Shown in pieces: positions 1 to 64,000 of a stretch of 64,000 nt of DNA. Each line of letters begins with the position of its first letter. Position 1 is the first letter of the stretch. This stretch comes from Leisingera sp. ANG-M1 (GTDB lineage Bacteria > Pseudomonadota > Alphaproteobacteria > Rhodobacterales > Rhodobacteraceae). The stretch is from positions 124,001-188,000 of the forward strand of contig NZ_JWLC01000007.1 of assembly GCF_000813745.1 (NCBI RefSeq), in the 5' to 3' direction. A program made the position numbers and the translations under genes. The notes below the pieces were generated by a model. The model did not search any database. It was not told the origin of the DNA and was given only the letters and a program-made list of their open reading frames with translations.

Positions 1-42
1 TGAGATGCGGCATCAACTTGGCCATATGCGTACTGAGAGTGA

Positions 43-69
43 ACATTTTTTCCACAAGTGAAAAAATGT
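43..69. promoter_or_regulatory. AT-rich inverted repeat upstream of the Amt-like gene
   Basis: ACATTTTTT (43-51) and AAAAAATGT (61-69) are perfect 9-base inverted arms around a CAC-AA-GTG core. No gene lies between here and the start at 251. It could be an operator or the terminator hairpin of a gene left of the window. A second, GC-rich hairpin (GCGCTC 163-168 with GAGCGC 173-178, flanked by CCGGC 153-157 and GCCGG 184-188) lies in the probable 5' leader. Confidence 0.4.
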
Positions 70-250
70 CTTTGTAAAGTACATTAAATTCCCCATCATT
101 CCTCCTAGCCGGGCCAGTCACTCCCCTTTGACCCCGCCTGGCGCACTGCGGACCGGCGAGCGGCGCTCTCATGAGCGCTGCCTGCCGGCCAAACCAAGCC
201 GATAGAGAAAAAATCGGCGCGATGACAAATAAACCGGGAGGAAATTGGTA

Positions 251-1624
251 ATGTCATTGGACGTGAGCACAATATATGCTCAGCAGGTCACCCTGAATTC
301 GCTGGTACAGAACATTCTGTATGCTTCGGGCGTCGTCGGGGCGCTTCTGGTGGTTGTCGGGCTTCTGCTGATCGACGCGGGCACCGCACGGCGCAGGAAC
401 CTCTTCAACTCCACCATCGAAAAGACGCTTGGCTTTTTCCTGGGCTTCGCAACCTATTACGTGATCGGTTTTGGCCTGTGGGCGGGCCAGTACTATATCA
501 TGGCGGACGCAACCATGATGGATTCGATCAAGGACTGGTGGCTTGGCGGCGCTATGACCAATTCGGTGGCGCACCATGTTGATCCGGCAATTTTCCCGGG
601 GCTGAACACATTCCAGATCTTCGTGTTCTTCCTGGCTGTGTTTGCGGGCATCATCAACATCCTGCTGCATTTTGCCGTGTCCGAGCGGATGAAGGCCTCG
701 GCCTATTTCATCACCTGTGTCGTCGCGGCTGTGGTCTCGTCGGCCTTGAGCTGGGCCACCTGGGGTTCGGTCGGTCCGCTGACCAACGCAGGCTTCCACG
801 ACTTCTTCGGCGTGGGCTTTGTCTACCTGTTCCCGGCCGGCATGGCGCTGGTGTTCACCCCCAAGCTGGGCGCCCGTCCGGGCATGATGACCCCGCATCC
901 GCGGGTGTCGAAGTACCTGGCACCGAGCATCGGCCTGTGCGCCCCCGGCTTGCTGCTGATCTTTGCCGGCCTGCCGATGGTGATCTTGTCCTGCCTGTTC
1001 TTCTTTGATCCGGAAGCGCTGGCAATCAGTGTCACCATGGCCGACACCAGCGTTGGCATTGCCATCAACAACTATGCTCTGGTCTGGGCAGGCGGTGCGG
1101 TCACCGGCCTGGTGATTGCCTATGCCTCCGGCAACTATGCCTATACCCTGCTGGGTCCGCTTGCGGGCTATGTTGCGGGTGCGTCGGGCTTTGACGTCTA
1201 CCTGCCCTGGCAGGCCTTCACCGTCGGCCTGGTGGCGCCGTTTGCAGCCTTCATCGTCTATGAGTTCACCCTCAAGCGCGGCATCGACGAGCACAAGCTG
1301 TTCCCTCTGTTCCTGGGCTGCGGAACCCTGGGCATGGTGATGCTGGGCATCTTCAAGGCCGGCACCCCGCGCGGTGGTTTCTTCGGCATCGAAGAAGGCG
1401 CCTATGCCTTCCAGCATGGTGAGATTTCGCTGGTGATGCAGCTGGTTGGCACCGCAACCTGCATCGGCACCGGTGTCGTCACCGCCCTGATCCTGAGCTT
1501 CATCCTGGAGCGGACCGTGGGCCTGCGGGTCTCGGAAGATGACCAGATCGACGGCCTGGACGGCAAGATCTGGGATCTGGAGCCCGACGTCATCACCCAC
1601 GCGGACAGCGCGCAGAACGCCTGA
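251..1624 (+). CDS. Amt/Rh ammonium-transporter-family protein lacking the twin histidines
   Basis: A 457-residue polytopic membrane protein with about 11 hydrophobic segments. The C-terminus keeps the Amt cytoplasmic motif GLRVSEDDQIDGLD, and DFFG (near residue 184) matches the conserved Asp region of AmtB. Aligned by eye, the two pore histidines of E. coli AmtB (H168, H318) are Tyr192 (context FVYLFPAG) and Phe354 (LFLGCGTLG). Family membership is therefore good, but ammonium conduction by the normal route is doubtful. An in-frame TTG at 245 is possible, but ATG 251 has GGGAGG (236-241) nine bases upstream. No glnK neighbour is visible. It is monocistronic, with a terminator directly behind. 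It may move methylated amines or another small solute, or act as a sensor; that is inference. Confidence 0.8.
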   Translation: MSLDVSTIYAQQVTLNSLVQNILYASGVVGALLVVVGLLLIDAGTARRRNLFNSTIEKTLGFFLGFATYYVIGFGLWAGQYYIMADATMMDSIKDWWLGGAMTNSVAHHVDPAIFPGLNTFQIFVFFLAVFAGIINILLHFAVSERMKASAYFITCVVAAVVSSALSWATWGSVGPLTNAGFHDFFGVGFVYLFPAGMALVFTPKLGARPGMMTPHPRVSKYLAPSIGLCAPGLLLIFAGLPMVILSCLFFFDPEALAISVTMADTSVGIAINNYALVWAGGAVTGLVIAYASGNYAYTLLGPLAGYVAGASGFDVYLPWQAFTVGLVAPFAAFIVYEFTLKRGIDEHKLFPLFLGCGTLGMVMLGIFKAGTPRGGFFGIEEGAYAFQHGEISLVMQLVGTATCIGTGVVTALILSFILERTVGLRVSEDDQIDGLDGKIWDLEPDVITHADSAQNA

Positions 1625-1641
1625 TCCAGCGAAGAAAGCAG

Positions 1642-1672
1642 AAAGGCCCCGGTATCTGCCGGGGCCTTTTCT
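1642..1672 (+). terminator. Rho-independent terminator of the Amt-like gene
   Basis: A perfect 11-bp stem, 1642-1652 with 1659-1669 (AAAGGCCCCGG / CCGGGGCCTTT), has a 6-base loop and a short T run. It lies 18 bases after the stop. The A run on the other side means it could also serve the convergent iclR operon. Confidence 0.9.
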
Positions 1673-1709
1673 ATTGCAGAACCTGAGCAGAGCCGCCGGG
1701 ATCAGCCTG

Positions 1710-2483
1710 TCAGGACAGATTGGCCAGTTCGGCAGCCGCTTCCTGCAGCGACGGCAGGAACCCTATCAGATCCTCCAGGCTGCGGCGCTGCACCGGGGCG
1801 TGGATCGACAAAGTGGCCATCAGCCGGTTCCGGGCATCCAGCACCGGTACGGCAACCGCGACCATACCGGCGATGAATTCCTCTTCATCCGTGGAATAGC
1901 CCCGGCGGCGGATCTCCTCCAGCTCTTCGATCAGAGCATCCGGATCCGTTCGTGTCTGCTCTGTCATGGCCGGCAGCGCGCGCGAACGCAGCACCGCCTC
2001 CAACGAACTGGATTTCAAGGTGGAGAGATACATCTTGCCGCTGGCGGTGCAGTGGAAGGGTACCTCGGTGCCGATCGGCAGCTGGATGCGCAATGGCCAT
2101 TTGGTTTCGACCCGGTCGAGGTAGATCATCCCCTCGCGGTCCGGTGTCGCCAGATTGCAGGTCTCACCGAAATCCTCGGCCACGCTTTTGAGGATGCTGA
2201 GGCGGGCGGTGCGCAGATGCTCCGAGGACATTGTGTTCAAGGCCAGCTTGCGCAGCCGCGGGCCGGGCCCGTAGGCCCGCCCGTCAAGGTCGCGCTGCAG
2301 AAAACCTTCGGCTTCGGCGGTCTGCATCAGGCGGTGGACGGTCGGCTTGGGCAGTCCCATGGCCTCGATCATCTCGGCCGGCTTCACCGCCACCCCGCGC
2401 CGGGCCACCTCCTCCAGCAGTACCAGCAGTCGCAGGTTGGTGGGGAGCTGGCCCTCTTTCTTGTCTGACGCGTCCTCTGCCAT
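1710..2483 (-). CDS. IclR-family transcriptional regulator
   Basis: A 257-residue protein. A winged helix-turn-helix spans about residues 15-75 (core KPAEMIEAMGLPKPTVHRLM). The IclR effector domain spans about 90-250 and includes the family pattern GTEVPFHCTASGKMYLS and the tail SIHAPVQR. The gene is the last of the dctP-dctQ-dctM-iclR unit, 13 bases after dctM. It therefore probably controls its own TRAP operon and perhaps the divergent GMC oxidoreductase, with an organic acid or the transported substrate as ligand (inference). Activator or repressor mode cannot be read from sequence. Confidence 0.92.
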   Translation of the reverse strand: MAEDASDKKEGQLPTNLRLLVLLEEVARRGVAVKPAEMIEAMGLPKPTVHRLMQTAEAEGFLQRDLDGRAYGPGPRLRKLALNTMSSEHLRTARLSILKSVAEDFGETCNLATPDREGMIYLDRVETKWPLRIQLPIGTEVPFHCTASGKMYLSTLKSSSLEAVLRSRALPAMTEQTRTDPDALIEELEEIRRRGYSTDEEEFIAGMVAVAVPVLDARNRLMATLSIHAPVQRRSLEDLIGFLPSLQEAAAELANLS

Positions 2484-2496
2484 GGCCGCTTGTTCC

Positions 2497-3855
2497 CTAC
2501 TTGTTGGGCAGCAGCACCAGGGCGAAGTCAGGCACCAGAGAGACCAGTACCCAGACCCCGATCAGGGCTGCAAGGTAAGGAACGGTATAGCGAAGCAGTC
2601 GGAAATACGGAACACCGGTAACACCGGATGCGACGTAGAGGTTCAGCCCGTAAGGCGGCGTGATGAAGCCGATGGAGGCACCAACCAGGAAGATCACCGA
2701 GAAATGGATCGGATCCACACCGACCGAGGCCGCGATGGGGGCCAGGATCGGGGCCAGGATGATGGTGACCGGCAGGCTTTCCAGCACCATGCCCGAGAAG
2801 AACACGATGACCATCGAGGTGAACAGCACCGCATGGTAGCCACCCATCGAGGTGACGAAATCACCGATGGTCTGCTGCGCGCCCAAGAGTGACAGGATCT
2901 GCTGCATCACCACCGAGATCGCGATCAGCGGTGCCAGGATGCCGGTGATCTGGGCTGAACGCACCACGATCGAGGGGATTTGCGGGATGGTGAAGCCTTC
3001 GACAACCAGCATCTCGGCATAAGACTTCTCCTCCCAGGTCTTGTCCGTCTTGGCACCTGTGATTTTGGTCACCACCCAGGACAGAACACCTGCGATGACA
3101 CAGAAGCCGACGGTGACGCCTGCGGCCTCGGTCGGGGAGAATTTGCCGGTGTAGATGCCCCACAGCACCAGGCCGATGGCAAAGAAGCCGAGCCAGGCGC
3201 CGAAGGCGGTTTTCAGCACCCGGGTCAGCTGCAGCGGGATCAGGAAGCCCCAGCCGTTGCGGTAGCAGATGATCCAGCAGGCGAGCTGCATGCCGATGAC
3301 CATCATTGCGCCCGGCAGGATGCCGGCCACAAACAGGTCCGAGATCGGCAGGTTCATCAGGAAGCCGTAGACGATGAAGATGATCGACGGCGGAATGATG
3401 ATGCCCACGGTTCCGCCCGCGGCGGCGGTGGCAGCCGAGAAACGCTCGTCATAGCCGCCCTTGACCATTTCCGGGTGCAGCATGGAGCCGATGGTGGCGG
3501 TGGTGGCTGAGTTGGAGCCGGAGATTGCGGCAAACAAACCGCAGGCACCAAGCGAGGCCATCGCCAGCCCGCCGCGCATCCAGCCAAGGCAGGCATAGGC
3601 GAAGTCCGAAAGGCGCCGCGCAATCCCTGACTGGTTGATCAGGTCGCCGGTCAGGATGAACAGCGGCATCGCCAGAAGAGCAAAGCCCTTGTTGAAGACG
3701 TTCAGCAGCTCCGCGCCCATGTTGTCGAGCGTCAGCCCCAGCACAAAGGAGCAGCCGATGACCCAATAGCCGATGACCAGCAGCACCGGTACGCCCAGCA
3801 TGAACAGGAAGGTAACCCCAAGCGAGATCAGCGTGACCCAGGTTCCGGTATCCAT
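2497..3855 (-). CDS. dctM: TRAP transporter large permease (DctM family)
   Basis: A 452-residue inner-membrane protein with about 12 transmembrane segments. It has typical DctM motifs: AISGSNSATTATIGSM near residue 115, IIIPPSIIFIVYG near 155, and FSPTEAAGV. It catalyses Na+-driven import with the small permease and the binding protein. It is about 25 residues longer than the usual ~427 because of a polar cytoplasmic insert near residue 265 (KITGAKTDKTWEEKSYAEM). The start overlaps the dctQ stop in TAATG, indicating translational coupling. The substrate is unknown; the neighbours (IclR, GMC oxidoreductase) suggest an organic acid or alcohol-containing solute. Confidence 0.93.
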   Translation of the reverse strand: MDTGTWVTLISLGVTFLFMLGVPVLLVIGYWVIGCSFVLGLTLDNMGAELLNVFNKGFALLAMPLFILTGDLINQSGIARRLSDFAYACLGWMRGGLAMASLGACGLFAAISGSNSATTATIGSMLHPEMVKGGYDERFSAATAAAGGTVGIIIPPSIIFIVYGFLMNLPISDLFVAGILPGAMMVIGMQLACWIICYRNGWGFLIPLQLTRVLKTAFGAWLGFFAIGLVLWGIYTGKFSPTEAAGVTVGFCVIAGVLSWVVTKITGAKTDKTWEEKSYAEMLVVEGFTIPQIPSIVVRSAQITGILAPLIAISVVMQQILSLLGAQQTIGDFVTSMGGYHAVLFTSMVIVFFSGMVLESLPVTIILAPILAPIAASVGVDPIHFSVIFLVGASIGFITPPYGLNLYVASGVTGVPYFRLLRYTVPYLAALIGVWVLVSLVPDFALVLLPNK

Positions 3856-4523
3856 TACACGTCTCCTCCGATCACGGCCTGTTTGATCAGCGGTTCACCG
3901 CTGCGGTAGTTGCGGATGTCGTCAGCCAGGTTTTCAAAAACCCGGGCGATCATCAGGACAAAGGACAAGGGCGCGGTGATCAGGAACCACCATTGCAGCA
4001 CGCTGTCAGTGCCCAGCACGATCTGAAAGTTGGAGGCCGACAGCGCGGTCAGCCGGGTGGTGGTGACAAAGACGATGACGGCAAAGCCGAACCACAGCAC
4101 TGCGTCCAATGCCAGGCAGCCCATCTGGGCCCAGCGGGGCATGATGGTGCGGAATTCAGAGAAACTCAGATGCGTGCGGAGCCTGACGTTAAAGGCAGCT
4201 CCGAACCAGGCCATCACCATGAACAGCAAGGGCGGAATGGTGGTGGACCAGGGCTCCTGGTTTTTGAAGACGAAGCGGTCTATCACGCCCCAGAAAATGA
4301 TGAAGGCAATCGCCAGGTAGCTCCACACCATGATGGTGCGCTCCAGATGCCGGTCCAGCAGCGGCACCAGCTTGTAGATCAGTATCACCACAAGGCCGCC
4401 GATGGCGGCGGCGGCGGTGCCCAGCACCCAGGCTGCATTGCTTTCCAAGGCATTGCGGATTTCCCAGCTGTCCTGCGATGCAAACGCGCTGAAAATCGCA
4501 CTGATATCAGACCAGAGCGTCAT
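3855..4523 (-). CDS. dctQ: TRAP transporter small permease (DctQ family)
   Basis: A 222-residue protein with four hydrophobic helices, near residues 30-52, 72-93, 110-135 and 148-185, in the DctQ pattern. It pairs with the large permease encoded immediately downstream (one-base overlap). A strong hairpin in the 98-base gap separates it from the upstream binding-protein gene. At 222 residues it is longer than the common ~170; the extra length is an N-terminal segment before the first helix. Confidence 0.88.
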   Translation of the reverse strand: MTLWSDISAIFSAFASQDSWEIRNALESNAAWVLGTAAAAIGGLVVILIYKLVPLLDRHLERTIMVWSYLAIAFIIFWGVIDRFVFKNQEPWSTTIPPLLFMVMAWFGAAFNVRLRTHLSFSEFRTIMPRWAQMGCLALDAVLWFGFAVIVFVTTTRLTALSASNFQIVLGTDSVLQWWFLITAPLSFVLMIARVFENLADDIRNYRSGEPLIKQAVIGGDV

Positions 4524-4564
4524 TCGTTCCTCCCATGAAACCTCCGGTCTCCCGTCCGGAGGGG

Positions 4565-4598
4565 CGTTCCCCGGCGCCTGTAGCAGCGCCGGGGAACG
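4565..4598 (-). promoter_or_regulatory. Intra-operon hairpin between dctP and dctQ
   Basis: A perfect 13-bp stem, 4565-4577 with 4586-4598 (CGTTCCCCGGCGC / GCGCCGGGGAACG), has an 8-base loop. It lies 24 bases past the dctP stop and has no T tract. It most likely acts as an mRNA 3'-end stabiliser or partial terminator, giving more binding protein than permease (inference from operon design). Confidence 0.8.
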
Positions 4599-4621
4599 GA
4601 TCGTTTCAGCCTAAGTGCTGG

Positions 4622-5854
4622 TCAGCCTTTCCACCAGCGGCGGGGCTCTACGTTTTCGGGCTTCATGTCTTTGTCGACTTCGCGCGCGATGTTGTAGATT
4701 TCCTGGTAAGTGTCGATGCCGCCGGCCCATTTGTTCAGGCGGTCGCGCCACTGCTCCCACAGCTGCGGCTGGAACTCGGGTGAGCACATTTCCTCGGCCA
4801 TGCGGATCTCGCTATCCGGCAGGAAGGCTGGGCGCACGTTGTGCTCGACGAACATGGTGCCTGGCAGCTGCGGGTCCGAGAAGCCCACGGTCTTGACCAG
4901 CGCCGCCTCGTTGGCCGCCTGCACATGGGCCTGAGCCCAATAGGCGCTCTCCATCACCGCGTCTTGCAGGTAGCCTTCGAGACCATCAAAAACCTTCGCC
5001 GACATCGAGGTGTGCTCGGTGCCGCAGAAGAATTTGAGGTCGACGGATTGGCTGACCACCGGTGACATGTTGGCGTAGGCCACAGCCGAGGCCCAGGTTT
5101 CGGCGCCGTCGATCAGACCCTGTTTCAGGCCGTCCAGGGTTTCTTCCCAGGCCACCGGCACCGGGTTCAGGTTCAGCGCCTTCATGGCGATGCGGCCCAG
5201 CTGGGTTCCGGTCACGCGGTTCTTGGTGCCGAACAGCTGCTCCAGCTTGGTGATGGTGGGCGCGTCCTTGTACTTCAGGCCCAGCTGGATGCCGCGCAGC
5301 TCACAGTGGCTGAACAGGAATTTCAGCCCGTGGCGTTTCTCCAGCGGGTCGCGCAGGATTTCCTGGCTCTTGGGGTGATAGAGGAAATGATACTGCGAAG
5401 CGCGGCCCGGGAACATGAAGGCATAGTCCAGCACGTTCAGATAAGGCGCGCCGCCAGCCGAGTTCTGGGTCGAGGCGGCATAGATGTCGACAATCCCCTG
5501 CTGGGTTTTCTCAACACAGCTCAGTTGGCCGCAGATCTGGTTGTCACCGATGAACTCGATCCGGATCTCCCCATCCGTCCGAGCTTCCAGGTCGCGTGCA
5601 AACTCCAAGGCGCCGGCCCGCTCGATCAGCAGGTTGCGCGCATTAAAGCCCGAGGCGCCGAATTTCAGCGTGTGTTTAGCAGGCTTGGAAAAGCGCCGCT
5701 CGTAGGTCGATTCGGCCGCCGAGGCGAGATTCGCCAGGCTCATCGCCCCGCCAAAGCTGCCTGCCGCAAGCAGGGTCGAGCTCATCCCGTAAGTCCCTGC
5801 TACACGGAACAGATCCCGCCGCGAAATACGGCTCAGTTTGTTAGTAAGCCCCAT
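4622..5854 (-). CDS. dctP: TRAP transporter substrate-binding protein (DctP family, Tat signal)
   Basis: A 410-residue periplasmic solute receptor. A twin-arginine signal SRRDLF (Arg12-Arg13) precedes a hydrophobic stretch ending ASAAES, so it is probably exported folded. The DctP core contains WASAVAYANMSPVV and QLGRIAMKALNLNPVPVAW, the latter matching the DctP region that carries the substrate-contacting Arg. It is clearly longer than the usual 320-340 residues. I chose ATG 5854 rather than the upstream TTG because GGGAGG sits six bases before it. It is the first gene of the operon. Its length and Tat export place it in a divergent DctP subfamily whose substrate I cannot name. Confidence 0.87.
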   Translation of the reverse strand: MGLTNKLSRISRRDLFRVAGTYGMSSTLLAAGSFGGAMSLANLASAAESTYERRFSKPAKHTLKFGASGFNARNLLIERAGALEFARDLEARTDGEIRIEFIGDNQICGQLSCVEKTQQGIVDIYAASTQNSAGGAPYLNVLDYAFMFPGRASQYHFLYHPKSQEILRDPLEKRHGLKFLFSHCELRGIQLGLKYKDAPTITKLEQLFGTKNRVTGTQLGRIAMKALNLNPVPVAWEETLDGLKQGLIDGAETWASAVAYANMSPVVSQSVDLKFFCGTEHTSMSAKVFDGLEGYLQDAVMESAYWAQAHVQAANEAALVKTVGFSDPQLPGTMFVEHNVRPAFLPDSEIRMAEEMCSPEFQPQLWEQWRDRLNKWAGGIDTYQEIYNIAREVDKDMKPENVEPRRWWKG

Positions 5855-5962
5855 AATTCTCCTCCCTAAGATCAATTATTGAGACGTTTCGTATCAAAAA
5901 TATCTAGATTATTTCCTGCGATCTGTATAGAAGTTTTTTCCACACAGGGCGGAGAGAAGGTC
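5855..5962. promoter_or_regulatory. Divergent promoter region, candidate IclR operator
   Basis: This 108-base AT-rich gap lies between the divergent dctP and GMC oxidoreductase starts. It holds ATCTAGAT (5902-5909), a perfect 8-base palindrome, and GAGACGTTTC (5881-5890), which matches its own reverse complement at 8 of 10 bases. IclR proteins commonly bind such short palindromes between divergent genes. Assignment is by position only. Confidence 0.4.
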
Positions 5963-7558
5963 GTGGAAGCAGATTTCATTGTTATCGGAGCGGGGTCATC
6001 GGGGTGCGTCATCGCCAACCGGCTGAGCGCAAATCCTAACAACAAAGTGGTGCTGCTGGAGGCAGGCGGGCGGGATATCAATCCCTGGATCCACATTCCG
6101 GTCGGTTACTTCAAGACGATCCATAACCCCTCGGTCGACTGGTGCTACAAGACCGAGCCGGACCCGGGTCTCAATGGCCGTTCCATTGAGTGGCCCCGCG
6201 GCAAGGTGCTGGGCGGCTCCTCCTCGCTGAACGGGCTGCTGTACGTGCGCGGCCAGCCGCAGGACTATGACCGCTGGCGCCAGATGGGCAATGCGGGCTG
6301 GGGCTGGGAGGATGTTCTGCCGCTGTTCAAACGCTCGGAAAACAACGAGCGCGGCGCGGATGAGTTCCATGGCAGCGACGGGCCGCTGTCGGTTTCCAAC
6401 ATGCGCATTCAGCGCCCGATTACTGACGCCTGGGTCGCCGCGGCGCAGGCTGCGGGCTATCCGTTCAATCCGGATTACAACGGGGCCAGCCAGGAAGGCG
6501 TCGGCTTCTTCCAGCTGACTGCCCGGAATGGCCGCCGCTGCAGCGCGGCCGTGGCCTTTCTGAACCCGGTGAAAAAGCGTGAGAACCTGCAGATCATCAC
6601 CCGCGCCATGGTGCAGAAGGTCGATATCCAGGAAGGCCGCGCCGTGGCGGTTCTGTACAAGGACCGCGCGGGGCAGATCCAGAGAATCACCGCCCGGCGC
6701 GAGATCGTGCTGTCGGGCGGCGCCATCAACTCGCCCCAGATTCTGATGATGTCGGGCATCGGCGAGGGCGCGCAGCTTGCCGAACAAGGGATTGAGGTGA
6801 AGAAGAACCTCTATGGTGTCGGCAAGAACATGCAGGACCACCTGCAGGCGCGGCTGGTTTACAAATGCAACGAGCCGACGCTGAACGATGAAGTCCGCAC
6901 CCTGTTCGGCCAGGCCAAGATCGGCCTGAAATACGCGCTGTTCCGGGCTGGCCCGATGACCATGGCGGCAAGCCTTGCCACCGGGTTCATGAAGACCCGC
7001 GACGATCTGGAGACCCCGGACATCCAGTTCCACGTGCAGCCGCTGTCGGCCGAGAACCCGGGAAAAGGTGCTGATCCCTTCTCGGCCTTCACCATGTCGG
7101 TCTGCCAGCTGCGGCCGGAAAGCAAGGGGGAGATCCGGATTGTGTCCTCCGATCCCAATACCTACCCCAAGATCATCCCGAACTACCTGTCGGCGGAAAC
7201 CGACTGCCGCACCGTGGTGGCCGGGGTGAACATCGCCCGCAAAATCGCCCGCCACGCGCCGCTGACCTCGAAGATCTCGGAGGAGTTCCGCCCCAGCGCG
7301 GATCTGCCGATGGACGACTACGAGGCGACGCTGGACTGGGCGCGCAGCAACACCGCCTCGATCTACCACCCCACCGGCACCTGCAAGATGGGCCAGGGCG
7401 AGGACGCAGTTGTCGACGCTGAGTTGCGCGTGCATGGTATCCGCGGGCTGCGGGTGGCGGATTGCTCGATCATGCCAGAGATCGTCTCGGGCAACACCAA
7501 CGCGCCTGCGATCATGATCGGAGAGAAGGCCAGCGACCTGATCGCGGCCTCGGCCTAG
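5963..7558 (+). CDS. GMC-family FAD-dependent oxidoreductase (alcohol/choline dehydrogenase-like)
   Basis: A 531-residue flavoenzyme. The ADP-binding motif GAGSSG is at residues 9-14. GMC signature 1 ([14 protein letters not shown]) is near residue 80, GMC signature 2 ([15 protein letters not shown]) near 255, and the C-terminal block [10 protein letters not shown] plus [14 protein letters not shown] carries the active-site His and Asn. It oxidises an alcohol, passing electrons to a quinone or O2. GTG 5963 was chosen because GGAGAGAAGG (5951-5960) precedes it and [10 protein letters not shown] then starts at the usual distance. The longer ATG (5879) reading would add an atypical tail. It is divergent from the TRAP operon, so it may oxidise the imported compound (inference). 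Its 3' end overlaps the convergent lysR by four bases. Confidence 0.9.
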
Positions 7559-8466
7559 GCCGGCTTCAGCCAGGCCGGGTCCCTGCCAATCCGGTCCAGC
7601 AGGAAATCCATAAAAACCCGGACCTTGGCGGACAGCACGTTCGACTTGGGATAGACCAGCCACAGGACCGATTGGTCATCAATCCTGTATTCAGGAAGGA
7701 TCCGCACCAGGGTTCCGTCAGCAAGTTCACGGTGGACGCTCCACAGCGAGTTGATGGAGATCCCGCCTCCGGCGATTGTGGCCAGCTTCTGGCTCAGCCC
7801 GTCATCAAGAATGAGGCGGCCCGCGGATTGCCCCGGATCGAACAGCCCCTGTGCCCCTTCGGCGCTGATCAGCCTGCGCGGTGACTGGTCCTGAAAGGCG
7901 ATCAGCTGGTGCGCAACAAGATCAGCCGGGCTTTGCGGCTGACCGTACTCCTCCAGGTACTGCGGCGCGGCGCATAAAATGCGGGTATCCTCGGCCAGCT
8001 TGCGCCCCTTGAGGCTGGTGTCCTCCAGCGCCGCATTGCGCAAGGCAAGGTCAAAACTGCCTTCAATCAGGTCAAAGCGGGAATCCGACAGCCTCAGATC
8101 TAATGAAATGCCGGGATAAAGCCGCAGGAATTCAGGCAGCTGCGGGGCAATGTAAAGCTGTGCAAAAGTGCTGGGCGCGGTGAACCGCAGGGTGCCGGTG
8201 GGGTCGGAGCTGCCCTGCCCCAGAGCAGCGCGGCCAGCTGCCTCCTGGGCCAGGATTTCGCGTGCATACGGCAGGAATTCCGCACCTTCCAGCGACAGTA
8301 CCACCTTGCGGGTCGAGCGGTGCAGCAGATCGGCCCCCAGCGTATTCTCCAGCTTGGCAAGCCGGGCGCTGGCCACCGCAGGCGCCATCCCCAGCGCCCG
8401 GCCCGCAGCGCTGATGTTCAGTTTCTCCGCTGCCAGCACAAACAGGCGCACGCTGTCAGTATCCAC
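7555..8466 (-). CDS. LysR-family transcriptional regulator
   Basis: A 303-residue protein. The N-terminal HTH (NISAAGRALGMAPAVASARL, residues ~17-36) is followed by the linker helix and a periplasmic-binding-like effector domain from ~90. The overall pattern (DLLHRSTRKVVLSLEGAEF, TGTLRFTAPSTF) is the CrgA/DsdC-like branch of LysR regulators. It is transcribed divergently from the dehydrogenase-DUF1330-SDR operon 122 bases away, the classic arrangement for a regulator and its target. It overlaps the 3' end of the GMC gene by four bases tail to tail. Confidence 0.92.
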   Translation of the reverse strand: MDTDSVRLFVLAAEKLNISAAGRALGMAPAVASARLAKLENTLGADLLHRSTRKVVLSLEGAEFLPYAREILAQEAAGRAALGQGSSDPTGTLRFTAPSTFAQLYIAPQLPEFLRLYPGISLDLRLSDSRFDLIEGSFDLALRNAALEDTSLKGRKLAEDTRILCAAPQYLEEYGQPQSPADLVAHQLIAFQDQSPRRLISAEGAQGLFDPGQSAGRLILDDGLSQKLATIAGGGISINSLWSVHRELADGTLVRILPEYRIDDQSVLWLVYPKSNVLSAKVRVFMDFLLDRIGRDPAWLKPA

Positions 8467-8496
8467 GGCATTATCTCCAAAATCCGAATTATGAAC

Positions 8497-8532
8497 TCAC
8501 TTTTGGCGCCTTTATCCAATTTTCACAAGTGA
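8497..8532. promoter_or_regulatory. Candidate LysR operator in the divergent gap
   Basis: TCACTT (8497-8502) and AAGTGA (8527-8532) form an inverted repeat 24 bases apart, and TCAC-AA-GTGA (8523-8532) is itself palindromic. This sits between the divergent lysR and the dehydrogenase operon. Support is positional only. Confidence 0.35.
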
Positions 8533-8588
8533 TACCTGGGGAGACAGAAAGGACACAGGCGCAGGGCGCCAGATGAAAGGACATGTTC

Positions 8589-9590
8589 ATGAAAGCTGTT
8601 GGATACCGGAACACCGGCCCCATCACCGAAGCGGAAGCCCTGGTCAGATTTGAGGCAGAAGTGCCGGAAATCGGCCCGCGCGACTTGCTGGTTGAGGTCA
8701 AGGGCGTCTCGGTCAATCCGGTGGATGTGAAACTCCGCGCATTGCTGGAGCCTGAGGGCCTTCGCACTCTTGGGTTTGATGCGGCTGGTATCGTCCGCGC
8801 TGTTGGCAGCGGTGTCAGCGGTTTTGCGGTTGGCGATGAGGTCTTCTACGCAGGTGATTTCACCCGCCAGGGCACCAATGCCGAACTGCATGCGGTGGAC
8901 GAGCGCATCGCGGGGCGTAAGCCGCAGACGCTTGGCTTTGCCGAAGCGGCAGGACTGCCGCTGACCTCGATCACGGCTTGGGAGATCCTGTTTGATTGTT
9001 TCCGGCTGGCCGAAGGCGGCGGCCAGGGCGACAGCCTGCTGGTCATCGGCGCGGCCGGCGGTGTTGGCTCGATCCTGATCCAACTGGCAAAACAGCTGAC
9101 CGGCCTTACTGTGATTGCCACTGCGTCGCGCCCGGAAACGGCGGATTGGGTCCGGAACATGGGAGCCGACCACGTGATTACCCACCGCGAGCCGCTGCCC
9201 CCTCAGGTCAAGGCACTGGGGCTGGAGCCGCGCTATGTTGCATCGCTTTCGGGAACCGGAGAGCATTTTGCCGGCATCGTGGAGCTGATCCAGCCGCGCG
9301 GCCATATTGCGCTGATCGACGATCCGGAAGTGCTGGATATCAAGGCCATCAAGATGAAGGCGCTGAGCCTCAGCTGGGAGTTCATGTTTGCCCGCCCGAT
9401 GTACCAGACCGCCGACATGGATCAGCAGCGCGCCTTGCTGAACCGGGTGTCTGAACTGGTCGACGCTGAGAGGCTGCAATCAACCGTGACTGCCAACCTT
9501 GGCCGGATGAGTGTGGAGACGCTGAAGCAGGCCCACATGCTTCAGGAGAGCGGCCGGGTTATCGGCAAAAACGTTCTTGAGGGATTTTGA
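8589..9590 (+). CDS. Zinc-independent alcohol dehydrogenase / quinone oxidoreductase-like MDR protein
   Basis: A 333-residue medium-chain reductase. The N-terminal GroES-like domain starts [10 protein letters not shown], and the Rossmann motif [11 protein letters not shown] lies near residue 150 for NADP(H). The Cys/His zinc ligands of classical alcohol dehydrogenases are absent, and the pattern resembles the 'zinc-binding alcohol dehydrogenase family' quinone oxidoreductases. ATG 8589 is preferred over 8583 because GAAAGG (8575-8580) then lies eight bases upstream. It is the first gene of a three-gene operon with DUF1330 and SDR proteins under the divergent LysR. A role in detoxifying quinones or enals is plausible but unproven. 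Confidence 0.86.
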
Positions 9591-9644
9591 ACGGGAGGCA
9601 GGCACACCGCCCGTCTCAAACATGCGTAACTGAAGGAAAAAACT

Positions 9645-9947
9645 ATGGCCTATTACTCTGTACTCGCCGTCACGCCTTCCAGTGATGGCTGGGTGCCCGA
9701 TTACCTGCCAGCAGCGAACAGGCTGGTGGCGCAGTACGGCGGCACCTACCTTGCCCGGACCTCCAGCCATGAGCAGTTGGAAGGCGCTGCCCAGCCTGCT
9801 GCACTGCGGATCGTCATCGAATGGCCATCCCGCGAAGCGGCAATCGGCTTCATGAACGATGCGGAGTATACTCCTCATTTGAACGCCCGCAGCAAAGGAT
9901 CCGAGAGCTTTCATTTTCTGGTCGAGGGCAAGGACGAGCTGGGCTGA
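9645..9947 (+). CDS. DUF1330 family protein
   Basis: A 100-residue protein of the dimeric alpha/beta-barrel type. The DUF1330 pattern is visible: AYYSVLAVTP at the start, RLVAQYGGTYLAR, and RIVIEWPSREAAIGFMNDAEY. No catalytic residues are established for the family. An AAGGAAAAA Shine-Dalgarno precedes ATG 9645. It lies 54 bases after the MDR dehydrogenase and 41 before the SDR, probably in one operon, so an accessory or isomerase-like role in the same pathway is possible. Confidence 0.85.
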   Translation: MAYYSVLAVTPSSDGWVPDYLPAANRLVAQYGGTYLARTSSHEQLEGAAQPAALRIVIEWPSREAAIGFMNDAEYTPHLNARSKGSESFHFLVEGKDELG

Positions 9948-9988
9948 ACCGCCCGGCCATCCCGCAAGAGTGAACAAAGGGGAAAGGC

Positions 9989-10786
9989 ATGAAAACTATT
10001 CTGCTTACCGGCGCGACCGACGGGATCGGGCTGGAAACGGCAAAGCGTCTTGCAGGCCAGGGCCACACCCTTTTGCTGCATGGCCGCAATGAGGCGAAGC
10101 TGGCGCAGACGGCGCAAATGCTGGCAGCACTGCCTGGCGCAGGCCGCTTGGAAACATACGTTGCGGATCTGTCCGATCTGAAGGAAACCGCTGCCCTGGC
10201 GGAGGCTGCCGCCGGGGCGCATGAACGGCTGGACGTGTTGATCAACAATGCCGGCATTTTCAAGACAGAGGCCACGCGCTCCCCGGACGGGCTGGATGTG
10301 CGCTTTGCCGTCAATACCGTGGCGCCCTATCTGCTGGCCAAGCGGTTGCGGCCGCTGCTGGGCTCCGGCGGCAGGGTGATCAACCTATCGTCGGCAGCGC
10401 AAGCGCCGGTCAATCTTCAAGCGCTAGCAGGCCAAGGCACCCTGCCCGCGATGGAGGCCTATGCGCAAAGCAAGCTGGCTCTCACGATGTGGTCTCTGCA
10501 TCTGGCCGGTATAAGCGGCAGCCCGGTCATGCTTGCTGTCAACCCGGGCTCGCTGCTGGCCAGCAAAATGGTCAGGGAAGGCTTTGGCGTGGCGGGAAAC
10601 GATCTGGGCATTGGCGCCGCAGTACTGCAGGATGCAGCGCTGTCTGACAGTTTCGCAAAGGCCTCCGGCCAGTATTTTGACAATGATACCGGCGGGTTTG
10701 CGCAACCGCACCCCGATGCGCTGGACCCGGGCAAACGTGCCGCGGTGGTCAAGGCAATCGAGGCGATCCTTGCCGGGAGAGTGTAA
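9989..10786 (+). CDS. Short-chain dehydrogenase/reductase (SDR)
   Basis: A 265-residue SDR. The nucleotide-binding motif GATDGIGLET is at residues 7-16, INNAG near 86, and the catalytic YAQSK (Tyr-x-x-x-Lys) near 158, preceded by a Ser pair (NLSSAAQ). It is expected to reduce or oxidise a carbonyl/alcohol with NAD(P)H. GGGGAAAGG precedes ATG 9989. It is the last gene of the LysR-associated operon and converges on the next lysR with a 12-base gap. The substrate is unknown. Confidence 0.9.
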   Translation: MKTILLTGATDGIGLETAKRLAGQGHTLLLHGRNEAKLAQTAQMLAALPGAGRLETYVADLSDLKETAALAEAAAGAHERLDVLINNAGIFKTEATRSPDGLDVRFAVNTVAPYLLAKRLRPLLGSGGRVINLSSAAQAPVNLQALAGQGTLPAMEAYAQSKLALTMWSLHLAGISGSPVMLAVNPGSLLASKMVREGFGVAGNDLGIGAAVLQDAALSDSFAKASGQYFDNDTGGFAQPHPDALDPGKRAAVVKAIEAILAGRV

Positions 10787-10798
10787 CCCTTTTCAAGG

Positions 10799-11719
10799 TC
10801 AGGCGGTTTCCAAAGCCGAGCGTTTCAGCTGCTTCCACAACACGTCCAGCGTCTGCTTGGTGCTGCGCGGGTCGCGGTAGAGGCGAATTTCCAAGTCGGT
10901 GGCCAGGCGTTCGTCGACAATCCCGAAACGCCCGGCGGAAATCTCCTCGCGGCATAGGCTGAGTGGCAGCCAGCCCATGCCAAAGCCCTCCTGAATCATC
11001 GCCTTAACGCTGTTGGCGAGCGCGTTCTGGTTGACCACAAAGACCTTCTGGCCGGGCAGCAGCTGGTCCAGCGCGAACTCCTGCACCGAGCGCAGGGCAG
11101 AGACCGCGCCATAGGACAAGAGCGGCACCGCGTCCTTGGCACCTTCCTTGAAGCCGAATTCCGGCGCGCCATCCGGTGTGGTGCGGGAAACCGGAACATA
11201 GCGATCGGTGGACAGTGTCAGGTATTCGAAATTGGCGACTTCCAGCGGTCCAAGGAAGTCCATTGACGGATGCCAGTAAGTCAGGATCACGTCGCAATAG
11301 CCCTGCTGCAGCGCGCTCACGAACTGGTCGGCGGCCCAGGAGGTGGAGTTGAGGTCGGTGTCCAGCCCCCCTTCGCTGGCCAGGGGCGCGATCAGGGTCT
11401 TGTAATGAGTCATGTAGAGCGACTGCGAAGCGGCAAAGCGGATGACGTTTTCGCTGGCTGCGTCAATGGTCTGGCAGCGCTCGATGGTTTCTTCATAGGT
11501 GCGCAGCATGATACGGGACTGGGACAGGAACACCTCCCCTGCCGGGGTCAGCGTCAACGGCAGGGTCTCGCGGTTGATCAGCCGCACGCCGATTTCGTTC
11601 TCCAGCGCCCGGATGCGGCGGGAGAAGGCCGGCTGGCTGACATTGCGCTCCTCGGCCGCGCGCGAGAAATTCTTGCACGCGACCAAAGCCTCGAAGTCTT
11701 TGAGCCAGATGATGTCCAA
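10799..11719 (-). CDS. LysR-family transcriptional regulator of the dipeptide-type ABC operon
   Basis: A 306-residue regulator. The HTH near residues 15-35 (KNFSRAAEERNVSQPAFSRR) is typical LysR, followed by an effector-binding domain from ~90. It is encoded 14 bases after the last ABC ATPase gene and on the same strand, so it is the sixth cistron of the operon rather than divergent to it. It probably senses the imported peptide or amino-acid derivative and binds near the dppA promoter (see 17484-17496). Confidence 0.9.
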   Translation of the reverse strand: MDIIWLKDFEALVACKNFSRAAEERNVSQPAFSRRIRALENEIGVRLINRETLPLTLTPAGEVFLSQSRIMLRTYEETIERCQTIDAASENVIRFAASQSLYMTHYKTLIAPLASEGGLDTDLNSTSWAADQFVSALQQGYCDVILTYWHPSMDFLGPLEVANFEYLTLSTDRYVPVSRTTPDGAPEFGFKEGAKDAVPLLSYGAVSALRSVQEFALDQLLPGQKVFVVNQNALANSVKAMIQEGFGMGWLPLSLCREEISAGRFGIVDERLATDLEIRLYRDPRSTKQTLDVLWKQLKRSALETA

Positions 11720-11733
11720 CTGGGCGTCCCGTC

Positions 11734-12777
11734 TTAACCGGCGGCCACCGCATCCAGCCTGTCTTCTTCGACAGCATGGCAGGCGACAGTGCTGCCATCG
11801 GGCTGGTGAATGGCTTTGGGCTTTTCACTCTTGCAACGTGCGTCCGCAAAGGCGCAGCGGCTTTGGAAGGGGCAGCCTTGCGGCAGGTTGATCGGCGTCG
11901 GGATCTCGCCTTTGAGGCGGATATGGTTCGGCCGGTCGTCCTTGAGCTGCGGCACCGCGGACAGCAAGGCCCGAGTATAGGGGTGTTTCGGGTTGGAGAA
12001 CAGCGTCCTAGTGTCCGCCACCTCGCAAACCGACCCGAGGTAAAGCACCGCGACGCGGGTACCGAAGTGCTCCACCACGCTAAGGTCATGGGTGATAAAC
12101 AGATAGGTGAGGCCGCGGCTTTCCTTGGCTTCCAGCATCAGGTTCAGCACCTGCGCCTGGATCGAGACGTCCAGCGCGCTGATCGGTTCATCCGCGATGA
12201 TGAATTCAGGGTCCACGGTCAGGGCGCGGGCGATGGCGATCCGCTGGCGCTGGCCGCCGGAGAATTCGTGCGGGTAGCGTTTCGCCCAGCTGGGATCGAC
12301 CCCCACCGACATCATCACCGCGGTCACCTTGTCGCGCACCTCGCCCGCCGAGGCGCCGGGATTGTGATGGCGCACCGGTTCTTCCAGTGCCTGACGAATA
12401 GTCATGCGCGGGTTGAGCGAGGCATAGGGGTTCTGGAAGATCATCTGGATCTTCTTGCGCAGCGGCTGCATCTCGCCGCGCGACAGGCTGTCGATGCGCT
12501 GGCCGCCATAGTGGATTTCCCCCGCAGTCGGGGTCAGCAGACCCGCCACCAGACGGGCAACGGTGGACTTGCCGCAGCCGGACTCGCCAACCACGCAGAG
12601 TGCTTCGCCGCGGCTGGCCTCCAGCGAGATGTTATTCACCGCATGGACTGAGCGGGTCTCGCGCACGATCCGGCCCTGCTTGAACTTGAGCGTCTCCAGG
12701 AACCCGTGGTCGAGGTCGAACCGTTTTTCCAGGTTCTTGATCTCCAAGAGCGGGCGGTCTGTCTTGGCGTCCTTCAT
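11734..12777 (-). CDS. Peptide-type ABC transporter ATP-binding protein (DppF-like)
   Basis: A 347-residue ATPase. Walker A is GESGCGKST near residue 63, the signature FSGGQRQR near 162, and Walker B FIIADEP near 182. The C-terminal oligopeptide/dipeptide extension contains a CPFQSRCAFADARC cysteine cluster, which in this family can carry an iron-sulfur cluster. It powers the uptake system encoded upstream. It overlaps the preceding ATPase gene by four bases (ATGA). Confidence 0.93.
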   Translation of the reverse strand: MKDAKTDRPLLEIKNLEKRFDLDHGFLETLKFKQGRIVRETRSVHAVNNISLEASRGEALCVVGESGCGKSTVARLVAGLLTPTAGEIHYGGQRIDSLSRGEMQPLRKKIQMIFQNPYASLNPRMTIRQALEEPVRHHNPGASAGEVRDKVTAVMMSVGVDPSWAKRYPHEFSGGQRQRIAIARALTVDPEFIIADEPISALDVSIQAQVLNLMLEAKESRGLTYLFITHDLSVVEHFGTRVAVLYLGSVCEVADTRTLFSNPKHPYTRALLSAVPQLKDDRPNHIRLKGEIPTPINLPQGCPFQSRCAFADARCKSEKPKAIHQPDGSTVACHAVEEDRLDAVAAG

Positions 12778-13769
12778 GCCCGTGCCTCCTGACGGTCTTC
12801 ATCGCTGTGCAGGCGCTGCACCTCGTGGCAGGCCACCTCAACCTCGCCGTAGTGCACGGTTTCCGGAACCCGGCTGCGGCAAAGGTCGGTAGCGTATTTG
12901 CAGCGCGGGTTGAAAGCGCAGCCGGCGGGGATGCTGGCGAGGCCCGGCATGTTGCCCGGGATCTGCTTCAACCGCTGGCCCGGAAGGGTTTGCTGCGGCA
13001 GCGCATTGATCAGCCCTTGGGTATAGGGGTGCTGCGGGTCGTTGATGATCTCGCGGGTGCGGCCCGATTCAATGATGCGGCCCGCATACATGACCAGCGT
13101 GCGCTCGGTCATCTGGCTGACGACGCCCAGGTCGTGGGTGATCAGGATCAGGCCGACCTGGTTGGACTGGCACAGCTCCAGCATCAGCTCCATGATGTCG
13201 GCCTGGATGGTCACATCCAGAGCGGTGGTCGGCTCATCGGCGATGATCAGCTGCGGGTCCAGCAGCAGGGCAATCGCAATGATGATCCGCTGGCGCATGC
13301 CCCCCGACAACTCGTGCGGGTATTGCTCCAGCCGTTCCTCCGGCGAGGGGATATAGACCTCGCGCAGCTTGACGATGGCGATCTGACGGGCCTCTTCGCG
13401 GCTGAGCTTGCGGTGCGCCATCAGGGTTTCGGTCATCTGCTGGCCGATGGTCAGCACCGGGTTCAGCGTCACCATCGGGTCCTGGAAAATCATCGCCATC
13501 CGGTTGCCGCGCAGGTTGCGCAACCGCTTGTCGTTCATTTGAACGACATCCTCACCCTCGAACAGGATCTGGCCGTTGTCGATATAGCCCGGGCGGCTGA
13601 GGAGGTTCATCAGCGAGAACCCGGTGATCGACTTGCCGGCGCCGCTTTCGCCGACGATGCCGAGGCGCTCGCCCTTGGCGAGGTCGAAGGAGATGCCGTT
13701 GAGGGCGGTGACCGTCTGGTCGCGCATGGCGAATTTGACGGTGAGGTCGCGAACGGAAAGCAGGCTCAT
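12774..13769 (-). CDS. Peptide-type ABC transporter ATP-binding protein (DppD-like)
   Basis: A 331-residue ATPase. Walker A is GESGAGKS near residue 39, the signature LSGGMRQR near 154, Walker B LIIADEPTTALD, and the C-terminal oligopeptide-transport extension contains CAFNPRCKYATDLC. It forms the heterodimeric motor with the following ATPase. It lies four bases from the permease gene upstream and overlaps the DppF-like gene, so it is tightly coupled within the operon. Confidence 0.93.
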   Translation of the reverse strand: MSLLSVRDLTVKFAMRDQTVTALNGISFDLAKGERLGIVGESGAGKSITGFSLMNLLSRPGYIDNGQILFEGEDVVQMNDKRLRNLRGNRMAMIFQDPMVTLNPVLTIGQQMTETLMAHRKLSREEARQIAIVKLREVYIPSPEERLEQYPHELSGGMRQRIIIAIALLLDPQLIIADEPTTALDVTIQADIMELMLELCQSNQVGLILITHDLGVVSQMTERTLVMYAGRIIESGRTREIINDPQHPYTQGLINALPQQTLPGQRLKQIPGNMPGLASIPAGCAFNPRCKYATDLCRSRVPETVHYGEVEVACHEVQRLHSDEDRQEARA

Positions 13770-13773
13770 CGCG

Positions 13774-14724
13774 TTACCCCTTGTAGAGTTTCGGGTTCAG
13801 GACGTCGCGCATCCAGTCGCCCAGCAGGTTGATGACAAGGACCAGCACCACCAGCACCACGCCGGGGATGGCGGTGATCCACCAGCTGCCCGAGAAGATG
13901 TAGTCGAAGCCCGAGGAGATCAGCGAGCCCAGCGACGGCTGGCTGGGCGGCATGCCCAGGCCCAGGAAGCTGAGCGAGGCCTCGGAGATGATCGCGTTGG
14001 CGACCTGAACGGTGGAGATCACAAAGATCGGCGACAGCGAGTTGGGCAGGATGTGCCGCACCATGATGCGCATCGGGCCAAAGCCCAGCACCCGGGCGCT
14101 GTCGACATATTCTTTCTTCTTCTCGGCCAGCACGGTGGCACGGACGGTGCGGGCATATTGCGGCCATTCGGCCACGCCGATCACCGCGATCAGGAAGACG
14201 ATGGCATAGCGGTTGAAGGTCTCTGAGCCGAACATCGCCTGGGTCACGGCGAGGAAGATGATCGCCACCATCAGGGTCGAGAAGGACAGCTGGATATCCG
14301 CAAGCCGCATCAAGAGGCTGTCCAGACGGCCGCCGACATAGCCGGCGATGAGGCCGATAGAGATGCCCAGGAAGGCCTGCAGCGCCACCGCGCAGATGCC
14401 GATCAGCAGCGACAGCCGGGTGCCATAGAGGATTGTTGACAGCAGGTCCCTGCCCTGGTCGTCAGTGCCCAGCAGGAACTCGGGCAGCGAGTCGTTGATC
14501 CAGATCGGCGGATACTCGGAATTCATGATGTCGATCTGCGCCGGATCGTAGGGATCATAAGGCGCGATAAGCGGGGCCAGGAAGGAGGCCGCCGCAATCA
14601 GCAGGAAGACCACCATGCTCACCACTGCCACCGGGTTGCGGCGGAAGCTGTAGCCCATGTTGGAGTTCCAGGCCTTGGACCAGCGCGAGGGCTGCTGTTT
14701 CGAGTTCAGCATTTCGGTGCTCAT
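13774..14724 (-). CDS. Peptide-type ABC transporter permease (DppC-like)
   Basis: A 316-residue inner-membrane protein with six predicted helices. It has an N-terminal OppC-type helix (VVSMVVFLLIAAASFLAPLI) and a large periplasmic loop containing LLGTDDQGRDLLSTILYGTR, a hallmark of DppC/OppC. The EAA loop (EASLSFLGLGMPPSQPSLG) contacts the ATPases. Its start overlaps the DppB-like stop by four bases. Confidence 0.93.
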   Translation of the reverse strand: MSTEMLNSKQQPSRWSKAWNSNMGYSFRRNPVAVVSMVVFLLIAAASFLAPLIAPYDPYDPAQIDIMNSEYPPIWINDSLPEFLLGTDDQGRDLLSTILYGTRLSLLIGICAVALQAFLGISIGLIAGYVGGRLDSLLMRLADIQLSFSTLMVAIIFLAVTQAMFGSETFNRYAIVFLIAVIGVAEWPQYARTVRATVLAEKKKEYVDSARVLGFGPMRIMVRHILPNSLSPIFVISTVQVANAIISEASLSFLGLGMPPSQPSLGSLISSGFDYIFSGSWWITAIPGVVLVVLVLVINLLGDWMRDVLNPKLYKG

Positions 14725-15701
14725 GCGCCCATCCTCGCGATGTTCACGGTCGGGTTCACCAGGCCGTAGATCAGGTCGACGATGGTGTTGGTGACCACAA
14801 AGATGAAGCCGACAACGATCAGATAGGCAACGATCAGCGGGGTATCGACGCGGTTCACCGCCTCAAGGAACATGAAGCCCATGCCCGGCCACTGAAACAC
14901 CGTCTCGGTCAGGATGGTGTAGGCAACCATGGTGCCGATCTGCACACCGCCCACGGTGATCACTGGCAAAAGCGTGTTTTTCAGCGCGTGGATGAAATAG
15001 ATCCGCCAGGGTTTGATGCCCTTGGCCTTGGCGTATTTGACGTATTCCGACTGCAGCACTTCCATCATCTCGGCGCGGATCAGGCGGACAAACAGAGGCA
15101 GCATGATCGAGGCCAGCGCAAAGCTGGGCAGGATGATGTGCAGCCAGCCGTCGGCGGTGGCGAAGTTGGTCTGCCAATAGCCCCAGACATGCACGGTGTC
15201 GCCGCGGCCGTAGGAGGGCAGCCAGCCGTATTCCACCGAGAAGACAAAGATCATCAGGATCGCAGTCAGGAAGACAGGGATCGAGATGCCGATGATCGAC
15301 AGGCCCATGATGATGCGGCTGAAGATGGTGTCGGGCTTGATCGCGGTATAGACGCCCAGCGGCACCGAGAATCCGACGATGATCAGGGTGGCGCCGAACA
15401 CCAGCTCCAGCGTCGCGGGCAGCTTTTTCAGGATCACGTCCAGCGCCGGTTCCTTGAAGAAATAAGAGGTGCCCAGATCGCCCTGCAGCGCATTGCCGGC
15501 AAAGCGCAGGTATTGGGTCACGAAGCTGTCGTTCAGCCCCAGTTCATCGCGCAGCTGCTGGCGCACTTCTTCCGAGACCGACTGCCCGACCAGCTCGCGC
15601 AGCGGGTCGCCCAGGTTGCCCTGGATGGCGAAGGCGATGAGCGAGATGACAAACATCACGGCTATCGCCTGAATCACTCGCTTCGCGAGATAGGCAAACA
15701 T
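14721..15701 (-). CDS. Peptide-type ABC transporter permease (DppB-like)
   Basis: A 326-residue permease. It starts MFAYLAKRVIQAIAVMFVIS, the usual DppB N-terminus, and ends NPTVNIARMGA. I trimmed the start from 15770 to ATG 15701, because the upstream extension is polar, lacks a ribosome site and covers the hairpin-containing leader; AAAGG lies eight bases before 15701. It forms the translocation pore with the DppC-like partner. Confidence 0.9.
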   Translation of the reverse strand: MFAYLAKRVIQAIAVMFVISLIAFAIQGNLGDPLRELVGQSVSEEVRQQLRDELGLNDSFVTQYLRFAGNALQGDLGTSYFFKEPALDVILKKLPATLELVFGATLIIVGFSVPLGVYTAIKPDTIFSRIIMGLSIIGISIPVFLTAILMIFVFSVEYGWLPSYGRGDTVHVWGYWQTNFATADGWLHIILPSFALASIMLPLFVRLIRAEMMEVLQSEYVKYAKAKGIKPWRIYFIHALKNTLLPVITVGGVQIGTMVAYTILTETVFQWPGMGFMFLEAVNRVDTPLIVAYLIVVGFIFVVTNTIVDLIYGLVNPTVNIARMGA

Positions 15702-15804
15702 CTTCCTGACCTTTGTAGAGTTTGTTGACGGCGCAAGGTGCATTGTTCCGTGGAACGGCACATCCTGCAAGCACGGCCTTGGCAGCCGCTTGTTATTGAA
15801 GGGT

Positions 15805-15834
15805 CCCGGGCCGGCCGGGGGAGACCGGCCCGGG
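15805..15834 (-). promoter_or_regulatory. Intra-operon hairpin between dppA-like and dppB-like genes
   Basis: A perfect 10-bp GC stem (CCCGGGCCGG 15805-15814, CCGGCCCGGG 15825-15834) starts 14 bases after the binding-protein stop. A CTTTC run follows on the plus-strand side only. It is a likely attenuator or RNA stabiliser that lets the binding protein exceed the permeases. Confidence 0.75.
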
Positions 15835-15847
15835 TCTTTCGCGTGTC

Positions 15848-17413
15848 TTAGCTGCCGGTCTCGACAACCAGGTCACCGAAATAGGGGAAGTTCAGGGCGT
15901 TCACGATGTCGGCGGAGTTCATGCCGGACTTTGCGCCCCAGGCCAGGTTCTGCCAGTGCAGCGGGATGAAGGCGGCCTCATCATACAGGATGCCTTCCAG
16001 CTTCTGCAGCAGGTCGGCGCGCTTGGCCGGGTCGGTTTCTGCGTTGGCCTGGTTCATCAGCGCGTCGGCCTCGGCGTTGCAGTAGTTGCCCGAGTTGTAC
16101 TGGCCGTTGCCGGTGGCTTCATCCGGGCAAGCGGTCAGGAACTGGTGGAAGTTGGCCGAGTCCTCGGTATCCGCGTGCCAGCCGATCATCATCATGTCCG
16201 CAGCGCGCTCGTCGAAGGTCGGCCAGTACTGCGCCTTGGGCATGGTCTGCAGGTCAACGGTGATGTTGATCTTGGACAGCATCGAGGCCACCGCCTGGGC
16301 GATCTTGTCGTCGTTCACATAGCGGTTGTTGGGCGCCATCATGGTGATCGAGAAGCCGTCGGCATAGCCTGCCTCGGCCATCAGCGCCTTGGCTTTCTCC
16401 AGGTCATAGCGCGGGGCGAAATCTTCGCTGTAGCCCAGGTAGCCGGCCGGGCTCGCCTGTGCGCCGACGGTGCCAAAGCCGCGCATGATGCGGTCAACGA
16501 TGCCTGCGTTGTTCACCGCATAGTCGATCGCCTTGCGGACGCGGGCGTCCTTGAAGGCCTCAACCCGGTTCTGGTTCATCTGGAAGGTGATGATGCGGGT
16601 GCCGGGCATGGTGATCAAGTCGACGCCGTCAGCATCGGCCACGCGCTTCAGATCGGTCGGTGGGACCGGTGCGATGAAGTCCACGTCGCCGGACAGCAGG
16701 GCCGCCACGCGGGTCGGGTCTTCCTTGATCGGGGTCAGCACAATCTTGTCGACATTGCCGCCGCTTTCGGTGTCCCAATAGTCTGCGTAGCGGTCGAAGA
16801 CCACCCGCACGCCCTGCTCACGTTCGGACACGATGAACGGCCCGGTGCCGGAAACGTTGCGCGAGGCAAAGCTGTCGCCGTGCTTGACGATCTCACCCTT
16901 GTCTTTGCCGTCAGCGGTGGTGCCGGTGTAATAGGCGCTGTCCATCGGGAAGATGTAGGTCGCGGTGTGCAGGACCAGCGGATAGGGCTCTGCGGTCTTG
17001 AGGTCGAAGGTCATGTCATCGACAACTTCAACGTCGGTGAAGGGGGCGAAGATGCCCTTGAAATCGTCGCTCTGCTTCAGGCGGTCAAAGGTCCAGTCGA
17101 CGTCCTTGGCGGTCAGCGGGTTGCCGCTGTGGAAGGTGACGCCGCTGCGCAGCTTGAAGCGCATGGTGGTGCCGTCGATCTGCTCCCAGCTCTCGGCCAG
17201 GCGCGGTTCGAACTGCAGGTCCTGGGTCCAGCGCACCAGCGGGTCAAAGACCATGTGCGACAGCTGCAGCGTGCCGCCGGACAGCTGCTCATGCGGGTCC
17301 AGCGAGACCGGGTCGGCGTCATAGGCAACGCGCACGGTGGTTTCGGCATAGGCCATCGGTGCCATTGCCGCCACGACGGCTGCGGCCGCCAGGCTTCTGA
17401 CAAATTTCGTCAT
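15848..17413 (-). CDS. Peptide-type ABC transporter substrate-binding protein (SBP_bac_5)
   Basis: A 521-residue periplasmic protein with a Sec signal peptide (MTKFVRSLAAAAVVAAMAPMAYAE, cleavage after AYA). The SBP_bac_5 fold is seen from TVRVAYDADPVSLDPH, PLVRWTQDLQFEPRLAESW and FHSGNPLTAKDVDWTFDRL. The class binds di/oligopeptides, but in this family the ligand may also be opines, glycosides or amino-acid conjugates. I chose ATG 17413 over 17443 because GGGGAG lies eight bases before it and the signal peptide then starts normally. It is the first gene of the dpp-like operon. Confidence 0.92.
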   Translation of the reverse strand: MTKFVRSLAAAAVVAAMAPMAYAETTVRVAYDADPVSLDPHEQLSGGTLQLSHMVFDPLVRWTQDLQFEPRLAESWEQIDGTTMRFKLRSGVTFHSGNPLTAKDVDWTFDRLKQSDDFKGIFAPFTDVEVVDDMTFDLKTAEPYPLVLHTATYIFPMDSAYYTGTTADGKDKGEIVKHGDSFASRNVSGTGPFIVSEREQGVRVVFDRYADYWDTESGGNVDKIVLTPIKEDPTRVAALLSGDVDFIAPVPPTDLKRVADADGVDLITMPGTRIITFQMNQNRVEAFKDARVRKAIDYAVNNAGIVDRIMRGFGTVGAQASPAGYLGYSEDFAPRYDLEKAKALMAEAGYADGFSITMMAPNNRYVNDDKIAQAVASMLSKINITVDLQTMPKAQYWPTFDERAADMMMIGWHADTEDSANFHQFLTACPDEATGNGQYNSGNYCNAEADALMNQANAETDPAKRADLLQKLEGILYDEAAFIPLHWQNLAWGAKSGMNSADIVNALNFPYFGDLVVETGS

Positions 17414-17483
17414 TAGGCATACTCCCCTGTGATTATGGCGCAAACGCTACCCGCTGGGCTCGGCACTGTGAAATGCCGATATC

Positions 17484-17496
17484 GCATAGGGTATGC
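17484..17496. promoter_or_regulatory. Candidate LysR operator upstream of the dpp-like operon
   Basis: GCATA-GGG-TATGC is a perfect 5-base inverted repeat about 70 bases upstream of the first gene. GCATAGCC, a related half site, occurs on the minus strand at about 17511-17518. The lysR gene at the operon end is the obvious candidate binder. Nothing else was recognised in the 17414-17622 gap. Confidence 0.45.
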
Positions 17497-17622
17497 AGGC
17501 AGCACATCGGGGCTATGCAAAGCAGGAATAACCAAGCACTGGCAGCAGCTTAGCGAGCCGCTGCCTGACTGTCGGACCGGCCTGCCGCCCTGCAATCGGT
17601 GCGTGAACGGCAGGGCCTTGGG

Positions 17623-19416
17623 TCAGTTTCCGCCTGCTCCACCCAGCTGGCAATGCAGTGTTTTGACCACGTCCAGCAGCGGAGTCGGGTTGCCGCAGCG
17701 GTCGATCATGCCAGTGCGCGGGAAGTAGCCGCGGTCGACCGAGACCAGTGTGTCGCAGACCAGCCGGGAGCGTGTCAGAGCCGCCGCTGTGCGCATCGCT
17801 TGCGCCAGCCGCTCAGCCTGAACCCCGGTATCGGTGACCGCCTCAGCCGGGTTGTCTGCCCCCATCCGCAGGTGGACTGAGGCACGGATTCCGGCCTCCG
17901 CCGAGGCTTGCTCAATCTGCTGCAGGATCTCCGGGACCGGGTCCTGGCAGCCGAGGCGGAAGACCGCACCGGCAGCTCCGGCTGCAGCGAGGTCTTGCAG
18001 CATAAGCTGGTCTTGCGCGGCAAACCCGTGGTTGATGACGTGGAAATAGGTGCCGGACCGGCGCACGTCGTCCTTGGTGCGCATCCGGGAGACATAGACC
18101 GGCAGCCCTGCCCGCTCCGCCGCCTGTGCGATGGCGGGCCAGAGCGCCGGGAAATCGGGCCAGTCCACCGTCACCTCCCAATCCGTCAGCAGGTGGGTAT
18201 GGCGCTGGATCAGCGCTTGCGCGGCCTCACTGCCCGGGCCGTAGGAGAACAAGGTGATCTCGAACCCCAGATGCCTCAGCGCGGCGAGGCGCTTGCTGCG
18301 CTGCGGGTCCGCCAGATCGGTCAGCGGAATACGGATGTGCTGCACCCCCATCTCCTGCAGCGCCAGCAGCGGGTAGTCGTTGCGCACCAGCTTGCGGTCG
18401 AATTCGTCCAACCCGCCGCTGGGCGGCACCTCGGTGACTTCGGCCCAGTTCTGGCGCAGGTCGAAACCCAGCACCGGACGGGAGGGGCCGCGCGGATCCG
18501 CAGCCTGCAGTGCCGGAGCCGGCACGCTGTCCTCTGCCCCCGCCTCTGCCCCGTTGGTGCGGATCATGCGGGTGGTGTGACCGTTCTCGTAGACGGTGAC
18601 CAGGAAATAGCCGAGCTTGGCCTTGTCGTCGCGGCCAAACTCGCTGTCCTCGGGCGGCGCGGCGCGCAGCATTTCGCTGTAATCCTGGCGGACAAAGCTG
18701 GTGGCAGGCGCCATGTAGTAATCGGTTTGCCCGAGGCGGTCGTACCAGAAGTTATGGGCGTGGCCTGCAAACATCGCCTCCACCCCGTGCTGCTGGACCA
18801 GATCCAACAGCCAGGCCCGGCCGGGCTGGTTGGTGTTGTCGTAGTGGTCGCCCTCCTCCGGTTCCATCAGGTAGGGCGGATGGTGCAGGAACAGCATGAT
18901 GCGCTGGCCGCTGGCTCGCTGCAGCTCGGCATCCAGCCATTCCCGCTGCGCCGCCTCGCTGGGCAGACCGGAGTTGATAAGCTGGGCGTTAAGAAGGACG
19001 AACTTGATCCCATAAGCCTCAAACGCCTGATACTGGGCGCCAAACTCCTGGGTCCAGGCCTCGATCATACTGTCCGTGGCCGGGCTGGCCGGCGCGCCGC
19101 TGATCGGCGTGTCGCCAATATCGTGGTTGCCTGGCAGCTCGTGGAGCGGCACGGTCAGCTCGGCAGTGAGGCCGCGGTAGACCTCCGCCGCCTGCGCATA
19201 GGCTGGACCCGCTTCCGGCACCGGATGCACCAGGTCTCCGGTGTGAACTACGAAATCAACCGGCTGCTGGTTGAGATCGCGGATCACATGGCGGAACCGG
19301 CGGTTGGCGCGTTTGTTGACTGGAAAAGGGGAATTGCAGCGGTCCTCCTCGGGGTTCACATGCGTGTCGGAAATGACTGCAAAGCAGCCAAGCTTGGCGC
19401 CCAAATGTCCGGCCAT
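17623..19416 (-). CDS. Two-domain calcineurin-like metallophosphoesterase with unknown C-terminal domain
   Basis: A 597-residue protein. Residues ~10-290 carry the metallophosphoesterase motifs in order: D-x-H (Asp17, His19), GDLVH (Asp61), GNHD (Asn97, His98), HH (near 178) and GHAH (His219, His221). It should be a dinuclear-metal phosphodiesterase or phosphomonoesterase. Residues ~315-597 form a second domain with alternating beta/alpha pattern, TIM-barrel-like by eye (IRIPLTDLADPQRSKRL, GNPTPLLDVVKTLH), which I do not recognise. No signal peptide is seen, so it is probably cytoplasmic. It follows tctA by one base with a GGAGG site. It probably acts on a phosphate or sulfate ester imported by the TctABC system. 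Confidence 0.8.
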   Translation of the reverse strand: MAGHLGAKLGCFAVISDTHVNPEEDRCNSPFPVNKRANRRFRHVIRDLNQQPVDFVVHTGDLVHPVPEAGPAYAQAAEVYRGLTAELTVPLHELPGNHDIGDTPISGAPASPATDSMIEAWTQEFGAQYQAFEAYGIKFVLLNAQLINSGLPSEAAQREWLDAELQRASGQRIMLFLHHPPYLMEPEEGDHYDNTNQPGRAWLLDLVQQHGVEAMFAGHAHNFWYDRLGQTDYYMAPATSFVRQDYSEMLRAAPPEDSEFGRDDKAKLGYFLVTVYENGHTTRMIRTNGAEAGAEDSVPAPALQAADPRGPSRPVLGFDLRQNWAEVTEVPPSGGLDEFDRKLVRNDYPLLALQEMGVQHIRIPLTDLADPQRSKRLAALRHLGFEITLFSYGPGSEAAQALIQRHTHLLTDWEVTVDWPDFPALWPAIAQAAERAGLPVYVSRMRTKDDVRRSGTYFHVINHGFAAQDQLMLQDLAAAGAAGAVFRLGCQDPVPEILQQIEQASAEAGIRASVHLRMGADNPAEAVTDTGVQAERLAQAMRTAAALTRSRLVCDTLVSVDRGYFPRTGMIDRCGNPTPLLDVVKTLHCQLGGAGGN

Positions 19417-19417
19417 A

Positions 19418-20926
19418 TTAGCCTCCGGTTGTCAGGGTGGATGCCTGCCCGGTGCGGGAGGCCTGGATGCGGCTGCGGATCAGCACAAAGACCGACAGGG
19501 CGGTAAGCACCCAGAAGGCAATGCAGATCGTGTTGCGCAGGAAGATCGTAAGGTCGCCGTCTGACAGGAGCAGCGACTGGCGGAAATTGTCCTCCAGCAG
19601 CGGACCCAGCACAAATGCGATCAGGAAGGGTGCCACCGGAATTTCAAGCCGCAGCATCATGTAGCCGACCACACCCATGCAGAGCATCACCAGAATGTCG
19701 AACAGGTTGTTGTTCACCGCATAGGCGCCATAGACGCAGAGCACGAAGACAATCGGGTAGAGGATGCGGTTGGGCACCAGCGCTACGCGGCTGAACACCC
19801 GGATTGCCATCTTGCCGATGCCGAACAGGTAAGCGGAGCTGAGCAGGATTCCCATGAACAGCGCATAGATCATCGGCAGGTTCTGCTCGAACAGGATCGG
19901 CCCGGGGCGCAGCCCGTGGATCATGAAGGCACCGAGGATCACCGCGGTAATCACATCGCCCGGCACGCCGAGTGCCAAGAGCGGGATCATCGTGGCGCCG
20001 GCGACGCCATTGTTGCCCGCCTCGGCCGCAGCGACGCCTTCGGGCTCGCCCTTGCCGAAGTTGTCCTTGTTGGGGGAATTGCGGCGGGCCTCGGAATAGC
20101 TGAGGAAGGCCGCGGGCGCGCCGCCGATGCCCGGGATGGCCCCTAGGATCACGCCGATCACGCTGCCGCGGATCACCGATTTCAGGGTCTTGCTGAACTC
20201 GGCAAAACTGGCGCCATTGCCCAGCCGGCTGCGCTGCCCCGCGCCGAACCGCGGCAGGCGGGTGGAGCGGTGGATGATCTCAGGCAGGGCAAACAGGCCG
20301 ATCAGCACGGGTATGAAATTGAGGCCCGACATCAGCTCGAAATTGCCGAAGATGAAGCGGTCAGTGCCGTAGATCAAATCGAGCCCGACAGTGGCCAGCA
20401 TCAGGCCCAGGCAGGCAGACAGGATGCCCTTGGTGAGGCTGGGGCCCGCGACGCCTGCAATGATGGTCAGCGAGAAGACAATCAGGGTGAAGAACTCCGG
20501 CGGGCCGAAGCGCAGGGCGAAGCTCGCCAGCACCCCAGCGAACAGGATGAGCGCAATGTTCGAAATCATATCCGCCACACAGGAAGCATAGAGCGCGATG
20601 TCCAGCGCCTTGCGCGCTTCGCCCTTCTGCGCCAGCGGATAGCCGTCGAGGATGGTGCAGGAGGCGGCGGGCGTGCCCGGCGTCTTGATCAGGATCGCGG
20701 TCAGCGAGCCGCCGTAGAGGCCGCCCTTGTAGACCCCGAGCAGCAGCAGGATGCCGGTCACCGGCGGCAGCGAGAAAGTGAAGGGCAGCACCAGCGCCAC
20801 GCCCATTGGAGTAGTCATGCCGGGGATGGCGCCGATGATGGTGCCGATCAGCACGCCCAGCCCCACGGCCAGGAAGTTCTCGACACTCAGGAACAGGTCC
20901 AATGCGGCGGATAGGTTCTCGATCAT
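19418..20926 (-). CDS. tctA: Tripartite tricarboxylate transporter large permease TctA
   Basis: A 502-residue membrane protein with about 12 helices and the TctA signatures GAIPGMTTPMGVALVLPFTF near residue 33 and GGSLTAILIKTPGTPAASCT near 73. A second inverted half, GAIPGIGGAPAAFLSYSEARR, is near 260. It imports a carboxylate-type solute with TctB and TctC. It lies 10 bases after tctB and one base before the phosphoesterase gene, so the three form one unit with the ROK regulator. Confidence 0.95.
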   Translation of the reverse strand: MIENLSAALDLFLSVENFLAVGLGVLIGTIIGAIPGMTTPMGVALVLPFTFSLPPVTGILLLLGVYKGGLYGGSLTAILIKTPGTPAASCTILDGYPLAQKGEARKALDIALYASCVADMISNIALILFAGVLASFALRFGPPEFFTLIVFSLTIIAGVAGPSLTKGILSACLGLMLATVGLDLIYGTDRFIFGNFELMSGLNFIPVLIGLFALPEIIHRSTRLPRFGAGQRSRLGNGASFAEFSKTLKSVIRGSVIGVILGAIPGIGGAPAAFLSYSEARRNSPNKDNFGKGEPEGVAAAEAGNNGVAGATMIPLLALGVPGDVITAVILGAFMIHGLRPGPILFEQNLPMIYALFMGILLSSAYLFGIGKMAIRVFSRVALVPNRILYPIVFVLCVYGAYAVNNNLFDILVMLCMGVVGYMMLRLEIPVAPFLIAFVLGPLLEDNFRQSLLLSDGDLTIFLRNTICIAFWVLTALSVFVLIRSRIQASRTGQASTLTTGG

Positions 20927-20936
20927 CTGCGTCTCC

Positions 20937-21446
20937 TCACAGCAGGTTTTCGAAGATGCCCAGCGGCATCGGGATGCCGGCGGCGTGCAGGAAGAACAGG
21001 TAGAGACCGATCGGGATCAGGATGCTGAGCGGCAGGATGAACTTCCAGTTCTGCTCGCCGAAGAACAGCATCATGGCGGGCATCAGCACGATGGAGCTGG
21101 CAACGATGCCCAGATGGGTCAGCACATAGTAAAAGAGAAACAGAGCGAAAGTGAGAATGACGGTGCGCAGCGTGGCCGGAAGGGTTTCCAGATTGTATTG
21201 CGCGTCTTCGGTGTCATCCTCCTCGCCCCCGCCGGGGACCTTCAGCGCCAAAGCCTCCACAAGCAGGAAGGCGGAAGAGAGGATCACGCCCCAGGCAATG
21301 GTATAGGGCCAGAAGTCCGGCGACAGCGCCGGGATGCTGACGGATCCGGGCACCACCACGCCGGAGGGGATCAGCAGCAGGACTGCGGCCAGTCCCAGGG
21401 CGATGAAGAGCACCGCGGTAATCAGGTCCTTGGGCCGGTTGTTCAT
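20937..21446 (-). CDS. tctB: Tripartite tricarboxylate transporter small permease TctB
   Basis: A 169-residue protein with four hydrophobic helices in the TctB pattern (LITAVLFIALGLAAVLLLIP at the N-terminus, LFLFYYVLTHLGIVASSIVL centrally). An acidic loop (GGGEEDDTEDAQ) separates the two pairs. It works with the TctA encoded after it. Its ATG overlaps the stop of the ROK gene by four bases, indicating translational coupling of regulator and transporter. Confidence 0.9.
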   Translation of the reverse strand: MNNRPKDLITAVLFIALGLAAVLLLIPSGVVVPGSVSIPALSPDFWPYTIAWGVILSSAFLLVEALALKVPGGGEEDDTEDAQYNLETLPATLRTVILTFALFLFYYVLTHLGIVASSIVLMPAMMLFFGEQNWKFILPLSILIPIGLYLFFLHAAGIPMPLGIFENLL

Positions 21447-22660
21447 GTTCCCCCCTTGTCCAATAGCTGGCTCAGATTGATGTCCTTGAAGATCAGGTTC
21501 TCGCGGATCGACAGCCAGCGGGCGGCGCCGATGTGAGTCATCTCCGTCGCCTGAACCTGGATCGGGCCAAGCCGCGGCGGCGTCTGATAGGCAAGCTGCT
21601 GCTGCAGCGCCTGCACGAAGTCTTTGGACTCCGACAGCGGTCCGGCCAGCAGCACCAATTCCGGCCGCAGCACAGAAAACAGCATGGCAAAGGACCGGGC
21701 ATAAGCTGCGCCCAGGTTTGTCAGCGACGCAGCTACGCGCGCATCGCCTGCATTAGCTTGGGCGATCAGCGCCATCAGTTCGCGGCCAAGCTCCGCGTCA
21801 TCCTTCAGGTTGCCAGCTTTTTCGCCCAGCATCTCGCGGACAAAGGAGCGGCCGCTCATCGCGTCCTCCAAGGTTGGGAAATGCTCTACCGGACCGGTGG
21901 CCTCGGGCACGAAGGTATAGGGCGTATCGCTAAGAACGCTGCTGGCATTCAGCGCGCCGCCGACGGCACCGCCGTTCACGGTCAGGCCGATGCCTGTCAC
22001 CAGGCTGCAGTTCAAAGTGACAACGTTCTGATAGTCGCGGGCCATGCCGAATGTGCCCTCGGCCAGATTGATTGCCGCGGATGGTGTTTCCAGTGCCAGC
22101 GGGCCGTCCAGATGACGGGCAAAGATTGCCTCGACATCGATTTCCTCCACCCAGCCCAGCACCGGCGCGGAGAGAAGTTTCTTCGAGCGCTTGTCAATAT
22201 GGCCGGCGATGGCGATTCCGGTGCCGAAGAACCGGTTCGGGTCCCCGACGTGCTCCGCCACCAGCTCAGCGGCCTTCTGGGCGCAGAGATCCAGAAAGGC
22301 CGGACCGTCGTGCAGCGGGGTGCCAGTGGCCTCCCAGGCGGCGATTTTGTTGTTTTCCAGATCGGCGAGGGTCACGGACTGGCGGAAGGCATTGATGCCG
22401 ATGCCGATGATGAAGCCGCCCTCGGCCTGCGGCGCCAGCTGCACAAAGCGGCGGCCGCGGCGGCCGTTGGGGTCAGACAGCTCCTGCTCGACAATCAGGT
22501 CGGCATCCAGAAGGTCGCGGGTGATGCGCGAGATGCTGGCGGCGTTCAGCCCGACATTGCTGGCGATCTCGGTGCGCGAGATGCAGCGATTCTTCAAAAC
22601 CTCCCCCAGCACCAGCCTGCGGTTCAGCTTGCCTGTCTCTTCATGGGTGCGCGCAGCCAT
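21443..22660 (-). CDS. ROK-family transcriptional regulator (NagC/Mlc-like)
   Basis: A 405-residue protein. The N-terminal winged HTH (ISRTEIASNVGLNAASISRI) is followed by a ROK kinase-fold domain (IIGIGINAFRQSVTLADL). The usual ROK DxGxTxxR motif and zinc cysteines are weak, so it is a divergent member. ROK regulators usually sense a sugar or sugar phosphate. I set the start at ATG 22660, with GAGGAAAA just upstream; a start at 22702 or 22756 would read through the divergent promoter. It leads the tctB-tctA-phosphoesterase operon and faces tctC. Confidence 0.85.
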   Translation of the reverse strand: MAARTHEETGKLNRRLVLGEVLKNRCISRTEIASNVGLNAASISRITRDLLDADLIVEQELSDPNGRRGRRFVQLAPQAEGGFIIGIGINAFRQSVTLADLENNKIAAWEATGTPLHDGPAFLDLCAQKAAELVAEHVGDPNRFFGTGIAIAGHIDKRSKKLLSAPVLGWVEEIDVEAIFARHLDGPLALETPSAAINLAEGTFGMARDYQNVVTLNCSLVTGIGLTVNGGAVGGALNASSVLSDTPYTFVPEATGPVEHFPTLEDAMSGRSFVREMLGEKAGNLKDDAELGRELMALIAQANAGDARVAASLTNLGAAYARSFAMLFSVLRPELVLLAGPLSESKDFVQALQQQLAYQTPPRLGPIQVQATEMTHIGAARWLSIRENLIFKDINLSQLLDKGGT

Positions 22661-22708
22661 TGGTTTTCCTCGTGTTTCTCTCTCCTGAAATTCATTCTGC
22701 ATATTTAA

Positions 22709-22725
22709 TTGCTTTCTGCAAGCAA
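22709..22725. promoter_or_regulatory. Probable ROK operator
   Basis: TTGCTT (22709-22714) and AAGCAA (22720-22725) are perfect arms with a 5-base spacer, extended by CATATTT to the left and ATATG to the right. It lies in the AT-rich 111-base gap between divergent rok and tctC. AT-flanked inverted repeats of this type are typical NagC/Mlc sites. Confidence 0.65.
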
Positions 22726-22771
22726 ATATGATTGGGTGAGGAAAACCAGCGGACAACAGGGAGGAAATGCG

Positions 22772-23752
22772 ATGATGATTCTCAAACGGCTCGGGGCCGC
22801 GGCGGGTTTGGCCGCTCTGGTTGCCTCAGGCGGCGCCATGGCTGCTGACTACCCGGCCAAACCGGTGACCCTGGTGGTGCCCTATGGCCCGGGCGGGGCT
22901 GCGGACCTTGCGGCGCGCACCCTCAGCAATGAGGCGCCTGAGTATCTGGGGCAGAATATCCTGGTGGTGAACAAGACCGGTGCCGGCGGCGTGGTCGGCT
23001 CGACCCAGGTCGCGAAATCGCGCAAGGACGGCTACACGCTGCTGATGGCGCGGGTCGGCTCGCAGGCGACAGTGCCGGCCATCAACCGCACCATTCCTTA
23101 TAAGTGGGACGACTTCACCTTCCTCGGGCTGATCGAGAAGAACCCCTTTGTCCTGGGCGTCGCCGCGGATTCAAAATACCAGAGCTTTGAAGAGCTGAAG
23201 GCGGCAATCCAGAACGGCGAACGCTTGTCTTATGCGTCGGCCGGGGTCGGCACCCTGCTGCATATGGCCATGCTGATCCTGCTGGATGACATCGGAGTCG
23301 GGTCTGAGGCACTGATCCATGTCCCCTTCAAGGGCGGCGGCAAGGCGACCGCGGCAGTGGTCGGCGGCCATGCCGATCTGATCTTCCACAATCTGTCGGG
23401 CCTGTCCGGCGCCATCGAATCCGGCCAGATCCGCCCGCTGCTGACCACTACGCCCGAGCGCTTCGCCTCCATCCCGGACACGCCGACCGCGCAGGAAATG
23501 GGCCACCCCAACCTGGAAAACGTCATCGGATGGACCGGCGTCTGGGGGCCCAAGGACCTGCCCGAGGATGTGGTTACGGCCTGGGTTGATGTGCTGGGCA
23601 AGATCTCGGCCGATGACAGCTGGCTGGAGGCCACCGGCAAGCTGGGCTCGGTGCCTGCGGTTCTATCCCCCGCCGATACCCAGGCGTTTGTTGCAGGCCA
23701 GGTTCAGACCTTCAGCAGCGTCGCCGAAAGCCTGGGCATGGTAATCGAATAA
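22772..23752 (+). CDS. tctC: Tripartite tricarboxylate transporter substrate-binding protein TctC
   Basis: A 326-residue periplasmic receptor. It has a Sec signal (MMILKRLGAAAGLAALVASGG, cleavage near AMAA) and then the TctC pattern: YPAKPVTLVVPYGPGGAADL, NKTGAGGVVGSTQVAKSRKDGY and VPFKGGGKATAAVVGGHADL. ATG 22772 follows GGGAGGAAA at good spacing; the longer reading to 22709 would cross the operator. It is divergent from its permeases and precedes the sulfatase, linking uptake to ester hydrolysis. Confidence 0.94.
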   Translation: MMILKRLGAAAGLAALVASGGAMAADYPAKPVTLVVPYGPGGAADLAARTLSNEAPEYLGQNILVVNKTGAGGVVGSTQVAKSRKDGYTLLMARVGSQATVPAINRTIPYKWDDFTFLGLIEKNPFVLGVAADSKYQSFEELKAAIQNGERLSYASAGVGTLLHMAMLILLDDIGVGSEALIHVPFKGGGKATAAVVGGHADLIFHNLSGLSGAIESGQIRPLLTTTPERFASIPDTPTAQEMGHPNLENVIGWTGVWGPKDLPEDVVTAWVDVLGKISADDSWLEATGKLGSVPAVLSPADTQAFVAGQVQTFSSVAESLGMVIE

Positions 23753-23765
23753 TCCTGCCCTCGCG

Positions 23766-23802
23766 GCCGGGCGGCTCTCTCTCCTAAAGTGCGCCGCCCG
23801 GC
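23766..23802 (+). promoter_or_regulatory. Hairpin between tctC and the sulfatase gene
   Basis: GCCGGGCGGC (23766-23775) pairs perfectly with GCCGCCCGGC (23793-23802) across a 17-base loop, 14 bases past the tctC stop. It has no T tract, so read-through into the sulfatase is likely. Confidence 0.7.
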
Positions 23803-23837
23803 ACTTACCCTCTCACGCAAAGACACAGGTTTTCAGG

Positions 23838-25373
23838 ATGACACGCCCCAATATTCTGTTCATTCAGGCCGACCAGCTCGCCGCCAATGCGCTTGCGGCT
23901 TATGGCAACCAGACCGTCAAGGCGCCCAATATCGACCGGCTGGCGCAGAACGGCGTGGTCTTTGAAAACTGCTACTGCAACCTGCCCATGTGCGGCCCCT
24001 CGCGCGCCTCGATGCATGCAGGACGGCTGCCGTTCTCCATTGGCATGTACGACAATGCCAACGAATTTCACGCCGACATCCCGACCTTTGCCCATTACCT
24101 GCGCGCCATGGATTACCGGGTCGAGATGTCCGGTAAGATGCATTTTGTCGGCCCCGACCAGCTGCACGGCTACGACAAGCGCCACACCACCGAGATTTAT
24201 CCGGCCAACTTTGCCTGGACCGTCGATTGGTCCAAGGGGCGCGAGTACAAGCCGACCAATCTGACCATGGCGCCGATCATTGAAAGCGGGCCTTGTATCC
24301 GCTCGATGCAGATGGATTATGACGACGAGGTCGAATACCACGGCGTGCAGGCGCTGTATGATCTGGCCCGCAAGGGCGACGACCGCCCCTTTATGCTTAC
24401 GGTCTCCTTCACCTCGCCGCATTCGCCCTTTGTGATCGGCCAGGAGTACTGGGACCTCTACGACCACGACGATATCGAGTCTCCGGCGGTGCCGCCGCTG
24501 GAGCTTGATGACATGGACCACCTCAGCCGCAATCTGCACTACTGCCAGTCGCGCCATGAGTTCACTGTCACGCCCGAGCACCGCCGCATGGCGCGGCACG
24601 GCTACTACGGCATGATCTCCTATATCGACGAGAAGGTCGGCCGCCTGGTCGATGTTCTGGAAAAGACCGGCCAGATGCAGAACACCATCGTCATCCTGAC
24701 CGCCGACCACGGCGAGATGATGGGCGAGCGCGGCATGTGGTTCAAACAGCATTTCTTCGAATGGGCTGCCAGTGTGCCCTTCATCGTTTACGCGCCTGAT
24801 CGTTTCTCCCCCGCGCGGGTGAAGGAAAACATTTCGCTGGTGGATCTCCTCCCGACCCTCAGCGATCTGGCTGCTGGCCGCCCGTTCGAAGAATATGCCG
24901 CACCGGTTGACGGGCAGTCTCTGGTGCCCGCGCTGAATGGCGATACGTCGGGACTGCGCGACGTGGCGATGTCCGAGTTTGCAGCCGACGGCTCCACCGG
25001 CCCCAGCCGCATGGTGCGCAAAGGCCCGTGGAAGCTGATGTGGCTCGAAGGGGTGGACACCCTGCTCTACAACATCGAGGAAGACCCCAACGAGGTCAGC
25101 AACAGGGCAGATGATCCTGCCTGCGCGAAGATCCGGGCGGAGCTGGAAGCCATCCTGTTCGATGGCTGGGATCCGGAGGCGCTGCGCGAGACCATCCGCG
25201 CCAGCCAGGTCCGCCGCCTGGCGATCCACCAAGTGACCGGCGGCGATCCGACCTATGTGCATTCGATCCGGCTTGATGACGATACCCGCTACATCCGCAA
25301 TGCCGGCGCTGCCGATACCAAGGCCCGCGCCCGCCTGCCTTATGTGGCGCCTGCCAAGCCCGACTTGGTGTAG
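23838..25373 (+). CDS. Choline-sulfatase-like arylsulfatase (BetC family)
   Basis: A 511-residue type I sulfatase. The formylglycine site is CGPSRAS with Cys52, the metal ligands include Asp12 (ADQL), and TADHGEMMGE is near residue 296. Blocks such as YDNANEFHADIPTFAHYLRA and SGKMHFVGPDQLHGYDKR match choline-sulfatase, recalled from family knowledge. There is no signal peptide, so it is cytoplasmic as BetC is. It would release sulfate from an imported sulfate ester such as choline-O-sulfate, giving carbon, nitrogen or an osmolyte precursor. The C-terminal ~60 residues diverge from classical BetC, so the exact substrate is open. It follows tctC on the same strand. Confidence 0.86.
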   Translation: MTRPNILFIQADQLAANALAAYGNQTVKAPNIDRLAQNGVVFENCYCNLPMCGPSRASMHAGRLPFSIGMYDNANEFHADIPTFAHYLRAMDYRVEMSGKMHFVGPDQLHGYDKRHTTEIYPANFAWTVDWSKGREYKPTNLTMAPIIESGPCIRSMQMDYDDEVEYHGVQALYDLARKGDDRPFMLTVSFTSPHSPFVIGQEYWDLYDHDDIESPAVPPLELDDMDHLSRNLHYCQSRHEFTVTPEHRRMARHGYYGMISYIDEKVGRLVDVLEKTGQMQNTIVILTADHGEMMGERGMWFKQHFFEWAASVPFIVYAPDRFSPARVKENISLVDLLPTLSDLAAGRPFEEYAAPVDGQSLVPALNGDTSGLRDVAMSEFAADGSTGPSRMVRKGPWKLMWLEGVDTLLYNIEEDPNEVSNRADDPACAKIRAELEAILFDGWDPEALRETIRASQVRRLAIHQVTGGDPTYVHSIRLDDDTRYIRNAGAADTKARARLPYVAPAKPDLV

Positions 25374-25408
25374 CGCAGGCGGCCAATTGCACCTGAACCC
25401 GGCAGCGA

Positions 25409-25640
25409 TCAGAGGATCTTGCTCCGGAACTCTTGCGTCCGTGGCAACGGCGAGTAACTGGTCAGCTCCTCAGCGGACCCGTTCTCGTGAAGGCCCCCTG
25501 CTGGAAGAATGCCACCCGGCCGGTGACCTCGCGGAAAAAAGGGAACCTCATGCACCACCGCGATCATGGTGATCCCTTCGTCCGCCAGCAGCCGGAAGGT
25601 ATCCATCACCTCACCCTTTTCCGCGTTAAGGTTGATGCCA
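25409..25640 (-). pseudogene. Remnant of an amino-acid ABC transporter ATPase (GlnQ/HisP type), 3' end only
   Basis: Reading the minus strand gives EKGEVMDTFRLLADEGITM, then VVHEVPFF, the D-loop to H-loop region of GlnQ-type ATPases. After a one-base slip near 25535 (a six-T run) the family pattern continues as REVTGRVAFFQQG. After a second slip near 25489 it ends ENGSAEELTSYSPLPRTQEF and RSKIL plus a stop. Walker A, Q-loop, signature and Walker B are all missing. About 77 codons survive, so the gene is dead. It may be the trace of a lost amino-acid transporter once linked to the adjacent GlxA regulator. The rest of 25374-25764 holds no other recognisable feature. Confidence 0.75.
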
Positions 25641-25764
25641 AGCTTCACCGCGTCGGCCATGCAGGCCAATATACAGACCCACAGCCGTATCATCACCGAT
25701 GTAAACGGTTCGAGCCGTATGCCGATGATTAATTGTATGTAAGGGACAGGAAATTGTAAGTCCG

Positions 25765-26802
25765 TCAGTGAACGCTGGCCGAGATACTGGCCCTGCGCAG
25801 CGCCGTCGGGGTCAGCTTGTAGCGCTTTTGGAACCAGCGGATCAGGTGCGAGCTGTCGGTAAAACCGCATTCATAGGCGATCTGGGTGATCGAGCGGTCT
25901 GTGTTGACCACCATCCAATGCGCCGCCGACAGCCGGATACCGCGCCAGTACTCGGCCGGCGGCACCCGCAGATAGCGGTTGAACAGCCGGGTCAGCTCGC
26001 GCTTGGTGGTGCCGACCTGCTGGGCAATATCCGAGATATCGCAGCGCTCGTACATACGCTGGCGCATGATGCCAATGGCATTGACCACCCGCCGGTCCAG
26101 GCAATGCTCGCCGATGAAAGCCTGATCCTGTGCGGCGGTGCCCTCGAAAATGCTTTTCTTGTCGGCCATCAGGTAGTGCAGCACTTTTTCCGCCCGCGAG
26201 GCGCCGCAGCGTTTAGACACCAACTGGGTGCCGAGGTTGATGGAGGCCAACCCGCCGGGGCATGTCATGAAACGCCCGTCCTCCACCACCGGACGGTCTG
26301 AAATCGGTGTAACCTTTGGAAAATGCTTGCGCAGGAGCGGCTCCAGAGAGAAGTGGACAGCACATTGGCGGCCATCCAGCAGCCCCATCTCGGCGAGCAG
26401 GAACTGCCCGGTGCACAGGCCTACAATAGGCAGGTTTTTGTCCACCGCCTGCTGGATACCGTCATAGACATACTGCGGCACCGGCTTGGTGGAATGCATG
26501 GTGCCGCCATGAAAAACCACCACGTCATACTGCTCCAGATTGCCCATATCCGCGGTCGGCAGCATCGCCAGGCCGCTGCTGGAAACCAAAGGCCGGTCAT
26601 CGGCGGCCAGCAGCGACCAGGAGCAATAGACCTGGCGGCTGAAGTCGCTCTCATCCGCGGCGAGGCGCAAGTATTCGACCAGGCAGGAAAAGGACATCAG
26701 CGTGAAATCCGGGGTTGGCACAATTGCCACCTTCAGCGGTGGCTCAATCTCCGGCGGCGGCATGGTCGGGCCGATCCATTGATAGTCTGTCCGGTCGGCC
26801 AT
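25765..26802 (-). CDS. GlxA/GbdR-type AraC regulator (DJ-1/PfpI + AraC HTH)
   Basis: A 345-residue protein. A DJ-1/PfpI-like sensor spans ~20-205 (VVVFHGGTMHS, IVGLCTGQFLLAEMGLLDG with Cys at the elbow, TCPGGLASINLGTQLV). Two AraC helix-turn-helices span ~240-335 (ISDIAQQVGTTKRELTRLF and ITQIAYECGFTDSSHLIRWF). It resembles GbdR-like regulators of betaine catabolism. It is divergent from the hydroxyproline-dehydratase-like gene, which it probably activates. AGGAGAGGGG precedes the start. It is paralogous to the regulator at 56977-57987. Confidence 0.9.
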   Translation of the reverse strand: MADRTDYQWIGPTMPPPEIEPPLKVAIVPTPDFTLMSFSCLVEYLRLAADESDFSRQVYCSWSLLAADDRPLVSSSGLAMLPTADMGNLEQYDVVVFHGGTMHSTKPVPQYVYDGIQQAVDKNLPIVGLCTGQFLLAEMGLLDGRQCAVHFSLEPLLRKHFPKVTPISDRPVVEDGRFMTCPGGLASINLGTQLVSKRCGASRAEKVLHYLMADKKSIFEGTAAQDQAFIGEHCLDRRVVNAIGIMRQRMYERCDISDIAQQVGTTKRELTRLFNRYLRVPPAEYWRGIRLSAAHWMVVNTDRSITQIAYECGFTDSSHLIRWFQKRYKLTPTALRRASISASVH

Positions 26803-26827
26803 CGCCCCCTCTCCTTCTGAAGCGCAC

Positions 26828-26852
26828 GTACAAAACTATGACCCAAATGTAC
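26828..26852. promoter_or_regulatory. Candidate AraC-type site in the divergent gap
   Basis: GTACA (26828-26832) and TGTAC (26848-26852) are inverted arms with 15 bases between, inside the 139-base gap between the GlxA regulator and the dehydratase-like gene. Assignment is by position only. Confidence 0.3.
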
Positions 26853-26941
26853 TATTCTTGCCCAGAACGAAATCCCACACTCTCCGCCAGCATCTGGGGC
26901 GGCTGCGCATCAGCCAGGCCCCGCAAGGGAGAGGGTTTTCC

Positions 26942-28045
26942 ATGAAAATCACCAAGATCAGCCTGTATCAGGTCAGCCTGCCAATGAAGGAAGGCGCCTA
27001 TTCCTGGTCCAACCAAAGCTTTGCCGCCTTTGACAGCACCGTTGTGCGGGTCGACACCGACGAGGGTCTTTACGGCGTTGGCGAAATCTGCCCGCTGGGC
27101 CCGGCCTATCTGCCTGCCTATGCCGAAGGCGCGCGCACCGGCATAGCCACAATGGCGCCGGGACTGATCGGCCAGGACCCAACACAGCCCGGCGCCATCA
27201 ATAGGCTGATGGACCAGCTGCTGAAAGGCCACCCTTATGTGAAACCGGCCGTAGACATCGCCTGCTACGACATTTGGGGCAAGGCCACCGGTCAGCCGGT
27301 ATGCAACCTCCTGGGCGGCCGCTTGCAGGAGCAAGTGCGGCTGTTCAAAGTGGTCTCGCGCGCGGATCCCGAGGTGATGGCAGAGAAGCTGATTTCCTAC
27401 CAGGAACAAGGGTTCAGCCAGTTCCAGATGAAGGTCGGCGCGGATCCGGACACCGATATCGAACGCATCCGCAAGGTGGCCTCTGCACTGCAGCCGGGCA
27501 AGAAACTGGCGGCAGACGCCAATTGCGGCTGGCGCCAGCACGACGCCGTGCGGGTGGTCTCGGCGGTGTCGGACATGAGCCTCTATATCGAGCAGCCTTG
27601 CGAAACATACGAAGAATGCCGGGTGGTGCGCGATCATTCTGCCCATCCGATGATTCTGGATGAATGCATGGACAGCTTGCAAGCGGTGCTGCGCGGCCAC
27701 CAGGAACGGGCGATGGATGTGGTCAACCTCAAGATCAGCCGCATGGGCGGGCTGACCAAGTCCCGCACCATCCGCGATGTCTGCACGCAGCTGGGCATCA
27801 TCATGACCATCGAGGACAGCTGGGGCGGTGAAATAGCAGATGCAGCCATTGCTCATCTGGCGCATTCGACACCGCGGAATTTCCACTTCCAGTCCTCTGC
27901 CTTCCATGAATACGCGACTCATCCGATTGCCTCTGGCGGGCCGGTCATCAAAGACGGATTCATGGCCATGTCCGGCGCACCGGGGCTTGGCGTGGAACCG
28001 GATTGGGATCTGCTAGGCGCGCCCGTTGCAACCGTCACCGCATGA
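26942..28045 (+). CDS. Enolase-superfamily enzyme, cis-3-hydroxy-L-proline dehydratase-like
   Basis: A 367-residue mandelate-racemase/muconate-lactonising family protein. It has an N-terminal capping domain to ~125 (YSWSNQSFAAFDSTVVRVDTD), then the barrel. The catalytic Lys lies in FQMKVG (Q-x-K instead of K-x-K), metal ligands in AADANCGW, YIEQPC and ILDEC, and a second Lys in NLKISRMGG. From memory it closely resembles the Labrenzia cis-3-hydroxy-L-proline dehydratase, which also has FQLKVG; betaine epimerases of the same family are the alternative. ATG 26942 was chosen because GGGAGAGGG lies six bases upstream. It is probably activated by the divergent GlxA regulator. A transporter gene is absent next door, perhaps lost (see the pseudogene). 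Confidence 0.85.
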   Translation: MKITKISLYQVSLPMKEGAYSWSNQSFAAFDSTVVRVDTDEGLYGVGEICPLGPAYLPAYAEGARTGIATMAPGLIGQDPTQPGAINRLMDQLLKGHPYVKPAVDIACYDIWGKATGQPVCNLLGGRLQEQVRLFKVVSRADPEVMAEKLISYQEQGFSQFQMKVGADPDTDIERIRKVASALQPGKKLAADANCGWRQHDAVRVVSAVSDMSLYIEQPCETYEECRVVRDHSAHPMILDECMDSLQAVLRGHQERAMDVVNLKISRMGGLTKSRTIRDVCTQLGIIMTIEDSWGGEIADAAIAHLAHSTPRNFHFQSSAFHEYATHPIASGGPVIKDGFMAMSGAPGLGVEPDWDLLGAPVATVTA

Positions 28046-28478
28046 GAAGTGAGTGAAACTGCTTTCCGCCGCTGAGTTCTGCGCCGGGCCAGGTTTGGGG
28101 AGCGCCATTTCCGGGTGACGCCGATAATGCGGGACCTGCCACCGAATGACGGCGCCTTTTCGCTGTTCGGACGCATGGCCATTCTGCCGGATCCGGGGAT
28201 GGGCATGAAAATCGCCTCAGCCCACTCACCTAATCTGTCGAAACCGGGCCCTCCCTGGCAGAGCCTACCGCCTTTGCGGGATCGACGAAAACAGCAAGCG
28301 AATCTACGCAATTCCCGGCGGGGCAAAGCTGACCCGGTTGCGCCCCGCCCGCTGCCTGGAGCAGATCACCCTCAACAAAACTGCCGGGTGCGCCCATATC
28401 AATCTGATGGCACCCACCGCCCTGCAGCAACATCCCGGGACGCCTGTCATGAGGCAGAGTGTGCTTGCTGTCCGAAAA
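28046..28478. other. Intergenic stretch without a recognisable gene
   Basis: Open frames cross this region in both directions, but none has a ribosome site, family motif or start that suggests a gene. The plus-strand frame that runs into the aldehyde dehydrogenase is an accidental extension upstream of the operator. It could hold decayed sequence; I recognise nothing. Confidence 0.5.
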
Positions 28479-28490
28479 ATAATATATTAT
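28479..28490. promoter_or_regulatory. GntR-type operator copy 1, upstream of the aldehyde dehydrogenase
   Basis: ATAATATATTAT is a perfect 12-base palindrome followed at once by ATATTATC, a further partial copy. The same palindrome occurs at 39979-39990 and 40276-40287. TTGCTG at 28465-28470 could be the -35 element, with the -10 inside the palindrome, so binding would block RNA polymerase. It lies 37 bases before the aldehyde dehydrogenase start. Confidence 0.7.
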
Positions 28491-28526
28491 ATATTATCAA
28501 GATCAAACCACACTCAGGACTTTCCC

Positions 28527-29954
28527 ATGGCCCAGAACTGCGCGCCCTTCGTCAGCGGCGAATGGCTCTCCGAAACAAACCGCGAAACCCGGGACAACCT
28601 GTCGCCTGCAACCGGCGCGCCGGTTGGCACCATGGTCTGCGCCACTGCAGAAGACGCGCGGGCCGCGGCAGATGCGGCAGCCAAGGCTTTTCCTGTTTGG
28701 TCCGCTCTGGCTCCCCAGCAACGGGCGCGGATGCTGGGTACCATTGCGCAGCGCGTTCAGGAGGCGCATGAAGAGCTCTCGCGCCTGATCACCACCGAGC
28801 AGGGCAAGCCGCTGGCGGAAGCGCGGATGGAGATGGACGGGGTGATCGAAATGTTCGAACATTTCGCCTCGGTCGCCGAGACCATGCCGTTCCGCTATGA
28901 GCGCCCCGACAAGGGCACCAACCGCACCATCGACATGATCCCGGCCGGGCCTGTGATCATCATCACCACCTGGAACTTCCCGGTCGAAACTGCAGCCGTG
29001 CATCTGGCCCCGGCGCTGGCAGCCGGCTGCACCGCTGTGGTGATCGCCAACAACTCCACCCCTGCCTCGGTGGCCCGGCTGATCGGCCTGATGCATGAGG
29101 CCGGTCTGCCGGAGGGCGCGGTGAACCTCTTGATGGGCTCTTCGGCCATGCTGTCGGAAACCCTGATCAAGCACCCCGCCACCCGGCATCTTTCCTACAC
29201 CGGCTCGGTCCGGGTGGGCCGCCAGCTGGCGGCGCAATGCGGCGCAGAGATCATGCGCTGCACGCTGGAGCTGGGCGGCAATGCGCCCGCCATCGTGCTG
29301 CCCGGCGCGGACGTGGAGGCAGCCGCCAAGGCGCTGATTTCCAAACGTTTCTGGAACGCGGGCCAAGTCTGCACCGCGCCCAACCGGATCTTTGTGAACC
29401 GCGCCCAGCATGATGCCTTTGCCGAGGCCGCAGGCGCCTATGTGCGCAATTTGGTGCTGGGAGACGGGCTGCAAGACGCGACGACCATGGGACCGCTGGC
29501 CACCACCGAGCGCGTCGCCTCAATGCAGCGGATTGCCGAGGATGCCCTGGCCAAGGGTGCAACCGCCATCGTGAATGACTCCGCTCCGCAGGAGGGAGGC
29601 AACTGGGTGTCGCCCAAGGTCTTTGCCAATGTGCCTTGGGACGCTCTAGGCCTGCGTGAAGAGATCTTTGGCCCGATTGCCTGCATCACCCCCTATGACG
29701 ACCTGGAAGCGGTGATTGCCGAGGTCAACAACTGCGAGCTGGCGCTGTCGGGCTATGTCTACGGCCCCGATCAGGCTGAAGCCGAAGCCGTTGGCGCCCG
29801 GCTGCAGGTCGGCAGCGTTGCGGTGAACCAGCTGACCACGGCCTATATCGACGTGCCCTTTGGCGGCATCAAGCAGAGCGGGCTGGGCTGCGTCGGCGGC
29901 GAAGCGGCGGTGCAGGAGTATCTCTTCCCGCGGCTGACGGCGGCTGCGCAATAG
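28527..29954 (+). CDS. NAD(P)-dependent aldehyde dehydrogenase (succinate-semialdehyde dehydrogenase-like)
   Basis: A 475-residue enzyme. It has the NAD fold with TTWNFPVETAAVHLAPALAAG near residue 152, the catalytic Glu in LELGGNAPAIVL (near 250) and the catalytic Cys in NAGQVCTAPNRIF (near 285). It oxidises a short aldehyde, possibly a semialdehyde, to the acid. ATG 28527 follows AGGA; the 63 upstream codons of the open frame contain the operator and are not coding. It stands alone but shares the ATAATATATTAT operator with the two divergent operons at 40 kb, so it probably oxidises an aldehyde formed by the GMC dehydrogenase or aminotransferase of that regulon. Confidence 0.92.
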   Translation: MAQNCAPFVSGEWLSETNRETRDNLSPATGAPVGTMVCATAEDARAAADAAAKAFPVWSALAPQQRARMLGTIAQRVQEAHEELSRLITTEQGKPLAEARMEMDGVIEMFEHFASVAETMPFRYERPDKGTNRTIDMIPAGPVIIITTWNFPVETAAVHLAPALAAGCTAVVIANNSTPASVARLIGLMHEAGLPEGAVNLLMGSSAMLSETLIKHPATRHLSYTGSVRVGRQLAAQCGAEIMRCTLELGGNAPAIVLPGADVEAAAKALISKRFWNAGQVCTAPNRIFVNRAQHDAFAEAAGAYVRNLVLGDGLQDATTMGPLATTERVASMQRIAEDALAKGATAIVNDSAPQEGGNWVSPKVFANVPWDALGLREEIFGPIACITPYDDLEAVIAEVNNCELALSGYVYGPDQAEAEAVGARLQVGSVAVNQLTTAYIDVPFGGIKQSGLGCVGGEAAVQEYLFPRLTAAAQ

Positions 29955-29977
29955 GCCGGAAACTCCCCCGACTGGAA

Positions 29978-30007
29978 AGGGTGCCCAACCGGGCGCCCTC
30001 TTTTTTT
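29978..30007 (+). terminator. Rho-independent terminator of the aldehyde dehydrogenase gene
   Basis: AGGGTGCCC (29978-29986) pairs with GGGCGCCCT (29991-29999), with one G-T wobble and a 4-base loop, followed by CTTTTTTT. It lies 24 bases after the stop. Confidence 0.9.
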
Positions 30008-30040
30008 GCCTAACGCTGTGATCTGATAAACTGAACCGCC

Positions 30041-30118
30041 CGGCTGATAGGCCGGGCAGCGCCCGCCCCTCCCCACAGGAAGGCGCTTCACGCCCACCCA
30101 GGGTCGGGCGCTGCCCTC
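30041..30118. repeat. Palindromic intergenic repeat, copy A
   Basis: About 78 bases long. Terminal arms are GGGCAGCGCCCGCCCCT (30054-30070) and AGGGTCGGGCGCTGCCC (30100-30116), one mismatch in 17, enclosing CCCACA.GAAGGCGCTT.ACG.CCCACCC. It is a near copy, in inverted orientation, of 55955-56033, including the flank GATAGGCCGGGCAGCG. It looks like a REP/MITE-type element. It lies between the convergent aldehyde dehydrogenase and GMC genes. Confidence 0.8.
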
Positions 30119-30146
30119 AACAAATTAACCGACACAGCTGAGCACT

Positions 30147-31790
30147 CTAGCGCTGGGAGGTTTCCCAGTTCGGATCGCTGTAATAGGGCAGGTTCGACGG
30201 CGGCAACGGGTCCTTGCCCGCGATCATATCGGCCGCCTTCTCGCCAATCATCATCGACGGGCAGTTGAGGTTGGCCGAGGGGATAATGGGCATCACCGAG
30301 GCATCCGCCACCCGCAGGCCTTCGATGCCATGCACCCGGCATTCCGGGTCGACCACTGCCATCGGATCAGTCCCCATCTTGCAGGTGCCGCAGGGGTGAT
30401 ACGAGGAATGGCAGGTTTCACGCAGCCAGGCTTCAAGATCCGCATCGCTTTCGACTTTTGAGCCGGGGAAGATCTCCTTGCCGGTAAAGGCCGCCAGCGA
30501 CGGCTGCTGCACCAGTTCCCGGCTGAGGCGGAAGCCTGCCTTCAGTTCTTCCACATCCTCTGGATGCTCCAGCATGTTGTAGCGGATGCGCGGCGCGGCA
30601 AAGGGATCGTTTGACGCCAGCCGCACATAGCCGCGGCTTTGCGGGCGCTGGTTGGCGAATTGCAGCTGGAACGCGTGTTCCTTGACGAAATCCGCCGACC
30701 CCTCGGCCACCGCAATCTGGAACAGCGCGATCTGCAGGTTGGGGAAGCGCACACCTGCCTTGGTCCGCACAAAACCCACCGCATCGAAGTGGTTATTGGC
30801 CAGCAGCCCCTTGCGGGTCAGAAGCCAGTCCAGCACACCCTTCGCCTGCGAGAACAGGTTCAGATGCTTGTAGAGCGTTACCGGCTGGGTACAGGCCACC
30901 TGCAGCGAGGTCAGCGGGTGGTCCATCAGGTTCTCGCCTACACCCGGAAGGTCGTGCAGCACTTCAATCCCCTGCCCGCGCAGCTGTCCCGCGGGGCCGA
31001 TGCCGGAATGCATCAGGATCATCGGGCTGTTGAAGGCGCCCGCCGACAGGATCACCTCGCGGTTGGCCTTGACCGTCGCCTCCTGACCGTTCTGCACCAT
31101 CCGCAGGCCGGTGGCTTTGCGCCCCTCCATCACGATGTTGCGCACATGGCAGCCGGTCTCGATGGTCAGGTTGGCAGGCGGATTGCGCAGATAGCAGTGC
31201 GCGGTCGAGGAGCGGCGGCCGTCGGCGACGTTCTTGGGCAACAGGCCAAAGCCATCCTGCTGGCCGCCGTTCACATCATCGGTGCGCAGGTATCCCGCTT
31301 CGCTGCCCGCCTGCAGGAAGGCCTGGGTCAGCGGGTTGTCCGCCCCCATCGTCGAGGCGCGGATCCTGCCTTCGCCCCCGCGGTAGCCGCTGGCGCCGTC
31401 CACCCTTGTCTCCAGCCTTTTGAAGTAAGGCAGCACATCGGCATAGGACCAGCCGCGCGCGCCCGCCTCTGCCCAACCCTCGTAATCCATCGGATGTCCG
31501 CGCAGATACAGCTGGCCGTTGATCGAACTTGAGCCGCCCAGAACCTTGCCGCGCGGCTGCACCAGCACCCGGTTGTTCAGGAACGGTTCCGGCTCGGTCT
31601 CGTAGTTCCAGTTGTACTTCGGAGCGTTGTAGGCATAGCGCATCGCCGCCGGGACATGGAACAAGGGGCTGTTGTCCCTCGGCCCCGCCTCCAGCAGCAG
31701 GACAGAGACCGAGGGGTCTTCCGCAAGGCGTGCAGCAATGATGGCGCCGGCACTGCCGGCTCCCACCACGACATAGTCGCAGGTCTTCAT
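30147..31790 (-). CDS. GMC-family dehydrogenase, choline dehydrogenase (BetA)-like
   Basis: A 547-residue flavoenzyme. FAD motif GAGSAG is at residues 9-14, GMC signature 1 ([17 protein letters not shown]) near 80, signature 2 (GAFNSPMILMHSGIGP) near 255, and the active-site His in SYHPCGTCKMG near 465 with NLNCPSMMIGEKA after it. The C-terminal PNWETSQR resembles the BetA tail. It oxidises an alcohol, possibly choline-like or a hydroxylated intermediate. It is the last gene of the ten-gene minus-strand operon, 27 bases after gntR, and may supply the aldehyde for the ALDH at 28.5 kb. It is a different subfamily member from the GMC protein at 5963. Confidence 0.9.
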   Translation of the reverse strand: MKTCDYVVVGAGSAGAIIAARLAEDPSVSVLLLEAGPRDNSPLFHVPAAMRYAYNAPKYNWNYETEPEPFLNNRVLVQPRGKVLGGSSSINGQLYLRGHPMDYEGWAEAGARGWSYADVLPYFKRLETRVDGASGYRGGEGRIRASTMGADNPLTQAFLQAGSEAGYLRTDDVNGGQQDGFGLLPKNVADGRRSSTAHCYLRNPPANLTIETGCHVRNIVMEGRKATGLRMVQNGQEATVKANREVILSAGAFNSPMILMHSGIGPAGQLRGQGIEVLHDLPGVGENLMDHPLTSLQVACTQPVTLYKHLNLFSQAKGVLDWLLTRKGLLANNHFDAVGFVRTKAGVRFPNLQIALFQIAVAEGSADFVKEHAFQLQFANQRPQSRGYVRLASNDPFAAPRIRYNMLEHPEDVEELKAGFRLSRELVQQPSLAAFTGKEIFPGSKVESDADLEAWLRETCHSSYHPCGTCKMGTDPMAVVDPECRVHGIEGLRVADASVMPIIPSANLNCPSMMIGEKAADMIAGKDPLPPSNLPYYSDPNWETSQR

Positions 31791-31817
31791 CTGTTGTCTT
31801 CCCTGTTGAGGGCTGGA

Positions 31818-32519
31818 TCAGCCCTTGGTCGCTTGCGCAGCGGAGCCGCCCGCAGCCGGGCCCGCCTCCACCGCTTGACTCAGCTCGTGCCTGGCACGCA
31901 CCGTGGCGTGATCGATATGGCGGGTCATCAGCACCACCGCCTTTTCCACATTGGCCACCCGGACCGCGTCCAGGATCGCCTCATGCTCGAAATTGTGCTT
32001 GCCGATCAGGCCGCCATGATCGACCACCCGGAACTGGGTGATGCGGGCGATGCCGTCATACTGGTCCCCGATGATCGCCAGCGAGCGCTTCATGATCGAC
32101 GGCTCCAGCAGCGACAGGTGGAACTGCCGGTTCAGCTCCACCTTCTCCCACAGATCGGTGGAGCGCTCGTCCTGTTCGATCAGCGTCTGGCAGGCGGCAA
32201 TGGTCGCCTCGGTGTGGCGCGGCACCGCGTCGGCCAGCACGATGGGTTCCAGAGCGCCGCGGATCTGGTTCATCTCGATCAGCTCGCGCTCGTTCATCTT
32301 GGCGATGATCGGGCTGCGCCGCGGCCGCAGCTCCACCAGGCTTTCCGCCGCCAGCATCCGGATCGCCTCACGCAGGGGCACGATGGAGATGTCCATCTCC
32401 TTGGCCAGCGGCATGATCTTCAGCTCTTCCCCGGCCTTCAGTTCGCCTGCAATGATCTGCTGCTTCAGCACTTCATAGATCGCCTTGGGGCCATCACCGT
32501 AGTTGAGGATGTTCTTCAT
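31818..32519 (-). CDS. GntR-family (FadR/FCD) transcriptional regulator of the catabolic regulon
   Basis: A 233-residue protein. The winged HTH covers ~10-75 (YEVLKQQIIAGELKAGEELK, DISIVPLREAIRMLAAE). The all-helical FCD domain has the metal-site pattern NRQFHLSLL near 130, a His near 180 (FEHEAILDAV) and MTRHIDHA near 204. It binds a small carboxylate or amino acid with a metal ion. It lies within the ten-gene operon between amidase and GMC genes, so it is probably autoregulated. The perfect palindrome ATAATATATTAT near three promoters is the best candidate for its operator, as GntR/FCD proteins bind short AT-rich palindromes. Confidence 0.9.
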   Translation of the reverse strand: MKNILNYGDGPKAIYEVLKQQIIAGELKAGEELKIMPLAKEMDISIVPLREAIRMLAAESLVELRPRRSPIIAKMNERELIEMNQIRGALEPIVLADAVPRHTEATIAACQTLIEQDERSTDLWEKVELNRQFHLSLLEPSIMKRSLAIIGDQYDGIARITQFRVVDHGGLIGKHNFEHEAILDAVRVANVEKAVVLMTRHIDHATVRARHELSQAVEAGPAAGGSAAQATKG

Positions 32520-32531
32520 GATCCACCGTAC

Positions 32532-33929
32532 CTATTCGTCACATTCCAGGCGGCTAAAGGCCTCGGCCGCCGCCAGGACCTTATGGTCCTGCCCCAAAGC
32601 GCCAATCAGCTGAATACCAAGCGGCAGGCCGGAAGGCAGCCCCCCGATTGGCATCACATGCACGGGCAGATAGCACAGGCTGCCCAGCATTTGCAGCATA
32701 TGCTGCTTGAGTATGGGTTCTTCGCACCCGTTCACCACCACCGTCCGTGCGGTGGGATCGCAATCTGGGCGCAGGGGCGCAGCTGCCCCGGCTGCCGCCG
32801 GGCAGAGCAGCAGGTCGTAGTCCGCAAAGAACCCCTCCAGCTTGCGGCACAGCTGCAGACGTTCCTCGTGCAGCACCAGCCAATCGCGGTGGCTCAGCGT
32901 ATTGCCGCGAGCATTGAGCGCCGCGTATGCACCCTGCGGAGCATCTGCCCCCTGCCGGGCGCGGAACTCTGCCGCCAGCTCCGACTTGCGCGCGGTTTCG
33001 GCCCGCACCAGCAGGTTCATCAGCTCGGTCGCGCGGGTGAAATCGATATCCGGCGCAGTTTCTGTGACGTCAGCGCCAGCAGAGCGCAGCCGGTTGGCGA
33101 AGGTTGCAATGACTGTGCGATAGCTGTCGTCCATCGGGCAGCCAGGCAAATCAGGCAGCAGCGCAATCCGCAGCCCTTCCACCCCCACCGCATCAGTATT
33201 GGCATCGCCGCTGAGAACCCCATAGGCCAGCGCTGCATCCCGCGCCGAACGCGCCAGCGGCCCTGCTGCGCCGATATCCGGCTCCCGCAGCTCACCCAAG
33301 GGGCTGTGGCCGCGCAGCGAAATCCGCCCCCAGCTCGGCTTCAGCCCATGCACCCCGCAGTTATGCGCCGGCAGGCGGATCGAGCCGCCTTGGTCGCTGC
33401 CGATGTCGATGTAGGACATGCCCGAAGCCACCGCCGCTGCCGACCCGCCCGAGGAACCGCCGGCGCTGCGCTCCGGATCATGCGGGTTGCGGGTGGCGCC
33501 GAACAGCGGGTTGGCAGTCTCCCAATCAGACAGGTATGGCGGGATGTTCGTCTTGCCCAGGATCACCGCCCCAGCCCGTTTCAGCGCCGCCACCACGGCG
33601 GAGTCCTCCGCGGCAATATCACCCGCCCGCGCCGGATCGCCCCAGGTAGTGGGGTGCCCCTGCCAGTCGAAACACTCCTTCACCGTCACCGGCACCCCGT
33701 GCAGCGGCCCGATGGGAGCCGCCGCGGCATCGCAGGCCTCAGCCGCCGCACGCGCCCCGGCCCGGTCCTGATAGACCACCGCATTCAACGCACCGTTTAC
33801 CCGGTCGATGGCCGCGAAACAGCCCTCCAGCGCTGCGCGCGCGGAAACCGCCCCCTGCGCCAGCGCCTGACGCAGCGCAACCGCATCGGGCCACACGCCC
33901 TCCGGCAGAGGATACCGCACCGCCACCAT
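32532..33929 (-). CDS. Amidase-signature-family hydrolase
   Basis: A 465-residue amidase. The Ser-cisSer-Lys triad is visible: Lys84 (VTVKECFDW), a Ser in GGSSGGSAAAVASG (~160) and Ser183 in GSDQGGSIRLP. It hydrolyses a C-N amide bond, releasing ammonia or an amine; the exact amide is unknown. It lies two bases from the ABC ATPase gene and 12 from gntR, inside the operon. It may open or deamidate the imported compound. Confusion with GatA is unlikely given the context and the divergent C-terminus. Confidence 0.9.
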   Translation of the reverse strand: MVAVRYPLPEGVWPDAVALRQALAQGAVSARAALEGCFAAIDRVNGALNAVVYQDRAGARAAAEACDAAAAPIGPLHGVPVTVKECFDWQGHPTTWGDPARAGDIAAEDSAVVAALKRAGAVILGKTNIPPYLSDWETANPLFGATRNPHDPERSAGGSSGGSAAAVASGMSYIDIGSDQGGSIRLPAHNCGVHGLKPSWGRISLRGHSPLGELREPDIGAAGPLARSARDAALAYGVLSGDANTDAVGVEGLRIALLPDLPGCPMDDSYRTVIATFANRLRSAGADVTETAPDIDFTRATELMNLLVRAETARKSELAAEFRARQGADAPQGAYAALNARGNTLSHRDWLVLHEERLQLCRKLEGFFADYDLLLCPAAAGAAAPLRPDCDPTARTVVVNGCEEPILKQHMLQMLGSLCYLPVHVMPIGGLPSGLPLGIQLIGALGQDHKVLAAAEAFSRLECDE

Positions 33930-33931
33930 GC

Positions 33932-34708
33932 TCAGCCTGCCTCCAGCACCTTGGACAGGAACTGCTGCAGCCGCGCGTTCTGCGGGTTGTCGAACAATTG
34001 GTCCGGCGCCCCCTGCTCAACCATGCGGCCGCCGTCAAAGAAGCACACCCGGTCAGACACTTCTTTGGCAAAACCCATCTGATGGGTGACCAGCAGGATG
34101 GTGTAGCGGCCTGATTTGGCCAGATCGCGGATCACCTCCAGCACCTCGCCTACCATCTCCGGGTCCAAGGCCGAGGTCGGCTCGTCAAACAGCAGCACTT
34201 CCGGGTGCATCGCCAGGGTGCGGGCAATCGCCACCCGCTGCTGCTGGCCGCCTGACAGCTGGCTGGGGTAATGGCCTGCCTTGTCGGCCAGCCCGACCAT
34301 GGTCAGCAGCCGCATTGCCTCTTCGGTCGCCTCGGCCTTCGACTGGCCCAAAGTATGCACCGGCGCCTCGATGCAGTTCTCCAGCGCCGTCATATGCGGG
34401 AACAGGTTGAAGTTCTGGAACACCATGCCGATTTTCGAGCGGATCCGGCGCACATGTGCCTTGCTGGCATCCACCAGCACACCGTTCTTCTGCATCCGGT
34501 TCAGCGGCTCGCCGTCGACATACATGGTGCCGTCCTGGATACCCTCCAGCGTCATCAGCACCCGCAGCACCGTGGTCTTGCCCGAGCCGGAGGGCCCGAT
34601 GATCGAGACCACCTCGCCCTTGCCGACGCTGAAATCGAGATCCTTCAGAACCTGCAGCGCGCCATAGGCCTTCAGCACCTTGTCGAATTGGATCATGGGA
34701 TGGGTCAA
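33932..34708 (-). CDS. Polar amino-acid-type ABC transporter ATP-binding protein (EhuA/GlnQ-like)
   Basis: A 258-residue ATPase. Walker A is GPSGSGKTT near residue 40, the signature LSGGQQQR near 153, Walker [15 protein letters not shown] near 175 and the switch His in LLVTHQMGF. It energises the two permeases encoded directly upstream; its start overlaps the first by four bases. It matches the PAAT group that includes EhuA of ectoine uptake, which fits the rest of the cluster. Confidence 0.92.
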   Translation of the reverse strand: MTHPMIQFDKVLKAYGALQVLKDLDFSVGKGEVVSIIGPSGSGKTTVLRVLMTLEGIQDGTMYVDGEPLNRMQKNGVLVDASKAHVRRIRSKIGMVFQNFNLFPHMTALENCIEAPVHTLGQSKAEATEEAMRLLTMVGLADKAGHYPSQLSGGQQQRVAIARTLAMHPEVLLFDEPTSALDPEMVGEVLEVIRDLAKSGRYTILLVTHQMGFAKEVSDRVCFFDGGRMVEQGAPDQLFDNPQNARLQQFLSKVLEAG

Positions 34709-35370
34709 TGCAGGATGCTCCTCTTGACGTAATTCTCAACCAGGCGGATCAGGAAGGCGGCGATCAGGCTCATCACCAGGAAGAAGATCCCGGCAATGGT
34801 GACGGCTTCGGTAAAGCGGTAGTATTCCGCGCCGATCAGCTTGGAGATTTGCATGATTTCCGCTACCGCCACGAAAGACAGCAGCGGCGTTTCCTTGAAG
34901 ATCGCCACCAGGTAATTGCCCAGCGCAGGCACGATCGGCGGCAGCGATTGCGGGATGATCACATCCCGGAAGGTGCGGTAGGTCGACAGGTTCAGCGCAA
35001 TGCAGGCCTCCCACTGGCCTTTGGGCACGGCCTGAAACCCGGCCCGGTAGACCTCGGCGCACAGAGCCGAATTGTAGATGCCGATGGCCAGAATGCCGGT
35101 GGTCAGCGGCGGCAGGGTGATGCCGAAATCGGGCAGCAGGAAAAACAGAAAGAAAATCTGCACCAAGAGGGGCGTGGCCCGGATGAACTCGATGAACTCA
35201 GTGGCCGGCCTGCTGATCCAGGGTGAGCGGTGCGTCTTCAGCAGCATCAGGATCAGACCGCCGATCAGCGCCAGCACAAAGCTCGCAACCGTAGCCCAGA
35301 CGGTGACGCCTGCCGCTTCCCACATCTTGGGCAGCACCACATCGAATGTGAAATCCCATCTCCAGTCCAT
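34705..35370 (-). CDS. Polar amino-acid-type ABC transporter permease
   Basis: A 221-residue inner-membrane protein with five predicted helices. The PAAT pattern is visible: FIRATPLLVQIFFLFFLLPDFG, EVYRAGFQAVPKGQWEA and a C-terminal helix ending LVENYVKR. It forms the pore with the permease at 35374-36096, resembling the EhuC/EhuD pair. It is separated from that gene by three bases and overlaps the ATPase gene by four. Confidence 0.92.
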   Translation of the reverse strand: MDWRWDFTFDVVLPKMWEAAGVTVWATVASFVLALIGGLILMLLKTHRSPWISRPATEFIEFIRATPLLVQIFFLFFLLPDFGITLPPLTTGILAIGIYNSALCAEVYRAGFQAVPKGQWEACIALNLSTYRTFRDVIIPQSLPPIVPALGNYLVAIFKETPLLSFVAVAEIMQISKLIGAEYYRFTEAVTIAGIFFLVMSLIAAFLIRLVENYVKRSILH

Positions 35371-35373
35371 GGC

Positions 35374-36096
35374 TCAGACCCTCTTGCTCAGGTGGCGGGA
35401 GAAGCGCTCTTCCAATGCGTCACCGCCAAAGCGCACGAACTGGGCAAAGCAGTAATACAGCATCAGCGTGATCGCGAAGATCTCCACGGTGCGGAAATGC
35501 AGCTGGTTCTGCTGCACGCTGGCGTAGGTGATATCGACCAATGTAACGGCCGAGACCAGCGCGGTGGCCTTGATCAGCTCGATGGTGAGGTTGACCATGC
35601 CGGGGATCATGATGGCGATAGCCTGCGGCAGGATGATCCGAGTCATCCGGTTCCAGGGCGAGATGTTGAGTGCAATAGTTGCCTCGGTCTGGCCGCGCGG
35701 CACTGCGCCGATGGCACCGCGGGCAATCTCAGCACCATAGGCGCCGAAGTTCAGCCCGATGCCCAAAACACCCGCCAGCACCGGCGACATGGTGAGGCCG
35801 AACTCAGGCATCACGAAGAACAGCCAGAACAGGATCACCAGCAGCGAGGTGCCGCGGAAGACCTCGATATAGCCGACCGCCAGCCACAGCACCGCGCCCG
35901 AAGCCTTGGCCCGGGCAACACCGGCAATCAGCGACATAGCCATGAAGACAAGCCAGGACAGCACCGAAATCTGAACCGTCACCACCGCGCCCCTCAGGAT
36001 CGCAGGCAGAAACATCTTCAGCTCGGCAAAAGTCGCCACCGACAAGCCTGCCAAAAAGGCGGCCAAGCCAATGACAATGGCAATTCTTGGTACCAT
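35374..36096 (-). CDS. Polar amino-acid-type ABC transporter permease
   Basis: A 240-residue permease. The N-terminal helix is IAIVIGLAAFLAGLSVATFA; the HisM/GlnP pattern follows: VFRGTSLLVILFWLFFVMPEFG, EIARGAIGAVPRGQTEATIA and a C-terminal helix. It is the second pore subunit of the EhuCD-like pair. It follows the second binding protein after a 61-base gap containing a hairpin. Confidence 0.92.
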   Translation of the reverse strand: MVPRIAIVIGLAAFLAGLSVATFAELKMFLPAILRGAVVTVQISVLSWLVFMAMSLIAGVARAKASGAVLWLAVGYIEVFRGTSLLVILFWLFFVMPEFGLTMSPVLAGVLGIGLNFGAYGAEIARGAIGAVPRGQTEATIALNISPWNRMTRIILPQAIAIMIPGMVNLTIELIKATALVSAVTLVDITYASVQQNQLHFRTVEIFAITLMLYYCFAQFVRFGGDALEERFSRHLSKRV

Positions 36097-36118
36097 CCGG
36101 CCCTCCCCATCCGTTCAT

Positions 36119-36149
36119 GCCTCCCCCGGGTACAGGCCCCGGAGGAGGC
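36119..36149 (-). promoter_or_regulatory. Intra-operon hairpin after the second binding protein
   Basis: GCCTCCCCCGGG (36119-36130) pairs with CCCGGAGGAGGC (36138-36149) at 11 of 12 positions over a 7-base loop. It begins nine bases after the binding-protein stop, before the permease gene. Probably an attenuator or stabiliser. Confidence 0.75.
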
Positions 36150-36157
36150 TGTTGGTC

Positions 36158-37015
36158 TTAGCTGCCGCAGAGTTCGGCAGTGGCGCTGATCGGCAGTTCA
36201 TCGGCAGTCATGCCGTGTTCCTGCAGCAGCGCGATATGCGCGTCAGAACCGATGAATTTAGTCAACTCGGCGTTGAATGCTGCGACGAATTCAGCATCCG
36301 CCGGGCGGAAGGCAAACGCACCATGAGACACAGCAACATTGCCCGCCACCTCGGCAAAGGGCTCGGTGGACTCAATCGGCGCATCCGGCAGGCTGGCGAT
36401 AATCTGGCGCACGCCGGGGGCCGAGACCGCCCAAGCGTCGATGCGGCCCGCGCGCAGGGCAGCCACCCCGGTCGGGTTATCTGGCAGCTGCGAGATGCTG
36501 GCATCGCTCAGGCCCACCGCCTCGGCATAGCCTTTTTGTGCAGAGCCAGAGACCACGCCGATCTTCAGCCCCTGCTCGGCCACGGATTCATAGTTGGTGA
36601 CGCCCTTGGGGTTGCCCTTGGACACCACCATCGCCTGCTGGATGCCAAAGGTCGGCTCAGAGAACTGCACTTCGGCGCAGCGCTTGGGGGTGACGAACAT
36701 GCCCGCGGCCACCACATCGAAACGGTCGGCCTTGACGCCGGGGATCAGTGCGCCCCAATCGGTGGATTTCGCCTCGGCGATCTTACCGCCCATCGCGTCC
36801 AGCACAGCGCGCAGAGTTTCCACATCGGTGCCGGTCAGATTGCCGCTGTCGTCCTTATAAGCGTAGGGCTTGAAGTTGTAGAAGGCGACGCGCAGGCCCT
36901 CGCCCTTGGCGCGGTCCATCAGGCTTTCAGCATGGGCCGCCATTGCCGGCAGCATTGCCACGCTTGCCGCCAGGGCACCTTTCAGCACGGTTCTGCGGAT
37001 TTTGTTGAGTGTCAT
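36158..37015 (-). CDS. Polar amino-acid ABC transporter substrate-binding protein (EhuB-like), paralogue 2
   Basis: A 285-residue periplasmic receptor with a Sec signal (RRTVLKGALAASVAMLPAMAAHA). The SBP_bac_3 fold is seen in LRVAFYNFKPYAYKDDSGN, GALIPGVKADRFDVVAAGMF, TPKRCAEVQFSEPTFGIQQA and NPKGVTNYESVAEQG. Family features recall EhuB, the ectoine/hydroxyectoine receptor. It is clearly paralogous to the protein at 37857-38711, sharing FVTPKRC.EV.FSEPTFGIQ. Two receptors could widen the ligand range of one permease pair. Confidence 0.9.
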   Translation of the reverse strand: MTLNKIRRTVLKGALAASVAMLPAMAAHAESLMDRAKGEGLRVAFYNFKPYAYKDDSGNLTGTDVETLRAVLDAMGGKIAEAKSTDWGALIPGVKADRFDVVAAGMFVTPKRCAEVQFSEPTFGIQQAMVVSKGNPKGVTNYESVAEQGLKIGVVSGSAQKGYAEAVGLSDASISQLPDNPTGVAALRAGRIDAWAVSAPGVRQIIASLPDAPIESTEPFAEVAGNVAVSHGAFAFRPADAEFVAAFNAELTKFIGSDAHIALLQEHGMTADELPISATAELCGS

Positions 37016-37042
37016 GAGTATTCTCCCTGTTTTTTTGTGTCG

Positions 37043-37801
37043 TCAATTCGGTAGTTCACGCAGCAGCCGGCCATAGCCCGGCACGCCGCCCGTCACACCC
37101 AGCGAGGCCAGAATGTCCCAGGCCATTGCCTGGTTGCTGGATACCGTCGGCATGCCGGTTTCTGTTTCAATCCGCTCCAGCACCTCCAGCGACTGGAAAT
37201 CCGTGCAGGAGATAAAGGTAGCCTCCGCCCCCTCGCCGCCCAGCCGGGCTGCAGCTTCAAGGATCGCCTCAGGCCGGACCCGGCTGATATCTTCCGAGGC
37301 GGTGATGCCGAAGTCGAACCTGCGGTTGATGGCAAAGCCCGCTGCCTCGAATTGCGCCGCCATGCGGTCGGCGATTTCGAATTCGTAGGGCGTCACCAGG
37401 TTGATGCGGCGGGCGCCCAGGTGGCGCAGCGCACCTGAGGCGGCCTCCACCGGGTTCACCGCCAAGGCGCCGGGACTCACGGATTGGATAGCATCGCGGA
37501 TTGTCTCCGGTCCGATTGCAATCGTGCCCGAAGTGCAGCCGAAAATGACCGCATCCAGCGCCACCTCCGGGTTCAGCAGCTGGGCGGCTTCCGCCAGTTG
37601 CGGCACCATCTTTGCCAGCTGCTCCATCGTGCAATCGCCGCCAAAGGCGATGCGGGTGGTGAAGGTCAGCACCTCCGGCGGCAGCAGCAGCCCCAGGTCG
37701 CGTTCGATCACCTGATCATTGGCCAGCGCCAGCACACCCACGCGGAACGGGCCGGGGCTGTCGCCCAGCACGGTCTCTGTCAGCGGGGTCTGGTCTTGCA
37801 T
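37043..37801 (-). CDS. Asp/Glu racemase / arylmalonate-decarboxylase family protein (EutA-like)
   Basis: A 252-residue protein. Two cysteine sites typical of the family are visible: FGCTSGTIAIGPETI near residue 84 and ISCTDFQSLEVLERIE near 195; SNQAMAWDILA follows. The group includes maleate isomerase, arylmalonate decarboxylase and EutA of ectoine utilisation. It probably isomerises or racemises an imported stereoisomer. I placed the start at ATG 37801, preceded by GGAAGG; the longer frame to 37915 would overlap the upstream binding protein and hairpin. It sits between two receptor genes, an unusual position. Confidence 0.84.
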   Translation of the reverse strand: MQDQTPLTETVLGDSPGPFRVGVLALANDQVIERDLGLLLPPEVLTFTTRIAFGGDCTMEQLAKMVPQLAEAAQLLNPEVALDAVIFGCTSGTIAIGPETIRDAIQSVSPGALAVNPVEAASGALRHLGARRINLVTPYEFEIADRMAAQFEAAGFAINRRFDFGITASEDISRVRPEAILEAAARLGGEGAEATFISCTDFQSLEVLERIETETGMPTVSSNQAMAWDILASLGVTGGVPGYGRLLRELPN

Positions 37802-37833
37802 CGTCACCTTCCGGCCTTGAGCAGTCAGTGGAT

Positions 37834-37849
37834 GGGGCCCGCAGGCCCC
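37834..37849 (-). promoter_or_regulatory. Intra-operon hairpin after the first binding protein
   Basis: GGGGCC (37834-37839) and GGCCCC (37844-37849) form a 6-bp stem with a CGCA loop, eight bases after the receptor stop and before the racemase-family gene. Confidence 0.55.
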
Positions 37850-37856
37850 GCCCGGG

Positions 37857-38711
37857 TTAGCCTTTGCAAAGATCGGCGGTGCTGCGCGACGGCAGCTCGC
37901 TGGGCTGCAGCCCATGCGCTTCCATGATCTTCAGGTGTTCCGGCGTGCCGATGAACGCGGCCAGCTTGGCGTTGAACGCCGCGACAAAAGCCGCTTCATC
38001 CGGGCGCACCGCATAGGCGCCATGCGGGCTGGCGGGTTTGCCATCCACCTCGGCAAAAGGCTGCAGCATTTCAAATTCGCCGCCGTCATTGCTGGCCACT
38101 GCCAGCCGGGCACCCGGCGCATCGATGGCAAAGGCATCCGCCCGGCCCGCGCGCACGGCCGCTAGCCCGGTCGGGGTATCCGGCACCTGCATGATGCTGG
38201 CCTCTTGGACGCCAACACTCTTTGCCCAGTCAACCTGTGCGGTGCCAGAGATCGCTGCCATGGTCACGCCCGCCTCGCGCACGCTTTCGTATTCGGTCAG
38301 GCCAGAGGGGTTGCCGTTTTTCACCACCAGCGCCTGCTGTATGCCGAACGTCGGCTCGGAAAACGCCACTTCGTTGCAGCGCTTGGGGGTGACGAACATC
38401 GCGGCCGCCACGATATCGAACCGGTCCGCCTTCAGCCCCGGGATCAGGTTGCCCCATTCGGTCGAGGTCTCAGAGGCGATGCTCAGGCCCATTTCGCCCA
38501 GCACATGGCGCAGGATTTCCACCTGCTCGCCGATCACCTTGCCCTCGCCATCGACATAGGCGAAGGGGGCAAAGTTGTAATAGGCGACGCGCAGGCCATC
38601 CGCCTTGCCGCGGTCTTCCAGCGTCTCGGCCGTGCCCATCGCGGGCACTCCGGCAAATGCAGCAGCCGCCACTGTCTTGAGCAGTGTCCGGCGCAATCCG
38701 TTGAATTTCAT
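37857..38711 (-). CDS. Polar amino-acid ABC transporter substrate-binding protein (EhuB-like), paralogue 1
   Basis: A 284-residue periplasmic receptor. It has an N-terminal signal (MKFNGLRRTLLKTVAAAAFAG, cleavage near the GTA of AMGTAE) and then the SBP_bac_3 pattern LRVAYYNFAPFAYVDGEGK, FVTPKRCNEVAFSEPTFGIQ and NPSGLTEYESVREAG. It shares most blocks with the receptor at 36158-37015, so the pair arose by duplication, and the racemase-family gene now lies between them. I trimmed the start to ATG 38711, because the upstream part is polar and lacks a signal. Confidence 0.9.
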   Translation of the reverse strand: MKFNGLRRTLLKTVAAAAFAGVPAMGTAETLEDRGKADGLRVAYYNFAPFAYVDGEGKVIGEQVEILRHVLGEMGLSIASETSTEWGNLIPGLKADRFDIVAAAMFVTPKRCNEVAFSEPTFGIQQALVVKNGNPSGLTEYESVREAGVTMAAISGTAQVDWAKSVGVQEASIMQVPDTPTGLAAVRAGRADAFAIDAPGARLAVASNDGGEFEMLQPFAEVDGKPASPHGAYAVRPDEAAFVAAFNAKLAAFIGTPEHLKIMEAHGLQPSELPSRSTADLCKG

Positions 38712-38772
38712 TGTTTCCTCCCTTGGTGCGGCGCCACGGGTCTCCCCGTGACGCCAATGGTTCGCATCCGCA

Positions 38773-39936
38773 TCAAGCTTCGATGACCGGGATCTCCCAT
38801 TCGGCAACCGGCGCCGACAGCAGGTCCGGCTCGCCTTCCGTCACCGCCCAGTTATCCTCGGCGTTGATGAAGCCCAGCTCGTTCGAGAAATTCGGGTTGC
38901 AGGCAAAGACGTTGCCAACCTCGAAGGTGATATCCTCAAACGCCGCCAGCGACGGGTATTCGGTGGTCTCGATGCCGACGCCGTGGCCGACCCGGCCGAC
39001 GCCCATGGTCTTGAGCCCGCGCTCGGACAGGTATTTGTCGACCACCTCGATCACATGCGCCGGGGTGTTGCCCGCGGTCAGCTGCATGTTGCAGTCATGG
39101 CGCAGCTGCATGGCCCAGGTGTAGAATTCACTAAGCGCATCCGAGGGTTTGCCGATGGAGGCGGTCCGCGCCAGGTCGGACCAGTAGCCCTTGTAGCTGA
39201 CGCCCACATCGAAGCCGAGGGTCTCACCCTTCTGGATCACCCGGTCGGTCGGCAGCAGCACAATGCCCTTTTCATTGGCACCGGACAGCACGCACAGCAG
39301 CGAGATCTTCTCAGCTCCGTTGGCAATCAGGTTCTGACGCAGGATCTGGGCGACCTCGTTTTCGGTCATGCCCGCGCGCACCTCCTGGAAGGTCTTCTTC
39401 TGCGCTTCGGCAGAAATGATCGAGGCGCGGCGCAGGTATTCGATTTCCTGCGGCGACTTCACGTTGCGCACCTTCAGGATGATGTCGGCGGCGTCGATGA
39501 AGTCTGCCTCCGGCAGGCCCTTCATCACTTCCTGCAGGCCCAGGTAGGAAATGCCCAGATACTGCTCGCGGCCCAGTTCGGCGCCGATGCGGGCTTTGCT
39601 GAGGCCCAGATCCTTCAGCACGCCGATGATGAACTCGGGATGGCCCATCAGCCCGCCGGTGGTGCGGATGTCGGTGATGAAGGAGGTCTGCTCCACCTGC
39701 GCAACTTCGAACGGCATGGTGATCAGGGTCGGGTCGCCATCCTTGGGCAGAATGAACATGTAGGAGCGGATCTTGTCCACGGCGCACTGCTCGGAGCGGT
39801 GGCCGGTGTAATACTGATAGTTCAGCCGTTCGGTGATCAGCATGGCGTCGAGGTTTTTCTCGGCCATCAGCGCACGGGTTTTGGCGTAGCGCGCTTCGAA
39901 CTCTTCTTTGGTGAAATCTGCGTATGGGGCTGTCAT
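38773..39936 (-). CDS. M24 pita-bread-fold hydrolase (Xaa-Pro peptidase/creatinase/EutD-like)
   Basis: A 387-residue protein. The creatinase N-domain spans ~10-150 and the M24 catalytic domain ~160-375. Metal ligands aligned by eye are Asp243 (GFDVG), Asp254 (WSDLAR), His318 (VGHGVG) and Glu360 (NAEDNW). The ligand Glu of the usual EPG motif is Asn347 (ACNPNF), so metal binding may be reduced or lost, as in creatinase and ectoine hydrolase (DoeA/EutD), which are non-peptidase members. It probably cleaves a C-N bond in a small guanidino, amidine or imide substrate. It is the first gene of the ten-gene operon, 43 bases downstream of an ATAATATATTAT operator. Confidence 0.83.
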   Translation of the reverse strand: MTAPYADFTKEEFEARYAKTRALMAEKNLDAMLITERLNYQYYTGHRSEQCAVDKIRSYMFILPKDGDPTLITMPFEVAQVEQTSFITDIRTTGGLMGHPEFIIGVLKDLGLSKARIGAELGREQYLGISYLGLQEVMKGLPEADFIDAADIILKVRNVKSPQEIEYLRRASIISAEAQKKTFQEVRAGMTENEVAQILRQNLIANGAEKISLLCVLSGANEKGIVLLPTDRVIQKGETLGFDVGVSYKGYWSDLARTASIGKPSDALSEFYTWAMQLRHDCNMQLTAGNTPAHVIEVVDKYLSERGLKTMGVGRVGHGVGIETTEYPSLAAFEDITFEVGNVFACNPNFSNELGFINAEDNWAVTEGEPDLLSAPVAEWEIPVIEA

Positions 39937-39971
39937 GTCGTACCTTACACGAGCTGTGTTTGCGTGCCGCC

Positions 39972-39990
39972 ATACTAGATAATATATTAT
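39972..39990. promoter_or_regulatory. GntR-type operator copy 2, upstream of the M24/ABC operon
   Basis: ATACTAGATAATATATTAT, containing the 12-base palindrome at 39979-39990. The same 19 bases recur at 40269-40287 in the same orientation. On the minus strand TTGCCC could serve as a -35 with the palindrome covering the -10 region, 43 bases before the M24 start. Confidence 0.75.
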
Positions 39991-40268
39991 TCAGGGCAAG
40001 AAATTTCTGCAAATTGAGCAGAAGCAGTATCCGCAATGGGGTAATTGCCCAAGAAAACAGGGCCTCTCAGCGCGCACCCTCCTCAGCCGCGCAATCTGCC
40101 GAAACAGGCGGCGCCCCGAAGAATCACAGGATCGAACCTGCAATCCGGCAAGGCTGATTCTCAAAACGGCATCCCGGCGGAAGCGGCAGGTGAACTGCCG
40201 CCCGGCCTTGCTGCGCAGGGCCAATCCGGCGCTTTTACGCGGGCTGTCACAACGCTTGACGCCACTTG
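39991..40268. other. Central part of the divergent intergenic region
   Basis: No gene is recognised here. It separates the two operator copies (297 bases apart). At its right end TTGACG (40256-40261) is a convincing -35 for the plus-strand operon, with the -10 inside the palindrome (TATATT, 40280-40285, 18-base spacing). Confidence 0.5.
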
Positions 40269-40288
40269 ATACTAGATAATATATTATC
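40269..40288. promoter_or_regulatory. GntR-type operator copy 3, upstream of the cyclodeaminase operon
   Basis: It holds the same 19 bases as copy 2 plus C, so GATAATATATTATC (40275-40288) is a perfect 14-base palindrome. It overlaps the predicted -10 element and ends 30 bases before the TTG start at 40319, an ideal place for repression. Confidence 0.8.
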
Positions 40289-40318
40289 CAGCAAAACCGG
40301 CAGCGGGAGGATAGCCAG

Positions 40319-41248
40319 TTGAAACTCTTCACCGACAGCGACATGCAGGCCGCCCTGCCCTGGGAGGCGCTGATTTCCGAACTGAAGGAGGCCTTTGCCA
40401 AAGGCGTCTCGCAGCCCCTGCGCACTGCGCATGCGGTGCCGGTGCCGGGCGAGCCGGATGCCTCCTTCCTGGCGATGCCCGCCTGGGAGGAAGGCGGCAA
40501 GCTGGCGGTGAAGATCTTGTTCATCGCCCCCGGAAACTCGGCCCGCAACCTGCCCGCAGTGAACGCCAGCGTGATGGTCTTCGACGCGGTGACCGGCCAG
40601 GCCGAAGCAGTGATGGAAGGCGGCGAGCTGACCGCGCGCCGCACTGCCGCCACCTCTGCCCTCGCCGCAGATCAGATGGCGCGCAAAGATGCAAAATCGC
40701 TGCTGATCGTCGGCGCGGGCACCATCGCAGGAAACCTGATCCCGGCCCACCGCGCAGTTCGCGACTATGAAACGGTCAAGATCTGGGCCCGCCGCCCCGA
40801 GCAGGCCCAGGCGCTGGCCGGTCAGTTCGACGAGGCCGTCACCGTGGCCACCGATCTGGACGCCGCCGTCGCAGAGGCAGATGTGATCGCCGCCGCAACC
40901 ATCACCAACGAGCCGCTGATCAAGGGTGCGCTGCTGAAAGACGGCGCGCATCTGGATCTGGTCGGCGGCTTCACGACTGAGATGCGCGAAGCCGACAGCG
41001 AGGCGCTGAAACGCGCCGCCGGCGGCATCATCGTTGACACCTATGATGGCGCCATGGCCGAGGCCGGCGACATCACCCAGCCGCTTGCTGAGGGCACCAT
41101 CACCCGCGCTGACATCGTGGGCGACATGGCCGAGTTGTGCCGCGGCGAGGCGCAGCCGCGCACCTCGGACAGCCAAATCACCGTTTTCAAATCCGTGGGG
41201 GCCGCGATCGAGGATTTTACCGCCGCCCGCATGGCCGCCGCATCCTGA
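40319..41248 (+). CDS. Ornithine cyclodeaminase / mu-crystallin family protein (EutC-like)
   Basis: A 309-residue enzyme. The N-terminal part shows the OCD pattern (KLAVKILFIAPGN, GGELTARRTAATSALAADQM), then the Rossmann motif VGAGTIAGNL near 140 and LVGGFTTEMREAD near 220. OCD-family proteins act as lyases, imine reductases or amino-acid dehydrogenases; EutC in ectoine clusters belongs here. The start is TTG 40319 with GGGAGG (40305-40310) eight bases upstream. It is the first gene of the five-gene plus-strand operon. Confidence 0.88.
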   Translation: MKLFTDSDMQAALPWEALISELKEAFAKGVSQPLRTAHAVPVPGEPDASFLAMPAWEEGGKLAVKILFIAPGNSARNLPAVNASVMVFDAVTGQAEAVMEGGELTARRTAATSALAADQMARKDAKSLLIVGAGTIAGNLIPAHRAVRDYETVKIWARRPEQAQALAGQFDEAVTVATDLDAAVAEADVIAAATITNEPLIKGALLKDGAHLDLVGGFTTEMREADSEALKRAAGGIIVDTYDGAMAEAGDITQPLAEGTITRADIVGDMAELCRGEAQPRTSDSQITVFKSVGAAIEDFTAARMAAAS

Positions 41249-41265
41249 ACCTGACTGGAAAGACA

Positions 41266-42450
41266 ATGACTGATTTCAGATTCGCCCGCCGCTCTGCCAT
41301 TCTTGGCAAATCGGTGTTTGACCACGCGCCGGGCACCATCGCCCTCAATTCCGGCGCCGCCTACCCGCCCTGCCTGCCCGACGTGGTGCGCGAGGCGACC
41401 GAGGCCGTGGGCCCCCTGCGCGAAGAAGCCATGCAATACGCGCCGCTGATGGGCCTCGACGATCTGCGTGACGAGATCTGCAATTTCGTCGCCGAGGATG
41501 GCATCAAGGCCTCCCGCGAAAACGTGCTGGTCACCTACGGCTCCAAAAGCGCCTTTGATCTTGCCCTGCGCACCTTCTGCGAGGCCGGCGACACCGTGAT
41601 CGTCACCCGCCCGACCTATATGACCGCCGTCCACATCATGCGCACCCACAACGTGCGTTTCCTGGACATCGGCCAGGACGAGGAAGGCTTCTGCGCCGAC
41701 GAGCTGGAAGAAAAGCTGCAGCGGATGGAAAACAACGCCGAGCAGATGCCCAAGCTGCTGTTCGACGTGCCGGACTTCCACAACCCGACCGGCATCACCA
41801 CTTCGCTGGCGCGGCGCAAGAAAATGCTGGCGCTGGCGCAGCGCTATAACTTCGTGATCTGCGAGGACGACCCCTACCGCCGTATCCGCTTTGAGGGCGA
41901 GGTGATCCCCTCGATCAAGTCGATGGACACCACCGGCCATGTGATCAGCCTCGGCACCGTCTCGAAAATCCTCGCCCCCGGCCTGCGTGTCGGCTGGGCC
42001 ATCGGCGATGCCGGCGTGATCCGCCGCATGGCAATGCAAAAGGCCGACGGCGGCTCCAACGCCTTTGCCCAGCGCATCGTGGTGCAGCTGATGCAGTCCA
42101 ACAAGATGGCGCATCACATCGACGAGATGATCCACCAGATGCGCATTCACCGCGATGCGATGATCGAGGCCTTTGCCGAACACATCCCCGAAGCCACCAT
42201 CAAGGCCCCCAAAGGCGGCTATTTCCTTTGGGCGACCCTGCCCGAAGGCACCGATACCGAGCGCCTGGTCGAACTGGGCATTGAGGAAGGCGTCGAGGTC
42301 TCCTCGGGCCGCCTCAGCTTCCCCAATGACGATCCCGGCAACTGCATCCGCATGGCCTACAGCTTCATCACCGTGGACGACATCAAGGACGGCATCGCCA
42401 AACTCGGCGCCGCCTGGCGCAAACTCCAATCCCAAGCTCAAGCGGCATAA
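41266..42450 (+). CDS. PLP-dependent class I/II aminotransferase
   Basis: A 394-residue fold-type I aminotransferase. Seen are the substrate loop YAPLMGLDDLRDEICNF, cofactor residues in YGSKSAFDLALRTF, DVPDFHNPTGITTSLARR near 165, the tyrosine site CEDDPYRR, and the PLP lysine in LGTVSKILAPGLRVGW near 238. It resembles 2-aminoadipate/MocR-type aminotransferases but has no DNA-binding domain. It would transaminate a diamino- or amino-acid intermediate to a semialdehyde or oxo acid. In classical eut clusters a threonine-dehydratase-like EutB sits next to eutC; here this aminotransferase takes that place. GGAAAG precedes ATG 41266. Confidence 0.9.
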   Translation: MTDFRFARRSAILGKSVFDHAPGTIALNSGAAYPPCLPDVVREATEAVGPLREEAMQYAPLMGLDDLRDEICNFVAEDGIKASRENVLVTYGSKSAFDLALRTFCEAGDTVIVTRPTYMTAVHIMRTHNVRFLDIGQDEEGFCADELEEKLQRMENNAEQMPKLLFDVPDFHNPTGITTSLARRKKMLALAQRYNFVICEDDPYRRIRFEGEVIPSIKSMDTTGHVISLGTVSKILAPGLRVGWAIGDAGVIRRMAMQKADGGSNAFAQRIVVQLMQSNKMAHHIDEMIHQMRIHRDAMIEAFAEHIPEATIKAPKGGYFLWATLPEGTDTERLVELGIEEGVEVSSGRLSFPNDDPGNCIRMAYSFITVDDIKDGIAKLGAAWRKLQSQAQAA

Positions 42451-42467
42451 AAAGAAGGAATATTCCC

Positions 42468-43493
42468 ATGCCCTGCCCCAAAGTCTCCCTCGCCCCCAGC
42501 TGCGAGATCGATCTGGACGCCGAAGGCAAACAGCACGGCTACGTGCGCATCCAGTTCTCCTCGGACCGCTCCGCCTACGGCTGGCTGCCGATGCCGATCA
42601 TGTCGATCAAGAACGGCGACGGCCCCGTCGCGGTGGTGATCGGCGCCAACCATGGCGACGAGTACGAAGGCGTGTCGATCTGCAACGGCCTCTACCAGGA
42701 GCTTGAGCCTGAAGACATCAAAGGCCAGATCATCTTCCTGCCCGCGGCCAACGCGCCGGCCTTCTATGCCGGCCGCCGCACCTCGCCGCTCGACTGGACC
42801 GGCGAAGCTAACCTGAACCGGATGTTCCCGGGCAACCAGTACGGCTCCCCGACCGAGATGATCGCCTGGTACATCACCAACCACATCGTGCCGCGCGGCG
42901 ATGCCTTCTTTGACCTGCACTCGGCCGGCAAATCCATCGATCACCACCCCTCGGTCAAAATCCGTCTGATGGGCGACGCCCAAAAAGACGCGATGCAGAT
43001 GAAATTCCTGGAACTCTTCGGCGCGCCCCTGGGCATCGTCGGCGACCGGGTGCATGAGACCACCCTGTCGGGCGAGATCCTGCCGCAAGACAAAATCTAC
43101 CTGTCGACCGAACTGGGCGGCGCCGGCAAGATCCGCCCGTGGATCCGCGAATTCGGCTTCAACGGCATGAAGCGCTGCATGCGGGAAATGGGCCTCTTCG
43201 TCAAAGACGAGCACCTGCCCGAGCCTGAGCACAAGGTTGCGCTCAAGGCGATGCAGACCGGCGACCACTACATCTTTGCAGGCAAGGACGGCATGTTCGA
43301 GCCGGTTGTCAATCTGGGCGACGTGGTCGAAGACGGCCAGCTGGCCGGCTACATCTGGAACCTGAAAGAGCCATGGGAAAAGCCGGAAGAGCTGCATTTC
43401 AACAAAGGCGGCGTGGTGTTCTGCAAACGCACGCCAGCGCTCTGCGAAATCGGCGATACGCTGTTCTTCACCCTCAGCGATTATGAAGGCTGA
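42468..43493 (+). CDS. AstE/AspA-family deacylase (DoeB/EutE-like N-acyl-diamino-acid deacetylase)
   Basis: A 341-residue zinc hydrolase of the succinylglutamate desuccinylase/aspartoacylase family. Zinc ligands are His62 and Glu65 (ANHGDEYEG) and His151 (DLHSAGK); NLNRMFPG near 116 is the substrate-binding Arg block. The N-terminal DLDAEGKQHGYVRIQFSSD matches the DoeB pattern (N-acetyl-L-2,4-diaminobutyrate deacetylase). It probably removes an acyl group from an N-acyl diamino acid in the cytoplasm. AAGGAA precedes the start. The stop overlaps the next start by 11 bases. Confidence 0.88.
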   Translation: MPCPKVSLAPSCEIDLDAEGKQHGYVRIQFSSDRSAYGWLPMPIMSIKNGDGPVAVVIGANHGDEYEGVSICNGLYQELEPEDIKGQIIFLPAANAPAFYAGRRTSPLDWTGEANLNRMFPGNQYGSPTEMIAWYITNHIVPRGDAFFDLHSAGKSIDHHPSVKIRLMGDAQKDAMQMKFLELFGAPLGIVGDRVHETTLSGEILPQDKIYLSTELGGAGKIRPWIREFGFNGMKRCMREMGLFVKDEHLPEPEHKVALKAMQTGDHYIFAGKDGMFEPVVNLGDVVEDGQLAGYIWNLKEPWEKPEELHFNKGGVVFCKRTPALCEIGDTLFFTLSDYEG

Positions 43494-44559
43494 CCGGAAC
43501 CTCTCTGCACGGCCCCCTGGCTCCATGGGGCCGTGCTCAGCTGGAAGCGCCGGACCTGGCAAAGCCCTTGCGCAGGCGCCCACCCTCTCTCTCCCCCGGG
43601 ACCTGCCGCAAAAGTCCTTTGCGTTCTTCCTTCTGCCCGGCGCTTCCATGCTCAGTTTCAGCTCGGCGATCGAACCCCTTCGGATCGCCAATCAGCTGGC
43701 AGCACAGCCGCTTTATTCCTGGCACACCCTGTCCGAAGACGGCACCAGCGTGACCTGCTCCAACGGCACCGAACTGACGGTCAACGGGCCGCTTTCGAAC
43801 GCGCCCCAGGCGGACTACTCGCTCATCGTGGCAGGTCCTGCGGCGCAAAACGCTGCACAATCTCCCGCCGTCAGCTGGCTGCGGCGCAAGGCGCGGTTCG
43901 GCGGCACGGTGGGGGCCATCTCCGGCGGTACCGGGCTGCTGGCCGAGGCCGGCTTGCTGGCATCCGGCGGTTTCACCCTGCACTGGGAGGACCGGCTGGG
44001 TTTTTGCGAGCATTTCCCCGGGCTGGAACCTCTAGACCAGCTGTTCTGCGCCGACGGCCAGATCCTCACCTGCAGCGGCGGCACCGCAGCGTTGGACCTA
44101 TCGCTGCATCTGATTGCCACCCATCACGGTCAGCGGTTTGCCCGCACAGTGTCGGACATGTGCGTCCATGCCGGCCTGCGCAGCGGAGGGGAGCGGCCGC
44201 AAAGCTCGCTCTCTTATGTGCTTGGCAGCCGCAGCCCGCATCTGGTGAAGGCCGCAGGCATCATGGCCGAAAACCTGGAGGACCCCCTGCCGCTGCAGGA
44301 GATCGCTCACCGCGCCGCCATCTCGCGCCGCCACATGGAACGCCTGTTCAGCACCCACACCGGCCGCACGCCTGCGCATTACTACCGCGACCTGCGGCTG
44401 GAGCGCGGCCGCAAGCTGCTGAGTGAGACCGACTACAGGCTTCCCGTTATCTCGGCCGCCTGCGGTTTTTCGAGCCCCACTGTCTTTGCCCGCAACTTCA
44501 AAAGGAAATTCGGCATTGCTCCTGTTGAATACCAATCCCGCAGGCCCCGCCGCGCCTGA
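43483..44559 (+). CDS. GlxA-type AraC regulator (DJ-1/PfpI + AraC HTH)
   Basis: A protein of up to 358 residues. A DJ-1-like domain (FFLLPGASMLSFSSAIEPLR, VGAISGGTGLLAEAGLL, without a nucleophilic Cys) is followed by two AraC HTHs (LQEIAHRAAISRRHMERLF, LPVISAACGFSSPTVFARNF). The start is uncertain: ATG 43483 overlaps the deacylase stop, and the first ~35 residues are low-complexity and may be untranslated; ATG 43525 is an alternative. It is co-transcribed with catabolic genes, so the regulon may have two-layer control: GntR repression and GlxA activation. Confidence 0.85.
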   Translation: MKADRNLSARPPGSMGPCSAGSAGPGKALAQAPTLSLPRDLPQKSFAFFLLPGASMLSFSSAIEPLRIANQLAAQPLYSWHTLSEDGTSVTCSNGTELTVNGPLSNAPQADYSLIVAGPAAQNAAQSPAVSWLRRKARFGGTVGAISGGTGLLAEAGLLASGGFTLHWEDRLGFCEHFPGLEPLDQLFCADGQILTCSGGTAALDLSLHLIATHHGQRFARTVSDMCVHAGLRSGGERPQSSLSYVLGSRSPHLVKAAGIMAENLEDPLPLQEIAHRAAISRRHMERLFSTHTGRTPAHYYRDLRLERGRKLLSETDYRLPVISAACGFSSPTVFARNFKRKFGIAPVEYQSRRPRRA

Positions 44560-45055
44560 GATTTTCGCCCCCTGCCCAGCCCGGCCAGTAATCACGCTCA
44601 ACCCGGATGGTTTTGACGATTGGCCCTGCCTGCTGGGGCTCTTGCGCCATGCCTTTGCCCATACTGTCGGCAAAGTCGACCCGCCCAGCACGGTCTACGC
44701 CTGCACCGCTGCCGACCTGGCGCAGCGGGCAAAGCGCGAGCACTTGATGGTCGCCGCAGACGGCATCCGGCTGGCAGGCTGCCTGTTTCTGAAGGAGACC
44801 GGCCACGAGCTGTTCCTGGGCCGCTTTGCCATCCGCAACGAATACAAAGGCGGTGGCTTGGCCCGCCGGATGATCAGGCACGCAGCCGAATTGGCCCGCC
44901 AGCGCGGCAAGTCCACGCTGGTGCTGGAAACCCGCACCGCCCTGACCGGAAATCAGGCCAAATTCCGTGCTCTGGGGTTTCAGATCACCGGCGGCCGGGC
45001 CCACGCCGGATACCAGGGGATCACCACCTTCCGGATGGCACGCCGGGTGGATTGA
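44516..45055 (+). CDS. GNAT-family N-acetyltransferase
   Basis: A protein of about 179 residues. The acetyl-CoA motif is LGRFAIRNEYKGGGLARRMIRHA, then a LVLETRTALTGNQAKFRALGFQ end typical of GNAT. I propose TTG 44516 as start, since AAAGGAA (44501-44507) lies eight bases before it; this overlaps the regulator by 44 bases. Longer readings to 44423 remain possible. As the last gene of the plus-strand operon it may acetylate a diamino intermediate, the reverse of the deacylase chemistry, or detoxify it. That is inference. Confidence 0.82.
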   Translation: MLLLNTNPAGPAAPEIFAPCPARPVITLNPDGFDDWPCLLGLLRHAFAHTVGKVDPPSTVYACTAADLAQRAKREHLMVAADGIRLAGCLFLKETGHELFLGRFAIRNEYKGGGLARRMIRHAAELARQRGKSTLVLETRTALTGNQAKFRALGFQITGGRAHAGYQGITTFRMARRVD

Positions 45056-45076
45056 GCCAAAGCAGGCCCTGCCGTG

Positions 45077-46075
45077 CTAACCTGCCCGGCCGCCCTTTTT
45101 GCTGTTGCGCAACTGGTGCGGGGTCACGCCGAATTCATGCCGGTAGGCCTTGGCCAGGGATGCCGAAGAGGGAAAGCCGCACGCCAGAGCGATATCGACC
45201 ACCGGCAGGCTGGTGTCGGCAATCAGCTTGCCGGCCAGTTTCAGCCGCACCCGCCGGTAGTGCCGTGCCGGCGTGGTATCCAGATGGGTCAGGAACAGCC
45301 GTTCCAAGTGGCGCACTGAAAGCCCGGCCCGCTCGGCAATGACCGCAGTGGGCAGCGGTGTCTCAACGCTTTCTTCCATGATAGCGACCGCTTTGGCCAG
45401 CTTGCCCCCTAGGAAGTTGAAATTGCCGCCGGCTCCTTTCGGCTGTTCCCCTGAAAAGCCGCGTGCGGTTTCCAGGGTCATGGCGCTGGTCAGCTCTGCG
45501 CAATCCTGCGGTGACAGCACGCCGGACAGCAGCCGAATGACAATTTCCGCCGTATGCGCATGGCCTGCACAGGTGAAGATCCCGGCATTCTCCTCGGCAA
45601 GCCGGTTGGAAACCGTGGGGTAATCGCCGGTTTCCGCCAAAGCCCTTGCGTCCTGCCAATGGGTCGTAACCGGTCCCGACAAACGCGCCGAAGACCGGAT
45701 ATAGGCCGTGGCGGCATCCGACAGCAGGAACACCGGCCGGCGCAGCTTCTGCATCGCCCGTGCACGCTGCATCCAGTTGCCGCCCCGGCAGTTCCGCCCG
45801 CCGGTGACGAACAGGTAATCCTTCAAATACTGGTCGCCGATCGCAGGTTCCGCCCGCACCAGGATTTCCGAACTGCTGGAGACCAGCCCCGGGAGATCCG
45901 ACGCCACCTGCCATGTGAAATGCACCCCGGTCTCCAGCGCGCTGGCCGCCTGCAGAACCGCAATGACCGACGACAGCTCAAGATGCGAAAACCCGGGCCG
46001 CACATAGATTTCAAAGCTCTGAACCTTCCCGGGCCTATCCGGAGCCGGGGCGGGTTTCTGGGGACGGACTGGCAC
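45077..46075 (-). CDS. GlxA-type AraC regulator (DJ-1/PfpI + AraC HTH)
   Basis: A 332-residue protein. A DJ-1-like domain (FSHLELSSVIAVLQAASALE, LFVTGGRNCRG, VFLLSDAATAYIRSSARL) precedes two HTHs (TAVIAERAGLSVRHLERLF and VVDIALACGFPSSASLAKAY). The elbow Cys is absent. It converges on the GNAT gene and faces the IS element, so its original target may have been the genes to the right before IS insertion. Little else can be said about its ligand. The gap 46076-46268 holds nothing recognisable. Confidence 0.87.
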   Translation of the reverse strand: MPVRPQKPAPAPDRPGKVQSFEIYVRPGFSHLELSSVIAVLQAASALETGVHFTWQVASDLPGLVSSSSEILVRAEPAIGDQYLKDYLFVTGGRNCRGGNWMQRARAMQKLRRPVFLLSDAATAYIRSSARLSGPVTTHWQDARALAETGDYPTVSNRLAEENAGIFTCAGHAHTAEIVIRLLSGVLSPQDCAELTSAMTLETARGFSGEQPKGAGGNFNFLGGKLAKAVAIMEESVETPLPTAVIAERAGLSVRHLERLFLTHLDTTPARHYRRVRLKLAGKLIADTSLPVVDIALACGFPSSASLAKAYRHEFGVTPHQLRNSKKGGRAG

Positions 46076-46268
46076 TGCATCCTTTCCATGCTGACAGCTT
46101 GCGATCTCTGGATTTTCGCCGCCAGCCGCCGCGCTGCCAAGCGGAAAAGAACCGCGATTGCAGCATTATAGCAGCGCCCTGTGCCAACCGGACTATCCCG
46201 AACCGGCACACAGTGCCTCCGGAAACGACGCCGGACTGGATTTTCCCCGGCTGCAAATCCCGCCTTAG

Positions 46269-47638
46269 CAGGCCGCTGAATTAGTCAGGCCAGTGGGACG
46301 CTGTTCTCCGTGGTGGAATGAGTTCTCTCATCGGTCTTCCGGATTGGGTGGCTGGAAGCAGGCCTGCGCCCCCCCCCCTCCAGCCTCATTCCGCCAGCAA
46401 CCGGGGCAGCCGGGCGAGATTTCCGGCTGCGAGCGTCAGGATGAAGCGCGACCGCACCCGTTCGACGCCGCGATAGACGGTCTGGGACATGCCGCCAACG
46501 GTCTTGGCCCAGCCAAACGCCTCCTCGATCCGTTTGCGGTGCTTCTGGGACAGGGCATAGCCTTTGTGCCGGGTTGTGCGCCCGTCGATTGCTGAATGCC
46601 GCGCCTTCCTGGCGACGTGCGGGGTGACGCAGGCCTGGCGGAGATCTGCGACGAATTCGGCCGCATCGTATCCCTTGTCGGTTCCCAAGGTCAGCTGCCG
46701 GGTCGATCCGGGGGAGTGGCGGTGCAGCATGTCCAGCGCAGCCTTTCGCTCGGCGCGGCCGTCAGCGTGGGTTAGGTCGCCTTGCACAACCAGCCCGTGC
46801 CGGTTCTCCATCAGCGCATGCCCCATGAAGCACAGCACCGCACCTGTGCCAGGGGATTTCTTATAGAGCCGTGCGTCCGGGTCGGTGACCGAGGCATGGG
46901 TCGCATTCGAACGCTTCTCGCCCTTGAAGTTGACCTCGGGATTTCGGGTGCGGCGGCTGTAGCGGGGCATTGGAGCGGTCTCGGGTTCGGTCTGGGCGGG
47001 TTGTGCGGCAGGGGCAATGGATGTCGCGGGCGGGTCATCCGGCCCATCATCGCCGGGCGGCGTGCCCGCCGACTTCGGCTGGAAACTCTTCATCGACGCC
47101 CAGGCCTTTATGAGCGTGCCATCGACCGAGAAGTGGTCGTCCGACAGTAGCGGCGCGACCTCGCGATGCGCCAGGATAGCCGCCATCACCTTGCGCGACA
47201 TGTCGGCCGTCAGCAGCCGGTCGCGGTTCTTGGTGAACACCGTCGGCACCCATACCGGATCGTCGATCCCGAGGCCAACGAACCAGCGGAACAGCAGATT
47301 ATACTGCATCTGTTCCATCAACTGCCGCTCGGAGCGGATTGAGAACAGGATCTGCAGCAGGCTGGCCCGGATCAGTCGTTCCGGCGGGATCGAGGGGCGG
47401 CCGAAATCGGTGTAGACCGCCTCGAAATCGGCATCCAGACTGGCCAGCGCGTCGTTGACCACCTGCCTGATCTTGCGGAGAGGGTGCCGTGCTGGGATGC
47501 GCTCTTCCAGATCGACATAGCTGAAAAGCGATCCGCTCGCTTCGTCCGTCCCGCGCATCACCAACCCCCGCCGAAATTGTGCTGAGGGTGAATCATGTTC
47601 CTCAGGCCGCGTCGAGAGCCGACTTCTTCAGCAGCCTG
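46269..47638 (-). mobile_element. IS5-family insertion sequence, 1370 bp, intact
   Basis: The ends are imperfect inverted repeats: CAGGCCGCTGAATTAGTC (46269-46286) and, on the other strand, CAGGCTGCTGAAGAAGTC (47621-47638), 15 of 18 matching. Both ends abut TTAG (46265-46268 and 47639-47642), a 4-bp duplication that fits the YTAR target of the IS5 subgroup. One transposase gene fills the element. A ten-C run (46369-46378) lies just beyond the transposase stop. The right-hand TTAG carries the stop codon of the neighbouring ABC ATPase gene. Confidence 0.88.
46386..47564 (-). CDS. IS5-family DDE transposase
   Basis: A 392-residue transposase. The N-terminal DUF772-type domain (HPLRKIRQVVNDALASLD, PPERLIRASLLQILFSIRSE) is followed by DDE residues in VDGTLIKAWAS, LGTDKGYDAAEFV and KRIEEAFGWAKTVGG. 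There is no frameshift or internal stop, so it should be active. The variable Pro-rich loop near residues 165-205 is typical of the family. Confidence 0.93.
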   Translation of the reverse strand: MVMRGTDEASGSLFSYVDLEERIPARHPLRKIRQVVNDALASLDADFEAVYTDFGRPSIPPERLIRASLLQILFSIRSERQLMEQMQYNLLFRWFVGLGIDDPVWVPTVFTKNRDRLLTADMSRKVMAAILAHREVAPLLSDDHFSVDGTLIKAWASMKSFQPKSAGTPPGDDGPDDPPATSIAPAAQPAQTEPETAPMPRYSRRTRNPEVNFKGEKRSNATHASVTDPDARLYKKSPGTGAVLCFMGHALMENRHGLVVQGDLTHADGRAERKAALDMLHRHSPGSTRQLTLGTDKGYDAAEFVADLRQACVTPHVARKARHSAIDGRTTRHKGYALSQKHRKRIEEAFGWAKTVGGMSQTVYRGVERVRSRFILTLAAGNLARLPRLLAE

Positions 47639-48394
47639 TTAGTGCTGAAGCACCTGGCTGAGGAAGTCCCTGGTGCGGCGGCTGCGCGGATTTCCGAAAA
47701 ACTCCACCGGAGCACCTTCCTCGACAATCTGCCCCGCATCCATGAAGACCACCCGGTCCGCCACAGCCTTGGCAAAACCCATCTCATGGGTGACACAAAT
47801 CATCGTCATGCCGCCGCGGGCCAGCCCGGTCATCACATCCAGCACCTCGGATACCATTTCCGGGTCCAGCGCCGATGTGGGCTCGTCAAACAGCAGAACT
47901 TTCGGCTCCATGCACAAAGACCGGGCAATAGCCACCCGTTGCTGCTGGCCGCCCGACAGCTGCCCGGGGTACTTGTCCGCCTGCTCCAGGATATTCACCC
48001 GCTTCAGATATGTGCGGGCATTTGCTTCGGCCTCAGTCCGCGGCGTGTTCTTGACCCACATCGGGCCTGCCGTCAGATTCTCAAGCACCGTCAGATGCGG
48101 AAACAGGTTGAAGTGCTGAAACACCATGCCGACCTCCTGCCGCACCACGTCGATCTGGCGCATGTCCTCGTGCAGTTCGATACCGTCCACCGAAATAGAA
48201 CCGCTTTGGTGCGCCTCCAGCCGGTTGATGCAGCGGATCATCGTCGACTTGCCCGAGCCGGAGGGACCGCAGACAACAATCCGCTCACCCAGACGCACCG
48301 TCAGATTGATGTCTTTCAAGGCATGAAACGAGCCGTACCATTTGTTCATGCCCCTGATTTGGATGATACCTGCCTTCGGCTGCGCGTTGTCCAT
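47639..48394 (-). CDS. Polar amino-acid-type ABC transporter ATP-binding protein
   Basis: A 251-residue ATPase. Walker A is GPSGSGKST near residue 42, the signature LSGGQQQR near 145, Walker [15 protein letters not shown] and the H-loop VTHEMGF. It ends FLSQVLQH. Its TAA stop (47641-47639) lies within the TTAG duplication, so the IS landed exactly behind the gene without truncating it. ATG 48394 was chosen over 48430 because GGAG precedes it and the extension is non-homologous. It is the last gene of the oxidase-receptor-permease-ATPase operon. Confidence 0.93.
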
Positions 48395-48434
48395 AGCTCC
48401 GCTCCTTGTATCTCGATTTGCTGCCTGCAAAGGC

Positions 48435-49400
48435 TCAGCGCTTCCGGTGCTTCTGGAAATAGGCCTCGATCCGGGCCTGAACGAGTTCGAACAGGATGGT
48501 CAGAACCCAATAGATCACGGCAACGGTGATCAGCATTTCCAAGTGCCGGAATTCCTTGTTGCCCAAGGTCCGCGCGAGGAACATCAGCTCCCAGATCCCC
48601 AGCACCGACACCAGCGAGCTGTCCTTCAGCATGGCAATGAACTGATTGCCCAGGGGCGGGATGATCACCGGTACCGACTGCGGCAGGATGATACGCCGCA
48701 TGGTGAGGCCGAACTTGAACCCCATCGATCGCGAGGCCTCCCACTGCCCGGCCGGAATGCTCAGGATGCCGGCCCGGAACACCTCGGTCATATAGGCGCC
48801 ATAACAAAGAGACAGGGCGATGATACCGGCCGGGATGGCATCGATGTAAATGCCCAGCTGCGGCAGCCCGAGGTACAGCAGGTAAATCTGCACCAGCAGC
48901 GGCAGGCCGCGGAAAAGCGAGGTGTAGAAAGACGCAACCGCAAAGGCAAAGCCATTGGATGACAGCTTTGCCACCGCGCCGATGATGGCAATCACCGACG
49001 CAATCGCGATCGAAATAGCCGACACATAAACCGTCGTAACCGCGCCCTGGGTGATCAGATAAGGCAGCTTCTTCAGGATGAAGGGGAAACTCAGATCGAA
49101 AGCCAGGAAAAACAGCAGGAACAGGGTCAGCAGTTCGGCCCAGACGATCAGCACCTGCAGCCGGAAGCGGAACCGCGAGATCAGCACCAGATTGGCGGTG
49201 AAGGCAGCGCCCAGCAGACAGGCCAGGCCCAGATCGCCCAGCAGACCCAAGGCGGCTTCCCGGACGGGAAACAGGGCTGCATACCCCGCCGCGCCGCCGC
49301 CGGCCCACCAGGCCAGAAGCGAGGACAGGACAAACAAAGCCAGGATGATGCGCGGCTTCTCATGGAGGCCGCGGTTTCGGACTGTATCGGCAAAAAGCAC
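48435..49400 (-). CDS. Polar amino-acid-type ABC transporter permease, long form
   Basis: A 321-residue permease, ~100 residues longer than usual. The N-terminal extension carries about three extra hydrophobic helices ([53 protein letters not shown]). The C-terminal 220 residues are the usual PAAT permease ([37 protein letters not shown]). With only one permease gene present it probably acts as a homodimer. It lies between the receptor and ATPase genes. Confidence 0.9.
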
Positions 49401-49423
49401 GTTACCGTCTCCCGTATTTCGTG

Positions 49424-49453
49424 CCCCCGCGCGGAAACGGACCGCGCAGGGGG
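49424..49453 (-). promoter_or_regulatory. Intra-operon hairpin after the third binding protein
   Basis: CCCCCGCGCGG (49424-49434) pairs with CCGCGC-A-GGGGG (49442-49453): 11 base pairs with one bulged A. It lies eight bases after the receptor stop and before the permease gene. Confidence 0.7.
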
Positions 49454-49460
49454 AGCTGGA

Positions 49461-50288
49461 TTACTTGGTGGACGTGTAGTCGGTGCCGTACCACTTCTCA
49501 GACAGGCCTTTCAGCGTGCCGTCTGCCTTCATCCCGGCGATGATCCCGGCGACCTTACCGTTAAAGGCCTCATCACCCAGATCAATGGCCACAGCCAGCG
49601 GCTCATAGAAAAGCGGATCGCCAACCACCCGGATCGGGTAGCCTTCCGCAATGGCGTTGTTCAAAGCGGACAGCGAGTCGACCATGCCCTCGATCCGCAC
49701 CCCGTCGCCGATGCGCAGCTGGTCCACCACGTTGAACGCCGAGGCATCAAAGGACTGCAGCTCGCCCGGAGTGATCTGATACTCGAACTCCGGCGCGCCG
49801 ATGGCGCTGATTACCAGCTCGTGTTTCAGGTACTCCTCCCAGGTCGAGCCGGCGCTGACGCCTATCTTGCGGCCATTGAGATCCGCAATGGTCTTGGCGT
49901 CCGAGTCATTATGAACTGCTGCCGAAGCCGGCACGTAGTAGTAGATTGCCGGAAACTGCAGCACCTCCGCCCGCGCCGGTGTCGGCGTCATCGACCCCAC
50001 CGAGATGTCCCAGCGCCCGGCCCAGCGGCCTCCGGTTATCAGGCTCCAGTCGGGAGTGACGAATTCCACGCCGACGCCCAGCCGCCTGGCGATCTCCCGG
50101 GCCACGTCCACGTCGAAACCGTCCATCTCCTGATTGTCATTCAGGAACGACTGCGGCGGCCAGGCCGGATCGGTGGCCACTGTCAGGGTTTTGGACTCCA
50201 TCACCCGGTCCAACGCTTCGCCCGCCAGCGACCACGAGGCCGCAAGAATGAATGCGGCGCCCAGCGACGCCGTTTTCAAGTTAAACAT
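49461..50288 (-). CDS. Polar amino-acid ABC transporter substrate-binding protein
   Basis: A 275-residue periplasmic receptor. It has a Sec signal (LKTASLGAAFILAASWSLAGE), then the SBP_bac_3 pattern LTVATDPAWPPQSF, MDGFDVDVAREIARRLGV, GRWDISVGSMTPTPAR and LNGRKIGVSAGSTWEEYL. It delivers an amino acid or amine to the permease encoded next. The FAD oxidase just upstream suggests a substrate such as a polyamine derivative or amino acid. Confidence 0.92.
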   Translation of the reverse strand: MFNLKTASLGAAFILAASWSLAGEALDRVMESKTLTVATDPAWPPQSFLNDNQEMDGFDVDVAREIARRLGVGVEFVTPDWSLITGGRWAGRWDISVGSMTPTPARAEVLQFPAIYYYVPASAAVHNDSDAKTIADLNGRKIGVSAGSTWEEYLKHELVISAIGAPEFEYQITPGELQSFDASAFNVVDQLRIGDGVRIEGMVDSLSALNNAIAEGYPIRVVGDPLFYEPLAVAIDLGDEAFNGKVAGIIAGMKADGTLKGLSEKWYGTDYTSTK

Positions 50289-50360
50289 ATTTTCCTCCCT
50301 TGGATTTTGTTGACGCTAGGATGGCGTTTTCATCCCAACAAGGCATGCCAGGTTATGAAC

Positions 50361-51680
50361 TCATAGCTTTTTGCCATGCCGCCATTCATTGCAGCTTTCC
50401 TTCAGCGCTTCCCAGAAATAGACCGTATCGGCCGCCAGCGGCCCGAACACCGAACCGTTCCAGGTCAGCCCGAAGGGATCGAACACCCGGTGGCGACGGC
50501 CGTTTTCCACCAAAGCCTCTGCTACAAGCCGCCCGAACAGCGGCCCGGTATTCACCCCGTGGCCGCCCAGACCCGTCGCCGCCCAGACACCCGGATGCAG
50601 TTCCCGCAAATAGGGCATCCGGTGGCGGGTGTAGCCGGTCAGCCCGCTCCAGACGGCCTCGGTCCGCACATCGGCAAGCTGCGGGAAAACCGAGGCAAAC
50701 CCCCGCTTCAGCTTCTGTGCCAGATTGGCAGGCTCGCGGGCAAAACCCGACATGCCGCTGCCCCACAAGAGCCGCCCGTCCGGCGTGATCCGGAAATAGT
50801 CGCAGGACATCCGCGTATCGACGATCGCGGCAGACGTCTTGATCACCTCCTGCGCCAGCGCGCCCAATGGCTCGGTCACCGTGACAAAGGTGCCCACCGG
50901 CAGCAGGCTGCGCTGCATTTTACTGTCAAAGCCGTCCACCAGCCCGCCCTGGCACAGCACAACGGTCTGGCATGCAACGGTGCCTTGCGGGACCGTGATG
51001 AGGTGCCCGGCCCCTTGCCGTGTCATCGACAGCGCCCGCGAGTTCTCAAAAATGCGGCCGCCCTGCCGCTGCACCTCCCGCGCCAGCCCAAGGCAGTAGT
51101 TCAGCGAGTGGGCGTGAAAGCCGTTCGGATCATGGAGCCCGTCGAAATACCGCTGCGAACACACCAGCTCCCGCAGCCTGCCTGCCGGCAGATACTCGAC
51201 ATCATAGCCATAGGCCTTGGCCTTATGCTGCGCTGCCGCCTGCATTGCCTTTGCATCACGGTAACGCGACACCACGATACCGCCCCGGCGGATCCCAACC
51301 CCCGGCAAGGCAAGGCGTTTGGTGTAAGAACGGAAAATCTCCATCCCTTCGGTGGAAAGATCAAAGATCGCCTTGGACCGCTCCAACCCCACCCGTCTTT
51401 CAATGGCATCCGTCTCAGCCGCAAACCCGGGCAGCACTAGCCCGCCATTGCGGCCGCTCGCGCCCCAGGCAATTTGATCCGCTTCCAGCAGGACCACCGA
51501 TTTGCCCGCCGCCGTCAGTTCATAAGCACAGCTGATCCCGGCAATACCACCGCCCACAATGCAGACATCCGCCTCCGCCTGGCCATTCAGCAGCGGCGCC
51601 CCCAAAGGCGGCTGCATCGAGCGCGTATAGTATGTGTCCCGGTAGGAACCGCTTGCAGGAATAACTGAATGCCGCGTCAT
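50361..51680 (-). CDS. FAD-dependent amine/amino-acid oxidase (DAO family, PuuB-like)
   Basis: A 439-residue flavoenzyme. The dinucleotide site VCIVGGGIAGISCAYELTAAG is near residue 40. GASGRNGGLVLPGF near 75 is typical of PuuB/OrdL gamma-glutamylputrescine oxidase-like proteins, and GLGGHGVNTGPLFGRLVAEAL is the C-terminal FAD loop. It should oxidise a C-N bond to an imine with release of H2O2. It is the first gene of the minus-strand operon with the ABC transporter and faces lysR. Confidence 0.9.
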   Translation of the reverse strand: MTRHSVIPASGSYRDTYYTRSMQPPLGAPLLNGQAEADVCIVGGGIAGISCAYELTAAGKSVVLLEADQIAWGASGRNGGLVLPGFAAETDAIERRVGLERSKAIFDLSTEGMEIFRSYTKRLALPGVGIRRGGIVVSRYRDAKAMQAAAQHKAKAYGYDVEYLPAGRLRELVCSQRYFDGLHDPNGFHAHSLNYCLGLAREVQRQGGRIFENSRALSMTRQGAGHLITVPQGTVACQTVVLCQGGLVDGFDSKMQRSLLPVGTFVTVTEPLGALAQEVIKTSAAIVDTRMSCDYFRITPDGRLLWGSGMSGFAREPANLAQKLKRGFASVFPQLADVRTEAVWSGLTGYTRHRMPYLRELHPGVWAATGLGGHGVNTGPLFGRLVAEALVENGRRHRVFDPFGLTWNGSVFGPLAADTVYFWEALKESCNEWRHGKKL

Positions 51681-51769
51681 GCTGCTGTCTCAATTGCTGT
51701 TTGCAGGATCGTTCGGCACCCGGCCTAACATGCAATTTTCTTATTGATAGGCAAATTTCGATACACATA

Positions 51770-51781
51770 ATGACATGTCAT
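51770..51781. promoter_or_regulatory. Palindromic operator candidate between the oxidase operon and lysR
   Basis: ATGACATGTCAT is a perfect 12-base palindrome, 25 bases upstream of the lysR start, in the 125-base AT-rich divergent gap. The position suits autoregulation by the LysR protein and control of both operons. Confidence 0.6.
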
Positions 51782-51805
51782 AGATTGATAACCCGGGGGC
51801 TATCT

Positions 51806-52699
51806 ATGAACATCAAGCAGCTCAGGCTCTTCTACGAGATCCACTCCTCGGGATCTCTGACCTATGCCGCCGACCGCATCTGCGTGACCCAGCCCGCCGC
51901 CAGCAAGCTGCTGCGCAGCTTGGAAGAGGAAGTCGGCATGAAGCTGTTTTCACGGGACGGCCGCAACCTGCGGCCCAACCCCGGCACGGAACATCTGTTC
52001 GAAGAGGTACGCGGGCTGCTGGAGCGCTTTGACGACCTGAACCGCAGCTTTGCTGCCACCTCCGAAGGCGGGCGCGGCAAAGTCGTGGTGTCGGGAACCG
52101 TTGGCATCATGATGGGGCTGATCGCCGACCAGGCGCAAAGGCTGCTGGAGAAAAGCCCCGGCATCCAGCTGGAGCTCTGGGTCAATGACTGCCAGCAAAT
52201 CCGCGAGCTGGCCGCGACCGGGCAAATCGACATCGGCCTCACTGACGCCGATACCGGTAGCCACCGGTACAGCTCGCAGCATTTCAAAATGGAATGCCTC
52301 GCCGCGGTTCACCAAAGCCAGGCGGGCGTCCTGCCGGAGCGGCTCCGCTTCGAAGACCTAGACGGTGCCAATTGGATCACTTTCGGCTCCCGCCACGGCA
52401 TGCTGCCGCAACTGCGCCAGGCCTATATCGAAAGCGGCGGCCTGTTCCGCTCGGGCCTGTTTGTAGACAACACGCTTCAGGCCCTGCAACTGGTTGATTT
52501 GAAAATGGGAATGACCATCGTCGATCCGATCAGCCACCGGCACAGCCTGGACAACGCCCTCTACCCCAACGTGCGCTACAAAAAGCTGCAGAGACCGTTC
52601 TTTGAGGCGATAGACCTGGTCTGGCCCAACTGCCGCCGGCTTTCGCCGCCCGCCCAACTGCTGCTGAATGCAGTGAAAGAAAAGCTGGCCGAGTTCTAG
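51806..52699 (+). CDS. LysR-family transcriptional regulator
   Basis: A 297-residue protein. The HTH (SLTYAADRICVTQPAASKLLRS, residues ~17-38) starts close to the N-terminus, as in CysB/GltR-like members, and the effector domain starts near 90 (GRGKVVVSGTVGIMMG). I set the start at ATG 51806 since LysR proteins begin MNIKQLRLF-like; the upstream 35 codons cross the operator. It is divergent from the oxidase/ABC operon and upstream of the decarboxylase operon, so it may regulate both. Confidence 0.9.
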   Translation: MNIKQLRLFYEIHSSGSLTYAADRICVTQPAASKLLRSLEEEVGMKLFSRDGRNLRPNPGTEHLFEEVRGLLERFDDLNRSFAATSEGGRGKVVVSGTVGIMMGLIADQAQRLLEKSPGIQLELWVNDCQQIRELAATGQIDIGLTDADTGSHRYSSQHFKMECLAAVHQSQAGVLPERLRFEDLDGANWITFGSRHGMLPQLRQAYIESGGLFRSGLFVDNTLQALQLVDLKMGMTIVDPISHRHSLDNALYPNVRYKKLQRPFFEAIDLVWPNCRRLSPPAQLLLNAVKEKLAEF

Positions 52700-52857
52700 C
52701 CGCTGGCCCCTGCGGATGCTGGCTTAGCCCCCTCAGACAGGCAGTTTTAGCAATTTGGCCAAATCTGCCTATGCCAAGACTCAATTCTTTGCGTTTGCGC
52801 GGCCAGGGACGGCTCTGCATGCTTCCGGGCAACGAAATTGCCTGAATGAGACCCGCT

Positions 52858-54123
52858 ATGAGCACACCTCAGAACACCCAGCGCTTTCCCGAGACCGGAA
52901 AGCCAAGCGCTGAAATCCTCGGCGAAATGGACGCCGCCCGCGCCGGCGACTGGGACTGGTTTTCACTGAAAAACCTGACCGCCTCCTACTATGGCGGCCC
53001 GGATGTGGCTGAGGTCGCCAAGGAAGCCTTTGTCAAGCATATCGGCGACAATGTGGTGCATCAGACCGGGCTGCACCCGTCGGTGCGAAAATACGAAACC
53101 GACGTCATCGCCATGGTGAAGGATCTGTTCAACGCACCGGAAAACGCCGCCGCGACCATCACCACCGGCGGCTCGGAAAGCATTGTTCTGGCGTTGAAAA
53201 CTGCACGCGACCGGGCGCGGGAGCTGAAGGGGATCACCAGCCCCAACATCATCGTGCCGCAGTCGGCCTATGCGGTGTTCAACAAACTGTCGCATTTCCT
53301 TGGCATCGAAGTGATCCAAATGCAGGAGAGCCCGGACTACCGCGCCGACGTGGCGGGTATGGAAGCAGCAATCGATGAGAACACCATCATGCTGGTCGGC
53401 TCCTGCCCGCCGTTCCCGCTGGGCGTCGTGGATCCAATAACCGAGATCGCCGCGCTGGCGCAGAAACATGACCTGTGGATGCATGTGGATGCCTGCATTG
53501 GTGGCTTCATGCTGCCCTTTGCCAAGGAACTGGGCGAGGACGTGCCGGACTTTGATTTCCGGGTGCCGGGCGTCACTTCGATGTCGGCCGACTTCCACAA
53601 ATACGGTTATGGCTACCGTGGCTGCTCGATCCTGGTGCTGCTGGATGAGGAACTGGTCAAATGGCAGGGCTTTGCCGCCAGCAACTGGAATGCCGGCGAC
53701 TACTATTCGAAAAACACTGCCGGATCGCGGAACTCGGGGCCAATCGCTTCCGCCTGGGCGGTGTTCAACTACCTCGGCCGCGCGGGCTTTCTGCGGGTCA
53801 CCGCGGATATCATCAAAGGCCGACAGGCCTTTTGCGAGGGCATCGCGGCGATCGAAGGCCTGGAGATCCTGGGCACCCCGCAGGGGCCGCATTTTGCCTT
53901 CAAGGCCGAAGGGCTGAACATCCTTGCGGTGGCCGACGGGCTGATGGCCAAGGGCTGGGCGATCAACATCGGCAGCAAGCCGGATGCGATCCTGCTGATG
54001 CTCAGCTGCCACCACCACCAGATCGCCGAGGACTTCCTGGGTGACCTCTGTGCGGTGGTGGCCGCGGTCAAGGCCGGCAGCCTGAAGGCCCGTGGCGAAG
54101 AAGAAGTTTATGGCATCTACTGA
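52858..54123 (+). CDS. PLP-dependent group II decarboxylase / sphingosine-phosphate-lyase-like
   Basis: A 421-residue fold-type I enzyme. Blocks include TTGGSESIVLALKTARDRAR near residue 100, MHVDACIGGFMLPFA near 205 and the PLP Lys248 in SADFHKYGYGYRG. The pattern is closer to sphingosine-1-phosphate lyase and archaeal tyrosine/aspartate decarboxylases than to glutamate decarboxylase. It probably removes CO2 from an amino acid or cleaves a C-C bond. ATG 52858 is used; the Shine-Dalgarno is weak. It leads a three-gene set with AA_synth and M20 proteins. Confidence 0.87.
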   Translation: MSTPQNTQRFPETGKPSAEILGEMDAARAGDWDWFSLKNLTASYYGGPDVAEVAKEAFVKHIGDNVVHQTGLHPSVRKYETDVIAMVKDLFNAPENAAATITTGGSESIVLALKTARDRARELKGITSPNIIVPQSAYAVFNKLSHFLGIEVIQMQESPDYRADVAGMEAAIDENTIMLVGSCPPFPLGVVDPITEIAALAQKHDLWMHVDACIGGFMLPFAKELGEDVPDFDFRVPGVTSMSADFHKYGYGYRGCSILVLLDEELVKWQGFAASNWNAGDYYSKNTAGSRNSGPIASAWAVFNYLGRAGFLRVTADIIKGRQAFCEGIAAIEGLEILGTPQGPHFAFKAEGLNILAVADGLMAKGWAINIGSKPDAILLMLSCHHHQIAEDFLGDLCAVVAAVKAGSLKARGEEEVYGIY

Positions 54124-54131
54124 TGCCATGC

Positions 54132-54171
54132 GCCTGCGGGGGCGGGCCGTCTCTTGGCCGTCCCCGCAGGC
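54132..54171 (+). promoter_or_regulatory. Hairpin between the PLP enzyme and AA_synth genes
   Basis: GCCTGCGGGG (54132-54141) pairs perfectly with CCCCGCAGGC (54162-54171), with further internal GGCC/GGCC pairing. It lies nine bases past the stop. Without a T tract, partial termination or RNA stabilisation is more likely than full termination. Confidence 0.7.
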
Positions 54172-54192
54172 TTCTTGGAGGAGGAGCACACG

Positions 54193-54738
54193 ATGAAACT
54201 GCGCAAGATTGCGGTGTATAGTGAAACCCTGTTTGCCGAGGCCGGGCAGGACGCTCCTGCCCCGGTCACCCGCGTTGCTGCCTGCGGGATCCTCGCAAAC
54301 CCCTTTGCCGGGCGGTTCGAGGAGGATCTAAGCCCATTGTTCGACATGGGCGAGGCCCTGGGCGAGCGGCTGATGCAGGCGGCGCTGCCGCATTTGCCAG
54401 GACGGGCGGTATCTTACGGCAAAGCGGCGATTGTCGGCGTCAATGGCGACATTGAGCATGGCCATGCGCTGCTGCACCCGAAGCTGGGCAAGGTGATGCG
54501 GGCACCGGTTGGCGGCGGCAAAGCGCTGATCCCCTCAGCCGCCAAGCTGGCAGCGGCGGGCGCCGCGCTGGACGTGCCGCTGGGGCACAAGGACGACGCC
54601 TGGTCGTTTGATCATTTCGACGCGATGACCGTCAGCGTGGCGGACAGCCCGCGCCCCGATGAAATCATGATGGTGGTGGCGCTGGCCGACGGCGGGCGCC
54701 TGAACGCCCGGGTAGGCAAGGCCCGGGCTGCGGTGTGA
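54193..54738 (+). CDS. AA_synth (DUF1185) family protein
   Basis: A 181-residue protein of the 'amino acid synthesis' family PF06684. Seen are RVAACGILANPFAGRFEEDL, SYGKAAIVGVNGDIEHGHAL and a HFDAMTVSVADSPRPDEIMM end. The catalytic role of the family is not established; it often lies beside amidohydrolases and amino-acid catabolic genes. GGAGGAGGA precedes ATG 54193. Its stop overlaps the next ATG, so the two are coupled. Confidence 0.86.
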   Translation: MKLRKIAVYSETLFAEAGQDAPAPVTRVAACGILANPFAGRFEEDLSPLFDMGEALGERLMQAALPHLPGRAVSYGKAAIVGVNGDIEHGHALLHPKLGKVMRAPVGGGKALIPSAAKLAAAGAALDVPLGHKDDAWSFDHFDAMTVSVADSPRPDEIMMVVALADGGRLNARVGKARAAV

Positions 54739-55925
54739 TGAAAGACCTGATGATGAATGCGGCACCTGATGCAACCCGGCTGGCGGACACCCTGATCGAA
54801 CTGGTCCGCATCCAAAGCGTGAACCCGTTTGACGAGGCGCCCGGACCAGGCCGCCGCGAGCAGGAGATGGCCGAGGATCTGCTGGCCCGTTTTCACCTGC
54901 TGGGCCTGGAAACCGGCTGGCGCGAAGTGGAGCAAGGCCGCCCCAATATCTGGGGGCGGCTCAAAGGCACCGGCGGCGGCCCCGCGATCATGCTGGCGGC
55001 GCATATGGATACGGTTGGCACCGAGGGCTATGGCGACGCCTTTGACGCTCGGCTGGTCGACGGCAAGGTCACCGGGCGCGGCTCCTGCGACATGAAGGGG
55101 GCCTTTGCCTGCTATCTTGAGGTGATCCGGATGCTGCAGGCCAGCGGCACCGAATTGCCTGGCGACCTGATCATTGCCGGCATCGCAGATGAGGAGCACC
55201 TGCTGACTGGCTCAGCGGAAATGGGCCGCAACGGGCCTGGTGCGGATTTCGGCATCATCGGCGAACCCTCAAAGCTGGCAATCTGCCCCTCGCACAAGGG
55301 CCAGCTAGGTGCGATGATCCGCACTTATGGCGTGGCCACTCATTCCTCGGGGCCGGAAAACGGAGTCAACGCGGTGGAGCATATGGGCGCGGTGATCGCG
55401 CATCTCTCCGGCCTGAACGCAGAGCTGCAGCAGAACCCGGAACCGCACCCGCTGTGCGGCACCGGCCGGTTCTCGATGAATGTAATCCGTGGCGGCGCCT
55501 TTGTCTCCGGCATCCCGGATTATTGCGAGATGGAGATCGACCGCCGCTTCCTGCCCGGCGAAGACCCGGAGGAAATCCTGGAGGACTACCGCCGCCGGCT
55601 GCGGGAGCTGAAGAAAGAGCTGCCGGATCTGAAGGCAGAGGTTTCCGGCCCCTCCCTGCTGGCGCCCGCTCTGAACGTGCCGCAGGATTCAGCCGTTGTG
55701 GCCGCCCTGACTGAGGCTGCCCGAGGCGTGCTGGGCCGGGAGCCCGAGATCACCGCCTTCCCCGGCGGCACCGACGCGCCGAACCTGGGCTTTCCCTGCG
55801 TGATCTGCGGCCCCGGCGATCTGGCGCAAGCGCACAGCACTGACGAATACATCGAAGTGAAGCAGCTGGTGCAGGCCAGCAGCATCTATCTGCAGACGGT
55901 GCTGAAGATGAACGGCCAGGGCTGA
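54738..55925 (+). CDS. M20-family metallo-deacylase (ArgE/DapE-like)
   Basis: A 395-residue dizinc hydrolase. Metal and catalytic residues are His in LAAHMDTVG (~91), Asp in GRGSCDMKG (~121), the Glu pair in ADEEHLLTG (~155), Glu in IGEPSKL (~177) and His in AQAHSTDEYI (~362). It hydrolyses an N-acyl amino acid such as acetylornithine. ATG 54738 overlaps the preceding TGA. With the decarboxylase and AA_synth it probably degrades an acylated amino acid imported by the divergent ABC system. Confidence 0.91.
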   Translation: MKDLMMNAAPDATRLADTLIELVRIQSVNPFDEAPGPGRREQEMAEDLLARFHLLGLETGWREVEQGRPNIWGRLKGTGGGPAIMLAAHMDTVGTEGYGDAFDARLVDGKVTGRGSCDMKGAFACYLEVIRMLQASGTELPGDLIIAGIADEEHLLTGSAEMGRNGPGADFGIIGEPSKLAICPSHKGQLGAMIRTYGVATHSSGPENGVNAVEHMGAVIAHLSGLNAELQQNPEPHPLCGTGRFSMNVIRGGAFVSGIPDYCEMEIDRRFLPGEDPEEILEDYRRRLRELKKELPDLKAEVSGPSLLAPALNVPQDSAVVAALTEAARGVLGREPEITAFPGGTDAPNLGFPCVICGPGDLAQAHSTDEYIEVKQLVQASSIYLQTVLKMNGQG

Positions 55926-55954
55926 AACGCGAAAAAGTTTTGGGAAACAACGCG

Positions 55955-56033
55955 GAGGGCAGCGCCCGACCCTGGGTGGGTGCGTAAGCGCCCTCCCGTG
56001 GGGAGGGTCGGGCGCTGCCCGGCCTATCGGCCA
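55955..56033. repeat. Palindromic intergenic repeat, copy B
   Basis: Perfect 17-base arms GGGCAGCGCCCGACCCT (55957-55973) and AGGGTCGGGCGCTGCCC (56004-56020) enclose a loop with TGGGTGCGTAAGCGCCCTC. The reverse complement closely matches 30041-30118, including the flank GATAGGCCGGGCAGCG. It lies between the convergent M20 and LysR genes and may act as a bidirectional terminator. Confidence 0.8.
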
Positions 56034-56043
56034 GGCATAAGGC

Positions 56044-56937
56044 CTAGTCCTTGCCCATGGCCCGCGCGGAATTCGACAGCCACTCCCAGAACGCCGCCAC
56101 GCCCGGCTTTCTAAGAATCTCGGAAGTGGTCAGCGCGTAGTAGCTCTTGCGGCTGGGGATCTCGAGATCGAAGGGCTTGACCAGCTGGCCGCTGGCCAGC
56201 TCTTTCTCCAGCAGGCCGGTGTGGCCAATGGCGATGCCGGCGCCCTCGCGCACGGTCTGGATCATCACCGAATACAGGCTGAAGCCGAGGCTGTTCTGCA
56301 GGTCCTTGCCGCCCGCGGCCTCCAGCCAGGCGGTCCAGTCGTCGTCCCAATACAGGTCATACAGCGCCGGGATCTCGCGTACATCCTCCAGCGTCAGCCC
56401 GTCCGGGTATTCCTCCAGCAACTGCGGCGCGCAGACTGGGGTCAGGGTCTCCGACATGATCCGGATCGACGGATATTGCGGCGGCGGCATCTCACCGTGC
56501 CAGACAATCACATCCAGATTGCCGGAGCGGAAGTCCGGCTCGATGGTGTCGGCGATCAACTCGGCCCGCACATCCGGATGATCGGACAGGAACGATTGCA
56601 CCAAAGGCCGCACCAGCCGCTCGCTCACCACATGCAGCGCAGCGATGCGGATCGGCTGGGCCCGGTGCTGCGCCTTGAACAGCTGGGTCTCGCGGGTGAG
56701 ATCGTCCAGCAGCCGTTCAACAATGCGCAGATACTCCTGCCCCGCCGCATTCAGCACCACCCCGCGCGGCTGGCGCGAGAACAGCTCCACCCCCAGCTCC
56801 ATCTCCAGCTTCTTGACCTGATGGGCGATGGCCGCCGCGGTCAGATTCAGTTCCTTGGAAGCCTTGGAGAAGCTGGAATGGCGGGCAGCGGCCTCAAAGG
56901 CGCGCAAGGAGTAAAGCGGGGGCAAACGGCGGCGCAT
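56044..56937 (-). CDS. LysR-family regulator (GcvA-like)
   Basis: A 297-residue protein. It starts RRLPPLYSLRAFEAAARHSS, with HTH SKASKELNLTAAAIAHQVKK (~26-45) and then GVELFSRQPRGVVLNAAGQEYL, the GcvA-type pattern. GcvA-like proteins often govern glycine, betaine or one-carbon genes. It lies 39 bases after the GlxA regulator on the same strand, so two regulators form a unit facing away from the TRAP-sox operon. Confidence 0.9.
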   Translation of the reverse strand: MRRRLPPLYSLRAFEAAARHSSFSKASKELNLTAAAIAHQVKKLEMELGVELFSRQPRGVVLNAAGQEYLRIVERLLDDLTRETQLFKAQHRAQPIRIAALHVVSERLVRPLVQSFLSDHPDVRAELIADTIEPDFRSGNLDVIVWHGEMPPPQYPSIRIMSETLTPVCAPQLLEEYPDGLTLEDVREIPALYDLYWDDDWTAWLEAAGGKDLQNSLGFSLYSVMIQTVREGAGIAIGHTGLLEKELASGQLVKPFDLEIPSRKSYYALTTSEILRKPGVAAFWEWLSNSARAMGKD

Positions 56938-56976
56938 GTCAGTCTCTTTCTGTTCGCAGCATCGGCTAGACTAGAG

Positions 56977-57987
56977 TCAGCCGTCGATCTGGCCAAGCCG
57001 TTTGCGGCTTTGGCGGAATTCGTTGGGCGGCAGGCTGTAGGTCTTGTGGAACCAGCGGCTGAAATGGGCGGAATCGGCAAAACCGCATTCATAGGCGATC
57101 TGCGCGATCGAGCGGTTGGTGTTCAGCAGCAGCCAGTGGCCGCTGGCCAGGCGGATATTGCGGAACACGGCGGCGGGGCTTTCGCCGGCCTGCTCCTGAA
57201 AGGCTCGGGTCAGGTTGCGGCTGCTGATCCCCATCAGCCCGGCCAGTTCCGAGACCTGCAGCGGGCTGGAGACATGCTCCTCCATCAGCGCGACCGCCTT
57301 CTCCACCCGCCAGTCGCCGCAATCGGTGAGGCTGGCATAGGGCATATGAGCGGAGGTGCTGGAGATATGCTTGGGGTCGACCATCAGCTGGCGCATCGCC
57401 TTTTGCGCCCGCGCCTTGCCGCAGTGCTTGCCGACCAGATGCAGGATGAGGTCCAGCGCCCGGGCACCGCCGGGACAGGTGATAACATCGCCATGGTCGA
57501 TGAAGGGCTGGTCCAGCACCGGGCGGACTGCGGGGAAGTTCTCCTCCAGATCGGTCTTGTGGTGAAAGTGGGTGGCGCAGTCGCGCGCATCCAGCAGGCC
57601 AAGCTGCGCCAGCAGCATCACCCCGGTGTCGACCCCAACTAGCGGCGTGCCCTCCGCATGCATCTGTTGAAGGAACGCGCGGGTCTCCGGCGGCGCCATC
57701 AGAGCGGCTGGCATCAACCCGGCAAATACGATGAGATAATCAAACTTGGCCTTAGGGTTGAAAATTTCAGTCGGCAGGATTTCAAAGCCGCAGCTAGCCC
57801 GGATCGGCATTTTATCTTTAGAAAGCAGGCTCCACTGGCAGTAAATCTGACGGCTAAAGTCCAATCTATCAGCCGCATGGCGCAGGCATTCCACCATGCA
57901 GGTAAAGGGCATCAGGGTGAATTGATTGAGCGGGACCAGACCGACTCGCAGGTCGGGTTCGCTCGGATATGCTGCGCTGCTGAACAT
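56977..57987 (-). CDS. GlxA/GbdR-type AraC regulator of the TRAP-sarcosine oxidase operon
   Basis: A 336-residue protein. The DJ-1-like domain includes YLIVFAGLMPAALM and LVGVDTGVMLLAQLGLLDAR (Asp replaces the elbow Cys) and TCPGGARALDLILHLVGKH. The HTH pair is VSELAGLMGISSRNLTRAFQ and IAQIAYECGFADSAHFSRWF. GbdR of Pseudomonas, which senses betaine/dimethylglycine, has this architecture and activates sarcosine oxidase genes. It is divergent from that operon here, 178 bases apart. It is paralogous to 25765-26802. Confidence 0.9.
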   Translation of the reverse strand: MFSSAAYPSEPDLRVGLVPLNQFTLMPFTCMVECLRHAADRLDFSRQIYCQWSLLSKDKMPIRASCGFEILPTEIFNPKAKFDYLIVFAGLMPAALMAPPETRAFLQQMHAEGTPLVGVDTGVMLLAQLGLLDARDCATHFHHKTDLEENFPAVRPVLDQPFIDHGDVITCPGGARALDLILHLVGKHCGKARAQKAMRQLMVDPKHISSTSAHMPYASLTDCGDWRVEKAVALMEEHVSSPLQVSELAGLMGISSRNLTRAFQEQAGESPAAVFRNIRLASGHWLLLNTNRSIAQIAYECGFADSAHFSRWFHKTYSLPPNEFRQSRKRLGQIDG

Positions 57988-58165
57988 TTAAGACCAAATT
58001 CTGTTTTGCCTTGTCCGTTTTCTACAACGAATCCGTCTTCATGTTCAATACAAAGCACGGGCGCCTTGGAATTCTGTGCCAACGGTGAATCAGCAGATTC
58101 GCCGGATGGGAGGAGGCCCGCGCTGCCGCAAAACAGCCGGGCAGGAAAACAGAGGAACTTCTACG

Positions 58166-59170
58166 ATGACATTCAAGAAATCCGTCATGGGCGCCCTGCT
58201 TGCAGGCGCGGTTGCAGCCGTATCTGCACTGCCCGCAATGGCCGCCGATCTGCGCTTGAAATTCGCCGGCACCTTCCCGGTCGAGCATCAGGGCTCGAAA
58301 ATGATGGAACAGATCAAAGCCGAGATTGAAGCCGCGGATGTCGGCCTGAAAGTTTCGCTGTTCCCCGCCAACCAGCTCGGCTCCGGTGAAGAGCTGCTGG
58401 AAGACGCGATCCGCGGCAACGTCGATCTGGTCTACGGCTTTGTCTATGCACACAAGGACCCGGCGTTCGAAATCAACTCGCTGCCGTTCCTGGTGTCGGA
58501 CAATGCCGACGTCGAGCGCATCTACATGAATCGCGACAGCGCCTATAACCAGATCTTCCGCGAGCGTCTGGACAACATCGGCATCCACCTCTTGGCCAAC
58601 AACGCCGAAGGTTTCATCGGCATCGTGGCCGACAAGAAGCCCACCGACTGGGCCGGCACCGGCACCAAGGACATGAACATCCGCGTGTGGTCCTCGAATG
58701 TCGCCAAGGCAACCACCGAGAGCCTCGGCTTCAACACAACCACCATGAACTGGGCAGAAGTCTTCCCGGCAATCCAGTCCGGCGTGGTTGACGGCGCCAT
58801 CTGCTGCACCGCGCAGCTGACCTACACCACCTTTGCGGTCTCCGACGTCGGCAAATACTTCATCCCCTACGGCGCGTTCATCGAAGGCTCGACCTACTAC
58901 GCCTCGAACCGCACCTGGGAGAAAATGAACGACGAGCAGCAAGCGGTTGTCACCGCGGCGTTCGAGAAAGCCTCGGCCGAATTCACCCAGTGGAACCTGG
59001 ACAACGACGACGCCTTCCGCGCCAAACTGCTGGAGTCCGGCTACGAGATCCTGGACCCCACCGCCGAGGAAAAAGCGGCGATGGTTGCCCATGTCCGCGA
59101 AAACGTCTGGCCGCAGGTTGGCGAGATCGTCGGCCAGGACATTCTGGACCGCCTGCTGGCTGACAAATAA
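58166..59170 (+). CDS. dctP: TRAP transporter substrate-binding protein linked to sarcosine oxidase
   Basis: A 334-residue periplasmic receptor with a Sec signal (MTFKKSVMGALLAGAVAAVS, cleavage near AMAA). The DctP pattern is seen in LKFAGTFPVEHQGSKMMEQI, LFPANQLGSGEELLEDAIRG and MNIRVWSSNVAKATTESLGF, the region of the carboxylate-binding Arg. Unlike the 410-residue receptor at 4.6 kb it has the usual length. ATG 58166 follows GAGGAA; the longer reading lacks a signal peptide. The context suggests sarcosine, dimethylglycine or a related methylated amine as ligand. Confidence 0.92.
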   Translation: MTFKKSVMGALLAGAVAAVSALPAMAADLRLKFAGTFPVEHQGSKMMEQIKAEIEAADVGLKVSLFPANQLGSGEELLEDAIRGNVDLVYGFVYAHKDPAFEINSLPFLVSDNADVERIYMNRDSAYNQIFRERLDNIGIHLLANNAEGFIGIVADKKPTDWAGTGTKDMNIRVWSSNVAKATTESLGFNTTTMNWAEVFPAIQSGVVDGAICCTAQLTYTTFAVSDVGKYFIPYGAFIEGSTYYASNRTWEKMNDEQQAVVTAAFEKASAEFTQWNLDNDDAFRAKLLESGYEILDPTAEEKAAMVAHVRENVWPQVGEIVGQDILDRLLADK

Positions 59171-59184
59171 GCCCTTCTCCCCGC

Positions 59185-59225
59185 CGGGCGGTGGCACGGT
59201 GCAAGCCGGCTGCCGCCCGTTTTTT
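59185..59225 (+). terminator. Attenuator-type hairpin between dctP and dctQ
   Basis: CGGGCGG (59185-59191) pairs with CCGCCCG (59213-59219), with outer and inner imperfect pairing, followed by TTTTTT (59220-59225). This resembles a true terminator 15 bases after the receptor stop. Read-through must supply the permeases and sox genes, so it probably attenuates. Confidence 0.7.
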
Positions 59226-59265
59226 GTCCGCAGACGCGGACCCTCCACAAGACAGGGGAGAGACA

Positions 59266-59844
59266 ATGCCTGAGCTTGTCGACAAACTTCCAAATGCCAT
59301 CGCCGGGCCCGTCCGGGTTGCGCTGGCGATCAAGAACTTCATCATCGTTGTGGCCTCGCTGATCATGGCCGTAACCTTCGGCTTTGTCGTGGTCGCCCGC
59401 TACGGCTTCAGCGCAGACCTGTTTGCCTATGAAGAATGGCTGATGGTGATCTGTTTCTGGATGTTCTTCATGGCCTCGGCCATGGGCACCTATGACAAAA
59501 GCCATGTGAACGCCGACCTGCTCGGCTTCGTCATCAAGGATCCGCGCAAACTGTGGCTGCGCAATGTGATCATCGAGTTCATCGAGGTGCTGGTGACCTT
59601 CGCCATCATCTATTGGGCCTGGCTGATGATCGCGGACGAGATCAGCTACTACCCGAACTGGCAGACCACCATCGCGCTGCAGATCCCGTTCCTGGTGCCG
59701 CGCATCGGCATCTTCCTCGGCTTCATCCTGATGGCCGTCTACTCAATCCTGCATCTGTACGTCCTGCTGAAAACCGGTGCACCGGACACCCGCGAGGACA
59801 ACCAGCTGATCCCGCGCCAGAGCGCGAGAGGAGCCAACAAATGA
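59266..59844 (+). CDS. dctQ: TRAP transporter small permease (DctQ family)
   Basis: A 192-residue protein with four helices (FIIVVASLIMAVTFGFVVVA, WLMVICFWMFFMASAMGTYD, VLVTFAIIYWAWLMIADEI, IGIFLGFILMAVYSILHLY). GGGGAGAGA precedes ATG 59266. The end overlaps the large-permease start by four bases (ATGA). Partner of the DctP and DctM proteins beside it. Confidence 0.9.
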   Translation: MPELVDKLPNAIAGPVRVALAIKNFIIVVASLIMAVTFGFVVVARYGFSADLFAYEEWLMVICFWMFFMASAMGTYDKSHVNADLLGFVIKDPRKLWLRNVIIEFIEVLVTFAIIYWAWLMIADEISYYPNWQTTIALQIPFLVPRIGIFLGFILMAVYSILHLYVLLKTGAPDTREDNQLIPRQSARGANK

Positions 59845-61130
59845 TCATCGGCATCTCCATTCTCATCATCTGCTTCCTGCTGCTGATCGGCGTCTCGGTA
59901 CCGCTGTCCTTCGGCGGGGTGCTGGTGTTCCTGTGGCTGTTCGGCGGCCATGACGTGGCGGGCTACCTGCCCTCGGGCCACTGGAAGATGAACTCGGTCG
60001 TGCTGCTGGCGATTCCGCTGTTCATCATGGCCGGCGCGATCATGGAAAAAGGCAAGATCGCCGGACCCTTGGTCAACCTGGCCGAGCTGTTCGTGGGCCA
60101 TATCAAGGGCGGCCTGACAGCAGCAGCGGTTGTGGCTTCGGCGGTCTTCGGGGCCATCTCCGGTTCGGGCGCGGCCACGCTGACATGCATCGGCGGCATC
60201 ATGATGCCGCACCTTCGTGAGGCGAAGTACCCTCAAGGCATGTCGGCAGCCCTGATCGTGGCGGCGAGCCCCTTGGGCCTGCTGATCCCGCCATCGGCGG
60301 CGCAGATCCTTTATGCCTGGGTGACCCAGCAGTCGGTGCTGAAGTGCTTTTTGTCCACCGTTGTGCCGGGCATCATCCTGGTGACGCTGCTGTGCATCGT
60401 GAACTTCTTCATGCTGCGCAAGAACCAGGACATCGTGCTGACCGACCGGCCGCAGCACTTCCTGCGTGAATGGCGCAAACGGTCTGCGATCGCCATGCCC
60501 GCCTTCCTGATGCCCGCGATCATCCTGGGCGGCATCTATGGCGGCATCATGACCCCGACCGAGGCTGCGGGCGTCGCCGTGCTCTATGCGATCCCGATCG
60601 GCATCTACATCTACAAGGGCCTGACCTGGCGCACCCTGCTGCTGACCCTGCGCCAGTCCGGTGTCACCATCGGCGTGGTGATGGCGATGATCTTCATGGT
60701 GCTGATCGTGTCGCGCTTCCTGATCTTCGAAGACATCCCGACCCTGGCCAAGGAACTGGTCTATTCGGTGTCCTCAAACCCGATCATCATCCTCTTGATG
60801 GTGAACATCGTGATGATCCTGATCGGGATGCTGATGGACGACATCTCCGGGCTCTTGCTGTCGGCGCCTCTGCTGCTGCCGATCGTGACCTCGGTGGGCA
60901 TGGACCCGGTGCATTTCGCGGCTGTTCTGGGCGTGAACCTCGGGATGGCGAACATCACCCCGCCGACTGCGCCGCTGCTCTACCTGGGCGCGCGGGTGAC
61001 GGACACGCCGGTGAACACCATGCTGAAGCCGATCCTGATGTTTATCGCGTTTGCCTGGCTGCCGACGCTGATCATCACCACCTACGTGCCCTCTGTGGCG
61101 CTGTGGCTGCCGACGCTGATCTTCGGCTGA
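59841..61130 (+). CDS. dctM: TRAP transporter large permease (DctM family)
   Basis: A 429-residue protein with about 12 helices. It has the typical DctM blocks GAISGSGAATLTCIGGIMMPH near residue 110, ASPLGLLIPPSAAQILYAW near 140 and MTPTEAAGVAVLYAIPIG near 235. ATG 59841 overlaps the dctQ stop; the longer open frame upstream is the shadow of dctQ. It is followed by 103 bases and then soxB on the same strand, so import and oxidation are probably co-transcribed. Confidence 0.94.
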   Translation: MIIGISILIICFLLLIGVSVPLSFGGVLVFLWLFGGHDVAGYLPSGHWKMNSVVLLAIPLFIMAGAIMEKGKIAGPLVNLAELFVGHIKGGLTAAAVVASAVFGAISGSGAATLTCIGGIMMPHLREAKYPQGMSAALIVAASPLGLLIPPSAAQILYAWVTQQSVLKCFLSTVVPGIILVTLLCIVNFFMLRKNQDIVLTDRPQHFLREWRKRSAIAMPAFLMPAIILGGIYGGIMTPTEAAGVAVLYAIPIGIYIYKGLTWRTLLLTLRQSGVTIGVVMAMIFMVLIVSRFLIFEDIPTLAKELVYSVSSNPIIILLMVNIVMILIGMLMDDISGLLLSAPLLLPIVTSVGMDPVHFAAVLGVNLGMANITPPTAPLLYLGARVTDTPVNTMLKPILMFIAFAWLPTLIITTYVPSVALWLPTLIFG

Positions 61131-61233
61131 GGCAAACTCCCTACCGGGGCAGAAAACTCCCGGCCATGTTTGAACAAGCTCCTTGCCGGCCCGCTCTGCC
61201 GGGGCGGCAAGACCAACCAAGAGACTCCTGAAA

Positions 61234-62478
61234 ATGCAACGATATTCATTCCTGAATATCCTGGGCAAAAGCCTAGGGTATCATAAGGGCTGGCAGCGCG
61301 CCTGGCGCGACCCCGAGCCCAAACCGGCCTATGATGTGATCATCATCGGCGGCGGCGGCCATGGCCTGGCGACCGCATACTATCTGGCCAAGGAACACGG
61401 CATCACCAATGTCGCGATCCTGGAAAAGGGCTGGATCGGCGGCGGCAACACCGGGCGCAACACCACCGTTGTGCGCTCCAACTACCTGTGGGACGACAGC
61501 TCGGCCATCTACGAGCATTCGATGAAGCTCTGGGAAGGGCTGACCCAGGAGCTGAACTACAACCTGATGTTCTCGCAGCGCGGGCTCTGCTTCCTCGCGC
61601 ATTCCGAGCATGAGATGCAGGAGATCCAGCGCCGCGGCAATGCGATCCACCTGAACGGCATCGAGAATGAGTTCCTGACACCCGGCCAGGTCAAGGAGAT
61701 GATCCCCGAGATCAACATCGACTGCCGCTATCCGGTGATGGGCGCACTGCTGCAGAAACGCGCAGGCACAGCCCGCCATGACGCGGTGGCCTGGGGCTAT
61801 GCCCGTGCGGCGGACAGCCTTGGCGTGGATATCATCCAGAACTGCGAGGTTACCGGCTTCGACATCCAAGGCGGCCGGGTGATGGGGGTGAAAACCACCC
61901 GCGGCGACATCCGCTCGAACCGCGTGGGCGTGGTGGCAGCGGGCCATACCTCGGTTGTGATGCAGAAGGCGGGCGTGGAGATGCCGCTGGAATCAGTGCC
62001 GCTGCAGGCGCTGGTCTCCGAGCCGATCAAACCGGTCATCGACTGCGTTCTGATGTCCAACGGCATCCACGTCTATGTCAGCCAGTCCGACAAGGGCGAG
62101 TTGGTGGTGGGCGCAGGCACCGACCCGCAGAACTCCTATTCGCAGCGCGGGGGCTTGGATGCGGTCGACCATGTGATCGGCCCGCTGATCGAACTGATGC
62201 CGATCTTCTCGCGCCTTCGGATGATGCGGCAATGGGCCGGGATCGTGGATATCTCGCCCGACCGCTCGCCGATCATCAGCCATACCGAAGTCGATGGCCT
62301 GTACGTCAACTCAGGCTGGGGCACCGGCGGTTTCAAAGCGACACCCGGCTCGGGCAACGTCTTTGCCGCCAGCCTTGCCCAGGACGCGTTGCACACCATC
62401 GCCAAACCCTTCTCGCTTGACCGCTTCACCTCCGGCCGCCTGGTCGACGAGGCCGCTGCGGCTGCGGCTGCCCACTAA
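61234..62478 (+). CDS. soxB: Sarcosine oxidase beta subunit
   Basis: A 414-residue flavoprotein. It opens SFLNILGKSLGYHKGWQRAW, characteristic of SoxB, with the FAD motif VIIIGGGGHGLATAYYLA near residue 34 and GLYVNSGWGTGGFKATPGSG near the end. With SoxA, SoxD and SoxG it oxidises sarcosine to glycine, giving 5,10-methylenetetrahydrofolate and H2O2. ATG 61234 is preferred since SoxB starts close to QRYSFLN; the Shine-Dalgarno is weak. It leads soxB-soxD-soxA. Confidence 0.94.
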   Translation: MQRYSFLNILGKSLGYHKGWQRAWRDPEPKPAYDVIIIGGGGHGLATAYYLAKEHGITNVAILEKGWIGGGNTGRNTTVVRSNYLWDDSSAIYEHSMKLWEGLTQELNYNLMFSQRGLCFLAHSEHEMQEIQRRGNAIHLNGIENEFLTPGQVKEMIPEINIDCRYPVMGALLQKRAGTARHDAVAWGYARAADSLGVDIIQNCEVTGFDIQGGRVMGVKTTRGDIRSNRVGVVAAGHTSVVMQKAGVEMPLESVPLQALVSEPIKPVIDCVLMSNGIHVYVSQSDKGELVVGAGTDPQNSYSQRGGLDAVDHVIGPLIELMPIFSRLRMMRQWAGIVDISPDRSPIISHTEVDGLYVNSGWGTGGFKATPGSGNVFAASLAQDALHTIAKPFSLDRFTSGRLVDEAAAAAAAH

Positions 62479-62489
62479 GGAGAATGCGC

Positions 62490-62831
62490 ATGATCCAAGT
62501 AGACTGCCCCTTCTGCGGCAAACGCAACCTGACGGAATTCACCTATGGCGGCGAAGCCCACATCGCGCGGCCGGAAAACATCGCCGAAATCAGCGATGCG
62601 GAGTTCGCCCGCTATCTGTTCACCCGCAAGAACCCCAAGGGCACCCACCAGGAGCGCTGGAACCACGCGATGGGCTGCCGCCGCTGGTTCAACGCGGTGC
62701 GCCACACGGTGACCGACCAGTTCTGGGCCACTTACAAGGTGGGCGAGACCGCACCGCTGCCGCCCGCAGGCTGGGACGGCGTCCTGTCGAAATCCGAATT
62801 CGAAGCAACCACTGAAACCGGGGCCAAGTAA
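62490..62831 (+). CDS. soxD: Sarcosine oxidase delta subunit
   Basis: A 113-residue protein. The zinc-binding Cys pair is CPFCG (Cys6, Cys9), and the second cluster includes ERWNHAMGCRRWFNAVRH (~55-70). SoxD stabilises the heterotetramer. ATG 62490 has AAGGAG seven bases upstream; the ATG at 62484 would leave almost no spacing. It follows soxB by 11 bases and soxA starts one base after its stop. Confidence 0.94.
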   Translation: MIQVDCPFCGKRNLTEFTYGGEAHIARPENIAEISDAEFARYLFTRKNPKGTHQERWNHAMGCRRWFNAVRHTVTDQFWATYKVGETAPLPPAGWDGVLSKSEFEATTETGAK

Positions 62832-62832
62832 G

Positions 62833-64000
62833 ATGGCACAAGTAAACCGTGTAACCGGCAAAGGGCGGGTGAACCGCTCGAAACCGGTCAGCTTCACCTT
62901 CAATGGCAAAAGCTACCAGGGCTACGAGGGCGACACGCTTGCCTCAGCGCTCTTGGCCAATAATGTCAAACTGCTGGGCCGGTCGTTCAAATACCACCGC
63001 CCGCGCGGCGTCTACACCGCCGGGTCGGACGAGCCTTCAGGCCTCGTGCAGCTGGAAACCGGCGCCTATACCGAGCCGAACACCCGCGCCACCATGATCG
63101 AGCTTTATGAGGGCTTGAGTGCCGCCAGCCAGAACTGCTGGCCCTCGGTCCGCTGGGACGTGGGCGAGGTCAACAACCTCGGCTCCCGCCTGATCCCGTC
63201 GGGGTTCTACTACAAAACCTTCATGTGGCCGGCCAGCTGGTGGGAAAGCGTCTATGAGAAGGCGATCCGCCATTCCGCGGGCCTGGGCAAATGCCCCGAG
63301 GAGAACGACCCGGACGTCTATGAGCACCGCCATGTGCATTGCGACGTGCTGGTTGTCGGCATGGGGCCTGCGGGCCTGTCAGCGGCGTTGAACGCGGGGC
63401 GTAGCGGTGCGCGGGTCATCGTGCTGGATGAAAACGCCGAGGCCGGCGGCTCGCTGCTGACCACCGGCGAGGACATCGACAGCAAGCCCGCAGACCAGTG
63501 GATCGCCGACACCCTGGCCGAGCTGGACGCGATGGAAGAGGTGACCGTGCTGACCCGCACCACCGCCTCGGCCTATTATGACCACAACTACATCACCGCG
63601 CCCGAGCGTGTGACCAATCACTTTGGCCCGCGTCAACAAGGCGTGCGCGAGCGGTTCTGGAAAATCCGGGCGGCCCAGGTGGTGCTGGCTACCGGCGCCC
63701 ATGAACGCCCGCCGGTGTTTGCCGAAAACGACCGCCCCGGCATCATGATGGCCAGCGCTCTGCGCACCTATGTGAACCAGTACGGCGTGCTGCCGGGTAA
63801 GCAGGTGGTGATCTTCACCAACAACAACTCGGCCTATGCAGCGGCAATCGACGCCAAGGATGCCGGCGCCGAGGTCACCATCGTCGACACCCGCCCGTCG
63901 CCCTCGGGGCCTGCATTTGAAGCAGCCAAAGCCAAGGGCATCCACATCGACGAAGGCTATGGCATTGTCGCAACCAAGGGCAAGCACGGGGTCAAAGGCT
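62833..64000 (+). CDS. soxA: Sarcosine oxidase alpha subunit, 5' part (cut by window end)
   Basis: An open frame of 389 complete codons reaching the window end. The N-terminal ferredoxin-like domain (FNGKSYQGYEGDTLASALLA, LGRSFKYHRPRGVYTAGSDE) is followed by the NAD/FAD motif VLVVGMGPAGLSAALNAGRSG near residue 175. The full protein is ~1000 residues with a C-terminal aminomethyltransferase domain outside this window. It is the catalytic partner of SoxB; soxG should follow to the right. Confidence 0.93.
   Translation, partial: MAQVNRVTGKGRVNRSKPVSFTFNGKSYQGYEGDTLASALLANNVKLLGRSFKYHRPRGVYTAGSDEPSGLVQLETGAYTEPNTRATMIELYEGLSAASQNCWPSVRWDVGEVNNLGSRLIPSGFYYKTFMWPASWWESVYEKAIRHSAGLGKCPEENDPDVYEHRHVHCDVLVVGMGPAGLSAALNAGRSGARVIVLDENAEAGGSLLTTGEDIDSKPADQWIADTLAELDAMEEVTVLTRTTASAYYDHNYITAPERVTNHFGPRQQGVRERFWKIRAAQVVLATGAHERPPVFAENDRPGIMMASALRTYVNQYGVLPGKQVVIFTNNNSAYAAAIDAKDAGAEVTIVDTRPSPSGPAFEAAKAKGIHIDEGYGIVATKGKHGVKG

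Follow-up and report, generated by a model that had tools for sequence, protein, structure and literature searches.

The island of 16 genes at positions 28479-45055 of the 64,000-nucleotide stretch of DNA analysed here (hereafter, the window) is on balance best read as a regulon for the catabolism of a zwitterionic nutrient other than ectoine, most likely a betaine-like carboxylate that is perhaps N-acylated. The reading builds on gene content, conservation in relatives, the near-exclusive placing of an operator-like box, a remodelled receptor pocket and M24 active site, and a deacylase in a separate clade, all of which were computed. A preliminary description had proposed a substrate "related to, but not, ectoine", and this is supported by the deacylase clade, the M24 score and a separate, real eut/doe cluster in the same genome; neither of the outcomes that the description named as refuting its proposal was observed.

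All of the genes were confirmed (16/16), by profile scans or, for the second permease, by similarity and synteny only. The ten-gene operon described earlier on the minus strand was confirmed, with gaps of -4 to 61 bp. It consists, in order, of a GMC oxidoreductase of the choline-dehydrogenase subfamily (30147-31790), a GntR/FCD regulator (31818-32519), an accessory amidase-signature hydrolase (32532-33929; Pfam Amidase), the EhuA-type ATPase (33932-34708) and EhuD-type permease (34705-35370) of an ABC importer, a second, EhuC-like permease (35374-36096; 17/26 loci), solute-binding protein 1 (SBP1, 36158-37015), an EutA-like protein of the Asp/Glu-racemase superfamily with two Cys motifs (37043-37801, ORF to 37915), SBP2 (37857-38711) and an M24 hydrolase of the creatinase/prolidase fold (38773-39936; Pfam M24). 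The divergent five-gene operon on the plus strand likewise stood: an accessory OCD/mu-crystallin-family reductase of the Pyr2C/Pip2C reductase type (40319-41248), a PLP aminotransferase (AT, 41266-42450), a DoeB-like deacylase (42468-43493), an accessory GlxA/GbdR-type AraC regulator (43483-44559) and an accessory GNAT acetyltransferase (44423-45055; Pfam), separated by gaps of 17, 17, -11 and -137 bp that depend on the start codons chosen in the analysis. The aldehyde dehydrogenase gene (ALDH, 28527-29954, plus strand; Pfam Aldedh) most likely starts at the ATG at 28527, which was preferred over the first TTG at 28338, the listed ORF start.

Each of the three transcription units is preceded by an operator-like site: the palindrome ATAATATATTAT (28479-28490) ahead of the ALDH gene, ATACTAGATAATATATTATTCAG (39972-39994) at the M24 operon and ATACTAGATAATATATTATCCAG (40269-40291) at the OCD operon. 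Position 28479, where the preliminary description began the island, is the exact first base of this palindrome, which that description did not mention. Across the 5.37 Mb genome, ATAATATATTAT has three exact copies, ahead of the ALDH, M24 and OCD units, and its reversed control has none; the palindrome appeared in 0/100 shuffles of the window. Ten relatives, hand-picked from the closer ones, contained 12 exact copies in 9 genomes, with 12/12 assigned to island promoters; no exact copy was found in the tenth (G595), and the reversed control occurred once, in G589. In G073, G589, G591 and G587 a copy lies directly ahead of ALDH. With a looser pattern, the box was found in 20 of 24 stretches, window included, mostly at M24, AT, ALDH or GMC starts, while the same search found none in L049, L052, L053 and L059, where degenerate forms are present. 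The one partial match in L047 (at 2936) is away from any core promoter, and a distant form of the box, ATATATSATATAT, had 0 copies in the own genome, G600 and G602. The three units look like one regulon, presumably governed by the GntR/FCD protein, which we infer would bind the palindrome TAATATATTA to control them. The earlier assignment of this regulator (present in 21/26 loci) to the FadR/FCD type rather than the MocR type was confirmed by its Pfam GntR and FCD domains; the ectoine cluster of this genome instead has an EhuR-type MocR regulator.

Relatives repeat the gene order, and Alpha- and Gammaproteobacteria share the core. A search with the AT in 390 genomes of the order (E ≤ 1e-120) matched the own genome only, so relatives were taken instead from a contig scan, which was seeded by a pair of short peptide patterns and may overlook some of them. 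Of its 25 loci, L068 was excluded (20% identity; the record is from Flavobacteriaceae), whereas we retained L067 (45% identity), which was scored as a miss for every gene except the AT; G014 was omitted from the 26-locus table because it shares a contig with L059. The AT is present in 26/26 loci, 24 of those by construction of the scan. Amidase (7/26), OCD (7/26), GNAT (6/26), GlxA (6/26) and EutA-like genes are accessory, each occurring in 6-9 of the 26 loci. ALDH fell inside the examined stretch in 4/26 loci, and boxes farther out lead to ALDH in G587 and G591; no M24 gene was found within the stretch examined in L060, L063 and L067. Roseitalea carries OCD-AT-DoeB-ALDH-GMC as one near-overlapping set, and in three relatives a choline-sulfatase-type gene separates the permease from the receptor (the one scored reached 575 bits against a cut-off of 433). 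Sponge-MAG prefixes mark 6/24 relatives, and we take corals and squid to be among the animal hosts of several island-bearing bacteria. At the single locus looked at in this respect (L066), beta-hydroxyaspartate genes adjoin the core, which would suggest a glyoxylate product.

The importer is Ehu-type by score, as the ATPase (TIGR03005, 389 bits vs a cut-off of 345), the EhuD-type permease (TIGR03003, 259 vs 205) and both receptors (TIGR02995, 202 bits for SBP1 and 214 for SBP2 vs 191) passed the Ehu equivalog cut-offs. Taken alone, these scores would say ectoine, and they count against a non-ectoine reading. The receptor pocket differs from that of EhuB: in the alignment, 22/22 island receptor rows have F-(Y/F)-W-F-R-A-Q at seven pocket positions where EhuB and two canonical EhuB proteins (Ensifer and Shinella) have E,F,Y,F,R,T,E. 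The roles of the EhuB pocket residues follow PMC6915088. In the island receptors, other residues stand in place of the two acids that bind ectoine in EhuB, and SBP1 has four aromatic residues and an Arg in the pocket. SBP2 has the same aromatic pocket, and the two types differ at the position of LAO Asp161, which is Ser in 17/17 SBP1-type rows and Asp in 5/5 SBP2-type rows. In Foldseek, the chain nearest to the SBP1 structure model was EhuB (2q88). Two further plasmid receptors labelled EhuB also lack both acids and have other residues there, so acid loss alone is not special to the island. Because the pocket has lost both ectoine-pairing acids, it does not favor the simple N-acyl or cyclic diamino acid that the preliminary description had named as one option. 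An aromatic ligand would suit a fully aromatic pocket as well, which counts against the betaine-like reading.

M24 metallopeptidases such as prolidase and aminopeptidase P have five metal ligands, D-D-H-E-E. In the window protein the set is D243-D254-H318-N347-E360, and D-D-H-N-E is found in 25/25 rows (two of which, L059 and L042, are one gene), with Asn where the peptidases have a metal-ligand Glu; the positions were placed via alignments to 2zsg, 3q6d and 1pv9. The M24 protein scored 96-98 bits against DoeA/EutD cut-offs of 575-613. Its structure model had a TM of about 0.75-0.85 to prolidase-type chains and to DoeA alike, and residues 311-334 in the vicinity of H318 were modelled with low confidence; the Foldseek comparison of models does not separate prolidase-like from DoeA-like function. 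A resemblance to creatinase was also seen in the fold search.

The DoeB-like deacylase, a PF24827 member, scored 226 bits against 403 (TIGR02994), and a PF04952 search of the own genome found nothing. Island deacylases form their own clade of 24 rows (support 100/100) outside the canonical DoeB clade, in a tree that tests the monophyly of groups already similar, because its labels were set by identity (island, at least 60% to the window protein; canonical, at least 55% to the own DoeB). The EutA-like protein scored 189 bits against 318 (TIGR02990) and both of its Cys motifs were retained in 9/9 aligned island rows, window included. The OCD protein reached only 104 bits against 472 for the EutC model and exceeded the PRK06141 cut-off (359 vs 322; 378 in Roseitalea). 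The GMC protein passed PRK02106 (704 vs 605) and fell below the betA equivalog cut-off (654 vs 732); its nearest solved chain is a choline dehydrogenase (9lq0). For ALDH the nearest NCBIfam models were SSADH and BADH, and it was below the cut-off for the best 25 of 42 models. The GlxA-type regulator gave 261.5 bits against 480 with the GbdR model, and the AT, of the 2-aminoadipate/kynurenine/MocR-domain branch, matches solved 2-aminoadipate and kynurenine-type enzymes.

A separate eutABC-doeAB cluster on contig C29 of the same genome passes the curated cut-offs for DoeA (812 bits vs 613), EutA (427 vs 318), EutB (557 vs 413), EutC (576 vs 472), EhuR (604 vs 480) and DoeB (595 vs 403), and the island is therefore not the ectoine pathway of this genome. 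The cluster also has a TRAP transporter, an ALDH and a class-III aminotransferase, which probably acts on diaminobutyrate. EutB was not found among the island proteins scanned and appears to be the sole Eut protein without an island counterpart, as a EutA-family protein is present. The earlier proposal that EutB was replaced by the aminotransferase is probably a wrong pairing; the AT is better matched to the class-III enzyme of the own ectoine cluster. When DoeA was searched in the genomes of 17 of the 24 relatives, 14/17 had a strong DoeA-family match and 6/17 were above the cut-off.

In the pathway that we infer, which extends to the order of the steps and the class of the substrate, the Ehu-type importer with its two receptors would bring in the solute in two related forms, and the M24 hydrolase would open or cleave it. 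The DoeB-like zinc deacylase, aided by the amidase, would take off an acyl group and the AT an amine. Alcohol and aldehyde groups would then be oxidised to carboxylate by the GMC dehydrogenase and ALDH. Some relatives only may have side-entry steps through the EutA-like protein and the OCD reductase. Besides a carboxylate, the solute would carry a quaternary-ammonium group or another cationic group that forms no hydrogen bonds, and it may be N-acylated. Possible pointers to a betaine-like compound are the choline-dehydrogenase-subfamily GMC, the choline-sulfatase-type gene of three relatives and the sub-cut-off GbdR-like regulator. A nitrogen that is fully quaternised is hard to reconcile with the OCD reductase, as that enzyme would require a free omega-amine. 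For creatine, carnitine, homarine, trimethyllysine and sponge imidazolium betaines, no diagnostic enzyme was seen here, and literature searches on candidate solutes returned no match. More tentatively, marine bacteria, several of which come from animal hosts, may have an undescribed pathway for the uptake and breakdown of an amino acid or betaine that is N-acylated or quaternised and lies outside the annotated catabolic pathways. In it, an M24 enzyme whose metal site is altered would replace ectoine hydrolase, and the two receptors would distinguish N-blocked from free forms.

Among other solutes, an aromatic N-acyl amino acid, for example one derived from kynurenine or tyrosine, is somewhat unlikely. 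The pocket, with four aromatics and no acid at the seven positions, would stack on the ring, the DoeB-like protein or amidase would deacylate, and the AT, given its kynurenine-type matches, would act on the aromatic amino acid; the Asp retained at the LAO Asp161 position in SBP2 also fits. However, no ring-cleaving oxygenase was found among the exact-box genes of the own genome, and the choline-type GMC and the sulfatase of relatives are left unexplained. We consider it unlikely that the solute is an N-acetyl-diamino acid or a larger ectoine homologue, which the DoeB-like protein would convert to ornithine or lysine, the AT then taking the alpha-amine and the OCD reducing the cyclised product to proline or pipecolate. 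The adjacency of OCD, AT and DoeB in that order and the OCD score above the Pyr2C/Pip2C reductase cut-off (also in Roseitalea) argue for it, but the OCD is found in just 7/26 loci and, in the receptors, both EhuB positions that could hold a free omega-amine or amidinium lack an acid.

It is very improbable that the island is a second, redundant pathway for ectoine or hydroxyectoine: although the EhuA, EhuD and EhuB cut-offs were passed and M24, DoeB, EutA and OCD families occur together, all four enzymes are below the ectoine equivalog cut-offs, the ectoine-binding acids are gone from every receptor row (22/22) and an above-cut-off ectoine cluster lies elsewhere in the genome. The differing accessory genes of relatives would suit a loose set of unrelated catabolic genes with no single function, but the one box common to three units, with no other exact copy in the genome, and the core kept across two proteobacterial classes make this hardly credible.

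Because the regulon is compact and its two receptors differ at a defined residue, ligand screening offers a direct test of the solute. Should it be an osmolyte of sponge or coral hosts, the island would add a nutrient link to those symbioses. As the importer passes automatic Ehu cut-offs, annotation would call it an ectoine transporter despite the lost ectoine-binding acids, and we caution that surveys of ectoine use should not count loci of this kind.

Compared with known systems, the island most likely turns ectoine logic (M24, deacylase, aminotransferase, ALDH) on a different zwitterion, betaine-like or N-acylated. The reference clusters were the annotated ehuABCD-eutABC-doeAB of Ensifer (L071) and Shinella (L072) and the own copy on C29. 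Like the island, they have M24, a DoeB-family deacylase and EutA- and OCD-family proteins, together with an Ehu-type importer in L071 and L072 and an aminotransferase and ALDH on C29, and the order of the chemistry can be written alike. In contrast, the island has no EutB, a GntR/FCD instead of a MocR regulator, an added GMC, a class-I/II rather than class-III aminotransferase, and an altered receptor pocket and M24 active site. The bet pathway leads from choline-O-sulfate via choline to glycine betaine through choline sulfatase, BetA and BetB; it resembles the island in its choline-dehydrogenase-subfamily GMC and ALDH, and three relatives carry a choline-sulfatase-type gene within the operon. 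However, no TetR/BetI-type regulator is among the island genes, the GMC is below the betA equivalog cut-off, and the bet pathway has no role for the deacylase, M24 or aminotransferase. A second AT/DoeB-like cluster, on contig C9 of the same genome, is similar to the island in AT (64%), DoeB-like protein (78%), GMC (77%), M24 (61%), GntR (46-47%) and ALDH (55%) and has a palindromic box ahead of M24; it differs in its other importer, its FrhB/FdhB-like and Amdase-like proteins, the lack of an OCD within the stretch examined and its changed box, TCATATATGA.

In the window (C66:124001-188000, in a 5.37 Mb genome of 91 contigs), the island at 28479-45055 contained a run of ten genes on the minus strand, one of five on the plus strand and the aldehyde dehydrogenase (ALDH) gene, as the preliminary description had stated, with short or negative gaps between genes within both runs. 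The palindrome ATAATATATTAT was located at 28479, 39979 and 40276, upstream of the ALDH gene and of the M24 and OCD operons, respectively, and the two central copies with their surroundings match at 22 of 23 positions. None of 100 shuffled versions of the window contained the palindrome, and no exact copy beyond these three was found in the genome (reversed control, 0). Searching ten genomes picked among closer relatives yielded 12 exact copies in nine of them, with none in G595, and the reversed control gave one copy overall, in G589. By position, nine of the 12 copies fell within island stretches already known and the other three at an ALDH gene outside such stretches. A looser pattern was present in 20 of 24 stretches including the window (not in L049, L052, L053 or L059), with one additional partial match in L047 at no core promoter. 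In more distant relatives and the C9 contig of the same genome, a palindrome of related sequence (around ATATATSATATAT or TCATATATGA) lay upstream of the genes for M24, the PLP aminotransferase (AT) or the choline-dehydrogenase-subfamily oxidoreductase (GMC). Five places in four of seven genomes searched carried ATATATSATATAT, all at such sites by position; it was not found in the own genome (G000), G600 or G602. A GntR/FCD gene was detected in 21 of 26 loci, and its product is the natural candidate regulator of the boxed units and may bind the box.

The island is distinct from the genome's ectoine cluster. Contig C29 encodes EhuR, EutA, EutB, EutC and DoeA, all above curated profile cut-offs, and its DoeA matched the solved DoeA with 575 bits; the genome's canonical DoeB scored 595 bits (cut-off 403). 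TRAP-transporter genes, a class-III-type aminotransferase and an SSADH-like ALDH are found beside the C29 eut/doe genes. In 17 genomes chosen from the 24 relatives, DoeA matched at E <= 1e-100 in 14 and above the cut-off in six. The island DoeB-like deacylases (24 rows) formed a single clade with support of 100/100, separate from canonical DoeB (18 rows), likewise a single clade at 100/100, in a tree whose groups were labelled by identity in advance and which gave a long-branch warning among 16 other rows. This separate eut/doe set and the distinct deacylase clade support the earlier proposal of a substrate related to ectoine that is not ectoine. Invariant motifs were common to the DoeB-like protein and canonical DoeB in the alignment, and both Cys motifs of the EutA-like protein were intact in all nine aligned island rows. 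The M24 enzyme was closer by sequence to prolidase-type chains (98.6 bits) than to DoeA (55 bits), and its predicted model was close to both. Its metal-site residues are D243, D254, H318, N347 and E360; in 25/25 rows (one gene included twice), Asn replaces the prolidase Glu and Thr replaces the His of the HE-x-P motif.

The ectoine pocket was profiled using the seven residues given in PMC6915088 for a Paenibacillus EhuB; their spacing (3-36-20-5-48-1) is an exact match to the 2q88 chain, where they are residues 22, 25, 61, 81, 86, 134 and 135. Canonical EhuB of Ensifer and Shinella (n = 2) retained E,F,Y,F,R,T,E, whereas island receptors had F,(Y/F),W,F,R,A,Q in all 22 aligned rows (one gene is represented as both G014 and L059, and the two rows from L044 nearly duplicate those of the window), thus keeping the carboxylate-binding Arg, losing both acids and gaining a fourth aromatic. 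The predicted model of the receptor SBP1 was closest to EhuB (2q88). At the position of ArgT Asp161, which we take to be among the LAO site residues and to hold the alpha-amine, the SBP2-type receptors have Asp (5/5 rows) and the SBP1-type Ser (17/17), which suggests two ligands for the pair: one carrying a free alpha-amine and one lacking it. All 12 LAO site residues considered matched the E. coli ArgT sequence, and the titles of LAO mutants among the structure-search matches mention D11, F52, S69, S70, S72 and Q122. EhuB-annotated receptors also occur beside a DoeB-family gene on Paraburkholderia and Rhizobium plasmids (L073 and L074); their pockets (A,W,F,G,R,A,N and R,W,F,S,R,L,N) are likewise without the EhuB acids, and the Ehu label looks loose there as well.

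Conservation was surveyed in 26 loci (24 relatives, G073 and the C9 paralogue), with presence called by identity thresholds chosen for this survey and counts being lower bounds, as contig ends or the 10 kb flank truncate some loci. AT was found in all 26 (24 by construction), M24 and the DoeB-like protein in 23 each, GMC and permease A in 18, SBP1 and permease B in 17, the ATPase in 15, the EutA-like protein in nine, OCD and amidase in seven, GlxA and GNAT in six, SBP2 in five, ALDH in four and a choline-sulfatase-type gene in three. The module is rare in the family, as only 3 of 295 genomes had a DoeB-like protein at >= 68% identity, and AT had no match at E <= 1e-120 in G238, G413 or G501, genomes of the same genus. 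That the module occurs in Gammaproteobacteria as well as Alphaproteobacteria suggests horizontal spread.

The closest named relative was Leisingera sp. ANG-Vp (AT 98%, DoeB-like 100%), presumably from squid gland, which makes a Leisingera-like roseobacter the probable source of the window; no counterparts of the window genes to the right of GNAT were found in the ANG-Vp stretch compared. The Ruegeria HKCCD strains are presumably from corals. As a plain count and not an enrichment, 6 of the 24 relatives have MAG prefixes IRC, RHO, COS, STY or APA, which we infer to denote sponge species and which are compatible with those sampled in PMC8163846.

The genome has a second AT/DoeB-like cluster (L035/L036, G000:C9, ~39-54 kb), linked, as are the gammaproteobacterial L055, L056 and L061, to FrhB/FdhB-like and Amdase-like proteins. 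These loci have another ABC importer with a pocket again different, mostly S,F/M,W,F,R,A,D. In a Hyphomicrobiales MAG (L066:6206-10178), the beta-hydroxyaspartate cycle genes bhcA and bhcB, which both exceed their cut-offs, directly adjoin core genes together with a truncated bhcC. Immediately left of the island, an enolase-superfamily gene (26936-28045, plus strand) without an exact box scored above the cis-3-hydroxy-L-proline dehydratase cut-off (513 vs 500). Three GbdR/GlxA-type AraC regulators lie within ~20 kb (25765-26802, 43531-44559 and 45077-46075), all below the GbdR cut-off. At 46386-50288 (minus strand), a transposase-like ORF, judged by eye, adjoins another amino-acid-type ABC importer. 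A choline-sulfatase gene at 23838-25373 (plus strand; 565 bits, cut-off 433) is homologous to the L052 operon gene.

The substrate may be a betaine-like solute, based on the receptor pocket, the choline-type GMC, the choline-sulfatase-type gene and the GbdR-like regulator of the island (below the GbdR cut-off), each suggestive and none decisive. The choline-sulfatase-type gene lies inside island-like operons of three relatives, one of which was scored (L052, 575 bits vs cut-off 433; similar genes in L051 and L053). No published description of this module was found in a literature search that covered few subscription journals and no bioRxiv preprints and that included PMC13188858. The shared box, together with Roseitalea, where OCD-AT-DoeB-ALDH-GMC form a near-overlapping set, supports one pathway. 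The most economical reading is that the ectoine order of chemistry would be kept on a different solute, running from hydrolase to deacylase, aminotransferase and ALDH, with an added GMC step that would act on an alcohol.
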